A stretch of DNA of 64,000 nt from Ruminiclostridium papyrosolvens DSM 2782 (lineage in GTDB: Bacteria; Bacillota; Clostridia; Acetivibrionales; DSM-1351): the NCBI RefSeq assembly GCF_029318685.1, contig NZ_CP119677.1, positions 1,178,001 through 1,242,000 on the forward strand. Direction: 5' to 3'. This document shows positions 1 to 64,000 of the stretch, piece by piece. The notes under the pieces were generated by a model. It had not been told where the DNA came from and did no database searches. It saw only the letters and a list, made by a program, of their open reading frames with translations. Position numbers and translations under genes: made by a program. The stretch's first letter is position 1; each line of letters starts with the position of its first letter.

Positions 1-123
1 TTAGATACAATAGAAAATACCAAGCTGGCTGATTTAGATGCAAATGGTGAGGTGAATGCTATTGATTTCGCATTGCTGAAGCAGTATATAATGGGTTTAA
101 TAACTGATTTTCCAACGAAATAA
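1..123 (+). CDS. C-terminal end of a dockerin-containing cellulosomal protein (5' truncated)
   Basis: The reading frame is open from the first base to a TAA at 121-123. It encodes the second half of a type I dockerin: a calcium-binding loop (ADLDANGEVNAID) followed by a helix (FALLKQYIM) and a short tail. The A-I pair in the loop is typical of Clostridium cellulolyticum-type dockerins, which bind scaffoldin cohesins outside the cell. The catalytic part lies upstream of the window, so its substrate is unknown; from context it is probably a hemicellulase or pectinase. Confidence 0.85.
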   Translation, partial: LDTIENTKLADLDANGEVNAIDFALLKQYIMGLITDFPTK

Positions 124-161
124 TCAGCATAACTACAAAATAACAAAATAACTAAAGTCAT

Positions 162-210
162 ATTCCAGTCAGGTAAATTAGCTTAAATGACAGAGTTGCC
201 TGACTGGAAT
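162..210 (+). terminator. Stem-loop after the dockerin gene
   Basis: ATTCCAGTCAGG at 162-173 is complementary to CCTGACTGGAAT at 199-210, and the stem extends to 15 bp with one G-T pair. It lies 38 bp after the dockerin stop codon. The following bases are T-rich but have no clean T run, so it may be a weak terminator or an mRNA-stabilising hairpin. Confidence 0.55.
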
Positions 211-248
211 TTACTAATAAAGTAAATTAATACAGGTGGTGGTAGAGT

Positions 249-1139
249 GTGAAAAAACATGTTATTCCTGCGGTACTTGCTATAGTTGTTCTGATAGTAA
301 TGTTTGCAGCCTCATGCTCGGACAGCCGTAAAAGTTTGGAACTTTTGTCCGGCGATGTAATTCCTTCAAGTGCTAAATTATTTGGAGTTTCAGGTGAAGC
401 ATATAAAATAAGTGATATAAAAAGTAAATATAAAGTAATATTCTACCTTGACAGTACAAATGAAGATTCCATGAAAAGGCTGGACTGCATTTCAAAAACA
501 ATCAGTCTTTTAAACTGTAAAGATATCAGTTGTTTAATAGTTTGGGAAGACAGGATACCTGTAGAGGATATTCAAAAAGCAGGAATAGATAAAGAGTATA
601 ATTATTCTCTGAAAAACAAGGTAAGTCTCAGTGAATCAAAGCCAAATGCTTTTCTTTTGGATGAAAAAAACAAAATTAAAATAGTAACAGGTTACAGCTA
701 CGTAGCTTTGTTAAACGAATTAATAAATTTAAACGGGGAAAAAGATTTAAGCGTTAAGGCAGAAAAAATGATAGTAAACAATGTATCAAAGTCAGGTGAT
801 TACATAGATAACAACAAGGGAAAGACACTTCTTATGTTTATGTCGTCAGGCTGCAAGATATGCAGAGTCAGCGAAGAGGTTGTGAGTAAAAATATTGATT
901 CTATGGGTAAAAAAATAAATATAATAACAGTTCGTCCGGATTTTGATACAAGACATTCTTATGATAAGAATTTAGAGATTGACCCTCAACAGATATATTT
1001 TAATATATTCTGTCACAAACAGGGTATTCAGGCTTCAAATAGAAAATACCCCATGTTCTTAATAGTCAATAACGACTATTCCGTTGAGAAGTTATTTACA
1101 GATGCAAATGAGGCAGTTAAATACGTACTGGGGTTGTAG
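249..1139 (+). CDS. Thioredoxin-like lipoprotein with CKIC motif
   Basis: This 296-aa protein starts at GTG 249 behind a GGTGGTGG purine stretch. Residues 1-22 form a signal sequence ending in a lipobox (AASC), so Cys23 is probably lipidated and the protein sits on the outer face of the membrane. A C-terminal thioredoxin-like region carries Cys202-Lys-Ile-Cys205 after a hydrophobic strand, the pattern of a thiol-disulfide active site. The middle (about 35-165) looks like a second, cysteine-poor thioredoxin-like fold, which is an inference. It ends 22 bp before a thioredoxin/CcdA membrane protein, so the two likely form an extracytoplasmic redox pair. The partner proteins are unknown; secreted cysteine-containing cellulosomal enzymes are a plausible target. 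Confidence 0.7.
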   Translation: MKKHVIPAVLAIVVLIVMFAASCSDSRKSLELLSGDVIPSSAKLFGVSGEAYKISDIKSKYKVIFYLDSTNEDSMKRLDCISKTISLLNCKDISCLIVWEDRIPVEDIQKAGIDKEYNYSLKNKVSLSESKPNAFLLDEKNKIKIVTGYSYVALLNELINLNGEKDLSVKAEKMIVNNVSKSGDYIDNNKGKTLLMFMSSGCKICRVSEEVVSKNIDSMGKKINIITVRPDFDTRHSYDKNLEIDPQQIYFNIFCHKQGIQASNRKYPMFLIVNNDYSVEKLFTDANEAVKYVLGL

Positions 1140-1161
1140 ACCGACAGAGGGGGAGTATACA

Positions 1162-2298
1162 ATGAGAAAGTTTGCGCTTTTCCTTATAGTATTGTTATTG
1201 CTGGCACATGGAAGTGTTTTCTGGTCTATGGCAGAGAGTGAAAATAAAGTTACATCAGTATACTTTTACAGTCCCACATGTGCCTCCTGCAACAGTATGT
1301 CGGACTTTCTTGAAGATTTTAGTAAAAATCATAAGAACTTTGATTTGAGGAAGTATGATATATCTGATTTGAGAAACAAAAGCCTGTTGGACAAGTATAA
1401 TGAAGCATATAAGGTTTCTGCGGAAGATGAGGGGATTGTTCCTGTTGTATTCATCAGGGACAAGTATTACACAGATGAACAACTAATCAGAGCTAATCTT
1501 GAAAAAGTGCTCAGCACCCCCGGGGCCAAAACACTGGAGATTAGCATTTCAGTCCAAACCCATGAAAAAGATATTAGTCGGTTTAAAGGCTTTACCATGC
1601 CAAGCGTATTCCTTGCAGGTATTATTAATGGGTTAAATCCCTGTTCCCTGTCCATGCTGCTGTTTTTCCTATCCCTGCTGGCTGTAAAGAAAGATAAGAT
1701 ACTGAAAATAGGAATGTCATTTATTACAGGCAAGTTTCTTGCATATGTGCTGTTGGGAACAATTCTGTTTCAGTTTTTGTCTATGTTTGATTTCAGGCTA
1801 TTTAATACGGTTTTTAAGATAATATTTGCAATTGTGCTGTTAGCTCTGATTATTATGAGTATACAGGATTATTTTGCAGCCAAGGCTGAAAGATATGATA
1901 AAATACGCCTGCAACTTCCTCAAGCATTTAGAAGGTTTAACCATGGGGTAATAAAAAAAATATCGGGCTTTGCAAACCTGAAAATAATAGTGCTATTAGG
2001 CTTCCTGCTGGGAATGATTATATCCTTGGGGGAGTTTTTGTGTACAGGGCAAATCTATCTTGCTACTATTATTACAATATTCCAGACTAATTCACAGTTA
2101 AGCCTTCAGGCGTTGATTTCACTCATTGTGTATAATTCAGGAGTCATTATTCCCCTTGTAATATTGCTGTTTTTGGTGTACAAGGGCAAAGAAATTTTTG
2201 ATGTCTCTGAGGCAATAAGAGAACGCCTTCATATTATAAAACTAATAAATGCGCTGATTCTGGCTTTATTCTTTATATTAATTCTTTTGTTTTTTTAA
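1162..2298 (+). CDS. Thioredoxin-like domain fused to a CcdA/DsbD-type membrane domain
   Basis: The chosen start is ATG 1162 (378 aa), 8 bp after AGAGGGGGAG. A longer in-frame start at 1084 would overlap the upstream gene and lacks a ribosome binding site. A signal sequence or anchor (1-23) is followed by a thioredoxin-like domain with Cys40-Ala-Ser-Cys43. About six hydrophobic segments follow, with the motif GLNPCSLSML and a second cysteine near GEFLCTGQ, the two membrane cysteines expected of CcdA/DsbD proteins. Such proteins carry electrons from cytoplasmic thioredoxin across the membrane to extracytoplasmic thiol proteins. The adjacent lipoprotein is the probable acceptor. Confidence 0.8.
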   Translation: MRKFALFLIVLLLLAHGSVFWSMAESENKVTSVYFYSPTCASCNSMSDFLEDFSKNHKNFDLRKYDISDLRNKSLLDKYNEAYKVSAEDEGIVPVVFIRDKYYTDEQLIRANLEKVLSTPGAKTLEISISVQTHEKDISRFKGFTMPSVFLAGIINGLNPCSLSMLLFFLSLLAVKKDKILKIGMSFITGKFLAYVLLGTILFQFLSMFDFRLFNTVFKIIFAIVLLALIIMSIQDYFAAKAERYDKIRLQLPQAFRRFNHGVIKKISGFANLKIIVLLGFLLGMIISLGEFLCTGQIYLATIITIFQTNSQLSLQALISLIVYNSGVIIPLVILLFLVYKGKEIFDVSEAIRERLHIIKLINALILALFFILILLFF

Positions 2299-2321
2299 AC
2301 ATAATCGGAGGTGTAGGCCAC

Positions 2322-2627
2322 ATGCAGCCCAGTAAATTAATATTTATTGATAAAAAAGGCAGTACCAACTGTGAATGTAAATTAAATTCACTGCCTTTTA
2401 AAGATGAAATAATTATTGAAAAGAGTATAGAACTGTTCAATGACAGAGAGCCATGTATAATTCACAGAACTTATGTAATAAAAAAGCTTATGCTGGAAGT
2501 AAGCGAATACTTTGGCGAAGTGCTCCCCGACGGCAAGGGACAGATTACTTTGGAGGAGGTACCCGTCAAAATCAAAGAGCTTTTGAACATAAGTCGTGAC
2601 GTGGTAAAAATTCAACTTGATTCATAA
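2322..2627 (+). CDS. Hypothetical 101-aa protein in the redox/pectinase operon
   Basis: I do not recognise this protein. It starts at ATG 2322 with CGGAGGTG 9 bp upstream and has no signal peptide or membrane segment. It contains three cysteines (CEC near residues 18-20, one near 45) and ends with a mixed-charge helical region. It lies 23 bp after the CcdA-like gene and 14 bp before the PL10 gene, so it is probably co-transcribed with both. The cysteines and position allow a link to the redox pair, but this is a guess. Confidence 0.55.
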   Translation: MQPSKLIFIDKKGSTNCECKLNSLPFKDEIIIEKSIELFNDREPCIIHRTYVIKKLMLEVSEYFGEVLPDGKGQITLEEVPVKIKELLNISRDVVKIQLDS

Positions 2628-2641
2628 GGAGGTCTTAGAAA

Positions 2642-4318
2642 ATGCAAAAAAGTATTAAAATTCAAATTCCAAAGGTGTTGTACATAACAATGCTGGTTTT
2701 TGTTTTATCATTAGTTTTATTGATTCCTAAACAGACATTTGCTTCAACCCCGGACTGGAAGAGTGTATTTAAAAACTCAGACACATGGTTTGGCAGTTCA
2801 GAAGGAATTGCACTGGCAGACAGTATAGTTCAGTACCAGCTTTCAGACGGAGGCTGGAGAAAAGATATGACAACAAGTAATAGCGGGTCCTGGGGCAAAT
2901 CTACTATAGACAATGATACAACCACTTCTCAGATAAAAGTTCTGGCAAAGACTTACAATCAGACCAAAAATACAAAGTATCTTACGGCTTGCCAAAAAGG
3001 TATTGACCTTTTACTTAACGGACAGTATTCCAACGGTGGCTGGCCACAGGTATTCAACGATGCAGGAACCTATCATGCACATATTACCTACAATGATAAT
3101 GCAATGATTCACGTTATGAACTTATTAACCGAGGTATCAAAAAAGTCAGGGGATTATACCTTCATAGACTCCACCAGAGCCTCAAGAGCAAGCAGCGCAA
3201 TTCAAAAAGGTATTCAATGCATATTAAACACACAAATAATTGTCAATGGTGTAAAGACGGCATGGTGTCAGCAGCATGACGAAGTGACTCTGAAACCGGC
3301 AAGTGCAAGAGCATATGAATTACCTTCTAATTGTACCAGCGAGAGTGTTAGTATAGTAAATTACCTCAAAGGAATCAGCAACCCGGGTACAGAAATAACA
3401 AATGCCATCAACTCTGCCGTTAACTGGTTTGCACAGGTTAAAATACTTGGAATTAAAGTAATTGACACAGGGAATGACAGAATAGTTGTCAACGATACTA
3501 CGGCGCCGCCAATATGGGCACGTTTTTATGAAATAGGTACCGACAAGGCTATTTTTGTTGACCGTGACGGTTCCATTCATTTTCAATTGTCAGAAATAAG
3601 TCAGGAAAGAAGAACCGGTTATGCTTGGTATGGGGATTGGCCCAAAAATCTGGTTAAGGATATCGTTATACCCACACCTGAACCGATTCCTGACGGTCAA
3701 TATATCAAAGCACTGACTGTCAGCGATACGAGTAATGCCGCAGATTGGTCTGTTCAAAGCAATTTACAGGTGGGGGATACAGTATACGGGGACAGAACCT
3801 TTAAATTCACTCAAATTCCTCAAAGTCTTGCAGGTGCTGAATGGATTAGAACAGCATGTGATTCGAAGCTATATTCAGCTGATGAAGCCTCCTTTACTGC
3901 AAAATCGGATATAACTGTTTATGTGGCACTGGACACAAGGCTTACAGGAATACCCGCCTGGTTTGGAAGTTGGACAAAAACCGACGAAACATTAAGCACA
4001 GATAATGCCGTAACATATAACCTTTATAAAAAGGATTTTACTGTCGGTTCAAATGTAGTACTTGGCACTAATGGAACGTCCTCAAGTGTGGTTAATTATA
4101 CCGTAATCGTAAAACCTAAATCAGAACAAGTGATTCTCAATGGTGACGTAAACAGAGATGGAGCAGTAGATGCCTTGGATTTTGCACTGGTCAAAAGGTA
4201 CTTACTGACAGGAGCAGAAGAGGGAATGGATTTACATTCTGCCGATGTAAATAATGATAACTCTGTAAATGCAATTGATTTGGCACTTATTAAGAGTTAT
4301 ATTTTGAACTTAAACTGA
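2642..4318 (+). CDS. Cellulosomal pectate lyase, PL10 + accessory module + dockerin
   Basis: This 558-aa protein has a signal peptide (1-35, ending QTFA). A PL10-type catalytic region (about 36-340) contains [10 protein letters not shown] and the [12 protein letters not shown] stretch typical of the family, which cleaves polygalacturonate by beta-elimination. A Pro-rich linker near 343-352 leads to a module of about 140 residues (354-494) found almost unchanged in the next two genes. A type I dockerin (about 500-558) has A-L and A-I recognition pairs. AAGGAGG precedes the ATG. It is the first of three pectin-active cellulosomal genes with gaps of 19-31 bp. PL10 is assigned from motifs; no structure or activity is shown. 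Confidence 0.88.
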
Positions 4319-4337
4319 TATGAGGGAGGGACAACAG

Positions 4338-6002
4338 ATGAAAAGAGAGAGAGTTCTTCATTTAGTTTTGATTCTTGTTTTTGTGCTTCAAACCATGGCA
4401 GGCTCAGTTTTTATGTCTGAAGTGGGTGCGGTGTCCTATGACATGGTTGTTGCAAAGGACGGAAGCGGTAATTATACTACGGTACAGGCTGCTATAAACA
4501 GCGTGCCGTCCAACAGTTCAACCAGAACAACCATATACATTAAAAACGGTACATACAAAGAAAAAATTAATATTTCTTCATCCAAAATTAATATTTCCAT
4601 GATAGGACAAAGTAAAGCAGGCACGATTTTAACTTATAATGATGCAGCAAGCACCCCGAAATCTTCAGGCGGAACATTAGGTACTACGGGAAGTGCCAGT
4701 GTTACCATTGCAGGAGCAGGTTTTCAGGCTGAGAACATAACTTTTGAAAATTCGTACAATGAAGCGGCCAATGGAAGCAGTCAGGCTGTGGCTGTTCTTG
4801 CTAAAGCAGACAAAATGATATTCAAGGGCTGTTCCTTCAAAGGAAATCAGGACACTCTGTATGCAAACGGTGACGCTCGCAGGCAGTATTACTACAACTG
4901 TTATATAGAGGGAGATGTGGATTTTATCTTTGGCTCGGCAAATGCTGTATTTGACAGCTGTGAAATTTTTTCCCTCAACAGAAGCGGAGGATGTGTTACG
5001 GCGCCCAGTACAAAGGCAAATCAAAAGGGCTATCTTATATACAAGTGTAAACTGACAAGCAGTTCAGGTCCCAAATCCATTTATTTGGGAAGACCTTGGA
5101 TTCCCAGTTCCGACACTACTCAAACAACACCAAAGGTTTTATACAGGGAATGCGAACTAGGCGCACATATTGCTGACGGGGGATGGACTGTTATGTCGGG
5201 CAACAATCCTGCAAACTATGAAATGTGGGAGTATAAAAATACCGGTGCAGGCGCAAATACCTCCAGAAAACAGCTGCCTTCCTCAAAGGCAGCAGAGTAT
5301 ACAGTGGAGAAATTCCTTTCAGGGTCGGACGGTTGGAATCCCAATGCAAATGAAAATATCCCTGTGCCAATTCCTGACGGCCAATATATAAAGTCATTGG
5401 TTGTAAATGATACTCAAAATGCCGCAAACTGGTCTGTTCAGTCAAATTTGAAGGTGGGAGACTTAGTATACGGTGACAGGACATATAAGTTTACACAGCT
5501 TCCACAGAAGCTTACAGGTTCCGAATGGATAAGGACTGCTTGCGACTCCAAAATGTACTCGGCTGATGAAGCCTCTTTTACGGCAAAAGCAGATATAACG
5601 GTTTATGTTGGTATTGATAACAGAACGACAAATATTCTGGGTTGGCTGAACGGTTGGACTGCCACCGGGGATACCTTGGTGAGTGATAACAATTCGGTTG
5701 CTTACAATTTATACAAAAAGGATTTTACTGCAAATTCTCCGGTGACATTGGGATTTAACGGAGCATCCGCAAGTACCGTAAACTATGTGATTATCGTAAA
5801 ATCAAAAACATCGGATGTCTTATCAGGTGATGTAAATGAGGATGGAACGGTAAGTGCCTTGGACTTTGCGTTACTGAGAAAGTACTTATTGACAGGGATA
5901 GCTGACGGTATAAATTTAACAGCCGCTGATGTGAATAGCGACGGTGATATAAATGCTATAGATTACGCTATGTTAAAAAGCTATTTGTTAAATGGTAATT
6001 AA
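4338..6002 (+). CDS. Cellulosomal pectin methylesterase, CE8 + accessory module + dockerin
   Basis: Start ATG 4338 (554 aa) is chosen because GAGGGAGGG lies 7 bp upstream; the earlier in-frame ATG at 4320 sits in front of that site. A signal peptide (1-31) precedes a right-handed beta-helix pectinesterase domain opening with [16 protein letters not shown]. Expected catalytic residues are present: Asp172 in QDTLY, Asp195 in GDVDFIFG, and Arg252/Trp254 in GRPW. The shared 140-residue module (about 350-490) and a dockerin (about 497-554, A-L/A-I pairs) follow. The enzyme removes methyl groups from homogalacturonan, making substrate for the PL10 lyase encoded just upstream. Confidence 0.92.
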
Positions 6003-6033
6003 CAAAAACAAGTTTAGAAGGAGGGATTTAATT

Positions 6034-8505
6034 ATGTTAAGAAAGGTGTTTCTGGGCTTTTTAATTAGTGTAATGCTGATAACTTGTTGTAGTTTTCAAC
6101 AAGGGATATCAGCTGCAACGGCACGTCAGATGGAAAATCTGGACAGGGGTGTAGTAGCAGTTAAAGTCAGCAGTGGCGTTTATATAAGTTGGCGTGTATT
6201 GGGTACTGAAACAGCTGATGTAACCTATAATCTTTACCGGGACTCAGTAAAGCTGACTAACATATCAGGTGCAAGTAATTATGTTGACAAGTCAGGTACT
6301 ATGAGTTCAAAGTACTCTGTAAGTGCAGTAATAAACGGTAACGAACAGGCAATGTCATCGGAAGTAAACGTATGGGGAAGCAATTATCTGCAAATTCCCC
6401 TCCAGATTCCCAATGGAGGAACGACACCTGACGGAGTGGCATATACATATAGTGCCAATGACTGCAGTGTTGGGGATTTGGACGGGGACGGACAATATGA
6501 AATTGTTTTGAAATGGGACCCTTCAAATGCAAAGGACAACTCACAAAGCGGATATACGGGGAATGTATACATAGATGCATATAAAATGAACGGTAAACGT
6601 TTATGGAGAATTGACCTTGGAAAAAATATCCGTGCAGGTGCCCATTATACACAATTTATGGTATACGATTTAGATGGCGACGGTAAAGCGGAAATAGCAT
6701 GTAAAACTTCAGACGGAACCAAAGACGGTATGGGAAATGTAATAGGAAATGCAGGTGCGGACTACCGTAATTCTTCTGGATATATACTGACAGGTTCTGA
6801 ATACCTGAGCATATTTGAAGGTGCCACAGGTAAGGCGCTTTACACAGGAAACTATGAGCCAGCCCGAGGTACTGTTTCCGGTTGGGGAGATTCATATGGC
6901 AATCGAGTTGACCGTTTTCTGGGATGTATTGCATATCTGGATGGTGTGCACCCAAGTCTTGTTATGTGCAGGGGATACTACACAAGGACAGTGTTGGTTG
7001 CCTACGACTGGAACGGCTCAACCTTAACCAAACGTTGGACTTTCGACAGCAACAGCAGCGGTAATTCCCGTTATGCCGGACAAGGCAACCACAATCTTAG
7101 TGTAGCTGATGTGGATGAGGACGGAAAGGACGAGATTGTCTATGGCTCCTGTACCATTGATGATTCAGGAAAGGGACTGTACACTACAGATTTAAGACAC
7201 GGAGATTCAATGCATCTGGGGGACCTTAACCCCAACCGACCGGGCCTTGAAGTCTGGTCCTGCCATGAGGATACCGCAGGCAACGGAGGAGTCGGTGCGT
7301 CCTTCCGCGATGCTAAGACGGGAAGTGTGATTTTTAAGTTTGGGGCATCCAAAGATGTGGGAAGGGCGTGTTCGGCAGATTTGACCGCACAATATCCCGG
7401 TGAGGAGGTATGGGCGGCAGGCTCACCTTTGTACAGCTGTACCGGACAAAACATCGGTTCTGCACCTTCCCAGAAGAATTTTGCGATATGGTGGGACGGA
7501 GATGAACTTCGTGAGCTTTTAGACGGTACAAGCATCACTAAATACGGTGGAGGAACATTGCTTTCGGCAGTAGACTGTGCATCCAACAACGGCACAAAGT
7601 CCACTCCCTGTCTACAGGCGGATATATTGGGTGACTGGAGGGAAGAGGCTGTATGGAGAACCTCCGATAACAAATACTTAAATATTTATACAACCACAGA
7701 CTTAACAAGCAGGCGTATTTATACCTTGATGCACAATGCTGTATACAGATTGGGAATAGCCTGGCAGAATGTAGCATATAACCAGCCTCCCCATACAGGC
7801 TTTTTCTTAGGAAGTGGCATGGCAACACCTCCGCAGCCTTCTATATATCTGGCAGGAGGTAAACCTGTTACTATTGACGGTAAACTGATAAAGGCGTTAG
7901 CAGTAAATGATACCGAAAATTCCGGTGACTGGTCAATCCAACAAAATCTGCAGGTTGGGGATGTGGTGTACGGTGACAGGACATATAAATTTACACAGGT
8001 TCCTCAGGAGCTTACGGGTTGTGAATGGATAAGGACGGCATGTGATTCCAAAATATATTCTGCCGATGAAGCCACTTTTACGGCAAAATCAGATATAACG
8101 GTTTATACGGGCTTGGATACAAGAGCTGCAAGTATTCCGGATTGGCTGAAGGGATGGACTTTCACAGGGAAAACCTTGATAAGTGATAACAGCTCTGTTG
8201 ACTACAACCTATATAAAAAAGATTATACTGCAAATTCTCTTGTAACTCTTGGCACAAACGGTGCCTCTGCAAGCTTGGTAAACTATGTTGTTATCGTAAA
8301 GCCACAGGCAGCAGAGTTCCTTTTAGGTGATGCAAATGGTGACGGTGAGGTAAATTCTCTTGATTATGCCATGCTCAAGTCATACCTTCTGGAAAAGATA
8401 AGTTTGTCACAGGAAGCCATGAAGGCCGTTGATTTTAATAATGATAATACAATAGATTCTATTGATTTGGCTTTGTTCAGAAAGAATTTATTGGAAGTCT
8501 TATAA
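6034..8505 (+). CDS. Cellulosomal rhamnogalacturonan lyase, PL11 + accessory module + dockerin
   Basis: Start ATG 6034 (823 aa) has AGAAGGAGGG 10 bp upstream; an in-frame start at 5992 would overlap the CE8 gene. After a signal peptide (about 1-25) comes a PL11 catalytic region (28-605) with many Asp-rich, calcium-binding blade motifs (DLDGDGQYEIV, DLDGDGKAEIA, DVDEDGKDEIV). Such enzymes cleave the rhamnogalacturonan I backbone. The shared module spans about 617-757. The C-terminal dockerin (763-823) carries S-L and S-I pairs instead of the A-L/A-I pairs of its neighbours, so its cohesin preference might differ. It ends the pectinase operon before a strong terminator. Confidence 0.9.
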   Translation: MLRKVFLGFLISVMLITCCSFQQGISAATARQMENLDRGVVAVKVSSGVYISWRVLGTETADVTYNLYRDSVKLTNISGASNYVDKSGTMSSKYSVSAVINGNEQAMSSEVNVWGSNYLQIPLQIPNGGTTPDGVAYTYSANDCSVGDLDGDGQYEIVLKWDPSNAKDNSQSGYTGNVYIDAYKMNGKRLWRIDLGKNIRAGAHYTQFMVYDLDGDGKAEIACKTSDGTKDGMGNVIGNAGADYRNSSGYILTGSEYLSIFEGATGKALYTGNYEPARGTVSGWGDSYGNRVDRFLGCIAYLDGVHPSLVMCRGYYTRTVLVAYDWNGSTLTKRWTFDSNSSGNSRYAGQGNHNLSVADVDEDGKDEIVYGSCTIDDSGKGLYTTDLRHGDSMHLGDLNPNRPGLEVWSCHEDTAGNGGVGASFRDAKTGSVIFKFGASKDVGRACSADLTAQYPGEEVWAAGSPLYSCTGQNIGSAPSQKNFAIWWDGDELRELLDGTSITKYGGGTLLSAVDCASNNGTKSTPCLQADILGDWREEAVWRTSDNKYLNIYTTTDLTSRRIYTLMHNAVYRLGIAWQNVAYNQPPHTGFFLGSGMATPPQPSIYLAGGKPVTIDGKLIKALAVNDTENSGDWSIQQNLQVGDVVYGDRTYKFTQVPQELTGCEWIRTACDSKIYSADEATFTAKSDITVYTGLDTRAASIPDWLKGWTFTGKTLISDNSSVDYNLYKKDYTANSLVTLGTNGASASLVNYVVIVKPQAAEFLLGDANGDGEVNSLDYAMLKSYLLEKISLSQEAMKAVDFNNDNTIDSIDLALFRKNLLEVL

Positions 8506-8529
8506 TTAATTAATAAGAAGGCAGTTCAT

Positions 8530-8589
8530 ATTAAAAATAAACAAAGGGTCGGGAGATAAAAAGCTTTCCGACTCTTTGTTTATTTTTAA
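8530..8589 (+). terminator. Rho-independent terminator after the pectinase genes
   Basis: A long near-perfect stem pairs ATTAAAAATAAACAAAG (8530-8546) plus TCGGGA with the complementary right arm ending in TTTATTTTTAAT at 8589. The A-rich left and T-rich right flanks make it potentially bidirectional. Confidence 0.85.
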
Positions 8590-8743
8590 TACTTAGTAAG
8601 TGGTGCGAAATACCGTTAAATTCAAATATTTACATCACAGTTTTTATTTGCTATATTATAGTTTATATGCCTTGGGTTGTTTTTACCACTTTATATTAGC
8701 CTTTTATAATAGTTGTTTATTAATTCTTGTTAGGGGGATTTAT

Positions 8744-10579
8744 TTGAAAAAGAAAGCAAAAGAGGTGTCAAATTTAGCTTCAATAAAGAATAACATCTTT
8801 GCGTTGAAAATAGCATGGAGTATTACTAAAAGCAATGTAATCCATGCATTGATGCTTAATATCTTAGGATATTTTGAATGGGTGTTTTTCAGCACAATTT
8901 TTATGAGGTACATAATCAAAGCATTTGAAAAGAAAATGAGCTTTAACAGTATAACGGTATTTATATTAATTTGCGGTGGGGTATTTGCATTAATCGGATT
9001 ATACAGAAGCTATGTAAACAATGTAGCGTTCCCACTAAACATGACTAAAACATACGAAGGTCTGTATATGAAACTGTATCAAAAGGCCAGAAATGTTGAA
9101 CTTAGCTGCTTCGAGGATGTGGAATTTTATAATAAATACACTATGGCAGTTGACGGTGCCGGAGACAAAATTGCAAGCGTAGTGAAAAATGCATGGGGTA
9201 TATTAGTAGGTATATTTGCAACTATTATAGTGTTTTTTTCCATGTATGACATAGACAAGATGGCTGTGCTATTTGTAGTTTTCCCAATAATAGGAAACTT
9301 TATTTTTGGCGGCATTTTGAACAAGCTGGAGCTGAAAAGGTACAAAGAAGGCATACCTAATGAGAGAGTTTTTCAGTATGTAAACAGAGTTATGTATCTG
9401 GCTGAATATGCAAAAGAAATGCGACTATCCAAGGTTTACAGCCTGATAAAGGAAAAATATAACGATGCTATAAAAAAGACTATCAGTATAGCAGATAAAT
9501 ATGGGACTAAATCTATAATAATGGAAGTACTGAAAGTTGTATTTACATTTTCCGTAATTTTTGAGGGTGTCTTACTTTACGGTGCTTACAGAGCAATTGT
9601 CGTGAAGAGTATTTCTCTTTCGGATCTCGCAGTACTTTCAAGTACAATGGTGTCTGCTACATGGATTTTAATAGGCTTGTTTAACAATATTGTGGAGGCT
9701 ATGAAGAACGGATTGTTTGTTAATAACCTGCGTACCTTTATAGAATACAAGGAAGTCATTCCTGAAGACTGGGACGGGGATATGCCTGAAACTGTTATTT
9801 CATCTATTGAATTCCGCAATGTCAGCTTTTCTTACAAGGACGGCAAATATGCATTAAAGAATCTGAATTTTTGCATATCAGGAAATAATGTTGTAGCTGT
9901 TGTAGGACATAACGGGGCAGGAAAATCAACGATTATCAAGCTGCTGTTCCGTCTGTATGACCCTACCAACGGAGAAATCCTTGTAAACGGCAGAAACATA
10001 AAGGAATACAATCTCAGGGCCTACCGACAATTGTTTGCCGCGGCTTTTCAGGATTACAAGGTACTTGCTCTTTCTGTAAAAGATAATGTTTTGATGGGGC
10101 ACAAAGTTGAAAATGAGGATGAAGCGGTTATAGAAGCTTTAAAGAAAACCGGTGTGTATGAAAAGGTTGAGACTCTGTCAAAAGGAATAAATACCATATT
10201 AACCAAGGAATTTGACGAGGACGGAGCTGTTCTTTCAGGGGGCCAATATCAGAAAATAGTAGTCGCAAGAGCCTTTGTTCAGAATACTCCCATCAAGGTT
10301 TTTGACGAACCTTCATCAGCTCTTGACCCAATTGCCGAATATGATTTATATAAAAGCATAATGAGTGAGAGTAAAGACAAAACAATGATATTCATATCCC
10401 ACCGTCTTTCATCAGTAAAAAATGCGGACAGGGTATTCATGTTTGAACATGGAGAGCTTATTGAACAGGGAACTCATGACGAGTTGATGAAACTGAAGGG
10501 CTCCTATGCGGATATGTATACAAAACAGGCTATGAACTATCTGGCAGTGGATAAAATAGAAGAGGGGGTTGCACTATGA
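8744..10579 (+). CDS. ABC exporter half-transporter (membrane + ATPase), subunit 1
   Basis: Start TTG 8744 is preferred (611 aa) because TAGGGGGA lies 5-6 bp upstream and the length then matches the 604-aa partner. The upstream in-frame GTG at 8600 has no ribosome binding site and would add unrelated hydrophobic residues. An N-terminal transmembrane domain (about 1-360) precedes an ATPase domain with Walker A GHNGAGKST, signature LSGGQ and Walker B FDEPSSALDP. There is no N-terminal C39 peptidase domain. It overlaps the next gene by 4 bp, so the two probably form a heterodimer. The substrate is unknown; a peptide or small molecule is typical of this class. Confidence 0.85.
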   Translation: MKKKAKEVSNLASIKNNIFALKIAWSITKSNVIHALMLNILGYFEWVFFSTIFMRYIIKAFEKKMSFNSITVFILICGGVFALIGLYRSYVNNVAFPLNMTKTYEGLYMKLYQKARNVELSCFEDVEFYNKYTMAVDGAGDKIASVVKNAWGILVGIFATIIVFFSMYDIDKMAVLFVVFPIIGNFIFGGILNKLELKRYKEGIPNERVFQYVNRVMYLAEYAKEMRLSKVYSLIKEKYNDAIKKTISIADKYGTKSIIMEVLKVVFTFSVIFEGVLLYGAYRAIVVKSISLSDLAVLSSTMVSATWILIGLFNNIVEAMKNGLFVNNLRTFIEYKEVIPEDWDGDMPETVISSIEFRNVSFSYKDGKYALKNLNFCISGNNVVAVVGHNGAGKSTIIKLLFRLYDPTNGEILVNGRNIKEYNLRAYRQLFAAAFQDYKVLALSVKDNVLMGHKVENEDEAVIEALKKTGVYEKVETLSKGINTILTKEFDEDGAVLSGGQYQKIVVARAFVQNTPIKVFDEPSSALDPIAEYDLYKSIMSESKDKTMIFISHRLSSVKNADRVFMFEHGELIEQGTHDELMKLKGSYADMYTKQAMNYLAVDKIEEGVAL

Positions 10580-12390
10580 GTGATATGAATAAGAAACAGC
10601 CCTTTAAACAGGTGTGGGACAATAATTTGTTCATATTTAAAATCTGTTTTTCAGCTTCACCATTATATATTATAGCTTTTATATTTGACATATTAAGAAA
10701 CCAGTTTTTAATATTTTTAGAGCATACCTATGGTATAGGATATGTACTTGAATCAGTTGAATTTGGACGGCCCTTTTATAAGGTAGCGGTATTTATAGCA
10801 ATCCTGTTTACCTTGATAGCTTTGGGTATGGTGTATGGTGCTTTTGTGAATCAGCTGATATCAAAAAAGGCCTTGCCGAAGATGAAACAAAAATTCAAGT
10901 TTATGCTTTATGAAAAGGCACAGGAACTGGATTTGGAATGTTACGATAATCCCGAATACTATAATGAGTTTGTTCTGGCTGTTTCCGAAGCGGATAATCA
11001 GGTGGAGAGGCTGTTGGAATTTCTCAATAAGATATTTACGGGACTTACGGTTTTTGTAACTACAGGAACGTATTTTCTTGTAAAAGACTGGTTTTCCATA
11101 ACCTTTGTTCTGGTTTCCTTTATATTGTCCTTTGTACTCATGCAGATTTTTAACAAGATTAATTTTAAGCTGCGTTTGCAAAAAAATCCTGAGGAACGAA
11201 AAAGAGCTTATGTCAACCGTGTTTTCTATCTTAATGATTATGCCAAGGAGCTGAGGCTTAACCCCGATGTGTCAGACAAACTCTTTGACAAGTTTAAAGA
11301 AGCAAATAAGTCTATATATAACATTGATAAAGCAAATGCAAAAAAGAAGTTTGGTATAAGTTTTCTTAGAGACTATGTAGCTAATGACTTTATAAGCGAC
11401 GTACTTTACATAACTTATCTGGTATATAAGGCCACGGTTTTACATGCAATTTCCTACAGCAGTGTTGTTATTTTATTTAACTCTTTCAGCAGACTGAAAC
11501 AGAGTCTCAGAACTATAACGGAGATTTACCCTTATGCCAGCGAAACAAGCTTGTACATTGATAAAATCCGAAACTTCTTAAATTATGAGCCGAAAATTGT
11601 AAGCCGCAAAAAGCTTGATGTGCCTAAGGCACCAAAACCCTTTAAGCTGGATAATGTATCCTTTGCATATAAAGAGGGAGAAAAAAGAGTAATAAATAAT
11701 ATAAATATGACTATTAATCCATATGAAAAAATCGCACTTGTTGGCTACAACGGAGCAGGGAAAACTACGTTAATCAAGCTGCTAATGCGTTTATATGACG
11801 TACAGGATGGTACTATTTCTCTGGATGGTATTAATATTAAGGATTACGACGTTGCAAGGTACCATGACCATGTGGGAACTGTCTTTCAGGACTATATGAT
11901 TTATGCGGCTACAGTCAAGGAAAATGTATTGATGGATAATGCAGATGGAGTACAGGAAAAGCCTGTAATGACTGCACTGGAGCAAAGCGGTTTTGCTCAG
12001 CGGCTGCAAAGCTTTAAACATGGTCTTAATACTCCGCTTACGGCAGAATTTGAGGAGGACGGAGTGAACCTGTCCGGGGGAGAATCGCAAAAAATTGCAA
12101 TATCCAGAGCTTTTTACAAAGATTCCAGTCTCATAATACTTGATGAACCCTCCTCTGCACTTGACCCTATTGCTGAATATCAGCTGAACCAATCAATGCT
12201 GGAGGCTGCTGCAAATAAATCGGTGGTGTTTATCTCCCACAGGCTTTCAACTACAAGACTTGCAGATAAGATATTTATGCTTGAAAATGGAAGGATTATT
12301 GAAGCAGGGAGCCACGACGAATTGCTGCAGCTAAATGGAAAGTATGCAGAAATGTGGCGTGTACAGGCCGGTCAGTATATACAGGTATAG
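10576..12390 (+). CDS. ABC exporter half-transporter, subunit 2
   Basis: This 604-aa protein starts at an ATGA overlap with subunit 1. It has the same architecture: a membrane domain (about 1-345), then an ATPase with Walker A GYNGAGKTT, signature NLSGGESQK and Walker B LDEPSSALDP followed by the H-loop ISHRLST. The two proteins are clearly similar along their length, as expected for a heterodimeric exporter. No precursor peptide or biosynthetic gene lies next to the pair, so its link to the surrounding cellulosomal genes is unexplained. Confidence 0.87.
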   Translation: MSDMNKKQPFKQVWDNNLFIFKICFSASPLYIIAFIFDILRNQFLIFLEHTYGIGYVLESVEFGRPFYKVAVFIAILFTLIALGMVYGAFVNQLISKKALPKMKQKFKFMLYEKAQELDLECYDNPEYYNEFVLAVSEADNQVERLLEFLNKIFTGLTVFVTTGTYFLVKDWFSITFVLVSFILSFVLMQIFNKINFKLRLQKNPEERKRAYVNRVFYLNDYAKELRLNPDVSDKLFDKFKEANKSIYNIDKANAKKKFGISFLRDYVANDFISDVLYITYLVYKATVLHAISYSSVVILFNSFSRLKQSLRTITEIYPYASETSLYIDKIRNFLNYEPKIVSRKKLDVPKAPKPFKLDNVSFAYKEGEKRVINNINMTINPYEKIALVGYNGAGKTTLIKLLMRLYDVQDGTISLDGINIKDYDVARYHDHVGTVFQDYMIYAATVKENVLMDNADGVQEKPVMTALEQSGFAQRLQSFKHGLNTPLTAEFEEDGVNLSGGESQKIAISRAFYKDSSLIILDEPSSALDPIAEYQLNQSMLEAAANKSVVFISHRLSTTRLADKIFMLENGRIIEAGSHDELLQLNGKYAEMWRVQAGQYIQV

Positions 12391-12396
12391 TTACAT

Positions 12397-12703
12397 GGAG
12401 TTGTTTCAAAACAGAAAGAATTTCCATTTTAACACATATACTTCCGTATAAAATTGTATCAATGATTGCTTCCAAGATATTTGCAAGAGTTTATAGCGGC
12501 TCATACTAGGATGTTTTACCGTCGCTCACATTCATCGTCCATGATTCATTGTGTCGCTAAAACCTACTTCGTGATAGGTTTTCCGGTAAAATATCCTGTC
12601 TTCGCCAATAAACATCTGCAAATATCTTTAACCAAGCTTCCATTGATACAAATTATACTTACGTACCTTTTAAAACAGATAAAAATAATTTTGCAATACC
12701 TCC
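12397..12703 (+). repeat. Long fold-back (MITE-like) repeat, copy A
   Basis: Two arms of about 75-80 bp face each other. The left arm contains ATACTTCCGTATAAAATTG (12438-12456) followed by TATCAATGATTGCTTCCAAG. The right arm contains its counterpart CCAAGCTTCCATTGATA followed by CAAATTATACTTACG. Inside are further nested inverted repeats (ATATTTGC/GCAAATAT, AGGATGTTTTACCG/CGGTAAAATATCCT, AAAACCTA/TAGGTTTT). The whole could fold into one long hairpin. The outer arms recur in inverse orientation at 53901-54047. It fills most of the 601-bp gene-free stretch after the exporter; 12704-12880 is AT-rich DNA in which I see no gene. Confidence 0.75.
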
Positions 12704-12937
12704 ATTTTTTACTTACTGCCTTTTAGACATATGAGTTGTATAATTATTGCAACAGATGTATAATTATGGCAGTGACATTTGAATACAGTAATTACAACAT
12801 TTCAACATTTTCAATTCATTATCAGTTCTTAAATTCAATTATCATATACAATTTTTAGTACCATTTGTCATATCACATGAAAAGTTAAAAGGGTGCTCAG
12901 GGCATAGGACAAACAGCTTGTGCTCCGAACATACATA

Positions 12938-12963
12938 CCTCGAAAGCCTTTGTGGATTCGGGG
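12938..12963 (+). promoter_or_regulatory. Hairpin in the GH9 5' leader
   Basis: CCTCGAA (12938-12944) pairs with TTCGGGG (12957-12963), with an inner C-C/G-G extension closing a 5-base loop. It lies 28 bp before the GH9 start and just ahead of AAGGAGG. It is less AT-rich than its surroundings, as is the segment from about 12889. No recognised riboswitch consensus fits, so its role is unknown. Confidence 0.4.
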
Positions 12964-12991
12964 AAATTAATAATTTTAAGGAGGTACAAAA

Positions 12992-15052
12992 ATGAAAAAG
13001 GTAAGTGTACTGGTTTTGCTTGCGGTTTTATTGGTAAGCATTGTTCCACCTGCGGTTTCAGCCAAGGAAAACAACTTTAACTATGTTGATGCATTTGCCA
13101 AGTCAATTCTTTTCTATGAGGCAAATTGGTGCGGTCCTGATGCAGGAAACAACAGGATTAAATGGCGCGGACCTTGCCATTGTGATGATGGAAAGGATGT
13201 AGGACTGGACTTGACGGGAGGATTCCATGATTGCGGAGACCATGTAAAGTTCGGTTTGCCGCAATGCGCTTCTGCTTCAACTCTTGCATGGGCTTACTAT
13301 GAGTTCAAGGATACTTTTGTAGCCAAGGGACAGGATGGCTACATGCTAAACATTTTGAAGCATTTTTGCGACTACTTTATAAAATGCTTCCCTAACAAAA
13401 CTACTTTTTACTATCAGGTAGGAGACGGAGATGTGGATCACCAATACTGGGGACCACCTGAACTTCAGACATATGACAGGCCGGCATATTATGTTGCAAC
13501 ACCGGAAAATCCCGGCTCTGATGTAGCGGGTGATGCGGCTGCTGCGCTGGCGCTTATGTATCTCAATTACAAAGATAAAGATTCAACTTATGCAGAAAAA
13601 TGCCTTACTTATGCTAAAGACCTTTATGACTTCGGTATGACCTACAGAGGAAACAGTAAAGGCCAAAGCTATTATCTGCCCAGAACCTATCTGGATGAAC
13701 TTATGTGGGGCTCAATCTGGCTTTATGTTGCTACAAATGATAATAAATATATGGATAATGTAGAAAAGCTGATGATTGAGAAGGGCATCACGGGAGGCAA
13801 CTCCTTTAATGACAATTGGACTCAGTGTTGGGATTATGTTCTCACAGGAGTATTTACAAAGCTTGCAACGCTTTCAAAAAATCCTTTATACAAATCAATT
13901 GCCGATGACCATATTGATTACTGGCAGAATAGGTTAAAGACTACTCCGGCAGGTTTGAAATATCTTGATAGCTGGGGTGTTTGTAAATACCCTGCAGCAG
14001 AGAGTATGGTGCAGCTTGTTTATTATAAATATTTTGGAAATCAGAAATGTCTGGACTTTGCAAAAAGTCAGATAGATTACATACTGGGAGATAATCCTAA
14101 TAATATGTCCTACGAAGTTGGCTTTGGAGATAACTATCCGAAATATCCCCATCACAGAGCGGCAAGCGGTGTTCTCGAAGGGCCTCCTGCCGATGAAAAG
14201 AAGGAACTGCCGGAAAGACACATTCTTTATGGTGCTCTTGTAGGCGGAGCGGACATGAATGATGAATATCATGACAACGTTAATGAATATGTTTATTCTG
14301 AAACAGGACTGGACTACAATGCCGGTTTTGTGGGAGCCTTGGCAGGTATGTCTGAGTTCTTTGGAAAAGATCAGGTACCTGGGCCTACTCCCGGTATTGA
14401 GGGTGAACCCACTAAATACTATTCAGAAGCAAAACTATACAAATCAAATTCAGAAGGTGTTACCGTCGACCTTAATTTATATAATATCGTTACGGCACCT
14501 CCTCAATATGAAAAAGGCTTATCCTGTAAGTTCTTCGTTGACTTATCAGAATTTGCCGAAGAAGGAATCAATCCGGCTAAGTTTACCACTAAGGTATATT
14601 ATTCTCCTGCCGGGGCCAAAATATCGGGAATTCAGCCATATGATAAGGAGAAAAATATTTACTACGTAGAAATTACTTTCCCGGATAGTCCGTTGTATGC
14701 AAGAACTTATGTACAATTCTGTATTTACAATTATGAAAGTAAACTATGGAATTCTAAAAATGACCTTTCTACTGCAGGCTTAACCGATGCATATGCAAAA
14801 GTAGAAAATATTCCAATATACAAAAATGGTATTAAGGTATACGGAAACGACCCGACGGGAGGAGAAGAAGTCCTGTACGGAGATTTAAACGATGATAGAG
14901 AAATAAATGCAATTGACTTAGCATTATTAAAAAAATACATTCTTTCAGGAAATGCAGAAGGAATAAATCTGGTAAATGCTGACCTTAATAAGGATGGAGA
15001 TATAAATTCTCTGGATTTTGCAAGTCTGAAACTGCGTTTACTGGGTAAATAA
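12992..15052 (+). CDS. Cellulosomal endoglucanase, GH9 + CBM3c-like + dockerin
   Basis: This 686-aa secreted protein has a signal peptide (1-24) and a GH9 domain (about 27-455). The family's two acidic residues are at Asp80 and Asp83 in [13 protein letters not shown]. Also present are HHRAASG and the catalytic acid region [18 protein letters not shown]3c-like module (about 470-610) is recognised by [11 protein letters not shown] and IYYVEITF; such modules help feed cellulose chains into the GH9 cleft. A dockerin (about 627-686) carries A-I and S-L pairs. AAGGAGG precedes the ATG and a terminator follows, so it is probably transcribed alone. Expected activity is endo- or processive beta-1,4-glucanase; the substrate is not proven. 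Confidence 0.92.
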
Positions 15053-15078
15053 AAATAGCTGAAATTGATGATTATTAA

Positions 15079-15130
15079 GAGCCGTAACCCATAGTAATTT
15101 TAAATTACATGAGTACGGTTCATTTTTTTT
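15079..15130 (+). terminator. Rho-independent terminator after GH9
   Basis: GAGCCGTA near 15079 pairs with TACGGTTC, and an inner AGTAATTT/AAATTAC helix supports the stem. A run of eight T residues (15123-15130) follows directly. Confidence 0.85.
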
Positions 15131-15185
15131 GCTTGTTTTATTTTTTCGTTATATGTTACTATAATTTTGATTGACTTTATATTAC

Positions 15186-15200
15186 GTTTATGTAAACAAT
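15186..15200 (+). promoter_or_regulatory. Possible regulator site GTTTATGTAAACAAT upstream of the kinase gene
   Basis: GTTTA and TAAAC form an inverted repeat spaced by 2 bp. The half-site GTAAACAA recurs upstream of the solute-binding-protein gene at 18721 and 18765. This suggests that the YesN-type regulator also acts on its own operon; it is inferred from sequence likeness only. Confidence 0.35.
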
Positions 15201-15260
15201 ATTTATATAACTATAAAAATCGGATATTTTAAACCTAAAATAGAGAGGAAGTAAAATAAT

Positions 15261-16997
15261 ATGGTCAAGCTAAAATTTCAAAATAGTATTTTCAGCCGTC
15301 TTGTAATAACCTTTCTGATAATAATTATTCCTCTTTATTGTTTGGAAATTTATATCTACAACAGTGCCTTGCGTACTGTAAAAAGCGAAATATCAAAATC
15401 AACGGTTGCTCAGGCATCTTTCTATCTTGAAAGTCTTGAAAAAGAGATAGAGAGAATAAAAATACTTCAATATGACTGTTTGAATGATGAACAACTCAAC
15501 AAGCTTGCAATAAGATGGAAGATTATGAATGAATATGAAATATCTCAAACCTTGCTCCAACTAAAGCAAAGACTTGTTGCGATAAAAAACAGCAGTATAT
15601 ATGCAAGTGATGTAAATGTGCACATTCTCCCAATTGAGAAGACAGTATCTTCAAATAGCGGAGTAGATGATATTCACATAAATGAATACAATGATATATT
15701 TGTTCCCATAGGCTTAAAGGGAGCACAAATTATTAACTACAACGATAAGCTGTACCTGAGTACTTTTCAGAAATCCGGCGGTGCAGCCAGGCCTTTATTT
15801 ATTATTGATATAGAATTGAACCAGAATGCATTAAAACAAGCTCTGGCACAGTTCAACACCTATACTGGAAGTGGTTCTGTACTTATAACACCTAAAAATA
15901 TTATTGCTAATAAGTCAGAAGAGGATAATACTAAGTTTATTCAGCAAATTTTACTTAGTATGAAACAAAAAGACAATGATGGGACAGTGTTTGCGAGTAT
16001 CGAGGATAAAGATTACTATGTTGTTCACTCAAATTCTTCATATTTAAATATGAGTTTACTTAGATATTTTCCCCAGGAATATATTCTAAAGCCTATAGTC
16101 AACTTTAAAATTTGGGCATGGGTATTTTCAGTTGCTGCTATTTTAATAATTATTATATACTCATTATCTACTTACAAATTTATGCATCAGCCACTAAATG
16201 AACTTGTAAAATCTTTTCGTAAGGTGGAAAACGGTGATTTAAAGGTATCCATCAACCATGATTCAAATAACGAATTCGGATATCTGTATAAATGCTTTAA
16301 TGACATGGTAAAAAATCTGAACATGCTTATTGATCAGGTATATAACCAGAAAATATTAATGCAAAAAGCTGAATTGAAGCACTTGCAGTCTCAGATTAAT
16401 CCACACTTTTTGTATAACAGTTTTTTCATGATAAATACTATGGCAAGAATAGGTGATGAGAATTTAGTACCGTTTACAAAGCACCTTGGAGAATATTTCC
16501 GTTTTGTTACAAGAAACTCCATGGATAATATATCCTTGGAGGAAGAAATAAACCATGCCAAGGTATACACGGAAATTCAGCTTATGAGATTTTCAAAAAG
16601 AATTCAAATTCATTTTGGAGAATGTCCCAATATGTATAAGGATTTGAAAGTACCGAGACTTATATTACAGCCCATTATTGAAAATGCCTTTGAACACGGT
16701 ATAGAAAAGAAAAAAAATAGTGGACTGCTGCTTGTTAATTTTGAAGGAAATGAAAGAGAACTAAGAATAATCGTAGAAGATAATGGATGTGATATAACAG
16801 ATGACGAGCTTGAAAATTTGCAGAATTTATTGGAGAATAACGAGCAGGAAGTAGAAACAACGGGAACATTAAATATACACAGGAGGATAAGACTGGTTTT
16901 TGGTGAAGATAGCGGTCTGATTATTTCAAGAAGTGTAATCGGAGGGTTGAAGGCGGTATTGAAAATAGTTTTACAAAAAGGAGTAGAAAATGTATAG
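15261..16997 (+). CDS. YesM-type sensor histidine kinase
   Basis: This 578-aa protein has two membrane segments (about 13-32 and 285-305) enclosing an extracellular sensor domain, then a HAMP region (FMHQPLNELVKSF) and a His_kinase domain. The phospho-acceptor is His382 in INPHFLYNS, followed by the ATP-binding N box (IIENAFEHG). It starts at ATG 15261 with AGAGAGGAAG upstream and overlaps the regulator gene by 8 bp. With the downstream importer it probably senses plant polysaccharide breakdown products, as similar systems next to cellulosome genes do. Confidence 0.92.
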   Translation: MVKLKFQNSIFSRLVITFLIIIIPLYCLEIYIYNSALRTVKSEISKSTVAQASFYLESLEKEIERIKILQYDCLNDEQLNKLAIRWKIMNEYEISQTLLQLKQRLVAIKNSSIYASDVNVHILPIEKTVSSNSGVDDIHINEYNDIFVPIGLKGAQIINYNDKLYLSTFQKSGGAARPLFIIDIELNQNALKQALAQFNTYTGSGSVLITPKNIIANKSEEDNTKFIQQILLSMKQKDNDGTVFASIEDKDYYVVHSNSSYLNMSLLRYFPQEYILKPIVNFKIWAWVFSVAAILIIIIYSLSTYKFMHQPLNELVKSFRKVENGDLKVSINHDSNNEFGYLYKCFNDMVKNLNMLIDQVYNQKILMQKAELKHLQSQINPHFLYNSFFMINTMARIGDENLVPFTKHLGEYFRFVTRNSMDNISLEEEINHAKVYTEIQLMRFSKRIQIHFGECPNMYKDLKVPRLILQPIIENAFEHGIEKKKNSGLLLVNFEGNERELRIIVEDNGCDITDDELENLQNLLENNEQEVETTGTLNIHRRIRLVFGEDSGLIISRSVIGGLKAVLKIVLQKGVENV

Positions 16998-18705
16998 GCT
17001 ACTAATTGTAGATGATGAGGAAATTATTGTAAACGGATTATACGAAATATTCCGAAGCATGAAGAATCTTGATCTGGATGTATACAGGGCATATTCCGGC
17101 GAAGAAGCGGTTGAATGGTTAAGCAGAACAAGAATGGATATAGTTCTGACAGATATCAGGATGCCGGAAATGGATGGTTTGCAGTTGCTGGATGTCATAT
17201 ATAGACGATGGCCCCAATGCAAAGTAATATTCCTTACCGGGTATAACGAATTCGAATATGTGTATAAAGCAATTCAGCATCAGGGAGTAAGCTATATACT
17301 AAAAACAGAGGATAATGATAAAGTAGTCAGCGTTGTTGAAAATGCCATTGAGGAGATAAAAAAAGAGGTTAAAACAGAAGATTTGATTCATAAGGCCAAA
17401 GAGCAGATTGAACTTGCTTTGGGACTCTTTCAAAAGGATTACTTTATTCATCTGCTCCACGAGGGAACCTCTCTTGAATTAAATAAATCTCAGTTTGAGC
17501 AGTTGTCAATTCCCATGCATCCAGACCATCCGGTAATTCTGCTGCTTGGGCATATTGACAACATCCCCGGAAATTTGTCCTATTGGGACAAGATACAGTA
17601 TATAAATTCCATAAAAGTAATAATTACTCAAAACATCAGTACAAATGTAAGATTCATAAGCGTTTTAGATGACAGATACAGGTTCATTTTCTTTATACAG
17701 CCCAATGAGCTTATGAACGGCAGTTACAATAGTACAGAAGAAAGTGTATTTTATGAAAAGACTATCTCCTTTATAAAGGGTACTCTGGAAGTAATACAGA
17801 CTTCCAGCAGAGAATCTTTAAATGCGTCTATCAGCTTTGCTCTTGGAGGAGAACCCTGTAACTGGGAGGAAGTATCAAAAAAATACTTTTCTCTTAATCA
17901 ACTTCTGAATTACAGAATAGGCACAGGAATAGAAATGCTGTTGATTGATAATGAGCTGAAAAATAACAACATTTTAACTTCAGGTTCTGAAGCGGAAGTG
18001 CCGGAACTGGATACAAATAATGAGCCGTTGGAAATTCTTTTGAGAAAGAGAAATATGGATTTGATTCAGCAATATCTGGAGTCAGGACAGAAAGAAAAGT
18101 ATTTTGAAGTTTTGGAGGAATTATTAAATCCCATAAAATTAATCAAGAGTAAAAACAGCAACTTGGCAATTGAAGCATATTCCATGGTATCACTAAGCAT
18201 TCTTTCGTATATTAACCGCTGGAATATAACCGAAAAACTAGCCTTCCACATTGGTCTTAACAGCCTTATGCGTATTGACAAACATGAGACTTGGTCTGAT
18301 GCAGTACAATATTTGATAAATATATCTGATGTAATTTTTCAGATGCAGACCGAGGAACAAAAGAAAAGGGCTGATAATGCCGTTGATTATATTCAAAACT
18401 TTATTAACGAGCATTTAAGTGAGGATCTTTCTTTAGTGAGGCTGGCAGAGCAGGTTTACTTAAATCCCTCGTATTTGTCCCGCCTTTACAAACAGGTTAC
18501 AAATCAAAACCTCTCTGATTATATTGATAATGCTCGTATAGAGAGGGCAAAAGAGCTGCTGAAAAAGGAAAAGATAAAGATAAATGAAGTGGCAAAGGCT
18601 GTAGGTTATGAGACGGCCGCATCTTTTACAAGGTTTTTCAGAAAACTGATGTCATGTTCTCCGCAAGAATATCATGATATGGTTGTCTCAGGTAAACAGA
18701 TGTAA
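16990..18705 (+). CDS. YesN-type response regulator with AraC DNA-binding domain
   Basis: This 571-aa protein has an N-terminal receiver (LLIVDDEEII, phospho-acceptor Asp55 in LTDIRMPEMDG). A long middle region (about 130-460) of unknown fold follows, then two C-terminal AraC helix-turn-helix motifs (about 470-565, LAEQVYLNPSYLSRLYK and VGYETAASFTRFF). It starts within the kinase gene behind AAAGGAG. The probable target is the importer promoter 170 bp downstream, where repeated AACAAAAGA boxes occur. Confidence 0.92.
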   Translation: MYRLLIVDDEEIIVNGLYEIFRSMKNLDLDVYRAYSGEEAVEWLSRTRMDIVLTDIRMPEMDGLQLLDVIYRRWPQCKVIFLTGYNEFEYVYKAIQHQGVSYILKTEDNDKVVSVVENAIEEIKKEVKTEDLIHKAKEQIELALGLFQKDYFIHLLHEGTSLELNKSQFEQLSIPMHPDHPVILLLGHIDNIPGNLSYWDKIQYINSIKVIITQNISTNVRFISVLDDRYRFIFFIQPNELMNGSYNSTEESVFYEKTISFIKGTLEVIQTSSRESLNASISFALGGEPCNWEEVSKKYFSLNQLLNYRIGTGIEMLLIDNELKNNNILTSGSEAEVPELDTNNEPLEILLRKRNMDLIQQYLESGQKEKYFEVLEELLNPIKLIKSKNSNLAIEAYSMVSLSILSYINRWNITEKLAFHIGLNSLMRIDKHETWSDAVQYLINISDVIFQMQTEEQKKRADNAVDYIQNFINEHLSEDLSLVRLAEQVYLNPSYLSRLYKQVTNQNLSDYIDNARIERAKELLKKEKIKINEVAKAVGYETAASFTRFFRKLMSCSPQEYHDMVVSGKQM

Positions 18706-18720
18706 ATAGATGATAACAAA

Positions 18721-18828
18721 GTAAACAAAAGATTCTAAACAATGATTAACAAAAGACTAAATAAGTAAACAAAAGACAACAAAAGTAAAAACATGTGAAT
18801 GGTGTTGCAGGTAAGGTGACATTATAAT
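18721..18828 (+). promoter_or_regulatory. Repeated AACAAAAGA boxes and -10 element ahead of the sugar importer
   Basis: GTAAACAAAAGA occurs at 18721-18732 and 18765-18776, with TTAACAAAAGA at 18746-18756 and a partial copy CAACAAAAG at 18777-18785. Centres are spaced by 20-24 bp, roughly two helical turns. A TATAAT lies at 18823-18828 without a good -35 at 17 bp; TTGCAG is only 12 bp away. This fits an activator-dependent promoter, the expected activator being the adjacent AraC-type regulator. Confidence 0.55.
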
Positions 18829-18873
18829 ATAGATGAGGCCTCAAATAAATAAATAAATATCAGGAGGAAACAA

Positions 18874-20589
18874 ATGAGATTCAATTACTTAAAAAGAGCT
18901 GTATCATTAGCAGTAGTTCTATCTTTAACAGCTTCAATCGTTGCAGCCTGCGGTAGTCAAAAAAATACATCCGACAGCACAGCTTCTTCATCTCAAAGTT
19001 CTACTTCTTCAGTGGCAAGTAAGGATCCTCTAGGTAAATATAGTCCTGCAATTGATATTTCTTTTGTTCGAGGTATAGATGATGACCTTGCAGCAAACAT
19101 ATTACCAAAGACTCCAGGAGAAACTCTTGAAGACAATCGTTGGACCAAGGTATATAAAGAAGAACTAGGCATTAATGTAAAATATGCTTGGACAGTAAAA
19201 GGAAATGAAACATCAGATGCTTATACACAGAAAATCAATGTAACATTGGCATCTGGAGAACTTCCTGATGTAGTTCTTGTAAATCCTTCACAGCTCAAGC
19301 AGCTCGTTGACTCAGATATGGTTGAAGATATGACCAAATACTATAATGATTATGCTTCAGAAGATTTCAAGAAATATATGACAGATGAAGGAACCGGAAA
19401 TGTTGACTCAGTTATGTTTGACGGTAAAATGATGGCTATTCCGGAACCAGTAGCAACTAATGAAGCTGCACAGTATCTATGGATTAGAAATGACTGGATG
19501 AAGAAATTAAACTTACAGGCACCTAAGACTATGGATGATGTTTTAAAAATAGCAGAAGCCTTCACAACTAAGGACCCAGACGGAAACGGTAAGAACGATA
19601 CTTACGGACTTCCGATGACAAAAGACATCTATAGCGGATGTATGGGAACAGAAGGATTCTTTGCAGGATACCATGCATATCCAAATATGTGGATAGATGA
19701 TGGAGCAGGTAAGATAGTATGGGGTAGTACATTACCTGAAACAAAGGTAGCACTCCAGAAATTAGCTGATATGTACAAAAAAGGCCAACTTGACAAAGAA
19801 TTTGGTGTTAAGGACGGCGGTAAGGTTGCAGAAACTATAGCTGCTGGTAAAGTAGGTTTGGATTATGGTCAACAGTGGAACCCAATGTACCCTCTAATCA
19901 GCAACTTTAATAATGATAAGAATGCTGATTGGACAGCATATCCTATTGTATCAAGTGATGACAAAAAGGTTATGGTACCTTTAAAGTTCAATCAGACAAG
20001 AATATTTGCAGTAAGAAAAGGATATGAACATCCTGAAGCACTCGTAAAACTTTTCAATGAACATGTAGAGAAGAACTGGGGTAAAACAGCAGACTTCAAT
20101 AAGTACTACATGCCAGTTGAGAATGGTGGCGTAGGTGTTTGGAAGTTCTCTCCTGTATGCCCTGCTCCTGCATTCAAGAACCTTGAAGCGTTCGTAGCAA
20201 TTGATGACGCAAGAAAGAGCAACGATTTCAGCAAACTGAAAGACGAGCCTAAAATCATTCAAGGTAATATACAAGCATATGCAAAAGGTGATGCATCACA
20301 ATGGGGATGGGAAAAGATTTACGGTAAAGAAGGCGCATTCCGTAATATGGTTGAATACAAGAAGAACGATCAGCTGTTAAAAGAAAAGTTTGTTGGAGCT
20401 CCAACTACTACAATGGCTGAAAAGAAAACTACACTTGAAAAGATGGAAAAAGAAGTATTTATAAAAATCATAATGGGCGCAGCTCCAATCAGCGAATTTG
20501 ATAAATTTGTAAGCGATTGGAACAAGCTAGGCGGTTCTGATATGACTAAGGAAGTTAACGAATGGTATCAATCCGTTAAATCTAAGTAA
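18874..20589 (+). CDS. Oligosaccharide-binding lipoprotein of an ABC importer (LplA-like)
   Basis: This 571-aa protein has a lipobox ending at Cys26 (SIVAAC) and a Ser/Thr-rich linker (about 30-50). It is followed by a large extracellular solute-binding domain of the family 1 type, with a calcium-like loop DPDGNGKNDTYGLP and several surface Trp residues. It starts at ATG 18874 behind AGGAGG. Its length and the two following permeases match LplA/YtcQ-type importers for oligosaccharides. Neighbouring xylosidases and arabinofuranosidases suggest arabinoxylo-oligosaccharides as ligand, which is an inference. Confidence 0.9.
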   Translation: MRFNYLKRAVSLAVVLSLTASIVAACGSQKNTSDSTASSSQSSTSSVASKDPLGKYSPAIDISFVRGIDDDLAANILPKTPGETLEDNRWTKVYKEELGINVKYAWTVKGNETSDAYTQKINVTLASGELPDVVLVNPSQLKQLVDSDMVEDMTKYYNDYASEDFKKYMTDEGTGNVDSVMFDGKMMAIPEPVATNEAAQYLWIRNDWMKKLNLQAPKTMDDVLKIAEAFTTKDPDGNGKNDTYGLPMTKDIYSGCMGTEGFFAGYHAYPNMWIDDGAGKIVWGSTLPETKVALQKLADMYKKGQLDKEFGVKDGGKVAETIAAGKVGLDYGQQWNPMYPLISNFNNDKNADWTAYPIVSSDDKKVMVPLKFNQTRIFAVRKGYEHPEALVKLFNEHVEKNWGKTADFNKYYMPVENGGVGVWKFSPVCPAPAFKNLEAFVAIDDARKSNDFSKLKDEPKIIQGNIQAYAKGDASQWGWEKIYGKEGAFRNMVEYKKNDQLLKEKFVGAPTTTMAEKKTTLEKMEKEVFIKIIMGAAPISEFDKFVSDWNKLGGSDMTKEVNEWYQSVKSK

Positions 20590-20605
20590 TATTATTAACT
20601 AGTTA

Positions 20606-20651
20606 ACAAAGAAGGAAAGGATACAGCCGTTTCATATCCTTTCCTTCTTGT
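20606..20651 (+). terminator. Attenuating stem-loop between binding protein and permeases
   Basis: AAGAAGGAAAGGATA (20609-20623) pairs perfectly with TATCCTTTCCTTCTT (20635-20649), followed by GTTTCT. Such intra-operon hairpins commonly keep binding-protein mRNA more abundant than permease mRNA; partial read-through is assumed. Confidence 0.75.
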
Positions 20652-20714
20652 TTCTAGGCCTAAAATTTATACTGACAATTCTATTATATATATATATACC
20701 TTAAAAGGGGAGGA

Positions 20715-21623
20715 ATGAGCTTGAAAAATCAAAATTTGAAAAAACAACTACCCTTGCACCTAATGATCCTTCCGGGCTTTATAACTTTGTTGTTATTCAG
20801 TTATCTGCCTATGGCAGGTATTGTAATTGCCTTTCAAAAATTTATTCCTGCAAAGGGTTTGTTTGGTCATCAGAAATGGATAGGTTTTAAAAACTTCAAA
20901 TATGTTTTAGATATGCCTAATTTCAATAACATAATGTGGAATACAATATCCATAGCAGTAGCGAAAATTGTACTGGGGCTTGTAATTCCAGTAATATTTG
21001 CAATTCTAATTAATGAAGTTACAAATAACGGATTAAAAAGAGGTATTCAGACTTTAATATATCTTCCTCACTTTTTATCATGGGTTGTATTGGGCGGAAT
21101 ATTGATTGATATACTTTCACCGTCCGGCGGAATATTAAATTCCTTTATAAAAACACTTGGTTTTGAGCCAATATTTTTTCTGGGAGATAATAAGTGGTTT
21201 CCTTCCACAATGGTAATAACGGAAACATGGAAAGAATTTGGTTATGGTACAATAATCTATTTGGCGGCAATTACCGGAATAGATCCAAGTCTTTACGAAG
21301 CAGCTCATATGGATGGAGCTAACAGATGGAAGCAAACATTACACATAACTCTTCCCGGTATGAAGATGGTTATAGTGCTTCTGATGGTATTAAGTCTTGG
21401 TAATGTTTTGAATGCCGGATTTGACCAAATATTTAATTTATATAGTCCCCCTGTTTATCAAAGCGGAGACATTATCGACACCTTTGTTTATAGAATAGGC
21501 CTTTTGGAAGCTCAATATGGAGTTGCCACAGCAGTAGGACTGTTTAAATCAGTAGTCTCTTTTACACTTATATCAGTATCTTACTTCTTTGCCTATAAAT
21601 TTGCAGATTACAGAATTTTTTAA
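20715..21623 (+). CDS. ABC sugar importer permease (LplB-like)
   Basis: This 302-aa membrane protein has about six transmembrane helices. Its binding-protein-dependent transport motif EAAHMDGANRWKQTLHITLP docks the ATPase. It starts at ATG 20715 behind AAAAGGGGAGG. It pairs with the next gene as a heterodimeric channel. No ATPase gene lies in the cluster, which is usual for this family because a shared MsmK-type ATPase is encoded elsewhere. Confidence 0.92.
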   Translation: MSLKNQNLKKQLPLHLMILPGFITLLLFSYLPMAGIVIAFQKFIPAKGLFGHQKWIGFKNFKYVLDMPNFNNIMWNTISIAVAKIVLGLVIPVIFAILINEVTNNGLKRGIQTLIYLPHFLSWVVLGGILIDILSPSGGILNSFIKTLGFEPIFFLGDNKWFPSTMVITETWKEFGYGTIIYLAAITGIDPSLYEAAHMDGANRWKQTLHITLPGMKMVIVLLMVLSLGNVLNAGFDQIFNLYSPPVYQSGDIIDTFVYRIGLLEAQYGVATAVGLFKSVVSFTLISVSYFFAYKFADYRIF

Positions 21624-21636
21624 GGGGGGTTATTAA

Positions 21637-22521
21637 ATGAAACGTAGAAAACTAAAGAAAGTCAGTGCATTTACAGTAGTAAATAACTGTTTTCTGGTGT
21701 TAGCGGCATTACTTTGTATCATACCGCTTATTCACATATTAGCCGTGTCATTCAGCTCCAGTTCGGCTGCTGCGGCCGGTAAGGTTGTGTTCTGGCCAGT
21801 TGAGTTTTCATTAAATTCATATGCTTATGTTGCTAAAAGAGCCGCATTCTGGCATTCTATGCTTATTTCAGTTGAAAGAATTGCACTGGGTGGATTTGTT
21901 AATCTGGTACTTACTATATTATGTGCGTATCCGTTATCGAAAGAAAAGACAGAATTTCGTTTCCGTAGCTTCTATGCATGGGCGTTTTTTATAACTATGT
22001 TGTTCAACGGAGGACTGATTCCTTGGTATATTGTCATTAAGCAAATGAACTTACTGGATAGTATTTGGGCTTTGGTTCTTCCGGGCGCAGTTCCTGTATT
22101 CAGTGTAATATTACTGCTTAACTTCTTCAGAGAGATACCAAAGGAACTAAATGAAGCTGCTTTTATTGACGGAGCATCACACTGGACCACACTTTGGAGA
22201 GTAGTAGTACCTGTGTCAACCCCTGCGTTGGCTACAATAACTCTTTTCTCCTTGGTAGGACACTGGAATAGCTGGTTTGACGGTCTTATACTCATGAACA
22301 AAGCAGATAATTATCCGCTTCAGAGCTATATTCAGACTATCGTTGTACAGAGATCCTACAGTATGCTCTCCAGACAGGAAATTTCAGAGTTGGCGACTAT
22401 ATCAGACAGAACATTAAGGGCATCTCAGATTTTCCTTGGAACATTACCTATAGTTTTGGTATATCCTTTCCTTCAGAAGTATTTTGTAAAGGGAATAGTT
22501 CTTGGTGGAGTAAAGGGATAA
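21637..22521 (+). CDS. ABC sugar importer permease (YtcP-like)
   Basis: This 294-aa protein has about six membrane helices and the EAA loop NEAAFIDGASHWTTLWRVV. It begins 13 bp after the first permease, with AAGGGGGG upstream. Together with the LplA-like lipoprotein it forms a carbohydrate importer that feeds the cytoplasmic glycosidases encoded next. Confidence 0.92.
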   Translation: MKRRKLKKVSAFTVVNNCFLVLAALLCIIPLIHILAVSFSSSSAAAAGKVVFWPVEFSLNSYAYVAKRAAFWHSMLISVERIALGGFVNLVLTILCAYPLSKEKTEFRFRSFYAWAFFITMLFNGGLIPWYIVIKQMNLLDSIWALVLPGAVPVFSVILLLNFFREIPKELNEAAFIDGASHWTTLWRVVVPVSTPALATITLFSLVGHWNSWFDGLILMNKADNYPLQSYIQTIVVQRSYSMLSRQEISELATISDRTLRASQIFLGTLPIVLVYPFLQKYFVKGIVLGGVKG

Positions 22522-22548
22522 TTCAAAAATTGAGAGGTGACTGTCATA

Positions 22549-24342
22549 ATGAAGGAAAAATATCTCTTGTGCTATACGAGAGAACCTCAGGACGAAATGA
22601 TATATTCTCGAAAGCTTGCTTACAGTATGCATTTGGCATATAGTGAAGACGGACAGAACTTTGAAGCGTTAAATCATAATTCAGGAGTTCTGTTCGTCAA
22701 AGCAACGGATAATGAGAATAAAACAATGAATGCAAAGAGCTTGAAGAGCCCGTACATTTTTAAATTGGCAGACGATTCTTATGGAATCGTTGCCATTCGT
22801 ACTGAGGCTGAAGGCGAAAGTGATTTGGAAAGTAAAGGTAAAGTTTTATTTTTTGAAACTAAAGATTTTATTCAATATACAGAAGTGGGATTAATAGACC
22901 TTCATTCAGACAATTTTATTCAGGACGTTGTATGCAGCTTTGACAATAATAAAGGGACATATACAATTTGCTGGAGTGAAGAAGGAAATTGGTTTAAAGC
23001 AGAAACAGAAGAGCTTCATCAGCTTGATATAAGCTCTGCACCTGTTGCTGTTGAACCTGTTAGATTACGAAATATCAGTACGAATATCGAAGGAATAGTT
23101 CCTCGCAATATCATCTCTGTTTCTGAAGAGATTGGAAACAGGCTTAAATGCAGATTATCAACACCATTAAATATAGGAATAGAAGTACCGGAGACTGTTT
23201 CGGTAAATTCAATTGAAGAACTTAAATCCGTAAAGGCTAAAGCAGTATATAATGATGGGACTACTGCTTTGAAAACAATAGATTGGGACACTACGGGAAT
23301 TAATTGGAGTAAGCCGGGTAGGTATGAAATCACCGGCACTGTTCATCAGGAGCATTTTCAATTTCCTATAGCGACAAACAGAGCCGACCCTTGCATCAAA
23401 AAGTGGAAGGACAAATATTACTTTATTGCAACAAATGACGCTGACGGAAATAATTCATTATATATCAGAGAAGCTGATTCAATACCTGAGCTGGTTGATG
23501 CAGAAGAAAAATTACTGTTGGATGCATACACCTATGAGCATATAAAAGGGTTCCTTTGGGCTCCTGAATTTCATCAAATAGGCGAAGATTTGTATATTTT
23601 TCATGCTGCCACCTCAAGTGAATTTTTCTTTATTGAATCTCATGTTATGAAACTTAAAAGGGGCGGAAATCCATCAGTAAAAGAAGACTGGTCAATGCCT
23701 CAACGTGTTCTGAAAAAAGATGGGACATATTTGTGTGAAGAAGGAAAGGTTATTTCTCTTGACATGACTGTTATCCCATGGAACGGCGAATACTATGTGT
23801 CATGGTCTGAAAGGCAGTTCGTTCCCGTTGATTTGGGGGCATGGATATATATTGCCAAAATCAATCCTGAGGAGCCTTGGAAACTTATTTCAGAGCCGGT
23901 TGTTTTAACGAAACCTGATTACGGTTGGGCCAACAATCATGTTTTCGTTGACGAAGGACCATATGCAATAATAACGGATAAAAAACTGTTTCTTACTTTT
24001 TCCAGTGCTCTCGTTGATTCTACCTATGTTGTAGGACTGCTGACAGCAGAGCATGGTGCAGAGCTTCTTAATCCTGAGAGCTGGACAAAAGGAAACTATC
24101 CTATGCTGACTAGCAGGAGTGTCCCGGGAGAGTTCGGGCCCGGACATAATTCATATGTTACGGATGATGAAGGTGTAGTTTGGAGTGCATACCATGCAAG
24201 ACCGGGAATAGAGGCACCAAGAAGCTCCGGCCTGCGTCGTGTTCATTTTGATATAGACGGATATCCTGTACTTGACCTTACCGAAGAAAGAGATTTAGAC
24301 CCTGATTTGAGGAATGTAAAAATTAATTTATTGTTAAAATAG
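22549..24342 (+). CDS. Two-part GH43-like protein with Ig-like insert, probable arabinofuranosidase/xylosidase
   Basis: Start ATG 22549 (597 aa) lies 9 bp after GAGAGGTG; the GTG at 22537 would fall inside that site. An N-terminal beta-propeller-like half (about 1-205) reads like a partial GH43 fold. A bacterial Ig-like (Big_4-type) stretch follows (about 210-270, AVYNDGTTALKTIDWD). The second half (275-597) has GH43 features: RADPCIKKW with Asp280 as likely general base, and FLWAPEFHQIG. There is no signal peptide, so it is cytoplasmic. It starts 27 bp after the permeases, consistent with trimming imported arabinoxylo-oligosaccharides. Exact specificity cannot be read from sequence. Confidence 0.75.
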   Translation: MKEKYLLCYTREPQDEMIYSRKLAYSMHLAYSEDGQNFEALNHNSGVLFVKATDNENKTMNAKSLKSPYIFKLADDSYGIVAIRTEAEGESDLESKGKVLFFETKDFIQYTEVGLIDLHSDNFIQDVVCSFDNNKGTYTICWSEEGNWFKAETEELHQLDISSAPVAVEPVRLRNISTNIEGIVPRNIISVSEEIGNRLKCRLSTPLNIGIEVPETVSVNSIEELKSVKAKAVYNDGTTALKTIDWDTTGINWSKPGRYEITGTVHQEHFQFPIATNRADPCIKKWKDKYYFIATNDADGNNSLYIREADSIPELVDAEEKLLLDAYTYEHIKGFLWAPEFHQIGEDLYIFHAATSSEFFFIESHVMKLKRGGNPSVKEDWSMPQRVLKKDGTYLCEEGKVISLDMTVIPWNGEYYVSWSERQFVPVDLGAWIYIAKINPEEPWKLISEPVVLTKPDYGWANNHVFVDEGPYAIITDKKLFLTFSSALVDSTYVVGLLTAEHGAELLNPESWTKGNYPMLTSRSVPGEFGPGHNSYVTDDEGVVWSAYHARPGIEAPRSSGLRRVHFDIDGYPVLDLTEERDLDPDLRNVKINLLLK

Positions 24343-24382
24343 TGCTAATTATAAAATGTTTCGGATTAAGGAGAGTAATTAA

Positions 24383-25861
24383 ATGGTAAAAATCGTACTA
24401 AATGCCGATGTAAAAAAAGGAAAAATAAATAAAAACATATACGGACACTTTTCAGAGCATCTCGGAAGATGTATATACGAAGGACTGTGGGTTGGTGAGG
24501 ACTCTGAAATACCAAACATAAAGGGTTTCCGTACAGACGTTGTAGAAGCGCTTAAAAAGATGAAGATACCTGTTCTGAGATGGCCGGGAGGATGTTTTGC
24601 AGATGAATATCACTGGGTGGACGGAATAGGGCCTAAAGAGAACAGACCTTGTATGGTAAACACTCATTGGGGCGGTGTTGTAGAAAATAACCATTTTGGA
24701 ACTCACGAATTTCTGGAACTTTGTGAAATGCTGGAAGCAGAGCCGTATATATGCGGTAATGTGGGAAGCGGCACAGTACATGAAATGCAGCAGTGGGTTG
24801 AATACATGACCTTTGACGGTAAATCACCAATGGCTGATTTAAGAAGAGCAAACGGCAAAGATGAACCATGGAGTGTTAAGTATTTTGGCGTGGGTAATGA
24901 AAACTGGGGCTGCGGCGGAAACATGACTGCTGAGTTTTACGCGGACCAATATAAGAGGTATGCAACATACGTAAGAAACTTTGGTGAAAACAAGATATAC
25001 AAAATAGCAGGCGGTGCTTCGGTAGATGACTACCATTGGACCGAGGTACTTATGAAAGAAGCAGGAAAGCAAATGGATGGTCTTAGCATCCACTATTACA
25101 CAAGAATCTCCAAGGATTGGTCAGAGCAGGGTTCAGCAACTGAGTTTAATGAAAATCACTGGTTTTCAGTAATGCAGAATGCTTTGTTTACGGAAGAATT
25201 GGTGGCACGTCACTCAAACATCATGGATAAATATGATTCAGAGAAAAAAGTTGGCATGATTGTTGATGAATGGGGTACATGGTTTGCTGTTGAACCGGGT
25301 ACAAATCCGGGCTTTCTGTACCAGCAGAACACCATGAGAGATGCTCTTGTTGCAGGAATTCACCTGAATATTTTCAACAACCACTGTGACAGAGTTCAAA
25401 TGGCAAACATAGCACAAATGGTAAATGTACTTCAGGCAGTAATTCTGACTGAAGGTAAAAACATGATTCTGACACCTACTTACCATGTATTTGATATGTA
25501 CAAGGTTCATCAGGATGCAGAGTTGCTTTCAATGGACTTTGAAAGCCCTGAATATACTTATAACGGTGAAAAGGTACCTCAGTTAAGCGCTTCTTCATCA
25601 GTAGATTCAGAAGGCAGGATTCATGTAACCCTTTGTAATCTCAACCCGTCAGAGGATATGAATATTGATATTGATTTAAGGGGTATAACAGCAAAGAGCA
25701 GTACAGGTGAAATAATTACCTCCAGTACCATGAATGCAAAAAATACCTTTGAGGAAGCAAATAATGTAACTATTAAGAAATTTGAAGGTGTACGCCTTGA
25801 AAATAACCATATATCAGGTATAATACCTTCAAAAGCGGTTGTAATGCTTGAAATTGTATAA
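24383..25861 (+). CDS. abfA: Intracellular alpha-L-arabinofuranosidase, GH51
   Basis: This 492-aa protein without signal peptide opens with [20 protein letters not shown], a hallmark of GH51 arabinofuranosidases. Acid/base Glu173 is in [11 protein letters not shown] and nucleophile Glu296 is in VDEWGTWF, both at the usual positions. It removes arabinose side chains from imported arabinoxylo-oligosaccharides in the cytoplasm. AAGGAGAG lies upstream and the gap to the preceding GH43 gene is 40 bp. Length matches the family. Confidence 0.95.
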
Positions 25862-25887
25862 GTAAAATCGAATATATAAAAACTGAA

Positions 25888-25922
25888 ATGTCCCGGCAGA
25901 TAATAATTAATGTCGGGATATT
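25888..25922 (+). terminator. Short stem-loop after GH51
   Basis: TCCCG (25891-25895) pairs with CGGGA (25914-25918), and A/T pairs extend the stem to about 8 bp. Only a short TTT follows. It may attenuate transcription inside the operon. Confidence 0.4.
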
Positions 25923-25944
25923 TGGCAGTTAAAGGAGGGTAGCG

Positions 25945-26199
25945 GTGAAGGATAATTGCATAAAATGTCATAGAAATATTCATATTACCGATAACGATAT
26001 TGAAATGGAAGTAAAAAGGGTAATTCAATCAGGAGTACCGTTGCCCGGCAATGAACAATATGAAAAACGATTGGAAGCCTGTAACAACTGCAAACATTTA
26101 ACGGACGGAATCACTTGTATGATTTGTGGATGTATGGTAAAAGCAAGAGCTATGAACGCTTTGCGTATTTGTCCCCACCCTTCCGGAAGTAAGTGGTAA
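25945..26199 (+). CDS. Small cysteine-rich, probably zinc-binding protein (DUF6171-like)
   Basis: This 84-aa protein starts at GTG 25945 behind AAAGGAGGG. It has CIKC near the N-terminus and CNNCKH, CMICGC and a final C-P-H cluster in the second half, enough ligands for one or two zinc sites. There is no signal or membrane segment. It resembles the small DUF6171 family found in clostridial genomes, as far as I recall. It sits between GH51 and GH43 genes in the same direction; its role there is unknown. Confidence 0.65.
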   Translation: MKDNCIKCHRNIHITDNDIEMEVKRVIQSGVPLPGNEQYEKRLEACNNCKHLTDGITCMICGCMVKARAMNALRICPHPSGSKW

Positions 26200-26244
26200 T
26201 GTTTTAAATCTCATAGTTACCGTTATAAAAGAGAGGAAATTTAC

Positions 26245-27747
26245 ATGAAAATTCAGAATCCTATTATATGGGCAGATATGCCGGACCCTGATATTATACG
26301 TGAAGGCGACACTTATTATATGGTATCTACAACAATGTTTGTAATGCCGGGGGCTCCGATTTTAAAATCAAAGGATTTATGTCATTGGGAGTTGGTATCC
26401 TATGTTTTCAATACAATTGAAGATAATGACATATATCAGCTGAAAAATGGAAGAAACGCATATGGCAAGGGGCAATGGGCAACCAGTTTGAAATTCTATA
26501 ATGGTCTTTATTATGCATGCTTTGTGTGCCATGATATGCAAAAGACATATATCTATTATACTGACAATATTGAGAAAAGCGGATGGAATCGTTATGTTAT
26601 TAACGATGTTTTTCATGATATGTCTTTTTTATTTGATAACGGAAGGTCGTATTTGGTGTATGGCAACGGGGAGATTAAAATAGTTGAGCTAAAAGACGAT
26701 TTATCAGGAGTAAAAGCCGGAGGAGTCAACCAACGTCTTTTTAGTACTCCTGCTGAAAATATAATGCTGCGTTGTGAGGGCTGCAGAGCATATAAAATTT
26801 ACGGCTACTATTATTTGCTTTTCATTGAATGGCCCTATGACGGCAATGGCAGGAGACGTGTTGTGTGTTACAGAGCAAAAGAGTTGTTGGGAGAGTACGA
26901 GAGAAAAATACTCCTTGATGATGATATGGAGTACCATAATCAGGGAATTGCTCAAGGAGCTCTCATTGATACACCCGATGGAGAATGGTACTCTGTTTTG
27001 TTTCAGGACCATGGAGCGGTGGGAAGGATTCCGTACTTACTTCCGGTTTCATGGGAAGACGGCTGGCCTAATATGGGAATTAACGGAAGAGTACCGGAAA
27101 AGCTCGAGATACCTCTGGAAGAGTATGAGGCAAGACCATTAATAACAAGTGACACTTTCAGCCATAATGAAAATGAGCTGGATTTAAGATGGGAATGGAA
27201 TCACAATCCCGAGGAGGATTGTTGGTCATTTACTGAGAATCCCGGCTATTTAAGATTACGCACTAAATCCTTGGCAAAGAATCTTTTAGCTGCCAGAAAT
27301 ATATTAACCCAAAAGACAAGTGGCCCTAAATGCACGTTTTCAGTGGAGCTTAATACTGAGGGAATGATGGCAGGGGACTACGCCGGACTTATAGCTCTAC
27401 AGGGCGATTATGGAGCTATAGGAGTAAGAGCTGATAATAATAATCTGAAAAGAATTATTGTATCAAAGAAAGACAGTGACACAAGACAGAATAAGGAAGA
27501 GTATAAGCTGTTGACTGACAATAGCGTATTTTTGAAAATCGATTTTGATTTTGAAAACAGCAGGGATATTGCAGAATTCTATTATTCCCAAGACAGTGTT
27601 AACTGGGTGAAATTAGGCAGCGATTTGCATATGACATATACCCTTGACCTTTTTATAGGTTATCGTATAGGACTATTTTATTATTCACAGGAAACAGCAG
27701 GAGGGTATGCTGATTTCAGAAATTTTATATATGAATCACTAGTATAA
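26245..27747 (+). CDS. GH43 beta-xylosidase/alpha-L-arabinofuranosidase with C-terminal lectin-like domain
   Basis: This 500-aa cytoplasmic protein begins IIWADMPDPDIIREGD, where the Asp of the DPD region (near 14-16) is the family's general base. Further GH43 signs are HDMSFLFDNGR and the acid region LRCEGCRAYKIYGYYY. The C-terminal 190 residues look like the concanavalin-type beta-sandwich seen in GH43 xylosidases (VKLGSDLHM, FIGYRIGLFYYS). AGAGAGGAAA precedes the ATG. It probably removes xylose or arabinose ends from imported oligosaccharides, together with GH39 and GH51. Confidence 0.88.
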   Translation: MKIQNPIIWADMPDPDIIREGDTYYMVSTTMFVMPGAPILKSKDLCHWELVSYVFNTIEDNDIYQLKNGRNAYGKGQWATSLKFYNGLYYACFVCHDMQKTYIYYTDNIEKSGWNRYVINDVFHDMSFLFDNGRSYLVYGNGEIKIVELKDDLSGVKAGGVNQRLFSTPAENIMLRCEGCRAYKIYGYYYLLFIEWPYDGNGRRRVVCYRAKELLGEYERKILLDDDMEYHNQGIAQGALIDTPDGEWYSVLFQDHGAVGRIPYLLPVSWEDGWPNMGINGRVPEKLEIPLEEYEARPLITSDTFSHNENELDLRWEWNHNPEEDCWSFTENPGYLRLRTKSLAKNLLAARNILTQKTSGPKCTFSVELNTEGMMAGDYAGLIALQGDYGAIGVRADNNNLKRIIVSKKDSDTRQNKEEYKLLTDNSVFLKIDFDFENSRDIAEFYYSQDSVNWVKLGSDLHMTYTLDLFIGYRIGLFYYSQETAGGYADFRNFIYESLV

Positions 27748-27863
27748 AAGAATATGAATTTTTCTTGTTTTGATTAAACATTTATAAAAGTATTTTGAAA
27801 TATATAGAATCTTATAATAAAATAATACAAAAGAGGAATTTTTATTAATTTAAGGAGGATTAT

Positions 27864-29369
27864 ATGAGCAAAATAAAGATTTCAGACAAGGTAATAGGGA
27901 GTTTCAGGGATAACTGGAGTTTTTGTGTAGGTACAGAACGTATGGGAATCGCTCTTCAAAAGGAGTATCAGGATACTCTTGAATTTGTTCAGAAGGCAAT
28001 TAATTTCAAATATATAAGAGGACATGGTCTGTTTCATGATGATACTGCCATATATAGGGAATACGAAATAGACGGAGAAATGAAACCTTTCTATAACTTC
28101 ACATACATAGACAAGATATTTGATTCATTTCTTGAAAGAGGCCTAAAACCTTTTGTTGAGCTGGGTTTTATGCCATCACAGCTGGCATCTGGAGAGCAGA
28201 CCGTATTTTATTGGAAGGGTAATGTAACTCCTCCTAAGGATTACACTAAATGGAAGGAGCTTATTCAGGCATTAATAAAGCACTTTATAAGCAGATATGG
28301 AATAGAAGAAGTTTTACAGTGGCCTTTTGAAGTCTGGAATGAGCCGAATTTGACGGTGTTCTGGAAGGATGCCGATGAAGCGGAATACTTTAAGCTCTAC
28401 AAGGTATCGGCTATGGCGGTTAAGGAGATTAATAAGGATTTACAGGTTGGAGGCCCTGCCATTTGCGGAGGAGCCGATTACTGGATAAAAGATTTTCTTG
28501 AATTCTGTAAAAAGGAAAATGCTCCCATTGACTTTGTTTCACGTCATTTATATTCAGCGCATATGCCAAAAGTTCAAACACATGAGTTCTGTTATCAGGA
28601 TCTCAAGGAGCCTGTAGAAATGCTTAACGAATTGCAGTCAGTAAGACAAATGATTGACAGTTCACCATTTCCACACCTGCCCTTCCATATAACTGAATAT
28701 AATACCTCGTACAATCCTTTGAATCCCGTACATGATACATGTCTCAATGCGGCATATCTTGCACGTATTATCAGTGAGGCCGGAGATATAGTTGATTCAT
28801 TTTCATACTGGACCTTCAGCGATGTATTTGAAGAATGTGATGTCCCAAGGGCTCAGTTCCACGGAGGGTTTGGTCTTGTTGCACTTAATAACATTCCAAA
28901 GCCTACTTTCCATATGTTCAGCTTTTTTGAGCAAATGGGTAAGGAAATATTGCACAGAGATGAAAATATGCTGGTAACAAGAAAAACTGACGGTACAGTG
29001 ACAATAACCGCATGGAATCCGGTAATGGAGAAGGGTGAACATTTTGATAAGGATTTCTCACTGGAGTTGAACTTGCCAAAAGGAGAATACTTTATTAACC
29101 GAACTGTTGTAAATGAGCTGCATGGTAATCCGTGGAAGACGTGGATACATATGGGACGTCCCAGATTTACAAGTAAGAAGCAGGTTGAAATACTTAGAAA
29201 TGCAGCACTACCTTTGGTAATATCCGATAGGGTAAGCTGTACTGAGGATATGCTCCTGCTTGAGTTTACTGAAAGCAAAAACGAAGTGTCCTTTTTTGAA
29301 ATTATTCCTGTAACAGATGAGACTGATACTTACTATAAACTTGATGACAGCATGATTCCGGGATATTAA
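27864..29369 (+). CDS. xynB: GH39 beta-xylosidase
   Basis: This 501-aa protein has no signal peptide. Acid/base Glu160 (EVWNEPNL) and nucleophile Glu278 (HITEYNTSY) fall at the positions known for GH39 beta-xylosidases. The (beta/alpha)8 barrel is followed by a C-terminal beta-sandwich. Length matches the family. TAAGGAGGA lies upstream. It hydrolyses xylo-oligosaccharides to xylose in the cytoplasm. Confidence 0.94.
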
Positions 29370-29417
29370 AATATATTATGATATTTAAATTCAAATTGTT
29401 TGAAAAGGAGAATTATT

Positions 29418-30212
29418 ATGGCAATTTTTCAAGCTAATTTTTTTGCTAAAACAATGAAAAGACCGGTATGTTTTAATGCTTTGATACCAAATGATAAATT
29501 TGAGATACCGGGGCAGGAAGCTCAAGAGGCAAAAGGGCCTTTAAAGTCCATTTACCTCTTGCACGGCTATTCAGGCAATCATATGGATTGGCTGACATTC
29601 ACTAAAATACAGGAGGTCTCTCTGAAGTACAATATTGCGGTGTTTATGCCCTCTGGAGAAAATCACTTTTATCTGGACGATGAAGATGTCGGAGCATATT
29701 ATGGAGAGCTAATCGGAAATGAGCTGGTTGACTATACACGTAAAACCTTCAACTTATCAGATAAGAGAGAGGACACCTTCATTGGAGGACTATCCATGGG
29801 TGGTTACGGAGCAATAAGAAACGGTTTGAAGTACTCTGAAAGGTTCGGCAGGATAATTGCACTGTCTTCGGCACTTATTACCAATCAGATTGCCGGGATT
29901 ACTCCTGATTTTAAAGGGCCTGTTGCAGACTATCCTTATTACAGAAGAGTGTTCGGGGACTTAGACGAGCTTTTGGGAAGTGACAAAGACCCGGAGGCAC
30001 TAATACGTGGTTTGAAGGAAAGAAAAGCAGATATACCAAAGATATACATGGCTTGCGGAACAGAAGATTTTCTTTTAAAGGAAAACAGAGGTTTGCATGA
30101 ATTCCTTGTTTCAGAAAACGTAGAGCATACCTATGTAGAAGACGTTGGTATTCATGACTGGAAATTCTGGAATGAGTATATAGAAAAGGGTCTGGCTTGG
30201 GCTACTGAATAA
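29418..30212 (+). CDS. Acetyl/feruloyl-type alpha/beta-hydrolase esterase (CE1/esterase D-like)
   Basis: Start ATG 29418 (264 aa) follows AAGGAG at 29404-29409; an in-frame start at 29400 precedes that site. The fold is an esterase D/CE1 alpha/beta hydrolase: YLLHGYSGNHMDW oxyanion region, nucleophile Ser126 in GGLSMGGYGA, and a C-terminal His in GIHDWKFW. With no signal peptide it acts in the cytoplasm, probably removing acetyl groups from imported xylo-oligosaccharides. The preceding GH39 and following operon genes support this. Confidence 0.85.
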   Translation: MAIFQANFFAKTMKRPVCFNALIPNDKFEIPGQEAQEAKGPLKSIYLLHGYSGNHMDWLTFTKIQEVSLKYNIAVFMPSGENHFYLDDEDVGAYYGELIGNELVDYTRKTFNLSDKREDTFIGGLSMGGYGAIRNGLKYSERFGRIIALSSALITNQIAGITPDFKGPVADYPYYRRVFGDLDELLGSDKDPEALIRGLKERKADIPKIYMACGTEDFLLKENRGLHEFLVSENVEHTYVEDVGIHDWKFWNEYIEKGLAWATE

Positions 30213-30262
30213 GAGCGAATGAGTATACCAAAATATACATAAATACCAAGGGGGAAATTACC

Positions 30263-32461
30263 ATGAAGCTGATATGCGGCAAATATACACTAATTTTTAA
30301 TGATGGAGGTCTGGAGGTTCAAAAAAACCATAAGACTATATATTTCAACAAACGCCCCATGTTTGTTACTGTTAAGACAGCAATGGCTATAAATGAATTT
30401 TATGACAAAGCTTACACTGAGGTTGATGTTTTTGGTAATAGCATAATTGCAAAGGGTACACTTACTGTAAATTCCGGCTCTGAGTTTTCCTTCTCAGATG
30501 TATATGAAGCAGGAGACACGGGATTCAAGGTAAGCAGAAATGTAAAGGTGTTGAAGGCAGGGGATGACCTTGGTTTCTCAACTAAAATATCCTTTGCAAT
30601 GACTGAATCAGAGGATACCCATGATTATAATTGTTTTGCACCGGGTGTATGGTACAGACAAAACCAATTTGCACCTGATTTAGCATTTGGAAAGGACTTG
30701 GATTGTGAATACTTCTGGCAAACGGAAACACACTATGCTTTGCCGTTATTCGCAATGCAGAATATACAGTCGGGAGAAACAGCGGCTATATCTCGTTGGG
30801 CTCCCGATGTAACTATGCGGTCTTTGGATATTATGCAATCGGAAAATGGTGTGGACGCCAAATTTACAATAGGCTCCATAGGCATGAGCAAACCCCAGAA
30901 TAAGACCATGAACTATATGTATTATGGCTTTGAGGTGCGAAAGGAAATTGAAACAAAAACTCATGGTCTTTCAATTGATTATGTTTATCCCGGCTGTGAA
31001 GGACAGATGCCCGGAGTAAACCCCTTTGGAGGACTTGACTATAACGGTAAGGTAAAGACCTTTAAGCGTATTAATCACCCTGTAGAAACGGGTTTCCAAC
31101 AGAATTATGCTGTTGCGGTGAATTTCGGAAACTATGACAGCTATCAGCTTATGATGAGAGATATCTGGAGAGTGACATATGATAGATTGAGAGACAAATT
31201 GTTCCATGTGGATAATGAACTCTTTTTCCATAATAGCATGAAGATACTCGACAGGTATACACGTCAGTATGGTGATGCTTACGGGCTCCCATTTGCATGC
31301 CAGCTTCCGGCGATGGATATAAATTGCGTATCCTTTCAATTTGGGTTTGTGGGACAGCAGCCGGGAATTGGCTATCAGCTTCTGCGATACGGTGACAAGG
31401 AAAATCTGCCCGAAACCTTTAAAAAAGGTGTAAATATTATAGATTTCTGGGTCAGAACTGCCATGACGGAATCAGGCTTACCAAATATGTGCTACAATCC
31501 CGGTATAAGTGCCTTTGAACCGTATCCTCATTATATTAGAATGCTTGCAGACGGAATTGAGGCAATTCTTGACGCATACCTCTATATGAAAAAGAGGGGT
31601 GAAGACAGAGTTGCATGGAGAGAATTCTGCCAAAAAACTGCTGATTGGATTATTAGTATTCAGAATGAAGACGGCAGCTTCTATCGTGCATACAACACCG
31701 ATAGCTCTGTAAGGATGGAATCCAAGTCAAATACCCCAAGTGTAATACGTTTTTTGGTTGAGTATTATCTTGTTACTGGTGACGAAAGGTATAAAAATGC
31801 AGCCATAAAGGCCGGAGAATGGTCGTATGACAATGCTTACCTTAATATGGAGTATAGAGGCGGTACCTGCGACAACACCGATATACAGGACAAAGAAGCA
31901 GGTATCTACGCAATGTTTGGCTTTCTTGCTCTGTATGATTTGACAGGTGAAAAGAAATGGCTAGAAGGTGCCGTAGGTGCTGCAGACTATACCGAAACCT
32001 GGACCTATGCTTGGAAATTCCCGGTACGTGCGCCAATGGAGAAGCACCCCTTCAACAGGTATTCCATCAGCGGTCAGAGTATAATTACAATCGGAGGAGG
32101 GGCAGACGTATACATGGCGGCTTGCTCCTACACATACTACAGATTGTACATTATAACCGGGGATGAGCATTATCTGGATTTTGCGGAGTTCATTCATAAA
32201 AATACCAGACAATCCAGCGATATAGACGGAAGTATAGGCTATATAATGCCGGGGCTGGGCCATGAAAGCGGATACATTGCGGGACAAATGCTGCAAAGCC
32301 AGTATCATTGGCTTCCATGGTGTACCTTTGTGGAGGTTGACCCTTCATCAAGACTTTACGATACATTTGGGGGCTATGAGATTGCAGATGCGCAAAAACT
32401 CAGTCCCGAAGAACGTATAAGAAGGAACCGTATATACGATAATTATGTTGAGAGTTTGTGA
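30263..32461 (+). CDS. Large cytoplasmic (alpha/alpha)6-type protein, probable glycosidase of unknown family
   Basis: This 732-aa protein follows AAGGGGGAAA. The N-terminal third is beta-rich. The C-terminal half has repeated helical-hairpin features of six-hairpin glycosidases (WIISIQNEDGSFYRAY, FLVEYYLVTGDERYKNAAI, LALYDLTGEKKWLEGAV, YYRLYIITGDEHYLDFA). No family signature is clear to me. It sits at the end of the arabinoxylan operon and originally continued to the esterase gene now at 52033. Its last 71 codons lie in a 213-bp segment present again at 51772-51984. Beyond that the last residues differ (VESL here, VDSI in the other copy), so the present 3' end was supplied by the inserted island. 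Confidence 0.7.
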   Translation: MKLICGKYTLIFNDGGLEVQKNHKTIYFNKRPMFVTVKTAMAINEFYDKAYTEVDVFGNSIIAKGTLTVNSGSEFSFSDVYEAGDTGFKVSRNVKVLKAGDDLGFSTKISFAMTESEDTHDYNCFAPGVWYRQNQFAPDLAFGKDLDCEYFWQTETHYALPLFAMQNIQSGETAAISRWAPDVTMRSLDIMQSENGVDAKFTIGSIGMSKPQNKTMNYMYYGFEVRKEIETKTHGLSIDYVYPGCEGQMPGVNPFGGLDYNGKVKTFKRINHPVETGFQQNYAVAVNFGNYDSYQLMMRDIWRVTYDRLRDKLFHVDNELFFHNSMKILDRYTRQYGDAYGLPFACQLPAMDINCVSFQFGFVGQQPGIGYQLLRYGDKENLPETFKKGVNIIDFWVRTAMTESGLPNMCYNPGISAFEPYPHYIRMLADGIEAILDAYLYMKKRGEDRVAWREFCQKTADWIISIQNEDGSFYRAYNTDSSVRMESKSNTPSVIRFLVEYYLVTGDERYKNAAIKAGEWSYDNAYLNMEYRGGTCDNTDIQDKEAGIYAMFGFLALYDLTGEKKWLEGAVGAADYTETWTYAWKFPVRAPMEKHPFNRYSISGQSIITIGGGADVYMAACSYTYYRLYIITGDEHYLDFAEFIHKNTRQSSDIDGSIGYIMPGLGHESGYIAGQMLQSQYHWLPWCTFVEVDPSSRLYDTFGGYEIADAQKLSPEERIRRNRIYDNYVESL
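32239..32451 (+). repeat. 213-bp direct repeat, left copy
   Basis: From CTATATAATGCCGGGG to AATTATGTTGA this stretch is identical, by reading both rows base for base, to 51772-51984. It lies within the 3' end of the six-hairpin gene and marks the left edge of the island. Confidence 0.95.
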
Positions 32462-32540
32462 ATTATAAATGTCACACGACAAGTGGTTTGCTTGTTTTAT
32501 AAATAATACTTATTTGTTATAGCATAATCCATTCATAATC

Positions 32541-32594
32541 AAGGGGCTAAGTTTTTAGGTCACTAACACGATCTGTAGATTTAGCTTCTTTTTT
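32541..32594 (+). terminator. Putative terminator at the left end of the island
   Basis: GGGGCTAA (32543-32550) pairs, with G-T wobbles, with TTAGCTTC (32581-32588), followed by TTTTTT. It insulates the island genes from the upstream operon. Confidence 0.55.
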
Positions 32595-32644
32595 ATACCC
32601 AAAAAGAAATCTATGCTGCTCTTTATCAATAAATTTCAACACAA

Positions 32645-32673
32645 TTCGACTAATAAATGTTATAGTTTATATT
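32645..32673 (+). promoter_or_regulatory. Putative sigma-A promoter of the island regulator
   Basis: TTCGAC (32645-32650) and TATATT (32668-32673) are separated by 17 bp and lie about 40 bp before the regulator start. GGAAGAGGGGG serves as ribosome binding site. Confidence 0.5.
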
Positions 32674-32713
32674 TTTTGTAATAAAATATAAGATAAGGAA
32701 GAGGGGGATAGTA

Positions 32714-33521
32714 ATGAATGAGTTTATATTTCGAAGTATTATTGAATCTTGGGCGAATTGTGAACAAAGTGGTATATCGAAGGATATTAAAGAACCTCAA
32801 AAACTAATTACAGAGGATGAGTTGCGTAAACACATGGAAAAAAAAAGAGCATTTGTCGATTTTTAAGGATTTCATGCATAAGTATAGTGATGCTATTAGA
32901 GTGGAAAGGGGATACTATTGCTTTCTGGTTTTAAATGAAGAATTAACTATTTTAGACGTTTTCTACCCAAGATGGATAAATATAAGCGGACATTGTACAT
33001 TCAAAAAATATCTAAAAGCAGGAGTTTCGTTTTGTATTAAAAGCGTTGGGACTAATGCTGTATTTATTGCGAAACAGAGTAACACACCCGTATATCTGGA
33101 ACCACAATTTCATTATTGCAATGTATTAACAGAATGGCATGAATACTGTGTACCCATTTGGGATGGTTATAAGAAACTATATGTATCTTTAGTACGTGCA
33201 GGTCATCCCATATCAAGTGCTTTAAAAGGATTTGTAGACTTAGTAGCAAAAAATATGTGCTGTACAAGCTACACTCAAGGAATTTCCGGTACTAGAAATG
33301 ATTTGACTAAAAAATTAACGCAACAGCATAAGCTGATTTTAAAAAGGATAGCAGAAGGTATGACTGACGAACAGATAGCGCATGAATTAAATATATCGTT
33401 ATCTACTGTCAGATTTCATACTCAGAATATTTTTAAAATCTTTAATGTGGGGACGAGGATTGAAGCTGTTCTAAAAGCAATAATTCAAAACGAGATTTTT
33501 ATAAGTGATTTATATGGCTGA
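32714..33521 (+). pseudogene. LuxR-type regulator with AcoR-like N-terminus, frameshifted at an A9 run
   Basis: ATG 32714 has a strong ribosome binding site and opens a frame reading FRSIIESWANCEQSGIS, like the N-terminus of AcoR-type regulators. The frame stops at TAA 32864 after about 50 codons. The rest continues in another frame (32840s-33521): a sensor-like middle region and a LuxR helix-turn-helix (MTDEQIAHELNISLSTVRFH). Removing one A from the run at 32838-32846 joins both frames into one protein of about 268 aa. So the gene is broken, phase-variable, or rescued by slippage. A start at 32817 would lack a ribosome binding site. Being first in the island, it is probably the pathway regulator. 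Confidence 0.75.
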
Positions 33522-33611
33522 TTCTACTAAAAGGTCTGGTGAAATCGAAGGCTTTGCGAAGGATTAGTCACTGATGCAAGCTTGCAGAAAATAGTACAAG
33601 GGGAGGTAGTT

Positions 33612-34661
33612 ATGGCACTTATTATGGTTAACAATTTAGTTAAGGATTATAAGATTAATGTAAGAAAGAAAGGAATCTTAGGTGCAGTACAAGGTCTCCT
33701 TATGCCTGAGTATAAGATAAAACGGGCAGTAGATAATATCAGCTTTGAAATCGCAAAGGGAGATATGGTAGGTTTTATTGGTCCAAACGGTGCTGGAAAA
33801 TCCACAACTATTAAGATGCTCGCTGGCATTCTATCACCTTCTTCAGGTGCAATAAGCGTAGGAGCCCTGTCACCATATAAAGACAGGAAAAAAAACGCTT
33901 CAAAAATTGGAGCAGTTTTTGGACAACGCACCCAATTGTGGTGGGATTTACCTGTTATAGATACTTTCGAATTATTGAAGTACATATACAAAATTCCAGA
34001 AAAAAGATACAAAGAAAACATGGATATATTTAACAGTATGCTGGGACTTAATGAATTTATATCCCAACCGGTGAGGCAACTGAGTCTTGGTCAGAGGATG
34101 AGGGCGGATATAGCAGCATCGCTAATACATGACCCAGAAATAGTTTTTTTTGACGAGCCGACAATTGGCCTTGATGTTGTTGCAAAGGAAAAGATAAGAG
34201 AATTTATAAAATGTGTTAACCAAGAAAAGAATATTACAATGCTCTTTACGACCCACGATATGCTGGATATAGAAAAAACCTGTAAGAGAATGATAATAAT
34301 CGATATGGGTGTAATAATCTATGATGGTACCGCTGATCAGATAAAGAACCAGTATGGAAAATACAGAACCTTGGTTGTGGAGTTTAATCAACTATATAGG
34401 GATATTGAGCTGCCTTCAGGTGTACAACTTGCAGATCAACAGGGCAATAAGAAATGGCTCAGGTTTGATAAGGAAGAAGTACAAGTCTCTGGTTTGATAG
34501 CAGAGTTGACCTCTAAGTATGGGATACTTGACCTAACCATCAAAGAACCGGAAATAGAGGCTATAATAAGAGAAATTTATGAGGGAGGTATCAATATTAG
34601 TGAGAAAATATCTGGAGATTGCAAAAAAATCGTTTCAGAACAATATAGTGTACCGCGTTGA
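33612..34661 (+). CDS. ABC-2 exporter ATPase
   Basis: Start ATG 33612 (349 aa) has AAGGGGAGG 5 bp upstream. Walker A GPNGAGKST, signature LSLGQRMRAD and Walker B VFFDEPTIGLD are intact. The C-terminal extension is typical of ATPases that pair with ABC-2 (PF06182-like) permeases. It overlaps the next gene, and with the two permeases forms an exporter, probably for the island's product. Confidence 0.92.
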   Translation: MALIMVNNLVKDYKINVRKKGILGAVQGLLMPEYKIKRAVDNISFEIAKGDMVGFIGPNGAGKSTTIKMLAGILSPSSGAISVGALSPYKDRKKNASKIGAVFGQRTQLWWDLPVIDTFELLKYIYKIPEKRYKENMDIFNSMLGLNEFISQPVRQLSLGQRMRADIAASLIHDPEIVFFDEPTIGLDVVAKEKIREFIKCVNQEKNITMLFTTHDMLDIEKTCKRMIIIDMGVIIYDGTADQIKNQYGKYRTLVVEFNQLYRDIELPSGVQLADQQGNKKWLRFDKEEVQVSGLIAELTSKYGILDLTIKEPEIEAIIREIYEGGINISEKISGDCKKIVSEQYSVPR

Positions 34662-35388
34662 TTACTTTGCCGGCGTGATTAATACACTATTAATGATATT
34701 TGTCAATATCGCTATCTGGAAAGCAATATATGAGGAAGAAGAAGTTCTCGGTGGTGTACAATTTAAGGTTGTTATGACCTATATTATACTGGGGTTTCTT
34801 ATGCAGAGTATATTCATGATGGAAGAATACCTGATAGAAAGCAAAATAACCAGTGGCTTGATATCTTCCGACCTATTAAAACCTCTAAGTTTCAGGATAA
34901 ATATATTTTCATACAATATAGGAGCTCTTGCTTTCAGGGTAATTATGCAGCTTACTCCGGCTTTAATTGTTTCAATTGTATTATTCAAGCTACTGTCACC
35001 ATTTAACCTGAAGTCGGGAATCCTCTTTTGTATAAGTGCAATACTTGGATATCTTGTTTTGTACAGTATTAATTTTATTGTATGGTTAAGTTCTTTTTGG
35101 TTCTATTGGACATTTAGCATAGTAACTATAAAGGATGCAGTGATATCAATAATGTCAGGGGCGCTTTTTCCACTATGGTTTTTGCCAGAATGGCTACATA
35201 CCTTTACTAAAATTACTCCCTTTGAATCAATTTATTTTGTACCAATATCCATTTATTTAGGACTACTGCCTTATGATGAGATAATATTCGGTATAGTGAA
35301 GCAGGTAATATGGTTAGCTTTGCTTACGATAGTCGGACACATAGTTTGGAAAATGGCGACAAAAAAACTAGTTGTACAAGGAGGTTGA
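34600..35388 (+). CDS. ABC-2 type permease, subunit 1
   Basis: GTG 34600 (263 aa) lies 10 bp after GAGGGAGGT (34581-34589); an ATG at 34579 is possible but would use no clear ribosome binding site. It has about six hydrophobic helices and is similar in type to the following permease. It overlaps the ATPase gene. The architecture (one ATPase, two ABC-2 membrane subunits) resembles drug or natural-product exporters. Confidence 0.82.
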   Translation: MRKYLEIAKKSFQNNIVYRVDYFAGVINTLLMIFVNIAIWKAIYEEEEVLGGVQFKVVMTYIILGFLMQSIFMMEEYLIESKITSGLISSDLLKPLSFRINIFSYNIGALAFRVIMQLTPALIVSIVLFKLLSPFNLKSGILFCISAILGYLVLYSINFIVWLSSFWFYWTFSIVTIKDAVISIMSGALFPLWFLPEWLHTFTKITPFESIYFVPISIYLGLLPYDEIIFGIVKQVIWLALLTIVGHIVWKMATKKLVVQGG

Positions 35389-35393
35389 TTTTT

Positions 35394-36227
35394 ATGCAGC
35401 AAAATAACTCTTTCAGTTCCATGATGGCATTGTTTTTCCGGTTCTCCAAATTAAATCTGAAATCAGCTTTGGAGTACAAGTTTGACAGGTTTTTTCTAGC
35501 TTTTGCAGTGTTCTGCAGGGAAATGGTGAGTATTATAGTCATATATCTTATCCTCACCAGGTTAATAAGAATAAAGGGTTGGGAAATGAATGAGATGTTT
35601 TTCCTATACAGCTTTTTATTCCTATCTTATAGCCTCTTCATTTTTCTTTTTACCGGAATACGGGACTTTGACAATATGGTCTACTCCGGCGAGCTTGACA
35701 GGTATCTTATAAGGCCCTTGGGATTGATGTACCAGATTGTTGCCTCCAGAGTAGATTATTGCGCAACAATAGGGCATGGGGTAGTTGGAGTAATACTTTT
35801 TATAAAGACAGCTTTTAATGTTGGAATTGACTGGAACTATAAAAATATAACATATTATATAGCGGCATTGGTCGGAGGTGCTATTATACAGGCTTCACTT
35901 TTTATGATTTCCTCCTGTTTTAGCTTCTGGGCTGTCAAGACGATCAACTTAAGGAATCTTATATTCTTTAATTCCAGAAGGTTTGCGGGATACCCAATAA
36001 GCTTTTATCCGGGAATCATACAGAAAATGCTCATTTTTATAGTTCCCTTCGCATTTGTAAGCTATTTCCCGGCACAATTTTTTCTTAGGAAACCTGATTT
36101 GTCTATGTTCTGGAGCGGCTATCTTTATATGACGCCAGTTGTAGGGGTTATTATGTTCGTACTTGTATATAGATTCTGGTTGTTTGGCCTTAAACACTAT
36201 TCAAGCACCGGGAATTCTATGTTCTGA
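35394..36227 (+). CDS. ABC-2 type permease, subunit 2
   Basis: ATG 35394 (277 aa) has AAGGAGG 8 bp upstream; the longer in-frame start overlaps the preceding gene and lacks such a site. About six membrane helices are visible, with the cytoplasmic segment TGIRDFDNMVYSGELDRYLI characteristic of PF06182-like permeases. It is the partner of the preceding subunit. Confidence 0.85.
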   Translation: MQQNNSFSSMMALFFRFSKLNLKSALEYKFDRFFLAFAVFCREMVSIIVIYLILTRLIRIKGWEMNEMFFLYSFLFLSYSLFIFLFTGIRDFDNMVYSGELDRYLIRPLGLMYQIVASRVDYCATIGHGVVGVILFIKTAFNVGIDWNYKNITYYIAALVGGAIIQASLFMISSCFSFWAVKTINLRNLIFFNSRRFAGYPISFYPGIIQKMLIFIVPFAFVSYFPAQFFLRKPDLSMFWSGYLYMTPVVGVIMFVLVYRFWLFGLKHYSSTGNSMF

Positions 36228-36260
36228 TAATCAAAATTTTATTTTTGGGGTAAAAATATT

Positions 36261-37823
36261 ATGAAAAAAAAATATACCAACCTAATAATACTTGGCCTAT
36301 TTATTATTGCAGTAGCAGTATATCTTGTAATCAAATATGTAAGCTTCGACCAGATACTTTTTAGGGTCGGATACTATGACAGTAAAATCACAATAGCCAA
36401 TACCGCAGATATCCATGGACACATGGTCTATGATAATGAAACCGGTACATATTATACCTTGGACGAGTTAAGTACCATTATGGGGCTTCCTCTTTTAAAT
36501 TCATATGTAAAGGAGGAACGTGCAAAGGATAAAAACACTTTGCTTTTGGACTGCGGAGACATGTTCCATGGTACAAACGAAGCGAATATAGATCAGGGGA
36601 AAGGCGTTGTAGAATGTGTCAATTTAATGGACTATAATGCGATGGTGCCGGGAAACCATGATTTTAACTTCGGTTTTGACAGGCTGCTAGAGATAAAATC
36701 GCAGCTTAACTTTCCGATTCTTTCAGCTAATATATACAAGGATGGAAAGCAGGTATTTGATGAATATAAAATCTTTGAAGTCAATGGCAAAAAAATTGGT
36801 GTATTCGGACTTACAACTCCTTTTTCTTTAAATTTCGTTCACGATAATTCAGTTACGTTTGATGATCCCATTAAATGCGCAGCGAGAGTTGTTTCAAAAT
36901 TAAAAGGTAAGGTTGATGCAATTGTATTACTCTCACATTTAGGAGACGATGTTGACAAAAACGTTATCCAAAAAGTTGACGGAATAGATCTGGTTTTATG
37001 TGGACATTACCACAACTTGTATAAAACTGCAAAGAAAGTTAATAACACATACATGGCTGAAGCAGGCAGTTTTTCTACGCATCTTGGAGTGGCCGAAATG
37101 TACTTCAAGGGAGGAAAAGTATCAAAAATTGATTGGAAAGTAGAGGCGACAACTGACCGTTCGAAGGAAGATTCTGAACTCAAAAAGGTTTCTGAAGCAT
37201 ATCGTACCAAAGCATTAAAAAGTGCCAAAATAAAAGTGGGAAGCTCAGATGTAGTCTTAAACGGAATAAGAACCCAGGTAAGGTCTAAGGAAACAAATCT
37301 TGCGAATTTATTGACTGATGCACTAAGAGAAGCCGGGGATGCGGATTTGACACTAATGAACGGAGGTGGAATAAGAGAGAGCCTGCCTAAAGGTGAATTA
37401 AACATGTATCAAATCGGTAAAATGCTGCCTTTTGTAAATTCCCTTGTGGTTGTTGAAATGAAGGGAGATATGATATATAAGGCTCTTGAAAGAGGGTTAA
37501 GGGGGTATCCTACAGTTTTTAACGGTGGATTCCTGCAGGTTTCAGGAATGAATTATGTAATAGATGCATCAAAGATGGCAGGGGAAAGACTTGTAAGCGT
37601 AACAAAGGACGGAGTTCCATTAGATAAAGAAAAGATTTACAAAGTTGCGACAAATGATTATCTGTTTTACGGAGGAGACGGGTATGAGGAAATTCAAAAA
37701 TCTAAGCTGTTAGGCACATATGGGTTATTGAAAGATATATTGGGAGATTACATAAAAAGAAAAGGAACAGTCTCGCCCGAAGAGGAGGGCAGAATAAAAA
37801 TTATTAATGAGCGCTACAAATAA
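36261..37823 (+). CDS. Membrane-anchored 5'-nucleotidase/UshA-like metallophosphoesterase
   Basis: This 520-aa protein has an N-terminal membrane anchor (about 7-25) and a calcineurin-like metallophosphatase domain with the motifs ADIHGH, DCGDMFHG, GNHDFNFG and LCGHYHN. The C-terminal 5'-nucleotidase domain includes NGGGIRESL and FYGGDGYEE. It should act outside the cell on phosphate esters such as nucleotides. Its position between an exporter and carrier-protein genes, with a kinase-like gene further along, suggests it may dephosphorylate an exported product; this is an inference. Confidence 0.9.
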   Translation: MKKKYTNLIILGLFIIAVAVYLVIKYVSFDQILFRVGYYDSKITIANTADIHGHMVYDNETGTYYTLDELSTIMGLPLLNSYVKEERAKDKNTLLLDCGDMFHGTNEANIDQGKGVVECVNLMDYNAMVPGNHDFNFGFDRLLEIKSQLNFPILSANIYKDGKQVFDEYKIFEVNGKKIGVFGLTTPFSLNFVHDNSVTFDDPIKCAARVVSKLKGKVDAIVLLSHLGDDVDKNVIQKVDGIDLVLCGHYHNLYKTAKKVNNTYMAEAGSFSTHLGVAEMYFKGGKVSKIDWKVEATTDRSKEDSELKKVSEAYRTKALKSAKIKVGSSDVVLNGIRTQVRSKETNLANLLTDALREAGDADLTLMNGGGIRESLPKGELNMYQIGKMLPFVNSLVVVEMKGDMIYKALERGLRGYPTVFNGGFLQVSGMNYVIDASKMAGERLVSVTKDGVPLDKEKIYKVATNDYLFYGGDGYEEIQKSKLLGTYGLLKDILGDYIKRKGTVSPEEEGRIKIINERYK

Positions 37824-37873
37824 TTGTAGTTAGTAAGTAATATAGTAGCTTAATTTTTAAGGAGGATTCTCAA

Positions 37874-38122
37874 ATGAATGATATTAAGGAAAGAGTAATG
37901 AAAGTTATTGCTAAAAGCGCATTACTAAATGCCGACAATGTTACAGAAAAATCATGGATTGGAAGGGATCATGGTATTGATTCAATAAGGCTGGTTGAGA
38001 TGATTATAAATCTCGAAGACGAGTTTGATATTGAGGTGGACACCAGCTCACTCAGCCATCAGAACTTTGCTAACGTTGATTTAATAACAGAGTATGTCAC
38101 AAGTAAGCTGGAATCGAGGTAA
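37874..38122 (+). CDS. Acyl/peptidyl carrier protein 1
   Basis: This 82-aa acidic helical protein follows AAGGAGGA. The motif HGIDSIRLVEMI gives the serine that would carry 4'-phosphopantetheine, and NLEDEFDIEVD is the usual helix that follows it. It ends 5 bp before the AMP-ligase gene, so the ligase probably loads it. No phosphopantetheinyl transferase gene lies in the island; one elsewhere would be needed. Confidence 0.92.
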   Translation: MNDIKERVMKVIAKSALLNADNVTEKSWIGRDHGIDSIRLVEMIINLEDEFDIEVDTSSLSHQNFANVDLITEYVTSKLESR

Positions 38123-38127
38123 CTGCC

Positions 38128-39615
38128 ATGAATATTTATGATACTCTGGTTAAGTCTGAGTCTGAATATGGTATAAAGGCAGCTGTAACTGATTCGGCCG
38201 GTTTTACATATACTTATTCCGAGATCCTCAGTTATTCAAAGAAAATAGCCGAAAAGCTTCTTGACATTGGGCTGAAGCCGCGCAGCAAGGTTATTATATA
38301 CCTGCAGGATTCTGTGGACGTTGTTGCGGCAATCTATGGGGTAAATATGGCAGGAATGGTATTTGTACCGGTATCGCCTCAAGCAAAGGATTTAAAGCTG
38401 CAGGAAATTATCAGGCACTGCGGTGCAGAAGCTATAATTACCAAGAGTGACTTAAGTGAATTCATAGCTGGAATCAATTCTTATACAATACCATCTGTAA
38501 AAAGCATCCTTTTTTGCAATGACAGTACAGAGGTGCGTAATAATGCCTGCAATCAAGCTGCATATTTTGTGAAAGATTGCGACCTACCTGAAATTTTTAC
38601 GGCCTCAATATGGCTTAAGGACGAAATGGCTTCTATTTTCTATATGTCGGACAAGCATGGGAGGCCGAAGGGGATTATGCTGTCCTCGGGAAATATCCTT
38701 TCTAATATGGATGCAATTATCGAATACCTTAAAATGTCTGATAAAGACAATATACTTATTTTAAAGTCAATGGCATTAGTTGGCACTATGACAGGAGAGA
38801 TAATTGCCGCTATTTCCGTAGGGGCTAAGATTGTAATTCTAAATGGTATCATTCATGCAGGCATCATACTTAAAGCAATACAGGATCATAATGTTACAGG
38901 CTTTTTTGCTGTACCGGTAATGCTTCACCAGATTGTTGAGTACAGAAGGAAAGAAAAATATTCTACATCCAGCTTAAGATATATCCAGACCGGGGCTGCA
39001 AAGCTAATAAAAGAAGATGTACAGCAGCTCTTGGACATGTACAAGGGGGTAGAATTCTATTATATTTACGGTCTTTCAGAGGCATCGCCGAGGGTGCTTC
39101 ATTTAAAGCCCGAGGATATGTTGAGAAAAGCAGGTTCAGTAGGAAAACCGGTTAAATACTGTACTGTAGAGCTTCTTGATGCAAACGAAAATAAAGTCAA
39201 AGCGGGCGAAATAGGTGAAATCTACGTACAAGGCCCTAATGTTATGCTTGGTTATTACAACTCGCCTGAATTAACCAGTGAAGTTATTACTACTCATGGC
39301 TTAAAGACCGGCGACTTGGCATATATGGATGATGAGGGATACATATATTGGGAAGGTAGGGCTGACAATATGATAAACCAGGGAGGCTTTCACGTTTATC
39401 CTGCCGAGATAGAAAAAGTTATCCTAAAAAACGAAAAAGTGCAGTCCGTTAAAGTGGACGGAGTTCAGGATGATATATTAGGACATAAAATAAGGGCTAC
39501 CGTTACACCCAAAGCTGGTTTTGGCATAAGCGAGGCAGAAATTTATGAATTTTGTTATACGCATATGGAAGGAGTAAAGATACCTAAAGTTATTGTGATA
39601 GCTAAGGTTTTATAA
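38128..39615 (+). CDS. AMP-dependent acyl ligase, degenerate core motifs, no A10 lysine
   Basis: This 495-aa ANL-superfamily protein has YGLSEASPRV (A5), TGDLAYMDDEGYIYWEGR (A7) and INQGGFHVYPAEIE (A8-like). The P-loop (A3), usually Ser/Thr/Gly-rich, reads YMSDKHGRPKGIM. The protein ends at IPKVIVIAKVL, without the C-terminal lysine (PxTxxGK) that normally catalyses adenylation. It may therefore have altered chemistry, such as transfer only, or a partner may complement it. It lies between a carrier protein and a DUF3343 gene. Its acid substrate is unknown. Confidence 0.82.
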   Translation: MNIYDTLVKSESEYGIKAAVTDSAGFTYTYSEILSYSKKIAEKLLDIGLKPRSKVIIYLQDSVDVVAAIYGVNMAGMVFVPVSPQAKDLKLQEIIRHCGAEAIITKSDLSEFIAGINSYTIPSVKSILFCNDSTEVRNNACNQAAYFVKDCDLPEIFTASIWLKDEMASIFYMSDKHGRPKGIMLSSGNILSNMDAIIEYLKMSDKDNILILKSMALVGTMTGEIIAAISVGAKIVILNGIIHAGIILKAIQDHNVTGFFAVPVMLHQIVEYRRKEKYSTSSLRYIQTGAAKLIKEDVQQLLDMYKGVEFYYIYGLSEASPRVLHLKPEDMLRKAGSVGKPVKYCTVELLDANENKVKAGEIGEIYVQGPNVMLGYYNSPELTSEVITTHGLKTGDLAYMDDEGYIYWEGRADNMINQGGFHVYPAEIEKVILKNEKVQSVKVDGVQDDILGHKIRATVTPKAGFGISEAEIYEFCYTHMEGVKIPKVIVIAKVL

Positions 39616-39628
39616 GGAAGTGAAAATA

Positions 39629-39898
39629 ATGGGTAAATCATATTTGATAATTGCGAAAAATACAGGTCAAATGATGCTGGTTGATAAAATAATGCGTGAT
39701 AACGGAATAAAGACCGAGATTGTTCCGGCCCCGCCAAGGCCAGGAATGGCATGTACAAAAGCTGTAAAAATCAGAGATTCCGATTTATCTTTGGGAAAGC
39801 AACTTTTATCAGGAAAAAAAGTTGAAGTACATAGTATAGTCGCTGAGGAGGCACTAATGCTAGGAGAGTTTCTTAATAGTAAATTGAATTATCTATAG
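39629..39898 (+). CDS. DUF3343 protein (putative sulfur/selenium carrier-like)
   Basis: Start ATG 39629 (89 aa) has AAGGAAG 8 bp upstream. The sequence (YLIIAKNTGQMMLVDKIM, then PPRPGMACTKAVK with one conserved Cys) matches my memory of DUF3343, small proteins often found next to cysteine desulfurase-family and YedF/selenium genes. A cysteine desulfurase gene lies 2.2 kb downstream in the same island. A role as sulfur relay or substrate carrier is an inference. Confidence 0.75.
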   Translation: MGKSYLIIAKNTGQMMLVDKIMRDNGIKTEIVPAPPRPGMACTKAVKIRDSDLSLGKQLLSGKKVEVHSIVAEEALMLGEFLNSKLNYL

Positions 39899-39953
39899 CT
39901 ACACATTAACACGGAGCGAATTTTCTTGATTAGAATAGGAGGCGTATGTCGTA

Positions 39954-40199
39954 ATGGAGTTTAGAAGGAGTGACATTATAAACATATTATCCAAGGCTTT
40001 GGATGTGGATATTAATGTATTATCACAAATAGGAGATGATGAGGATATTGGTCAATATGGACTTGAGTCTATAAGGGGAATACAAGCAATGGTTTTGCTT
40101 GAAGATGAATTCGATATAGAGTTGATTGATGAAGATTTATTGTTTGAAAATATTAATACCATTAATAAAATTAAAAAAACTTTTGAAAAATATATCTAA
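39954..40199 (+). CDS. Acyl carrier protein 2
   Basis: This 81-aa protein follows AGGAGG. The motif YGLESIRGIQAM supplies the predicted phosphopantetheine serine, and LLEDEFDIELIDEDL is the following acidic helix. It directly precedes the FkbH-like gene, the usual neighbour of a glyceryl-type carrier protein. Base composition is more AT-rich than carrier protein 1, suggesting a separate origin. Confidence 0.9.
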   Translation: MEFRRSDIINILSKALDVDINVLSQIGDDEDIGQYGLESIRGIQAMVLLEDEFDIELIDEDLLFENINTINKIKKTFEKYI

Positions 40200-40227
40200 A
40201 TTTTTTTGTATTGAAGGTGGTGAATGA

Positions 40228-42018
40228 ATGAAATCTTATCTTCACATGGAATATTCAGAAGTGGTTGATAAACTAAATAGTAATAAAAATAATGTACTGC
40301 CGACACTGAATATTTCTGTGCTTAGGAATATCACTTTAGAGCCAATTTTAGATACATTTCTAAGGTACTTTATGTTGGAAATAGGATATAAAGCTAATGT
40401 GATGTTCGGAGATTATGACAACATACTCCAAGAGGCGGTGGGCAAAAGACCTGACTTGCTAAATAATAATGTTGATTGCGTTTTAGTATTTTCACAATTA
40501 GAAACGCTTTCAAATATTATAAGTAGAAACTATTTACAATGCAGTCAAAGCGAAATTGAAAATGAGAAAGAGCGCATTGTAAACTACATGACACAAACCC
40601 TGAATGGAATTAGAGAACAAACACAAGCATTAATTTTATGGTGTGGATTTGAAGTGCCAATCTATCCATTAGCTGGAATTTTAGATAAACCCAATAGTAT
40701 GTATCAAATAAGTACAATAAATTGGTTAAATAATCAACTAAATAAAGTCCTTTTTGGCAATACTAATGCCTACTATATTGACATAAATTTATGTATAGCT
40801 AGAGTGGGGGCAAGAAATTTCTACGATAAAAGATTTTGGTATATTGGACATGCACCTTACAGTAAAGAAGCGTGTAGAGAAATTAGTTATGAAATATTTA
40901 AACATATAAAAACTTCAAAAAGTAAATGTAAAAAATGTATTGTATTAGATTGTGATAATGTTCTTTGGGGTGGAATAGTTGGAGAAGACAGCTTGTTAGG
41001 TATAAAATTGGGGAAAGACTATCCGGGATTAGCATATCATGAGTTTCAGCAGGAAATATTAAATCTTTATAATAGAGGTACAATTCTTACTATTTGCAGC
41101 AAAAATAATGAGGAAGATGTCTGGGAAGTATTTGAGAATCATCCTTATATGGTCTTGAAACGAGAGCATATTTCCGCAAGTAGAATTAATTGGGATGATA
41201 AAGCAACAAATATTAGCTCGATATCAAAAGAGTTAAATATTAGTTTAGATAGTATTGTATTTGTAGATGATAGCCAACACGAAATTGAGATGGTTAATTA
41301 TGCATTACCACAGGTCGAGACAATTCACTTACAAAAAAATAGAGCTTTTGAGTATAGAGATATACTTGCTTCTTGTGGACTGTTTGATATTTTGAGCATT
41401 ACTAACGAGGACAAGCTTAGGGGACAAATGTATAGAACAGAAGCACAGCGAAACAAATTTGCACAAGAATTTACAGATATGGAATGTTATTACAACTCTT
41501 TAGAAATGGAAGTGTCCATTTATTTTTCAAACAGTTTCTATATTCCACGCATTGCACAACTTACTCAACGAACTAACCAATTTAATTTAACTACAAAAAG
41601 ATATAGTGAAGATGACATCAAGATGCTTACCGAGAGCAAAGACTATGATGTGATATGTATTCAATTAAAAGATAGATTTGGCGATTTGGGGATTGTAGGT
41701 GCTAGTATTTTAAAATATGAGAACGACCAAGCATTAATCGACACTTTTTTACTTTCATGTAGAGCTTTAGGAAGAAAAATTGAATATGTTTTACTAATGG
41801 AGTGTATGAAATTATCCAAATTAAGAAGTAAAAAAGTTATTTTTGGACAGTACATCTCATCAAATAAAAATATGCAGGTAAAAGATTTCTATGAAAGCAA
41901 AGGATTTTCAACGATACAAAATAGTGAAGTATCTATTTACAAATATGATTTAGAGTCTTATACATACGAAATACCTAGTTTTTTCAAAAATATTACAACA
42001 GAAGTTGAATTATTATAA
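40228..42018 (+). CDS. FkbH-like HAD-IIIC protein
   Basis: This 596-aa protein has an N-terminal SGNH-like half (about 1-230). A HAD phosphatase-type core has D241-C-D243-N (LDCDNVLWGGIVGED), TICSKNNEEDV and FVDDSQHEIEMV. A GNAT-like C-terminus follows (TQRTNQFNLTTKRYS, FGDLGIVGAS). Family members such as FkbH and the tetronate enzymes dephosphorylate 1,3-bisphosphoglycerate and load a glyceryl unit onto a carrier protein. The carrier protein gene 28 bp upstream fits this. The gene is clearly more AT-rich than its neighbours, a sign of separate acquisition. Confidence 0.88.
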   Translation: MKSYLHMEYSEVVDKLNSNKNNVLPTLNISVLRNITLEPILDTFLRYFMLEIGYKANVMFGDYDNILQEAVGKRPDLLNNNVDCVLVFSQLETLSNIISRNYLQCSQSEIENEKERIVNYMTQTLNGIREQTQALILWCGFEVPIYPLAGILDKPNSMYQISTINWLNNQLNKVLFGNTNAYYIDINLCIARVGARNFYDKRFWYIGHAPYSKEACREISYEIFKHIKTSKSKCKKCIVLDCDNVLWGGIVGEDSLLGIKLGKDYPGLAYHEFQQEILNLYNRGTILTICSKNNEEDVWEVFENHPYMVLKREHISASRINWDDKATNISSISKELNISLDSIVFVDDSQHEIEMVNYALPQVETIHLQKNRAFEYRDILASCGLFDILSITNEDKLRGQMYRTEAQRNKFAQEFTDMECYYNSLEMEVSIYFSNSFYIPRIAQLTQRTNQFNLTTKRYSEDDIKMLTESKDYDVICIQLKDRFGDLGIVGASILKYENDQALIDTFLLSCRALGRKIEYVLLMECMKLSKLRSKKVIFGQYISSNKNMQVKDFYESKGFSTIQNSEVSIYKYDLESYTYEIPSFFKNITTEVELL

Positions 42019-42062
42019 TTGTATTGTAATAAATGGAGTATGTTAAGGGAGGTTATGTTCAA

Positions 42063-43217
42063 ATGATATACTTGGATAATGCCGCGACTACTTACCCTAA
42101 GCCCGATAAGGTGTATAAGGAAATGGACAGGTGTATGCGTGAATATTGCGCAAATCCCGGTCGTGGTGGGCATTCAATGTCAATACAGTCAGGACAGGCT
42201 GTAATGGAAGCGCGTGAGAAAGTAAGCAAGTTCTTTAATATCAGTAATCCTATGCAAATATGTTTTACAAAAAATGCTACTGAGGCTTTGAATATAGCTA
42301 TAAAGGGAAGCCTTAAAGCTGGAGACCATGTAATAACAACAAGCCTTGAACACAACTCTGTTATGAGACCACTTAAGCTGCTTGAAAGAAACCTTGGTGT
42401 TGAAGTCACAGTTGTCAGCGGTGATGTATTCGGTGAAATTGACCCTGATGATATACAAAAAAGCATCAAAAAAAACACCAGGCTAATAGTAGCTACCCTT
42501 TCATCAAATGTAAACGGAATACTTCTGCCTGCTAAGGATATTGGCAAAATAGCCGGTGAAAACGGGATAATGTACTTGCTTGATGGATCACAGGGGGCGG
42601 GAACAATAAACATTGATGTTGAGGATATGAATATAAGTATGTTGGCATTTCCAGGGCATAAAAGCTTGATGGGACCTGTTGGGACAGGGGGCTTGTATAT
42701 CAGGGAAGGACTGAAAGTTAAATCTATCCTGCAAGGTGGAACTGGGAGTAATTCTGAGAATTTTACACAGCCTGAGTTCATGCCTGACCTTATGGAAAGC
42801 GGAACCTTGAACACACCGGGTATAGTGGGTCTGGGCTATGGTATTGACTTCATAAATAGCAAAGGCATTGAAAATATAAGAGCACATAAATACCAACTTG
42901 TTAAAATGCTCTTTGAAGGTGTCCGAGAACTAAAAAATGTAAAGCTGTACAGTAAAAATCATATAGAAAAAAATTCTGGTATTGTGGCACTTAATTTCGA
43001 GGGTGTACCCTCCAGTGAAATAAGCTATGTTTTGGACAAGGTCTATAACATAGGGACGAGGGCCGGTATGCACTGTGCTCCTATAGCACATGATACATTA
43101 GGTACATCAATTACAGGAGCAGTAAGGTGCAGTGTTGGCGTATTCAATACAGCTTCTGAAATAGAAGCAACAATAAATGCACTTAAAGAAATATCATTAA
43201 ACGTAAACAAGCTGTAA
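42063..43217 (+). CDS. Cysteine desulfurase family protein (class V aminotransferase)
   Basis: Start ATG 42063 (384 aa) is 9-10 bp after AGGGAGGT; the earlier in-frame ATG lies before that site. It opens with MIYLDNAATTYPKP. PLP lysine K200 is in PGHKSLMGPVGTGG, and a reactive-loop cysteine C338 is in GMHCAPIAHDTLGT. This matches the SufS-like cysteine desulfurase family (the EF2568-like group) that often sits beside DUF3343. It would release sulfur from cysteine as an enzyme persulfide. No Fe-S scaffold gene is nearby, so a pathway-specific sulfur donor is plausible. Confidence 0.92.
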   Translation: MIYLDNAATTYPKPDKVYKEMDRCMREYCANPGRGGHSMSIQSGQAVMEAREKVSKFFNISNPMQICFTKNATEALNIAIKGSLKAGDHVITTSLEHNSVMRPLKLLERNLGVEVTVVSGDVFGEIDPDDIQKSIKKNTRLIVATLSSNVNGILLPAKDIGKIAGENGIMYLLDGSQGAGTINIDVEDMNISMLAFPGHKSLMGPVGTGGLYIREGLKVKSILQGGTGSNSENFTQPEFMPDLMESGTLNTPGIVGLGYGIDFINSKGIENIRAHKYQLVKMLFEGVRELKNVKLYSKNHIEKNSGIVALNFEGVPSSEISYVLDKVYNIGTRAGMHCAPIAHDTLGTSITGAVRCSVGVFNTASEIEATINALKEISLNVNKL

Positions 43218-43335
43218 ACACTTCAAAAATATGCTAATTCCAAAAATATATTAACTCAAGGGGGGACAAAAGGACTTCCACTTACCAGATTGATAAGTTC
43301 AGGTGAAAAGTATCAAATTAGAGGGGGAATATAAA

Positions 43336-44493
43336 ATGCCACAAATTGTAAATGAATTGACAAAGGAAAGACAATTGGTATTACTATGCTCGAGAGGAGT
43401 ATTAAAGGAAGAGCACATAGAAGAAATTAAAACTATCATGGATGGAAATCTAGATTGGAAAGAGATATTGTACCAAGGGATAACCCACAGAACATTAAAT
43501 ATCATGTATTACCATTTAAAGAACCTCAGGCTTACGGACAAAATCGAAGAAGAAGTTCTCAAAGCCATGAAGACGCAGAGCAAGGTATATGCAATCAGGA
43601 ATAAATCGTACTTTGAAGAGATAAAGGTTATCTTTGACAAACTGAATGAAAATGGTATTCGTTTAGCAATTCTGAAAGGAAATTTTCTGGCTTCCAAGGT
43701 GTATCCTTCAGTTGAGACCAGAACATTTAATGATCTTGATTTCCTCATAGATGTAAGGGATGGAGACAAAATAGTAAATATATTGGAAGAATTAGGTTAT
43801 ATTCAAGGTGAAGTAAATGAAAATGGAGATATTATACCTAGTACAAGAAAGCAAAAAATGCTTCAACAATTAGCCTCAAATGAACTTCAGGAATGCCTTA
43901 AAAAGACAGATAACCCATTCACACCAATGTTCCAAGTGGATTTAAACTTTGATGTACTCTGGAAAGGAAATTGTCCTTGCAAAATAGATACGCCTGAATT
44001 GCTTGAAAGAGCAATAGAAGTTGACATTGACGGTGCAAAGACACTTATTCTTGGTTATGAAGATTTCTTGATACAACTGGCATGCCATCTGTATAAGGAA
44101 GCTGCTTTGCTGCACTGGGTCAGTGATCTGAGAGATCTTAAAATATACAAGTTTGCAGATATATTAATGTTCGTTGAAAAATTCTCAGACAAGATCAACT
44201 GGGACAAGCTGGTGTCCTTTAGTAAAAGGGTAGGATGTGAAAGCATAGTTTATTACGCATTCTATTACGTAAATCTTATGTATGGACAAGTAATTCCAGA
44301 GGGCGTTATGAAAGCAATAGAGCCTGAAAGCAAGGAATATCTTGATGAGTACGGTATTGAGAATGAAAAGCCATCTAAATGGCAGTTTGATTTCTTTACC
44401 AGAATGTTTGAGACAAGCAGGGTATTGGATGTAAGTGAGGAGATGCTTTCAAACAAAAAAAGATTTTGGGATACAAAGAAACAGTCAACCTAA
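43336..44493 (+). CDS. Nucleotidyltransferase-family protein (NTP_transf_5-like)
   Basis: Start ATG 43336 (385 aa) follows AGAGGGGG; the upstream in-frame ATG has no such site. The core has ILKGNFLASKVYPSVETRTFNDLDFLID, read here as the lysine-glycine and D-L-D pattern of PF14907 proteins, and VDLNFDVLWKG. These are often encoded in peptide and natural-product clusters. The biochemical role of the family is poorly known; nucleotide transfer to a small molecule is a possibility only. Confidence 0.75.
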   Translation: MPQIVNELTKERQLVLLCSRGVLKEEHIEEIKTIMDGNLDWKEILYQGITHRTLNIMYYHLKNLRLTDKIEEEVLKAMKTQSKVYAIRNKSYFEEIKVIFDKLNENGIRLAILKGNFLASKVYPSVETRTFNDLDFLIDVRDGDKIVNILEELGYIQGEVNENGDIIPSTRKQKMLQQLASNELQECLKKTDNPFTPMFQVDLNFDVLWKGNCPCKIDTPELLERAIEVDIDGAKTLILGYEDFLIQLACHLYKEAALLHWVSDLRDLKIYKFADILMFVEKFSDKINWDKLVSFSKRVGCESIVYYAFYYVNLMYGQVIPEGVMKAIEPESKEYLDEYGIENEKPSKWQFDFFTRMFETSRVLDVSEEMLSNKKRFWDTKKQST

Positions 44494-44515
44494 TTTTATA
44501 AAGGGAGGATTTTGT

Positions 44516-45391
44516 GTGGATTACAGACAGGTTTTAAGGGATTTAATATTTAAAATTTCATATGAGGTTTCAGATGACTGCCGATGCCTTCTAAACAAAG
44601 CAGTTGAAATAGAAACAGATGAATCGTCGAAAATGATACTTGAAACAATTATAGAAAATGTAAGTATTGCAAGGGAATGCAAACAAGCTTTGTGCCAATC
44701 TCCAGGATATCTTACTACATACGTAACCTTTGGAGATGATTTCTTTATTTCGGATTTGGAGCAAATATTAAAGGAAGCTGTAATAGATGCAACAAAAGCA
44801 GGTTACTTGCGCCCAAGTATGGTTGACCCTCTTACACGTGTAAACAGTGGCGACAACAGCGGGCGTGGTGTGCCAAATATGGAGTACGAGTATAAGAAGG
44901 GTATTGATTACATCGAAATCATCCCAAGCATAAAGGGTTGCGGTATAGAATTGTACAATAAAGTTAAAGTATTCACTATTGCTGAAATAGGTGACAATTT
45001 TGAAGGCATCAAGAAATTCGTACTGGAATGTGTTGTTGAAGCCGGGGGTACAGCATGTCTACCATCTGCAATAGGTATAGGCATAGGTGGTCAGTTGGAC
45101 GTTGCTGCAAAACTTAGCAGAAGAGCTATGAGTCTGAGAGGTTGGATGCAGAGGAGTGAGGACAAGCGCTTGGCACAACTGGAAGATGAGCTACTTGAGG
45201 CAATAAATTCGCTTAACATTGGTTCGGGTGGTACAGGCGGCAAAGTAACTACACTCGGAGTCAATATTGAGACTGCGGCCACCCATACAACACTCTGTCC
45301 TGTTGCAATCAATTTTCACTGCTGGGTTGCGCGAAGGGCGGGCATAAGGATATATAAGGACGGAAGAGTGGAAGAATTGAGCTTTATGTAA
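44516..45391 (+). CDS. Fumarase/tartrate dehydratase alpha-subunit-like protein (divergent)
   Basis: GTG 44516 (291 aa) follows AAGGGAGG by 7 bp. The protein matches class I fumarate hydratase alpha subunits, for example in GGTACLPSAIGIGIGGQLD. The usual cluster motif PLCQDTG reads ALCQSPG, and the usual PKGxGSEN stretch reads IKGCGIELYNK. So the Fe-S hydro-lyase fold is kept but substrate contacts differ, suggesting a new substrate. The beta-subunit gene follows after 17 bp. Confidence 0.82.
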   Translation: MDYRQVLRDLIFKISYEVSDDCRCLLNKAVEIETDESSKMILETIIENVSIARECKQALCQSPGYLTTYVTFGDDFFISDLEQILKEAVIDATKAGYLRPSMVDPLTRVNSGDNSGRGVPNMEYEYKKGIDYIEIIPSIKGCGIELYNKVKVFTIAEIGDNFEGIKKFVLECVVEAGGTACLPSAIGIGIGGQLDVAAKLSRRAMSLRGWMQRSEDKRLAQLEDELLEAINSLNIGSGGTGGKVTTLGVNIETAATHTTLCPVAINFHCWVARRAGIRIYKDGRVEELSFM

Positions 45392-45408
45392 TGAAAGGGG
45401 GGATTTAC

Positions 45409-46023
45409 ATGAAAACCTATTATTTGAAGACTCCTCTAAAAGATGAGGACATTGCAAAGCTTGAAGCTGGAGACACAGTCTATCTGAGCGGGAAACTATA
45501 TACGGCAAGGGATATGGCTCATTATAAACTGAAAAAGCTCCTTGACAGTAATGGAAAATTTGATGAAGACCTTAATGGCCAGGCTATATTTCATGCAGGC
45601 CCAATCATTAGTGTAAATAGGGAAAGTGGGGAATATAAAGTAATTTCAATTGGTCCTACCAGTAGCATAAGAATGGATCCATACACTGACATGGTTGGTG
45701 AAATGGGTGTCAAAATACTCATAGGAAAAGGCGGTATGAGTGATTCGACTACTGAAGCGATGAAAAAGCACACTATGGTATATCTTCTTGCTGCCCATGG
45801 TTGTGCTGCTGTACACACTCAAAGGGTTACCAAGGTCACTCATCAGTACTGGATGGATAAAATAGGTATGCCTGAAGCCATGTGGGTCATGGAATGCGAT
45901 AATCTTGGTCCACTGATTGTAGGTATTGACTCCAAAGGCAGAAATCTTTTTGAGGAAACAAGAAAAAATTCCAAAGACATGATTGAAGCTATAAGTAAGC
46001 AAACACATTGTAAAAGTAAATAG
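45409..46023 (+). CDS. Fumarase/tartrate dehydratase beta-subunit-like protein
   Basis: ATG 45409 (204 aa) follows GAAAGGGGGGA; an ATG at 45391 precedes that site. Family features include AGDTVYLSGKLYTARDMAH, HAGPII, GPTSSIRMDP and the GKGGMSDSTTEAM loop. It completes a two-subunit hydro-lyase with the alpha gene. In the island it may hydrate or dehydrate a dicarboxylate building block. Confidence 0.88.
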   Translation: MKTYYLKTPLKDEDIAKLEAGDTVYLSGKLYTARDMAHYKLKKLLDSNGKFDEDLNGQAIFHAGPIISVNRESGEYKVISIGPTSSIRMDPYTDMVGEMGVKILIGKGGMSDSTTEAMKKHTMVYLLAAHGCAAVHTQRVTKVTHQYWMDKIGMPEAMWVMECDNLGPLIVGIDSKGRNLFEETRKNSKDMIEAISKQTHCKSK

Positions 46024-46030
46024 GTCCGTT

Positions 46031-46732
46031 ATGGATAAGCATAATTATAAAACCAATACTCAAAAAGGTGTTTTAATAGTCTGTGAAGGAATCAGCGGTT
46101 CAGGAAAAAGTGAAAGTATTGCAAAGATATATAATCACCTAAGTGCGCAATACAATGTGCAAATTGTTGAGTGGAATTCAAATGAAAAAATCAGAAAAAT
46201 TGTTAAAGCACTCTGCAATTTAAAAATGCTTACATCAACTATATACAGTATTTTGCAGTGGATTAGCTTTTGCATTGACTACTTTACAAGGATATTACCA
46301 GCTCTAAACAAGGGCAACATAGTTATAGCAGACAGGTATGTATACACAGCCTTAACCCGTGATATAGTTAACGGCTCAAGTGTGCTACCCGGTAAATACC
46401 TTTGTACCCTGGTAAGAAAGCCGGAGATGCTATTCTTCTATGACACAAATTGTGAATTGTGCTATGAAAGAATACTTACGAGAGGTAAGGCTTTATTTCA
46501 TACAAATAAATACATTAAGCGCAACAAGCTTCTGAAAAACAAAAATTTGTATTATCTAATGAAGCTCAGGGGTGAATATATGAAGATTTTGCGAAAAAGT
46601 AACCTCCTTGGTCATACAAATGTTGTTATCATAAAAAATGATGAGGTTAATGTGATTAAAATGTTGGATCAATATTTAATGTTAAAATACGGAGATACCA
46701 ATAAAAGTCAGGAACAGTTTATCAATAAATAG
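46031..46732 (+). CDS. Thymidylate kinase-like P-loop kinase
   Basis: This 233-aa protein has a Walker A CEGISGSGKSES and the DRY motif region ADRYVYTALTRD seen in dTMP kinases, plus a lid region RILTRGKALFH. It diverges from housekeeping Tmk in its C-terminal third. The start has only a weak AGGTCC-type site 8 bp after the fumarase gene, suggesting translational coupling. It may phosphorylate a nucleotide or the pathway product. Confidence 0.82.
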   Translation: MDKHNYKTNTQKGVLIVCEGISGSGKSESIAKIYNHLSAQYNVQIVEWNSNEKIRKIVKALCNLKMLTSTIYSILQWISFCIDYFTRILPALNKGNIVIADRYVYTALTRDIVNGSSVLPGKYLCTLVRKPEMLFFYDTNCELCYERILTRGKALFHTNKYIKRNKLLKNKNLYYLMKLRGEYMKILRKSNLLGHTNVVIIKNDEVNVIKMLDQYLMLKYGDTNKSQEQFINK

Positions 46733-46762
46733 ATAGAAATTATACAGTAAGGGGGAGTTAAA

Positions 46763-47407
46763 GTGTATAAAGTTTTAAAGCCATGTGCTGAAACATATAA
46801 ATTAGCCGGCGAGGCGATAAAGAGGGGAAAGGTCATTGTTGTACCCACAGATGCAGTGTATGCAGTGGTCTGTGATGCTTTCAACAAGGAAGCTGTTGAG
46901 AGACTTAGAGAAATCCGAAAGAGTCCTCAAGATAAGCCGTTATCATTGATTATAGATAAAAAGGATATAGATAAATATTGTCATATAAAAAATGAAACTT
47001 ATAAAAGTATTATCGATGCATTACTTCCGGGTAAAGTCAGTTTCCTTATAAATAAAAAAGGTGATATTTTTACAGATGCAGTTCCAAATAGTGATGCTAT
47101 ATGTGTTTTCTGGCAGGATAATGAGACTAAAGACGTTTATGAGGAAAGCGGCACTGTGCTTGCCATTTCATCGGCAAACAAGGCAGGGTTTCCTGAAGCT
47201 ACCACGCTTGAGCAGGCCATAAGCTTTTTTGAAGATGAAGTTGAACTATTTATTGATAGTGGAGAGGAACGGGGCAACAAAGGCACAACGCAGTTGGATA
47301 TAAGGAATGACAGCATCAGTATTATGAGGGAATCGCCAATGTTTCCGCTGGTTGAAATAAACAAGGTTCTGGATGCAAAAGGGATACCAGCCTTAAGGAA
47401 GGTATGA
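46763..47407 (+). CDS. Sua5/YciO/YrdC-family protein
   Basis: This 214-aa protein starts at GTG 46763 after AAGGGGGAG. It has KVIVVPTDAVYAVVCDAF, IRKSPQDKPLSLII and SSANKAGFPEA, the nucleotide- and carbamoyl-binding motifs of the YrdC fold. Sua5 makes threonylcarbamoyl-AMP for tRNA t6A; the housekeeping copy usually has a longer C-terminal domain, absent here. Within the island it may form a carbamoyl-type adenylate for the product, an inference from context. Confidence 0.85.
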   Translation: MYKVLKPCAETYKLAGEAIKRGKVIVVPTDAVYAVVCDAFNKEAVERLREIRKSPQDKPLSLIIDKKDIDKYCHIKNETYKSIIDALLPGKVSFLINKKGDIFTDAVPNSDAICVFWQDNETKDVYEESGTVLAISSANKAGFPEATTLEQAISFFEDEVELFIDSGEERGNKGTTQLDIRNDSISIMRESPMFPLVEINKVLDAKGIPALRKV

Positions 47408-47408
47408 T

Positions 47409-48185
47409 ATGAGTTTCTATAACTATAATGGTGTATACATATTTTATGAAGTTACAGGAAATGGTGGAGAATGTGTACTACTTATCCACGGGTTAGGTTC
47501 ATCTAGCAGGATTTATAGTAATATTTCAAAATATGATTTCTTTAGAAAGAATTACAATGTTTTGTTTATAGACCTTGTTGGATACGGTAACTCAGACAAA
47601 CCGATGGAATTTGACTATTCCATCAAATCTCAAGCCGTAGCATGTCTTCATTTAATTGACTACTTAGGTATAAATACCACTCATATAATTGCACATTCAA
47701 TGGGAGGAGTTGTAGCCCAGTATATATGCGAAAGTATGAAAGTAAAGTCATTTATTAATTGTGAGGGCAACCTTACCTTGGACGATTGCAAGCTATCAGC
47801 ATCTATTTATAATATGGGGTATGAAGTTTTCAACCGGGGAGGCTTCAAATTCCTCAAAAAAAAATATCACACAATTCCATTTTATGAGAGTCTATGCATG
47901 ACAAACGCTTATGTTATGTATGAGTCCTCAAAAAGTCTGGTAGAAGTATGTCAAACCGATAATATCCTTGAACGATTCATCATGCTTGACACTGGAAAAA
48001 TGTATGTTTACGGTGAGCAAAACCTTGGAAAAAGGAAGTCTCAAGATTATCTGCGTGATACGGGCATACCAATAAAATATATTAAAAACAGTGGACATAA
48101 TATGATAGAAGAAAACCCGCACAATTTTTATGAAACACTTATTAAGTATTTCTCCAATGCAAATTCTAAAGGGGGGAGAGTATGA
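47409..48185 (+). CDS. Alpha/beta-hydrolase, possible thioesterase
   Basis: This 258-aa protein begins within 2 bp of the Sua5-like stop, with AAGGAAGGT upstream. It has the oxyanion region LLIHGLGSSSR, nucleophile elbow IAHSMGGVVAQ and C-terminal NSGHNMIEENP catalytic His. Such hydrolases serve as release or editing thioesterases in carrier-protein pathways, but simple ester hydrolysis is equally possible. It overlaps the next gene by 4 bp. Confidence 0.85.
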   Translation: MSFYNYNGVYIFYEVTGNGGECVLLIHGLGSSSRIYSNISKYDFFRKNYNVLFIDLVGYGNSDKPMEFDYSIKSQAVACLHLIDYLGINTTHIIAHSMGGVVAQYICESMKVKSFINCEGNLTLDDCKLSASIYNMGYEVFNRGGFKFLKKKYHTIPFYESLCMTNAYVMYESSKSLVEVCQTDNILERFIMLDTGKMYVYGEQNLGKRKSQDYLRDTGIPIKYIKNSGHNMIEENPHNFYETLIKYFSNANSKGGRV

Positions 48186-49201
48186 AATTTATCATACCTG
48201 AATTAGAAACGTACATAAAAGACGGTGTGTTTTGCTTGTATTCAGCCATAGAAGACACATTAAGACATCAAAAATATGACTTATCGTGTGTTGATATATT
48301 TATGCTGTGCAATGGATTTAATGTCGTATACGAATCAGACTTGAATCGTATAGGATACAGCGGTCTTGACGATGTTATAGAAAATATGGCAAGAGAAAAC
48401 CTTTTTAAAATAAATATGTGTTACATGCAGCAAGATAAGGATGAGCTTTTCCAAAAGGTTTGCAATGCGGTACTTGATAACAATGTTGTCATACTGTTTG
48501 TAGGAACTGCGAACTTGAATTACAGTAATGTCTTTAGGGAGATAAGCGATGAAAATAGAGGGCATTGTATTCTTATGTATGGTATAGACTCCGAACAAGG
48601 CATCGTGTATGTTGCGGACGCATATTTCAAAGATTCTTCAGGAAGGATGAAAAAATATCAAGGGCCTGCCTCAATTGAGGATATTAGGAAAAGCATTTTT
48701 GGATTTGTATGGTTTGATACTGATAAAACATCAAACCTTATAAGTAAGAAGATGGTTCTTGATACCACTATAAATAATTTGAAAGCCTTTATGGAAGGAG
48801 CTATGACAGGAAATAAATTTTTCGGAAATCTTGCTTTTAAAAGGTTTGTTGGCGACCTGAATAAATTGGAGGCCCTTGATGAAGATTCATTTGCAAAGAC
48901 TTGTGAAAACATAAATTTCACTATTAAAATTAGGAGTGCAATGGTAATTATTGATAATATGATAAGCTTCATCAGAAATAATGCTAATTTCCAAATAGAA
49001 GGCTACGATACGGTGTTGGAATCACTTCAGACTCTGAGACGGGAATGGGACAAGCTTGCTCTTAATGTAACTAAAGCCGGTTTGACCAAGAGGAAAAGAA
49101 TGATACCTGCTATATGCGAAATAGCAAATAATACAATACAGTTACAGGATAAGACATTTAGTAACTACTTGCAGTATCTTGAGAAAGTAAAGATTACGTG
49201 A
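48182..49201 (+). CDS. BtrH-like papain-fold acyltransferase/peptidase 1
   Basis: This 339-aa protein overlaps the hydrolase gene (ATGA), with GGGGGGAGAG upstream. The N-terminal half fits the BtrH N-terminal/C39-like papain fold: candidate nucleophile Cys18 (GVFCLYSAIED), His128 (NRGHCILMYGID) and Asp146 (VADAYFKD). BtrH moves an acyl group from a carrier protein to an amine in butirosin biosynthesis, and cysteine-protease-like enzymes act similarly in closthioamide assembly, from memory. The C-terminal half is helical. With two carrier proteins in the island, an amide-forming role is likely. Confidence 0.75.
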   Translation: MKFIIPELETYIKDGVFCLYSAIEDTLRHQKYDLSCVDIFMLCNGFNVVYESDLNRIGYSGLDDVIENMARENLFKINMCYMQQDKDELFQKVCNAVLDNNVVILFVGTANLNYSNVFREISDENRGHCILMYGIDSEQGIVYVADAYFKDSSGRMKKYQGPASIEDIRKSIFGFVWFDTDKTSNLISKKMVLDTTINNLKAFMEGAMTGNKFFGNLAFKRFVGDLNKLEALDEDSFAKTCENINFTIKIRSAMVIIDNMISFIRNNANFQIEGYDTVLESLQTLRREWDKLALNVTKAGLTKRKRMIPAICEIANNTIQLQDKTFSNYLQYLEKVKIT

Positions 49202-49306
49202 GTTTGATGGAATTACAGAAAACATTACAAATATACAACGAGGCGAGAAAATAGCAAAATCTATGTGTGAAGTTTGAGTCAATAATAAATATAGAAAGGG
49301 TTTATT

Positions 49307-50344
49307 ATGAAAAAAGTACTAGAACCAATGAAAGCATTTTATGGAATGAAGGACATGTTAGGAATTGAGGATCCTTATGGTGATTGTATGAGTATGTCCG
49401 ATTTAGCTACACTAAACTATTTTGGTCTATGCGGTTTGGAAATTATATATAATTTTTACTTTGTCTATAACTTCGCGGATGATGATCGAAATCTTTTCGG
49501 ATGCCCAGTATTTTGTATAGATACACTTTTATTTGATAAACGAGAAAATATATTGAAAGGCTTAGGAATAGATATTATAGAAAAACAGCCTAAAATGGAT
49601 TTATTAGTTGAAAGTATAAGAGAATCCATAATGAATAATAGGCCCATTTTTCTTTTTGTGGATTTATTCTATCAGAAAGGAAGATTTTTTTATTATAATA
49701 ACCGACATGCACCTCATGCTTGTCTTGTATATGGTTTCGATGATGAAAATCAAGTTGTATATACTATTGACGATTATAATGGATATAAGACTTACATAGT
49801 TTCCTATGATATGATTGTACAGTATTGCAAAGGTATATTTGAATATTGCAATTTTAGAAAAGATTCACTATACTTTCGTGAATACTGCTTTGAAGGTACT
49901 AATCTGAAGTTTGATGAAGAATATAATTCTAAAGTTCTGAGGAAATTTTTTAAAAATTCATTATCTAAAGCAGAAGAGCGATATAAAAGTTTAAATTTAA
50001 TTAAAGTTCTTAGTGAGGATTTAGAAAGTTTTATAAATGTATCATCCTTTGAAGCAATCCTTTCCAGCGTAATATATAAAAGAGGTTCTGAATGCTTTAT
50101 GATTAAAAATCTTTACCAATATGATACTTTTGATAAAAATATACAATCAGAAATTGATAGCAAACTAAATACAATTTTACAAAATTGGACACTCATTAGA
50201 AATACGGTTTGCCATTATAATTTGAATAAAAAAAACATGGATAAAAAATGCAACAAAATCAAGCAGATATTAGATACTATTTACGAGGACGAAACCACAT
50301 ATAGTGATTTATTATATAGCCAATTTAGGCAGTTTATCGGATAG
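49307..50344 (+). CDS. BtrH-like papain-fold protein 2
   Basis: This 345-aa protein follows AGAAAGGG. It has the same layout as its neighbour: Cys27 (PYGDCMSMSDLA), His137 (APHACLVYGFD) and Asp155 (YTIDDYNGY), then a helical C-terminal half. Sequence identity to the first protein is low, and the gene is much more AT-rich, so it is not a recent duplicate. It may work with the first as a pair acting on two carrier-bound intermediates. The 105-bp gap before it holds no clear gene. Confidence 0.7.
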   Translation: MKKVLEPMKAFYGMKDMLGIEDPYGDCMSMSDLATLNYFGLCGLEIIYNFYFVYNFADDDRNLFGCPVFCIDTLLFDKRENILKGLGIDIIEKQPKMDLLVESIRESIMNNRPIFLFVDLFYQKGRFFYYNNRHAPHACLVYGFDDENQVVYTIDDYNGYKTYIVSYDMIVQYCKGIFEYCNFRKDSLYFREYCFEGTNLKFDEEYNSKVLRKFFKNSLSKAEERYKSLNLIKVLSEDLESFINVSSFEAILSSVIYKRGSECFMIKNLYQYDTFDKNIQSEIDSKLNTILQNWTLIRNTVCHYNLNKKNMDKKCNKIKQILDTIYEDETTYSDLLYSQFRQFIG

Positions 50345-50364
50345 GGTATTCAATATTCTTATGA

Positions 50365-50454
50365 CGCGCTATCACTAGAAAGGACTTTTATTCAAATCTG
50401 CTAACTCAACAAGCAATAAAAAATGTAATGGATGTATTTGAAGAATACGGGTAG
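50365..50454 (+). pseudogene. Possible gene remnant cut by the IS
   Basis: A 29-codon open stretch (reading ...FYSNLLTQQAIKNVMDVF...) looks like the end of a helical protein, but it has no start codon or ribosome binding site. Its stop codon is made by the first bases of the IS at 50452. It is probably a leftover of a gene truncated on both sides; the identity is unknown. Confidence 0.3.
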
Positions 50455-51771
50455 TGTTAACTAAGTTATGAAAAAATGATTTAAAAGTATAGCACATTGA
50501 AAAGTGAAGAATATACCCAGAAATTGTAATTTAAAGTAGTGATTTCCACATTTATTCCACGGTTCTTTTGCTAACAAGCCTCTTACGGCATGTGTGAAGG
50601 CATCACAAGCACACCCATTTTCAAACGAATGGATGATGCGCATGGCAAAACAGCCTAACATGCCGTAGCCTCATTAACAAGAGACTTTCGCGGCATAACG
50701 CTACTATACAGATTGCTTTGACAAGGTCAGTTGTTGTGATAATTCAATTAGTTTCTGCCACTTAGCAGGCATATTTGGCAGCTTATCAAGCTCAGGTATT
50801 GAGTTGAGCGGCTGCCAGTAGGTGTAAGGGTGAGGTCTTAAAAAGTTGTAGTAAGCCACGAATAATGCAACATGGGTTTTTGAGCCTTCTCTGCTTCCAT
50901 AGCCGTTAGTTACTTGATAAGAGAACTTGAAGGTACGGTTAAAACGTTCAATAATCTGCTTTAGCCAGCGGTATTCAGTTGAAACAGGATCAGCGTTTGT
51001 AAGACCGATTACTTGGATTAGGTTAAAATCCATCCCCGTTTCGGAAAATAATTGTTGAGCGAGCTTGTAGGTGGTGTATCCATCAGCCGCGAATTTAAGA
51101 GTTTTTCCGGGGAACTGTTTAAACTTGCTGAAAGCCATACGCATAGCCAGAACGCAAGGACCTATGTCTCTGGTATAAGATATTTGATAGCCTAGAATAG
51201 ACTTTTTTAGAGCATCCATGACAAACCAGACATAATGACGGTCACCTTTGACTTTAGTATAGGTTTCGTCAGCTGCAAGATGGTTTGAAGGCTTGTAATC
51301 AAAATTGTCAACGAAGGGTTTAGTTGATGCATTTGTGAATATTAAAATGCTTACGGTTTTTTTTAGCTCAAGTGTATGACCGCAGTGAGGGCAGATAAAG
51401 ACAACGGGTTCATATTCAGCCAAAAGCTTTTTGTAATCGAAGCGATCAAAGTGCTTAATAATAGGAGCTTTGTCAACACTGTATTTGTTGTATTTGGGAC
51501 TGGTAAAGTTGTTTTTAGGAGCATTAAGTGGTATGTTTTTCGCAATAAAAACAAGTAATTTATGTATTTGAGAAAGTAAAAATTGATTATATGCTATTAA
51601 AACTGTTATAATTGAGTTCACAATGACACTTTCCTTCATGGGATTTGTGATGTAGGAGTCTCAATTATACAGGAAAAGAGGGGGGCATTGTATTTTTATA
51701 TCAAAAATTTCTGAATCCCTTGATAAATAGCATGTTCAATATAAACTAAGTGTAATTTAGTTTACACTAAC
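50452..51771 (-). mobile_element. Insertion sequence with 17-bp inverted ends
   Basis: The left end TAGTGTTAACTAAGTTA (50452-50468) and the complement of the right end, TAGTGTAAACTAAATTA (from 51769 back to 51753), match at 15 of 17 positions. Between them lies one transposase gene on the - strand. The flanks (GAATACGG left, CCTATATA right) show no target-site duplication, and the right end abuts the 213-bp repeat exactly. This suggests an IS-mediated deletion or recombination after insertion. The 250 bp between the left end and the transposase stop hold only imperfect stem-loops. Confidence 0.75.
50704..51639 (-). CDS. DDE-type transposase (IS6/IS240-like catalytic domain)
   Basis: This 311-aa protein has an N-terminal zinc-finger-like CPHCGH. 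The catalytic core has the three acidic residues in ADETYTKVKGDRH, FAADGYTTYKLA and EYRWLKQIIERFNR, and the C-terminus carries AYYNFLRPHPY. The spacing fits IS6/IS240-type DDE domains, although the N-terminus is unusual for that group. It is the only recombinase gene in the island and appears full length. Confidence 0.88.
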   Translation of the reverse strand: MKESVIVNSIITVLIAYNQFLLSQIHKLLVFIAKNIPLNAPKNNFTSPKYNKYSVDKAPIIKHFDRFDYKKLLAEYEPVVFICPHCGHTLELKKTVSILIFTNASTKPFVDNFDYKPSNHLAADETYTKVKGDRHYVWFVMDALKKSILGYQISYTRDIGPCVLAMRMAFSKFKQFPGKTLKFAADGYTTYKLAQQLFSETGMDFNLIQVIGLTNADPVSTEYRWLKQIIERFNRTFKFSYQVTNGYGSREGSKTHVALFVAYYNFLRPHPYTYWQPLNSIPELDKLPNMPAKWQKLIELSQQLTLSKQSV

Positions 51772-51994
51772 CTATATAATGCCGGGGCTGGGCCATGAAA
51801 GCGGATACATTGCGGGACAAATGCTGCAAAGCCAGTATCATTGGCTTCCATGGTGTACCTTTGTGGAGGTTGACCCTTCATCAAGACTTTACGATACATT
51901 TGGGGGCTATGAGATTGCAGATGCGCAAAAACTCAGTCCCGAAGAACGTATAAGAAGGAACCGTATATACGATAATTATGTTGATAGTATATAA
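51772..51994 (+). pseudogene. Displaced 3' end of the six-hairpin gene (right copy of the 213-bp repeat)
   Basis: Bases 51772-51984 are identical to 32239-32451. The frame then ends VDSI with TAA at 51992-51994. The piece begins exactly at the IS edge, so its 5' part is missing. The following 38-bp spacer leads into the esterase gene's start, as expected for the original operon. I take this as the native gene end, separated from its body by the island. Confidence 0.85.
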
Positions 51995-52032
51995 ATAAAG
52001 CAATTAATACCCGTTGAAAGTAGGAGCTAAAA

Positions 52033-53898
52033 TTGGATTATATTTGTTCTAAAATAAGATTGCCCCGTATCATCAGCGATGGCATGGTACTACAGAGAAA
52101 CACAGAGGTAAAGGTTTGGGGATGGGCGCCTGCCGGAGAGGCTGTTACTGTATGCTTCATGAGTAAAGTCTACCATGCTTGTGCAGACGCAAACGGAGAG
52201 TGGTTTGTTATACTTGAAGCCGCAGAGGCAGGCGGACCCTATAACATGGATATTGAGAGTGCACAGTCCGGGGAAAAGCTGACTGTCAGGAATATTCTTC
52301 TGGGCGATGTCTGGCTTTGCTCAGGTCAGTCAAATATGGAAATGAAAATGGATTCTTTGAAGGATACATATCCGGAAGAAATCAGCAGTTGCAGCAATGA
52401 TTCCATAAGGCATTTCTGCATTCCTGTCAGATATGACTTTGAAAATCCTCAAAAGGATTTGGAAGCAGGAAGCTGGGAGTCCGCTAACCCTGAAAAGATT
52501 TTGGATTTTACCGGAGTAGGCTATTTCTTTGCCTTAAAGCTGTTTGAAAAGTACCGGATTCCCATAGGCTTGATTAATGCCAGCTTGGGAGGTTCACCGG
52601 CAGAAGCCTGGCTCAGTGAAAATGCTTTAAAGGAGTTCCCGGAACATTATGAAGCAGCAAAACAGCTTAGTAACAGAGCTTATCTGTACAAAGTACTGAG
52701 CGAGGATCAGGCTTCCACCGAAGCTTGGTACGCTGATTTAAACAAAAAGGATAGGGGAATAGAAAACAGCAACACCTCATGGAAGACTATAAAAGTACCT
52801 TCATATTGGGAAGACGAGGGCTTGGGCAACTTCAACGGTGTGGTCTGGTTCAGGAAGGAAATCAATATTCCCTTTAATCCCGCAAATAAATCTGCAAGAC
52901 TTGTACTTGGAAATATTGTTGATGAAGATATTGCCTACATAAATGATGTTGAGATAGGAACAACGCCAAATCAGTATATTAGCAGGAAGTATAATATTCA
53001 GGATGGACTGCTGAAGGAAGGTAAAAATACAATACTGCTCAGAGTGGTAAATACGTCCGGTAAAGGTGGATTTTACAAAGAAAAGCCCTACCAACTGGAA
53101 ATCGGAGACAGCATTATTGATTTAGTGGGTGAATGGCAGTGTGTGATTGGTGCAAAAAGTAGTCCAATGCCGCCACAGGCCTTTGTTCAGTGGAGACCCT
53201 TGGGCTTGTACAACGGGATGCTTGCTCCTGTAACAAATTATGCATTAAAGGGTTTCACATGGTATCAAGGTGAAGCCAATACCAAGAATCCCGGAGAATA
53301 TGAGAGCCTTTTAAAAGGATTGATTTCTGACTGGAGACAGAAATGGAATATGGGAGAACTGCCGTTTTTGTATGTTCAGCTGCCCAATTTTATGGAGGCC
53401 TCAGAAACACCTGTGGAAAGCGATTGGGCACAGGTGAGGGAAGCCCAGCGAAGGACACTGTCCGTATCTGGTACAGCAATGGCTGTGGCAATTGACCTTG
53501 GAGAATGGAATGATATCCATCCTGTAAATAAAAAGGATGTGGGAAACCGCTTGGCACTGGCAGCCATAAAAACTGTATATGGGGACGAAACCGTTGTTGC
53601 ATTCGGACCAATGTATAAGTCCCACAGAATAGAAGGAAGCAAAATAATTATATCCTTCACTGATACAGGAAGCGGTTTGGTTGTTAAAAACGGAGAACAT
53701 CCGGGAGCTTTTGCTATAGCAGGAGCAGACGGAGTATATGTCCGTGTTAATGCGGAGCTTATAGGTGATGATGTGGCAGTCTGGAGTGAAGCTATATCTC
53801 ATCCGGTTTATGTAAGGTACGGCTGGGCCGATAATCCGGCAGATGCCAACCTGTATAACCGTGAAGGCTTGCCGGCGTCTCCTTTTACAACGGAATAG
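52033..53898 (+). CDS. Sialate O-acetylesterase-like SGNH esterase
   Basis: TTG 52033 (621 aa) is the start, 6 bp after TAGGAG. The SGNH domain has Ser97 (CSGQSNMEM), GGSPAEAWL and Asp494/His496 (EWNDIHPVN) as catalytic residues. A jelly-roll-like insert interrupts it (about 225-365, VWFRKEINIPF). With no signal peptide it is cytoplasmic. In a polysaccharide locus this family usually removes acetyl groups from xylan- or pectin-derived oligosaccharides. It was most likely the next gene of the arabinoxylan operon before the island arrived. Confidence 0.88.
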   Translation: MDYICSKIRLPRIISDGMVLQRNTEVKVWGWAPAGEAVTVCFMSKVYHACADANGEWFVILEAAEAGGPYNMDIESAQSGEKLTVRNILLGDVWLCSGQSNMEMKMDSLKDTYPEEISSCSNDSIRHFCIPVRYDFENPQKDLEAGSWESANPEKILDFTGVGYFFALKLFEKYRIPIGLINASLGGSPAEAWLSENALKEFPEHYEAAKQLSNRAYLYKVLSEDQASTEAWYADLNKKDRGIENSNTSWKTIKVPSYWEDEGLGNFNGVVWFRKEINIPFNPANKSARLVLGNIVDEDIAYINDVEIGTTPNQYISRKYNIQDGLLKEGKNTILLRVVNTSGKGGFYKEKPYQLEIGDSIIDLVGEWQCVIGAKSSPMPPQAFVQWRPLGLYNGMLAPVTNYALKGFTWYQGEANTKNPGEYESLLKGLISDWRQKWNMGELPFLYVQLPNFMEASETPVESDWAQVREAQRRTLSVSGTAMAVAIDLGEWNDIHPVNKKDVGNRLALAAIKTVYGDETVVAFGPMYKSHRIEGSKIIISFTDTGSGLVVKNGEHPGAFAIAGADGVYVRVNAELIGDDVAVWSEAISHPVYVRYGWADNPADANLYNREGLPASPFTTE

Positions 53899-53900
53899 CT

Positions 53901-54047
53901 GATGCCGCAAAATTAATTTTTATTTTCTCAACATGTACTTCTGAGTATAAATTATATCAATGGAAGCTTGGGAGCAATCATTGATATAATTTTATACGGG
54001 AGTATCGGTGTTAAAAAGAAAAACTTCCTGTTTGCAGCAGACACTCC
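53901..54047 (+). repeat. Fold-back (MITE-like) repeat, copy B
   Basis: The copy is a near-perfect palindrome around GTATAAATTATATCAATG (53949-53966) and CATTGATATAATTTTATAC. The reverse complement of its right half, ATACTCCCGTATAAAATTA and TATCAATGATTGCTCCCAAG, matches copy A at 12438-12476 with about three changes. Similarity continues outwards for about 35-40 bp on each side. It lacks the internal 160 bp of copy A. Confidence 0.75.
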
Positions 54048-54063
54048 TTTTGTGACATCCTCT

Positions 54064-54092
54064 TTGACATTTTAAATTGTGTAAGGTAATAT
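54064..54092 (+). promoter_or_regulatory. Sigma-A promoter of the GntR operon
   Basis: TTGACA (54064-54069) and TAATAT (54087-54092) are separated by exactly 17 bp, close to consensus. Transcription would start near 54099, inside or next to the palindromic operator. Confidence 0.7.
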
Positions 54093-54101
54093 ATTATTAT
54101 A

Positions 54102-54131
54102 ACCTGTAATACAGGTAGACAACTTACAGGT
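54102..54131 (+). promoter_or_regulatory. Palindromic operator ACCTGTAATACAGGT plus half-site
   Basis: ACCTGTA-A-TACAGGT (54102-54116) is a perfect inverted repeat at the expected transcription start, and a further TACAGGT occurs at 54125-54131. The form fits FadR-type GntR operators. The adjacent GntR gene is the likely binder, giving autoregulation and control of the dehydratase and aldolase. Confidence 0.65.
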
Positions 54132-54167
54132 ATTAAGAAATTTTTTGTAATTGAAAGGTGATATTAA

Positions 54168-54857
54168 ATGCCAATTAAGAAGGTTACACGTCAAAGTGTA
54201 AGCGAACAGGTCTTTGAGCAGTTAAAGGAGCAGATTTTAAATAATGAGTGGCAGAAAGGAGAAAAAATCCCTTCTGAAAATGAATTGTCTGCATTACTGG
54301 GAGTAAGCCGTGTTACGGTACGGAATGCACTACAGAAACTGATATCCCTGGGCTTGATAGAAACAAGGTTTGGGGAAGGCTCATTTATCACCGATGCACT
54401 ACCGGGAATAAGTATGAATTCATTAATACCAATCGCTTATTTAAAAGAAAACTCTCTGCAGGAGATTTTAGAATACAGAAGAGTAATGGAAGGCAATGTA
54501 GCTGAACTTGCCACAAAGAAAGCTTCTCCCGAAGACGTGGCAAAGCTTGAGGAGGCATATTTGGCTATGGATAAGGTTAAGGACGATTTGGAGCAGTTCT
54601 CCAAGGCAGATTTGAATTTTCATTTGCTCCTTGCCAATACAACTAAAAATTCTCTTATAATTCAAACCTTCTATATATTTAGTGATGTATTAAACAGGGC
54701 ATTTTCTCAAATTGTTACAAAAAGGGGTAACAGTGCGGGAATCTATTATCACAAATTGCTGCTTGAAGCTGTTAAAGACGGTAATTCTCTTGAGGCAAAA
54801 CGAATAATGGATGAACATATGGAAGACTTATACAATACTTTTGAAACTAATATGTAA
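54168..54857 (+). CDS. GntR-family regulator, FadR subfamily
   Basis: This 229-aa protein has an N-terminal winged helix-turn-helix (SENELSALLGVSRVTVRNALQKL, read as two parts) and an all-helical FCD ligand domain (about 95-225, EYRRVMEGNVAELA, ADLNFHLLLA). Such regulators bind small acids. The downstream sugar-acid dehydratase and aldolase suggest a sugar acid or 2-keto-3-deoxy acid as effector. GAAAGGTGA precedes the ATG. Confidence 0.92.
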   Translation: MPIKKVTRQSVSEQVFEQLKEQILNNEWQKGEKIPSENELSALLGVSRVTVRNALQKLISLGLIETRFGEGSFITDALPGISMNSLIPIAYLKENSLQEILEYRRVMEGNVAELATKKASPEDVAKLEEAYLAMDKVKDDLEQFSKADLNFHLLLANTTKNSLIIQTFYIFSDVLNRAFSQIVTKRGNSAGIYYHKLLLEAVKDGNSLEAKRIMDEHMEDLYNTFETNM

Positions 54858-54925
54858 GCAACCAAATACTTTATGTATGCCGAAAGGGATAGTTTGTCCG
54901 GCATAACGGGGGCAGGGAGGTTAAT

Positions 54926-56653
54926 ATGGATAAAATAAAACAAAAAAGCTCATCAGAGAGACTGCTCTGGGCACAGTTCGATGCACTCCAACTGGGTTCC
55001 GGCTGGGATGAGGAGGATATTAATAAACCTCAGATATTAATAGAAGATGCATTTGGAGACAGCCATCCGGGAAGTACTCATCTGAATCAGCTGACAGAAC
55101 AGGCAAGAATCGGTGTCTACGAGGCAGGAGGCTGTCCTGCAAGGTTTCATACGACAGATATTTGCGATGGGTGTGCACAGGGACACAAGGGTATGAATTA
55201 CGTACTGGCATCCCGTGAGGCTATTTGCGATATGGTTGAAGTGCAGGGAAGTATGGTTTCATGGGATGGGTTAATTTTATCCTCGTCCTGTGACAAATCT
55301 ATTCCCGCTCACTTAAAGGCAGCTGCAAGACTTGATATTCCGGCTATTTTCATACCGGGGGGCAGTATGAGACCCGGCCCCAATATGACTACTTCATTGG
55401 CTGCAGGAGATATCTCTCTGAGGCAAAAACGAAAGGGAGAAATAAGCAGTCAGGAGATTCGTGATTACAAGCTGACAGGCTGCCCATCTGTAGGAGCATG
55501 TACTTTTCTGGGAACTGCCAGCACTATGCAGTGTATGGCGGAGGCTCTCGGAATGGCACTGCCGGGAAGCGCATTGGTTCCTGCAACCATGAGAGACATT
55601 CTGTCTTACTCAAGAAAGGCAGGCAGGAAAATCCTTGAGCTGGTTGAAAAAGGTATAACTCCTGACAGAATCATGACAAACAAGGCATTTGTAAATGCAA
55701 TAATTGTCCATAGCGCAATCGGCGGTTCCACCAATGCAACACTGCATTTACCTGCTATTGCAAGGGAGCTTGGTATTATACTGACGCCGGATATGTTCGA
55801 TGAAATAAACCATATGATTCCGCATTTAGGCAATATATTCCCAAGCGGAGAGCACCTTACAGAAGCCTTCTGGTTTGCGGGGGGAATACCAATGGTACAA
55901 TTAATGCTCAAAGAATATCTGCATCTGGATGTAATGACTGTAACAGGAAAGACTTTGGGAGAAAACCTTGAAGATTTGGAAAGGGATAACTTTTTTGACA
56001 GAAATATCGGTTATCTTTCCAATTACGGTTTGAAGAGAGACGATGTTATTACACCTTTGAATGAAGTCAAGGAAAAGGGTTCTATCGCTGTCTTAAAAGG
56101 AAATATTGCACCGGATGGCTCAATAGTAAAGTATTCAGCTTGTACGGAAAGTATGCGTAAACACAAAGGTATTGCCAGAGTATACAATAGCGAGGAAGAT
56201 GCCTACAGTGCAGTGGTGAATAATGAAATCAACCCCGGAGAAATTATAGTAATCCGCTATGAGGGCCCAAGAGGCAGCGGAATGCCTGAAATGTTGATGA
56301 CGACAGAAGCTATCGTGTGCGACAAGCGGTTGAACGGCACGGTTTCTCTTGTGACAGACGGAAGGTTTTCAGGAGCCACACGGGGAGCGGCAATAGGACA
56401 CGTTTCGCCGGAGGCTGCTGCAGGAGGGCCTTTGGGACTTGTTGAAACCGGAGACATTATAGAGTATGACATTGAAAACAGGAGTCTTAACGTTGTAGGT
56501 ATACAGCAAAAGGAAATGCCTTTGGAGGAGATTCAGAGAATTTTTGACCAACGAGAAAAAAATAAGGAAGAAGTTCTTCCACCTGTAAGAAAAGGTTTAC
56601 TGAAAAGATATACCGAATCCGCCCTTTCTGCTATGGAAGGTGCAGGCTACTAA
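54926..56653 (+). CDS. IlvD/Edd-family sugar-acid dehydratase
   Basis: This 575-aa protein has the Fe-S cysteine motifs TTDICDGCAQGHKGM, SSSCDKS and TGCPSVGACTFLGTAST, and the C-terminal RFSGATRG. The family includes dihydroxy-acid dehydratase (IlvD) and aldonic-acid dehydratases. The preceding GntR gene and following DHDPS-type aldolase argue for an aldonic acid such as arabonate or xylonate rather than branched-chain amino-acid synthesis. AGGGAGG lies upstream. The exact acid cannot be told. Confidence 0.88.
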   Translation: MDKIKQKSSSERLLWAQFDALQLGSGWDEEDINKPQILIEDAFGDSHPGSTHLNQLTEQARIGVYEAGGCPARFHTTDICDGCAQGHKGMNYVLASREAICDMVEVQGSMVSWDGLILSSSCDKSIPAHLKAAARLDIPAIFIPGGSMRPGPNMTTSLAAGDISLRQKRKGEISSQEIRDYKLTGCPSVGACTFLGTASTMQCMAEALGMALPGSALVPATMRDILSYSRKAGRKILELVEKGITPDRIMTNKAFVNAIIVHSAIGGSTNATLHLPAIARELGIILTPDMFDEINHMIPHLGNIFPSGEHLTEAFWFAGGIPMVQLMLKEYLHLDVMTVTGKTLGENLEDLERDNFFDRNIGYLSNYGLKRDDVITPLNEVKEKGSIAVLKGNIAPDGSIVKYSACTESMRKHKGIARVYNSEEDAYSAVVNNEINPGEIIVIRYEGPRGSGMPEMLMTTEAIVCDKRLNGTVSLVTDGRFSGATRGAAIGHVSPEAAAGGPLGLVETGDIIEYDIENRSLNVVGIQQKEMPLEEIQRIFDQREKNKEEVLPPVRKGLLKRYTESALSAMEGAGY

Positions 56654-56674
56654 TAAAAAAAAGGAGATACAAAG

Positions 56675-57568
56675 ATGAATTGTGAATACATTACCCCGGC
56701 AGTTACTATATTTGATGAAAATAAAAAAATTGATACCCAGTCACTCCATAATCTGTATGACCATCTGATAAAGGGTGGAGTTGACGGTATTTTGATTCTG
56801 GGAAGCATAGGAGAGTTTTTTGCAATTCCGGTGGAAAGCAAAAAGGAACTCATTCGATTTGCTGTTAAGGAAATCAACGGTAGGACAAAACTGCTGGTTG
56901 GAACTGCAAGCATGGATATAAACGAGACAATAGAGCTTTCCAAATATGCTTGCGAACAGGGTGCAGACGGTATAGTGGTGATTTCACCGTATTATTTCGG
57001 ATTGAGCCAGGAAAGTGTTGAGGAGTATTACGACAAAGTAGCCGATGAATGCCCGGGTGACTTGTATCTGTATAGTTTTCCGGATCGTACAGGTTATGAT
57101 ATCTCTCCTGAGGTGACTTTAAATCTTTTGAGAAAACACAAAAATATTGTGGGATACAAGGATACTATACCGGGGATGGATCATACAAGGGAATTGATAA
57201 AATTAATCAAGCCGGAATTCCCGAATTTTAGAATCTACTCAGGATTTGATGACAACTTTGCTCATAATGTAATGTCAGGAGGGGACGGATGTATTGGCGG
57301 ATTGTCAAATCTTGTTCCTGAAATTTGCAGTTCATGGGTAAAGGCTTTCAAAGAAAAAGATATAAGAACAATTTCAGATATTCAAAGGAAGATAGATTGT
57401 CTTATGGATATTTATCAAGTAGGAAAGCCTTTTGTTCCTTATATTAAAAAAGCACTGATGATTAAGGGTATCTCCGTAAAGGATTACTGTTCCTTCCCTT
57501 TGCCAATGGCAAATGAACAGGATATTTCAAAACTCAAAGCCATTATGGAAAAGTCAGGTTTAATCTAA
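56675..57568 (+). CDS. DHDPS/NAL-family 2-keto-3-deoxy sugar-acid aldolase
   Basis: This 297-aa (beta/alpha)8 protein has GSIGEFFAIPVESKKEL, the tyrosine region YSFPDRTGYD and Schiff-base lysine in VGYKDTIPGMDH. The family covers dihydrodipicolinate synthase, N-acetylneuraminate lyase and KDG-type aldolases. It lies 21 bp after the dehydratase, so it probably cleaves or processes the 2-keto-3-deoxy acid formed there. AAAAGGAGA precedes the ATG. Confidence 0.87.
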   Translation: MNCEYITPAVTIFDENKKIDTQSLHNLYDHLIKGGVDGILILGSIGEFFAIPVESKKELIRFAVKEINGRTKLLVGTASMDINETIELSKYACEQGADGIVVISPYYFGLSQESVEEYYDKVADECPGDLYLYSFPDRTGYDISPEVTLNLLRKHKNIVGYKDTIPGMDHTRELIKLIKPEFPNFRIYSGFDDNFAHNVMSGGDGCIGGLSNLVPEICSSWVKAFKEKDIRTISDIQRKIDCLMDIYQVGKPFVPYIKKALMIKGISVKDYCSFPLPMANEQDISKLKAIMEKSGLI

Positions 57569-57656
57569 GTTGCAAGCCTGTAAAAATAACACTTTTGCTC
57601 ACACCGTGGGTATTTTGCTCTATTTATATGGTGAAGCAAATTTCGCAAAAGTTTAA

Positions 57657-57686
57657 TTGACGTGATGGTTATAAATGGTATATAAT
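57657..57686 (+). promoter_or_regulatory. Promoter of the cobalamin-biosynthesis operon
   Basis: TTGACG (57657-57662) and TATAAT (57681-57686) are 18 bp apart, giving transcription from about 57693, just before the riboswitch. Upstream, ACTTTTGC (57591-57598) and GCAAAAGT (57645-57652) form an inverted repeat that may end the preceding operon. Confidence 0.7.
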
Positions 57687-57713
57687 TCAATTAAAATTTA
57701 ATAATTAACGATA

Positions 57714-57912
57714 TTGGTTTGCTCAAAATTATGAGTAACTAAGAGGGAATCAGGTGAAAATCCTGAACAGTCCTGCTGCCGTATGATGGAGCGGTTCTCT
57801 AAAAAAGCAAGAATTATTTTTGCTTATACATGCCACTGGGTGATTAGTCCGGGAAGGCGAGAACTTTGCTATGATATCTGAGTCGGAAGACCTGCCAGTA
57901 TTTCTGCAGATG
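57714..57912 (+). promoter_or_regulatory. Cobalamin (B12) riboswitch
   Basis: The leader has the conserved segments GGGAATCAGGTGAAAATCC, CAGTCCTGCTGCCGTATGA and, at 57885-57900, the B12-box-like GGAAGACCTGCCAGTA. It precedes a cobalt-uptake/cobalamin operon, and a terminator lies 90 bp further on. Together these mark a transcription-terminating B12 riboswitch that shuts the operon when cobalamin is plentiful. Confidence 0.92.
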
Positions 57913-58003
57913 CCAAATATGCAGAGTACTATGACTTCACAGTGTATGAAGTGTGTAGTTTGTCAAAAGAGAAAACAGTATAAGACTATACGTTCTTTTT
58001 TAC

Positions 58004-58047
58004 AAATAAAACCTTTATTACCAAAATAAATAAAGGTTTTATTTTTT
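58004..58047 (+). terminator. Riboswitch expression-platform terminator
   Basis: AAATAAAACCTTTATT (58004-58019) pairs with AATAAAGGTTTTATTT (58029-58044), followed by further T residues. It stands 33 bp before the cbiM start and is the probable target of riboswitch control. Confidence 0.85.
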
Positions 58048-58080
58048 TGGCAAATATTATTAAGTCGGAGGTTTATTATA

Positions 58081-58827
58081 ATGAAACGTGTAAGAGTAAA
58101 GAACTACCTTGTTTGTCTTTTAATTGCGGTGTGCGCTATTTTTATTTTTCCTGCAAATGCATCTGCAATGCACATCATGGAAGGATATCTGGCACCGGGC
58201 TGGTGTATCAGCTGGGGAGTGCTTTGTATGCCATTTCTCCTGATTGGATTCTTCTCAATAAAAAAGAAAATCGAAATATCTTCAAAAAACCTGACTCTGT
58301 TAGCAATGTGCGGCGCTTTTGCTTTTGTGCTTTCAGCACTCAAGATGCCGTCAGTTACCGGAAGCTGTTCGCACCCAACAGGAGTGGGACTGGGCGCGGT
58401 TTTGTTCGGGCCAACTGCCATGTCCGTAATAGGAGCTATAATCCTGTTGTTTCAGGCTATTTTACTGGCACATGGAGGAATTACAACCTTAGGAGCAAAT
58501 GTGTTTTCCATGGCTATAGTAGGGCCTTTGGTTTCTTTCGGAGTGTTCAAGCTATCTAAACGATTGGGTGCAAAAGCAGGACTTGCAGTATTTCTTGCAG
58601 CATTTTTCGGAGATTTGATGACATATGTGATAACTTCTGTGGAGCTTGCCATGGCATATCCTGACGCTACTGGAGGATTTATGGTCTCCCTCGGGAAGTT
58701 TATAAGTATTTTTGCTTTTACTCAAGTTCCGCTTGCTGTTTGTGAAGGACTTCTTACGGTAGTTATTTATAATGTTCTCGCAAAATACAGTGCAAAAGAG
58801 CTTAAGGCACTATCAGCAATTTATTAA
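58081..58827 (+). CDS. cbiM: Cobalt ECF importer substrate-specific component CbiM
   Basis: This 248-aa membrane protein has a cleavable N-terminal segment ending NASA, then [10 protein letters not shown]. In CbiM proteins this new N-terminus with its His binds the metal. Also present are [15 protein letters not shown] and about six further helices. Family, operon position behind a B12 riboswitch, and the following cbiN/Q/O all agree. TCGGAGG lies upstream. Confidence 0.96.
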
Positions 58828-58842
58828 AAAGGAGAGAATGTC

Positions 58843-59136
58843 ATGAAATTATGGAAAAAGAATTTAATTTTGATAGCAGTAGTAGTAGTAATTCTTGCTG
58901 CACCGCCTATTTTTATAAAGAATGCTGAATTTGCGGGCGCAGACGGTCTTGCAGAAGAACAGATAACTAAAATAGCTCCTGACTACAAGCCATGGTTTGA
59001 ATCACTATTTGAGCCTAAGAGCGGAGAAATAGAGTCACTGCTTTTTGCCTTGCAAGCTGCAATTGGCGCAGGAGTGGTAGGTTTTATACTTGGAAGAATG
59101 ACTTCTGTTAAAGGAAAATCCGGAGCAGAAACATGA
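58843..59136 (+). CDS. cbiN: Cobalt transport protein CbiN
   Basis: This 97-aa protein has two transmembrane helices (about 8-24 and 68-87) flanking an extracellular loop with GADGLAEEQI and FEPKSGEIESLLFALQA, typical of CbiN. It works with CbiM for cobalt selectivity. It follows cbiM by 15 bp and overlaps cbiQ by 4 bp. Confidence 0.95.
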   Translation: MKLWKKNLILIAVVVVILAAPPIFIKNAEFAGADGLAEEQITKIAPDYKPWFESLFEPKSGEIESLLFALQAAIGAGVVGFILGRMTSVKGKSGAET

Positions 59137-59912
59137 TACTGATAGATAAATATGCATATGATTCAAAACTTGCCCATATCAGCCCCAAAGCAAAATTGAT
59201 TTACACAATGTTCCCCTTATTATTATGTATTTCACTAAACTCATTTGTTGTAAGTGCAGCAACCATACTCGCTATGGCAGTTACTACGGTAGGGGTGGGA
59301 AAAATAAAGCTTTCGGCATATTTTAAGATGCTTTTTATCCCCTTTGGCTTCTTAATGGTTGGTACAATAACAATACTGATAAATCGGTTTGATTTAAATC
59401 ATGTTTATTTGCTGGGTGTTAGAATCGGAAAATATGTTTACGGCATTGACCGGGTAACTCTTACAAATAGCTTGAAACTGGTACTCAACGCCCTTGGGGG
59501 AGTAAGCTGCATGTATTGCCTGTCCTTGAGCACCCCCATGACTGACCTGTTTCAGGTGCTTAGACAAACAAAGCTTCCGGCCGTTATTGTTACGCTTATG
59601 GAGTTGATATACAGATATATATTTGTGCTGCTGGATGAAATAGGGAGAATGAACGTAGCAAAAAATTCAAGACTGGGGAACTGTAATTTCAGAACTTCTT
59701 TGAAATCCACAAGTGAAATCATAAGTATGCTGTTCATACGTGCCTACAACCGCTCCGACAGGGTTTATGCGGCGCTTGAATCCAGAGGCTACAACGGACA
59801 ATTTGTTACACTGGACGATGAATATATGAACGGCAAAAAGATGTATATGCTTTCAATCCTGTTATGCCTGTTGCTTTTAAGTGCAGGTCTTGCAGAAAGG
59901 CTTTTATTGTAG
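59133..59912 (+). CDS. cbiQ: Cobalt ECF importer transmembrane component CbiQ
   Basis: This 259-aa membrane protein starts in an ATGA overlap with cbiN. It has several helices and the ECF T-component coupling motif near RVYAALESRGYNG. It joins CbiM to the ATPase CbiO. Confidence 0.94.
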   Translation: MILIDKYAYDSKLAHISPKAKLIYTMFPLLLCISLNSFVVSAATILAMAVTTVGVGKIKLSAYFKMLFIPFGFLMVGTITILINRFDLNHVYLLGVRIGKYVYGIDRVTLTNSLKLVLNALGGVSCMYCLSLSTPMTDLFQVLRQTKLPAVIVTLMELIYRYIFVLLDEIGRMNVAKNSRLGNCNFRTSLKSTSEIISMLFIRAYNRSDRVYAALESRGYNGQFVTLDDEYMNGKKMYMLSILLCLLLLSAGLAERLLL

Positions 59913-59924
59913 GAGGTAGCTCTA

Positions 59925-60770
59925 TTGTACATAATTGAAACGAAGAATCTGAGTTATTCATATGACGGAGAACATCAAGCTCTGGAAAATGTCAGTATAT
60001 CAATCAAAAAGGGTAAAACAACAGCAGTTTTGGGCGGAAACGGTGCGGGAAAGTCAACCTTGTTTTTGAACCTTAACGGTGTTTTGACACCTGACAACGG
60101 AAAAGTTTTTTTTGACGGCAGTGAGGTGGAATATAATAAAAAAGGTATAATTGAAATGAGAAAAAGGGTGGGTATAGTCTTTCAGGACCCAAATGATCAA
60201 TTATTTTCCTCAAGTGTTAAAAAGGATATTTCCTTTGGAGCTATAAATCTTGGACTTGGTGTTGAGAAGGTCAGGGAAAGAGTTGAAAAGGCCGTTGTTC
60301 AAACAGGAATTGGGGAATATGTAGACAAGCCTACACATGCATTGAGCTTCGGGCAGAAAAAAAGGGTTGCCATAGCCGGGATTTTGGCTATGGAGCCTGA
60401 TGTGATTATTCTGGATGAACCCACTGCGGGACTTGACTCCAAAGGGGCAAGTGATATTCTTAATCTGTTGACAAAGATAAAAGAAGAAACGGGAGTATCA
60501 GTTATATTGGCAACACATGAAATGGACATTGTTCCTTTATATTGCGACGACGTATTTGTCATGGACCATGGAAAAGTAGTTATGGGCGGAAATGTAAGAG
60601 AAGTACTTTCAAAACCAGAGCTTCTGAGGGAACATTCATTAAGGCTTCCAAGAATGGCACATCTGATGGAAATACTGAATCAGCGGGACAAGCTCAAGGT
60701 TGACACAACGGCAGCTACAATATCAGAAGCAAGGGCATCCATTTTAAGTCTTATAAACGGTGCAGGGTAA
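59925..60770 (+). CDS. cbiO: Cobalt ECF importer ATPase CbiO
   Basis: This 281-aa protein starts at TTG 59925, 8 bp after AGGAGG. It has Walker A GGNGAGKST, Q-loop FQDPNDQLFSS, signature ALSFGQKKRVA and Walker B VIILDEPTAGLD. The C-terminal extension is usual for CbiO. It drives cobalt import by the CbiMNQ complex. Confidence 0.95.
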   Translation: MYIIETKNLSYSYDGEHQALENVSISIKKGKTTAVLGGNGAGKSTLFLNLNGVLTPDNGKVFFDGSEVEYNKKGIIEMRKRVGIVFQDPNDQLFSSSVKKDISFGAINLGLGVEKVRERVEKAVVQTGIGEYVDKPTHALSFGQKKRVAIAGILAMEPDVIILDEPTAGLDSKGASDILNLLTKIKEETGVSVILATHEMDIVPLYCDDVFVMDHGKVVMGGNVREVLSKPELLREHSLRLPRMAHLMEILNQRDKLKVDTTAATISEARASILSLINGAG

Positions 60771-60774
60771 ATAT

Positions 60775-61929
60775 ATGGAGGAATTTATTGTAAAAAACGG
60801 CAAGAGATTAAAGTGCGGATACACCACCGGAAGCTGTGCGGCAGCAGCCGTAAAGGCTTGTGCTGTAATGCTTTTAGGAAATACAACTGTTGATGAGGTT
60901 ATAATTAATACTCCAAAGGGTATCCGACTAAATTTGCAAATAGGTGATATTTATAAACAGAAGGAAAGCATCAGCTGCTCAGTAAAAAAAGATGCAGGAG
61001 ACGATCCTGATGTGACAAATGGTATCAAAATTTTTGCAAAGGTTGAAAAACTGGAAAAAGAAATATTGATTGAAGGCGGCAGTGGTGTTGGAAGAGTTAC
61101 AAAATCAGGACTTCAATGTGCCGTTGGTGAGGCGGCCATAAATCCCGTACCAAGGCAGATGATACATGAGGTTTTAAGAGAGGTGTCCGGGACCTACGGG
61201 TATAAAGGTGGCTTTTGTATTGAAATATCAGCAGAAAATGGAGAAGAAATTGCAAAAAAAACCTTTAACCCAAGGCTTGGAATAACTGGTGGTATATCAA
61301 TACTGGGGACTAGCGGGATAGTTGAGCCTATGAGTGAAAAGGCTTTAGTAGAGACTATTCATAAGGAAATTGATGTAAGAATTGCACAAAATAATAAATA
61401 TTTTCTTATAACTCCCGGTAACTTTGGAAGGGATTTTGCACTGCAACGATTGGGGCTGGACATTGACAAAGGCTTAAAATGCTCCAATTATATAGGAGAA
61501 ACTATTGATTATTCGGTTTATAATAATATTAAGAACATTTTACTTATAGGACATGCAGGTAAACTGTGCAAAATTGCCGGAGGTATTATGAATACCCATT
61601 CAAGGACAGCAGATTGCAGGTGTGAAATATTTGCGGCTCATGCAGCACTTTATGGTGCTTCCAAGGAGTGTATAAGTAAAATAATGCAGTCTATGACTAC
61701 GGATGAAATAAATGTCATACTAAGAGAAGAAGGCCTTGAAGAGGCCGTTAATATCAGTATTCTTGAAAAAGTAAAGTTTCATCTTAATTATAGAGCAAAC
61801 CATAAAGCCAATATAGAGGTTGTGATGTTTACGGATTTAAACAGACAACTGCAAGACAGAGTTTATTATCAGACCTCGGGTGCTGAAGATATGATTAAAG
61901 AATTATGTAAGGAATCAGAGAAGGGATAA
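60775..61929 (+). CDS. cbiD: Cobalt-precorrin-5B C1-methyltransferase CbiD
   Basis: Start ATG 60775 (384 aa) follows CAGGG at 7 bp; an upstream in-frame GTG at 60760 overlaps cbiO without a clear site. The N-terminus LKCGYTTGSCAAAAVKA, then GGSGVGRVTKSGL and ITPGNFGRDFA, are characteristic of CbiD. It methylates C1 during anaerobic corrin ring synthesis. Confidence 0.95.
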   Translation: MEEFIVKNGKRLKCGYTTGSCAAAAVKACAVMLLGNTTVDEVIINTPKGIRLNLQIGDIYKQKESISCSVKKDAGDDPDVTNGIKIFAKVEKLEKEILIEGGSGVGRVTKSGLQCAVGEAAINPVPRQMIHEVLREVSGTYGYKGGFCIEISAENGEEIAKKTFNPRLGITGGISILGTSGIVEPMSEKALVETIHKEIDVRIAQNNKYFLITPGNFGRDFALQRLGLDIDKGLKCSNYIGETIDYSVYNNIKNILLIGHAGKLCKIAGGIMNTHSRTADCRCEIFAAHAALYGASKECISKIMQSMTTDEINVILREEGLEEAVNISILEKVKFHLNYRANHKANIEVVMFTDLNRQLQDRVYYQTSGAEDMIKELCKESEKG

Positions 61930-61933
61930 ATAT

Positions 61934-62614
61934 ATGAGGGGAATTTTATATGGAGTTGGAGTAGGGCCGGGAGATCCTAAAATGTTGACGCTTCAGGCGG
62001 TTGAAGTTCTGCAGATGGCAGATGTAATAGCTATACCAGATACAAAAGGCGAAAAAACTGCTATGAAAGTAGTGGGGGAATACATAAAGGACAAAGCGGT
62101 AGTATATTGTCCCATGCCCATGACAAGAGATACTGATTTACTTGAAAAGAGTCATGGCATAAGCTGTAGTTTGATAGAGGAGCAATTGTTAAAAGGTAGT
62201 AATGTAGCCTTCATTACATTGGGTGATCCCACAATTTATTCTACCTATATGAACATTCAGCGGATTATTGAGGATAAGGGCTATATTACACGGACAATAC
62301 CCGGGGTTACTTCCTTTTGTGCTTCTGCGGGGGCACTGAATATTTCTTTGTGTGACAGAGGGGAAACTCTGCACATTATACCTGCATCCTACGGAGATAC
62401 AGAAGAACTTCTGGATTTAAAGGGCACAAAAGTGCTGATGAAAAGCGGAAAAAGTCTTACTGATATAAAGGCTGCTTTGAAGAGGAAGGGTCTGTATCGT
62501 TATTCACTGATGGTAGAATGCTGCGGTATGGAAAATCAGAGAGTTTACAAAAGTCTTGATGAGGTATCTGATGATTCAAGTTACTTTTCAATTATAATAG
62601 TAAAGGATAAATAA
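61934..62614 (+). CDS. cbiL: Cobalt-factor II/precorrin-2 C20-methyltransferase CbiL
   Basis: This 226-aa SAM-dependent methyltransferase opens GILYGVGVGPGDPKMLTLQA and has FITLGDPTIYSTYM and IPGVTSFCASAGAL, the signatures of the CbiL/CobI group. It begins 4 bp after cbiD. Confidence 0.94.
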   Translation: MRGILYGVGVGPGDPKMLTLQAVEVLQMADVIAIPDTKGEKTAMKVVGEYIKDKAVVYCPMPMTRDTDLLEKSHGISCSLIEEQLLKGSNVAFITLGDPTIYSTYMNIQRIIEDKGYITRTIPGVTSFCASAGALNISLCDRGETLHIIPASYGDTEELLDLKGTKVLMKSGKSLTDIKAALKRKGLYRYSLMVECCGMENQRVYKSLDEVSDDSSYFSIIIVKDK

Positions 62615-62616
62615 GT

Positions 62617-63372
62617 ATGGTGACATTTATAGGAGCAGGGCCCGGAGCCGTTGACCTGATTACGGTTAGGGGCAAAACACTGCTGGAGACAGCTGACATC
62701 GTTATTTATGCAGGCTCACTTGTGAATCCGGGCTTGCTTGATTACACTAAAAAAACATGTGAAATATTTAATAGTGCGGAAATGACATTGGAACAAGTGA
62801 TAGCTGTTATGGAACGTGGAGAAAGAGAGCAAAAAAGCACTGTAAGGCTTCATACAGGAGACCCAAGTATATACGGTGCCATTCGTGAGCAGATGGATAT
62901 GCTGATTGAACGAGGCATTGAATATACTGTAGTTCCGGGAGTCAGCTCTTTTTGCGGTGCGGCAGCTGCGTTAAAAGCAGAATACACATTGCCTGATGTA
63001 AGCCAGACTTTGATACTTACCAGAATGGAGGGACGCACTCCTGTCCCTGAAAGAGAAGAAATATCAAAACTGGCCTCACATAAGTCTTCCATGGCATTGT
63101 TCCTGAGTTCCTCATTGTTGGAGGAATTAAGCCGAAGGCTTGTAGCCGGAGGGTATGAAGCAAATACACCTGCAGCCATTGTATATAAGGCTACCTGGCC
63201 GGATGAAAAAATTGTACGGACATGCGTAGGAGAGCTTTATACAGCTGCAAAAGAAAATAATATCAACAAGACCGCATTAATACTTGTAGGAGATTTCCTT
63301 GGTTCGGAGTACTCAAGGTCAAAGCTGTATGATCCAACTTTTTCTCATGAATTCAGAGAGGCAGTCAAATAG
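62617..63372 (+). CDS. cbiF: Cobalt-precorrin-4 C11-methyltransferase CbiF
   Basis: This 251-aa protein has VTFIGAGPGAVDLITVRG, YAGSLVNPGLL, LHTGDPSIYGAIREQMD and VPGVSSFCGAAAAL, which are diagnostic for CbiF/CobM. It starts 2 bp after cbiL and is followed at 2 bp by cbiG. Confidence 0.95.
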   Translation: MVTFIGAGPGAVDLITVRGKTLLETADIVIYAGSLVNPGLLDYTKKTCEIFNSAEMTLEQVIAVMERGEREQKSTVRLHTGDPSIYGAIREQMDMLIERGIEYTVVPGVSSFCGAAAALKAEYTLPDVSQTLILTRMEGRTPVPEREEISKLASHKSSMALFLSSSLLEELSRRLVAGGYEANTPAAIVYKATWPDEKIVRTCVGELYTAAKENNINKTALILVGDFLGSEYSRSKLYDPTFSHEFREAVK

Positions 63373-63374
63373 TT

Positions 63375-64000
63375 ATGAAGATAACTTTAGCAGCATTTAC
63401 AAAACAAGGGGGCAAGCTGTGCCTGAATTTGCAGCAAAAGCTTAATACTCAGGGGTATGATGCTCGAGGTTACAGCAAGTATCAGCTGGAGGGAGCCCAA
63501 GTCTTGAAAGACAGTTTGGCGGAGTTTACCCGAAAGGCATTTGAGGTTAGTGACGCTATAGTTTTTATAGGGGCTGCGGGGATTGCCGTCAGGGCAATTG
63601 CACCCTTTGTAACCTCCAAGGACTGTGACCCTGCGGTACTGGTTATTGATGAAAGAGGCAAGTATGTGATTCCGATTTTATCAGGCCACATAGGCGGGGC
63701 AAACGAGTTAGCAAGTATTATAGCAAAAGTATTAAATGCACAAGCGGTGATTACGACGGCAACAGATATAAATGGGCGGTTTGCAGTTGATTCATGGGCA
63801 GTAAATGCAGGCTGTCAAATAATGAATATCAATATGATTAAAAAAGTGTCAGCTGCAATATTAAACGGAGAAAAGGTGGGGCTTCATTCGGATTTTCCCG
63901 TTGAAGGGAGTTTGCCTGATAATGTAATTATGTCAGACAGTACAAAGGTGGGAATTTGTATATCGGACAACTCAAAGCAGATTTTTTCAGAAACACTTCA
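63375..64000 (+). CDS. cbiG: Cobalt-precorrin-5A hydrolase CbiG (3' truncated by window)
   Basis: The frame from ATG 63375 is open to the window end (208 codons). It contains AIVFIGAAGIAVRAIAPF, SKDCDPAVLVIDERG and ILSGHIGGANELA, conserved in CbiG. The enzyme opens the ring-A lactone and releases the C20 fragment in the anaerobic B12 pathway. The remainder lies beyond the window. Confidence 0.93.
   Translation, partial: MKITLAAFTKQGGKLCLNLQQKLNTQGYDARGYSKYQLEGAQVLKDSLAEFTRKAFEVSDAIVFIGAAGIAVRAIAPFVTSKDCDPAVLVIDERGKYVIPILSGHIGGANELASIIAKVLNAQAVITTATDINGRFAVDSWAVNAGCQIMNINMIKKVSAAILNGEKVGLHSDFPVEGSLPDNVIMSDSTKVGICISDNSKQIFSETL

Follow-up and report, generated by a model that had tools for sequence, protein, structure and literature searches.

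A new variant of NRPS-independent carrier-protein pathways with sulfur-mobilisation and fumarase-like genes in Ruminiclostridium papyrosolvens

Introduction

The side-chain module of butirosin biosynthesis consists of BtrI, BtrJ, BtrK and BtrH. BtrH is described as an ACP:aminoglycoside acyltransferase (PMC10318531). The closthioamide cluster of Ruminiclostridium cellulolyticum, as portrayed in PMC6772006, is NRPS-independent, uses two discrete carriers and belongs to an anaerobe, all of which applies likewise to the locus described below, from the same genus. According to the same source, amide formation is carrier-dependent and performed by peptidyl-transferase/transglutaminase-type amide formers, and closthioamide itself inhibits DNA gyrase (PMC6772006). 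A third kind of related system is the FkbH/ACP pair, which is reported to make glyceryl-ACP (PMC7489565).

Here we describe a gene island of the cellulose-degrading anaerobe Ruminiclostridium papyrosolvens DSM 2782, located in a 64,000-nt stretch of DNA (the window; all positions are those of the whole stretch), which is a new variant of the closthioamide/butirosin-type NRPS-independent carrier-protein pathways. Our main reading, to which we assign a probability of roughly one half, is that a small molecule, which probably contains sulfur, is built on carrier proteins with no NRPS or PKS modules, then masked and exported.

Results

The island and its genes

The island comprises 19.5 kb (32464-51996) and is flanked by a 225-bp direct repeat (Table 1). 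At its right end there is an IS240-type transposase gene, of which no second full copy was found in the genome. The site is empty in three genomes of the genus (G008, G005 and G002), where the genes flanking the island are neighbours, and the position of the cluster differs between the genomes carrying it. The gene block appears to be a horizontally gained or transferable island.

Table 1. Features of the island and its flanks
Feature	Position	Strand	Basis or remark
Left copy, 225-bp direct repeat	32239..32463		3' end of gene 30263-32461; 98% identical to 51772-51996
LuxR-type regulator	32817..33521	+	GerE, 2.9e-13
ABC exporter ATPase	33612..34661	+	ABC_tran, 5.2e-26
ABC-2 permease 1	34597..35388	+	ABC2_membrane_6, PF06182
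ABC-2 permease 2	35394..36227	+	ABC2_membrane_6, PF06182
UshA-type 5'-nucleotidase/phosphohydrolase, N-terminal hydrophobic segment	36261..37823	+	Metallophos and 5_nucleotid_C
Carrier protein ACP1	37874..38122	+	PP-binding; serine in GIDSIRL
AMP-ligase-like (ANL) protein without A3 P-loop and A10 lysine	38128..39615	+	AMP-binding; alignment
DUF3343/Se_S_carrier	39629..39898	+	Domain match; cysteine in PGMACTK
Carrier protein ACP2	39954..40199	+	PP-binding; serine in GLESIRG
FkbH-type HAD loader	40228..42018	+	TIGR01686; LDCDNVLWGG, LSCRALGR
Cysteine desulfurase, EF2568/TIGR01977 type	42063..43217	+	TIGR01977; catalytic Cys in RAGMHCAP
NTP_transf_5 nucleotidyltransferase	43336..44493	+	Family match; motif FNDLDFL
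CQSP-type class I fumarase-like alpha subunit (FumA)	44510..45391	+	Fumerase
Class I fumarase-like beta subunit (FumB)	45406..46023	+	Fumerase_C
dTMP-kinase-like P-loop kinase (family-search bait)	46031..46732	+	Thymidylate-kinase-like match
Sua5/YrdC/YciO-like protein without KxR residues	46763..47407	+	Sua5_yciO_yrdC
Alpha/beta hydrolase	47409..48185	+	Domain match; HSMGG
BtrH-like papain-type enzyme 1 (BtrH1)	48182..49201	+	BtrH_N; C18-H128-D146
BtrH-like protein 2 (BtrH2)	49307..50344	+	BtrH_N match below cut-off
IS240-type transposase	50704..51639	-	Domain match
Right copy, 225-bp direct repeat	51772..51996		Repeat comparison

Positions 33612-50344 hold 18 genes, all on the + strand and separated by gaps of at most 118 nt. 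All genes named in a preliminary description of this DNA are present with this orientation, and domain matches bore out its two carrier proteins, ABC-2 exporter, cysteine desulfurase with DUF3343, FkbH-like loader, kinase-like protein and alpha/beta hydrolase. Ketosynthase, condensation, YcaO and AANH domains, which had not been found there either, were not listed for any of the 20 proteins scanned against Pfam. The analysis supports the proposal of an NRPS-independent cluster built around carrier proteins, in which an FkbH/ACP pair and a papain-type enzyme resembling BtrH are combined with an exporter. What had been called a membrane phosphatase is indeed encoded, under too general a name: it is a UshA-type 5'-nucleotidase, whose N-terminal hydrophobic segment was judged by eye and whose metal motifs AD[IV]HGH, GNHD and GHYH are retained among relatives. 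The LuxR regulator, the NTP_transf_5 protein and the repeat delimiting the island had not been mentioned. The regulator is kept upstream in genome G007 (L016, 81%) and occupies the same relative place in a paralogous cluster of the same genome (L022, 31%).

Conservation and the wider cluster family

Seventeen of the 18 genes and the LuxR regulator are syntenic in G007 with 81-95% protein identity, BtrH2 being the exception. Most island genes are also syntenic in G004/R. hungatei, and a smaller core is found in Anaerobacterium chartisolvens, so the genes form a co-conserved set and not the scattered housekeeping paralogs that had been considered as a counter-explanation. R. hungatei has kept the sulfur and fumarase genes and has lost FkbH except for a short remnant, and in the 20.7 kb of A. 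chartisolvens that were seen ACP2, FkbH, the Sua5-like protein, the alpha/beta hydrolase and BtrH had no match; these are therefore not obligatory partners. In comparison with G007, omega was 0.04-0.21 for 13 genes, a sign of purifying selection. The comparison with G004, which has low dS values (0.04-0.18), gave omega from 0.07 to 0.62, with the highest value for the short ACP1.

Related loci were collected with the dTMP-kinase-like protein as bait, its presence in the scanned loci being by construction; the loci extend up to 10 kb on either side of the kinase gene, and absences hold within that reach. The resulting table contains 74 stretches (the upstream genes of L083 were added from a separate synteny comparison), of which the 20 with the exporter module were counted as clusters. 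The island is one variant of a wider cluster family with a shared export module: besides the ABC exporter and the bait kinase, the membrane-anchored 5'-nucleotidase was present in 19 of the 20 clusters and NTP_transf_5 in 18, the latter reaching no more than about 30% identity in L084, L087 and L092. Because of this near-constant co-occurrence we propose that NTP_transf_5 and/or the dTMP-kinase-like protein would add a nucleotidyl or phosphate mask to the product in the cell, the ABC exporter would move the masked product out, and the 5'-nucleotidase would strip the mask outside.

DUF3343, the desulfurase, FumA and FumB were all found in four of the 20 clusters and none of them in the other 16. 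Three of the four belong to one genus, so that about two lineages underlie this all-or-none distribution. The same four clusters have no ATP-grasp gene, whereas 13 of the other 16 do.

A ligase-like protein without adenylation signatures

Throughout the variant (4/4 clusters) the ligase-like protein has MSDKH or LWDKN in place of the P-loop TSGST, and its C-terminal GK lysine is gone; both features are retained in 12/12 aligned ligases of other clusters. They correspond to the A3 P-loop (TSGSTG) and the A10 GK lysine, adenylation motifs of ANL ligases. Loss of both ligase signatures in the variant is a new observation. A decaying, non-functional cluster, with the ligase as its sign and the FkbH remnant of R. 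hungatei as another, would be one explanation. It is extremely improbable, since the same losses recur in 4/4 clusters, the gene is under purifying selection (omega 0.16-0.20 within the genus, 62% identity across genera) and the other catalytic motifs checked are intact. This combination of residue loss and selection indicates that the protein is probably no normal adenylating loader, and its earlier assignment as an AMP-ligase is not supported in the sense of a normal carrier loader. Judged from the missing residues, it would be incapable of normal ATP-dependent adenylation; more likely it acts on an acyl-adenylate or acyl-carrier formed beforehand, perhaps in an exchange that involves ACP1 or the sulfur carrier of the next gene.

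The sulfur pair

The desulfurase scored well above the TIGR01977 cut-off (492 versus 377 bits) and has the catalytic cysteine (RAGMHC), and the DUF3343 cysteine is conserved in 4/4 clusters. A match to the SclA profile (351 bits) stayed below its cut-off of 525. As SelD was found above cut-off in 0/11 genomes of the genus, sulfur is likelier than selenium, and the pair would supply persulfide sulfur. That no acceptor of this sulfur was identified counts against the main reading. In one alternative the degenerate ligase holds an acyl-adenylate produced elsewhere, which is attacked by the DUF3343 persulfide to give a thiocarboxylate that passes to the BtrH enzymes. Such a thioacid route agrees with the DUF3343 gene directly following the ligase-like gene in 4/4 clusters and with the retention of the YGxSE, TGD and hinge segments in a protein that has lost the P-loop and the lysine. 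We regard it as unlikely: an enzyme making the acyl-adenylate was not identified, and NTP_transf_5 is also found in clusters with intact ligases.

Fumarase-like pair and Sua5-like protein

Features of the class I fumarase superfamily are present, namely three Fe-S cysteines and, in the beta subunit, GPTxSxRMD and GKG. The label fumarase-like holds for the fold; the active-site positions differ from those of the housekeeping enzymes. FumA has CQSPG in 4/4 variant clusters and CQDTG in 13/13 housekeeping copies of the genus, so the Asp that follows the cluster cysteine, which presumably has a catalytic role in fumarase, is replaced by Ser. There are further private changes (ACLPS, AAHGC) in FumA/FumB of the variant. 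In the tree the cluster FumA groups with CQSP copies, separated from the housekeeping copies by a 100/100 branch; by sequence the pair belongs to a CQSP subfamily and would make or use a C4-type dicarboxylic acid.

These changes, together with the all-or-none occurrence of desulfurase, DUF3343 and FumAB, could mean that the pair is a sulfur-adding hydro-lyase, which joins sulfide or persulfide delivered by desulfurase/DUF3343 to fumarate or a related acid to yield a thiomalate-type block. We doubt this, because CQSP is a trait of the wider subfamily: neither a desulfurase nor a DUF3343 match was seen in the six other CQSP loci, and all four CQSP neighbourhoods that were read adjoin an MmgE/PrpD-type gene. 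The occurrence of CQSP fumarases outside a sulfur context counts against the main reading as well.

As with the fumarase, the name Sua5-like was correct for the fold. The protein scored just under the TIGR00057 cut-off of threonylcarbamoyl-AMP synthase (121.6 versus 123.2 bits) and, unlike the housekeeping enzymes, lacks KxR, KGRP being changed to RKSP or RQSP in 3/3 (KxR is presumably the functional motif of Sua5/TsaC). Separate housekeeping copies of both families exist in each of the 11 genus genomes, as would be expected if FumAB and the Sua5-like protein were resistant copies of the product's targets. This kind of immunity is very unlikely, as the branch position of FumA and the loss of KxR make neither look like a drop-in target copy.

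Carriers, FkbH and BtrH-like proteins

The ACP1 serine is conserved in 3/3 relatives and that of ACP2 in G004 and G007. FkbH exceeds the TIGR01686 cut-off (276.8 versus 146.65 bits), contains DxDNxLWGG and SCRxxGR, and has a neighbouring ACP. The HAD pattern was present in 30/30 FkbH loci and SCRxxGR in only 15/30, so the latter is not universal within the family. Family and adjacency suggest that FkbH would load glyceryl from 1,3-bisphosphoglycerate onto ACP2.

Two BtrH-like papain-fold proteins had been predicted. BtrH1 exceeds the family cut-off (BtrH_N 42.1 bits, cut-off 29.7), and its C18-H128-D146 is invariant in 8/8 aligned rows (seven distinct genes). BtrH2 gave only a sub-cut-off match (24.1 bits); in a three-row alignment its His and Asp columns are shared and the Cys is common only to L098. 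On the basis of family and the conserved Cys-His-Asp, BtrH1 and perhaps BtrH2 may join carrier-bound acyl groups to an amine. The BtrH_N match, in an island without a recognised amine-building enzyme, would also fit a butirosin-like decoration, in which the amine core comes from other host genes and the island is limited to acylating it. This is rather improbable: the ATP-grasp and PLP decarboxylase of a butirosin-type side-chain module were found in 0/4 clusters, and the different genomic places of the cluster argue for a self-contained pathway.

Discussion

Within the main reading, a more specific and tentative version, itself unlikely, is that an enzyme with the adenylate-forming fold has been rebuilt as an ATP-independent acyl/thioacyl transferase, which together with the persulfide pair and the CQSP fumarase sulfurates a carrier-bound C4 acid. 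If this version is true, it would to our knowledge be the first case of a BtrH-type cluster linked to a system for supplying sulfur. The family ties carrier-protein clusters of Clostridia and Bacilli to one export module. It raises the questions of what charges the carriers when neither a normal ligase nor ATP-grasp is present, where the desulfurase/DUF3343 sulfur goes, and whether kinase/nucleotidyltransferase, exporter and outer 5'-nucleotidase form a general self-protection circuit. The cluster is present in strains available in culture, among them R. hungatei DSM 14427 and A. chartisolvens DSM 27016, which are harmless cellulose degraders.

A close relative within the genome is the paralogous cluster L022/L023 (G000:C1, about 895-915 kb), which has LuxR, exporter, 5'-nucleotidase, ACP, ligase, NTP_transf_5, kinase and BtrH-like genes in the same block order. 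It differs in having an intact ligase, ATP-grasp, decarboxylase, thioesterase and a glycosyltransferase-like gene, and in lacking the sulfur and fumarase genes. With the butirosin side-chain module the island shares the BtrH_N acyltransferase family and a discrete carrier; the butirosin-type ATP-grasp and PLP decarboxylase occur in sister clusters and are missing from the island, where no aminoglycoside core genes were recognised. Tetronate and methoxymalonyl pathways likewise have an FkbH domain next to a discrete ACP in their glyceryl-ACP loaders (Mad7/Mad8, Mad14/Mad12; PMC7489565). They differ in that their ring-forming FabH-like enzyme, dehydrogenases and PKS have no counterpart in the island.

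At the level of domains, two carriers and a papain-type amide former are common to the island and the closthioamide cluster; this comparison makes no claim of homology between the BtrH-like proteins and CtaG/CtaJ. No AANH-type match corresponding to the thioamide synthetase CtaC was seen among the 20 island proteins, and the ATP-grasp loader CtaD and decarboxylase CtaF had no match in 4/4 variant clusters. The island ligase is degenerate; FkbH, the fumarase pair and the Sua5-like protein are additions. Sulfur mobilisation genes are present in the island, whereas the closthioamide cluster is reported to encode none (PMC6772006). The activity of closthioamide against DNA gyrase shows what related chemistry can give (PMC6772006).

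A mobile gene cluster in Ruminiclostridium

The carrier-protein genes of the island form a real, mobile and co-conserved gene cluster (see the table below). Its 18 co-directional genes are separated by gaps of at most 118 nt and are preceded by a gene for a LuxR regulator; this gene and that of an NTP_transf_5 nucleotidyltransferase had been missing from the gene list of the preliminary description. The labels that were in the list were borne out by Pfam and NCBIfam, though for the second BtrH-like protein the match stayed under the cut-off, and the "membrane phosphatase" is more exactly a UshA-type 5'-nucleotidase with, by eye, an N-terminal hydrophobic segment. The metal motifs of this enzyme are kept in the relatives.

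Coordinates of the features discussed (window positions unless a locus is named)
Feature	Position	Remark
Left flanking gene	30263-32461	
Direct repeat, left copy	32239-32463	225 bp, 98% identity between copies
Direct repeat, right copy	51772-51996	
LuxR regulator	32817-33521	precedes the 18 genes
Carrier-protein cluster	33612-50344	18 genes
NTP_transf_5 nucleotidyltransferase	43336-44493	
R. hungatei cluster, part without FkbH	L014:5743-13151	
Long proteins of Anaerobacterium chartisolvens	L085:10725-20660	after core cluster
Paralogous cluster, own genome	L022:8229 to L023:8380	G000:C1 ~895-915 kb
Module in Clostridia metagenome bin	L086:10729-20615	

The block is flanked by a direct repeat that reproduces the left flanking gene's 3' end. 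This gene has a DNA match in 7 of the 11 genus genomes, own genome included, and in three of them (G008, G005 and G002) its homologue is followed directly by that of the gene which borders the island on the right in the window, which identifies these loci as empty sites. The genomes of R. hungatei (G004) and G007 carry the cluster and have no DNA match to the left flanking gene, so there the cluster sits elsewhere. An IS240-type transposase gene lies inside the right end of the island; no second full copy of the IS was found in the own genome, and no convincing terminal inverted repeats at the IS ends. G+C content, taken in 2-kb steps, ranges over 0.30-0.40 within the island and over 0.37-0.43 in its flanks.

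Conservation of the cluster in relatives

Among 148 genomes of relatives, the own included, a search with the BtrH-like protein BtrH1 gave matches in seven. Besides the own genome, R. hungatei (93%) and G007 (82%) had close matches and four genomes distant ones. In G007 the regulator recurs together with 17 cluster genes out of 18, at protein identities of 81-95%, and two other BtrH-like proteins are found where BtrH2 stands in the island. In R. hungatei the second carrier (ACP2) is kept, all that is left of FkbH, between ACP2 and the desulfurase, is a short piece of its N-terminus, and five extra genes of sugar or transfer type stand downstream of the desulfurase, before NTP_transf_5. They were labelled as ribulose-phosphate-epimerase-like, GatZ/KbaZ-like, glycosyltransferase-like, large BtrH-like and HAD-like (GatZ/KbaZ over the Pfam cut-off, HAD just under it, the rest by eye). 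This difference in gene content looks as if a building block had been swapped.

In A. chartisolvens (locus L085) the core runs exporter, 5'-nucleotidase, ACP1, ligase-like, DUF3343, desulfurase, NTP_transf_5, FumA, FumB, kinase, with identities of 62% for the ligase-like protein, 84% for NTP_transf_5, 89% for FumA and 71% for FumB. The 20.7 kb covered by this locus gave no match to ACP2, FkbH, the Sua5-like protein, the alpha/beta hydrolase or BtrH. Four very long proteins in a row, similar by eye, follow the core (631-931 aa, the fourth incomplete); the 631-aa member, the one of the four that was scanned, had no Pfam match at E <= 0.01. Within the order, FumA was found at E <= 1e-60 in 4 of 58 genomes, namely the own, G004, G007 and G035, the match in G035 having the same percentages as L085.

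FkbH occurs in 50 of 391 class genomes, at 62 places. Among the 30 places inspected, about 1.5 kb to each side, desulfurase or DUF3343 adjoined it only in the window and in G007, and FkbH was dropped as a signature for further islands because the other 28 loci had neither beside it. With ligase relatives sought at E <= 1e-80 in 398 phylum genomes (at most three candidates per genome scored, which weakens the negative), only the own genome was found. Plasmid tblastn with FkbH, the ligase and NTP_transf_5 gave only matches below 60% identity, PDB chains searched with the BtrH1 profile (A2) and with NTP_transf_5 gave no significant match, and the open-access literature searched for the set or its parts yielded no description of the same gene set.

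A shared export module

In 84,980 species genomes, a scan with the alignment of the dTMP-kinase-like protein, restricted to sequences exactly matching either of two peptide patterns, returned 71 loci; together with the island, the paralogous cluster of the own genome (L022/L023) and the G007 cluster this made 74 stretches. The exporter module, defined as at least two of the ATPase, the two permeases and the 5'-nucleotidase, was present in 20 of them, from Ruminiclostridium, Anaerobacterium, Acetivibrio, Paenibacillus, Cohnella, Gorillibacterium and five metagenome bins. L083 of R. hungatei was included on the strength of L014, which holds, immediately upstream, the exporter, 5'-nucleotidase, ACP, ligase-like and DUF3343 genes.

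The 5'-nucleotidase was found in 19 of the 20 clusters and NTP_transf_5 in 18 (at only about 30% identity in L084, L087 and L092), the kinase, as the search bait, being present in the scanned loci by construction. The assembly genes differed. Of the 16 clusters that do not belong to this variant, 13 have ATP-grasp and 12 a LysA-type decarboxylase; neither was found in the four that do. DUF3343, desulfurase, FumA and FumB were all present in the four and none was found in the 16 (within at most 10 kb of the kinase in scanned loci), an all-or-none pattern that stands for about two lineages, since three of the four clusters come from one genus. That exporter, 5'-nucleotidase and NTP_transf_5 accompany the kinase almost constantly across such differing assembly genes suggests that what the clusters have in common is how the finished product is handled, not how it is made; masking, export and unmasking of the product may be common to them. 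Self-protection by intracellular phosphorylation is described for acarbose and capreomycin (PMC9854587).

The paralogous cluster of the own genome encodes an intact ligase, ATP-grasp, a PLP decarboxylase and a thioesterase, along with several BtrH-like proteins. For seven of its genes the best matches in a related cluster of R. papyrosolvens (L095) reach 79-92%. In the Clostridia metagenome bin the export/nucleotidyltransferase module stands beside a BtrH-like-looking protein and, by eye, the start of an NRPS. In L099-L141 and L143-L153 (Verrucomicrobia, archaea and others) many loci have two dTMP-kinase-like matches in tandem, and the other cluster genes are absent save for an NTP_transf_5 match in L135 and two weak exporter matches in L113, which was not counted as a cluster.

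Altered enzymes of the variant

The chemistry proposed in the preliminary description was partly right; loading by a normal AMP-ligase was not supported. Adenylation by the ANL superfamily requires both the P-loop and the C-terminal GK lysine motif. Alignment of 16 ligases from these clusters showed MSDKHGRPKG or LWDKNGMPKG at the A3 loop position in all four of this variant, whereas the 12 others have TSGST...KG; likewise, the four stop just before the GK lysine motif, which is kept in the 12. The YGxSE, TGD and hinge segments are kept in the variant. Within the genus, omega (the selection ratio) was 0.16-0.20 for the ligase-like protein, 0.15 for FkbH and 0.15-0.22 for the 5'-nucleotidase. 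Loss of both motifs combined with low omega indicates a protein that is maintained but probably does not adenylate.

FumA and FumB resemble class I fumarase, a separate copy of which, 36-39% identical to the cluster copy, is present at least once in each of the 11 genus genomes. At the cluster cysteine the 13 genus housekeeping copies all have CQDTG, and the cluster copies CQSPG. A maximum likelihood tree with 25 rows splits, at 100/100 branch support, nine CQSP rows (four cluster, five others) from 16 CQDT rows; missing from the tree are one copy each from L212 (CQSP) and L210 (CQDT), evidently because of the length filter (250-420 aa). As proof of sulfur chemistry the D-to-S change was weakened by CQSP copies in six of 398 phylum genomes besides the own, near which desulfurase and DUF3343 gave no match. 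In the four neighbourhoods read (L207, L209, L210 and L211) the CQSP fumarase adjoins an MmgE/PrpD-type gene (Pfam-verified for L207, by eye for the other three), with an ordinary CQDT fumarase also near in two. Private to the cluster copies are ACLPS for PCPPI, PCPPV or PCPPG and AAHGC for AAPGC. Alignment to PDB chain 7xky showed that the pair keeps the three Fe-S cysteines, the histidine and the beta-subunit arginine, threonine and lysine motifs; residue roles and numbering are taken by us to follow the Leishmania enzyme.

The Sua5-like protein shares 23-28% identity with the housekeeping Sua5 copies. Its score falls slightly short of the synthase cut-off, and KGRP is replaced in it by RKSP or RQSP. 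A threonylcarbamoyl-AMP role was not supported, in view of the replaced KGRP and of the precedent of another paralog, YciO, which according to PMC12506659 does not carry out the TsaC function in vivo. A PHROGs search with the protein matched one family, with no function assigned there.

A probable sulfur supply

The catalytic cysteine of the desulfurase and the cysteine of DUF3343 are kept in all four clusters. Elsewhere, DUF3343 has been proposed as a selenium-trafficking protein (PMC9312934). Selenium in place of sulfur was rejected here on SelD, which was over the cut-off in none of the 11 genus genomes (weak matches in all 11) and in 2 of 14 control genomes, and by the SclA score. Because SelD is absent, we infer that DUF3343 has a sulfur role here. 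The closthioamide cluster, in the account given in PMC6772006, encodes no sulfur-mobilisation enzyme, whereas the island carries both a desulfurase and DUF3343.
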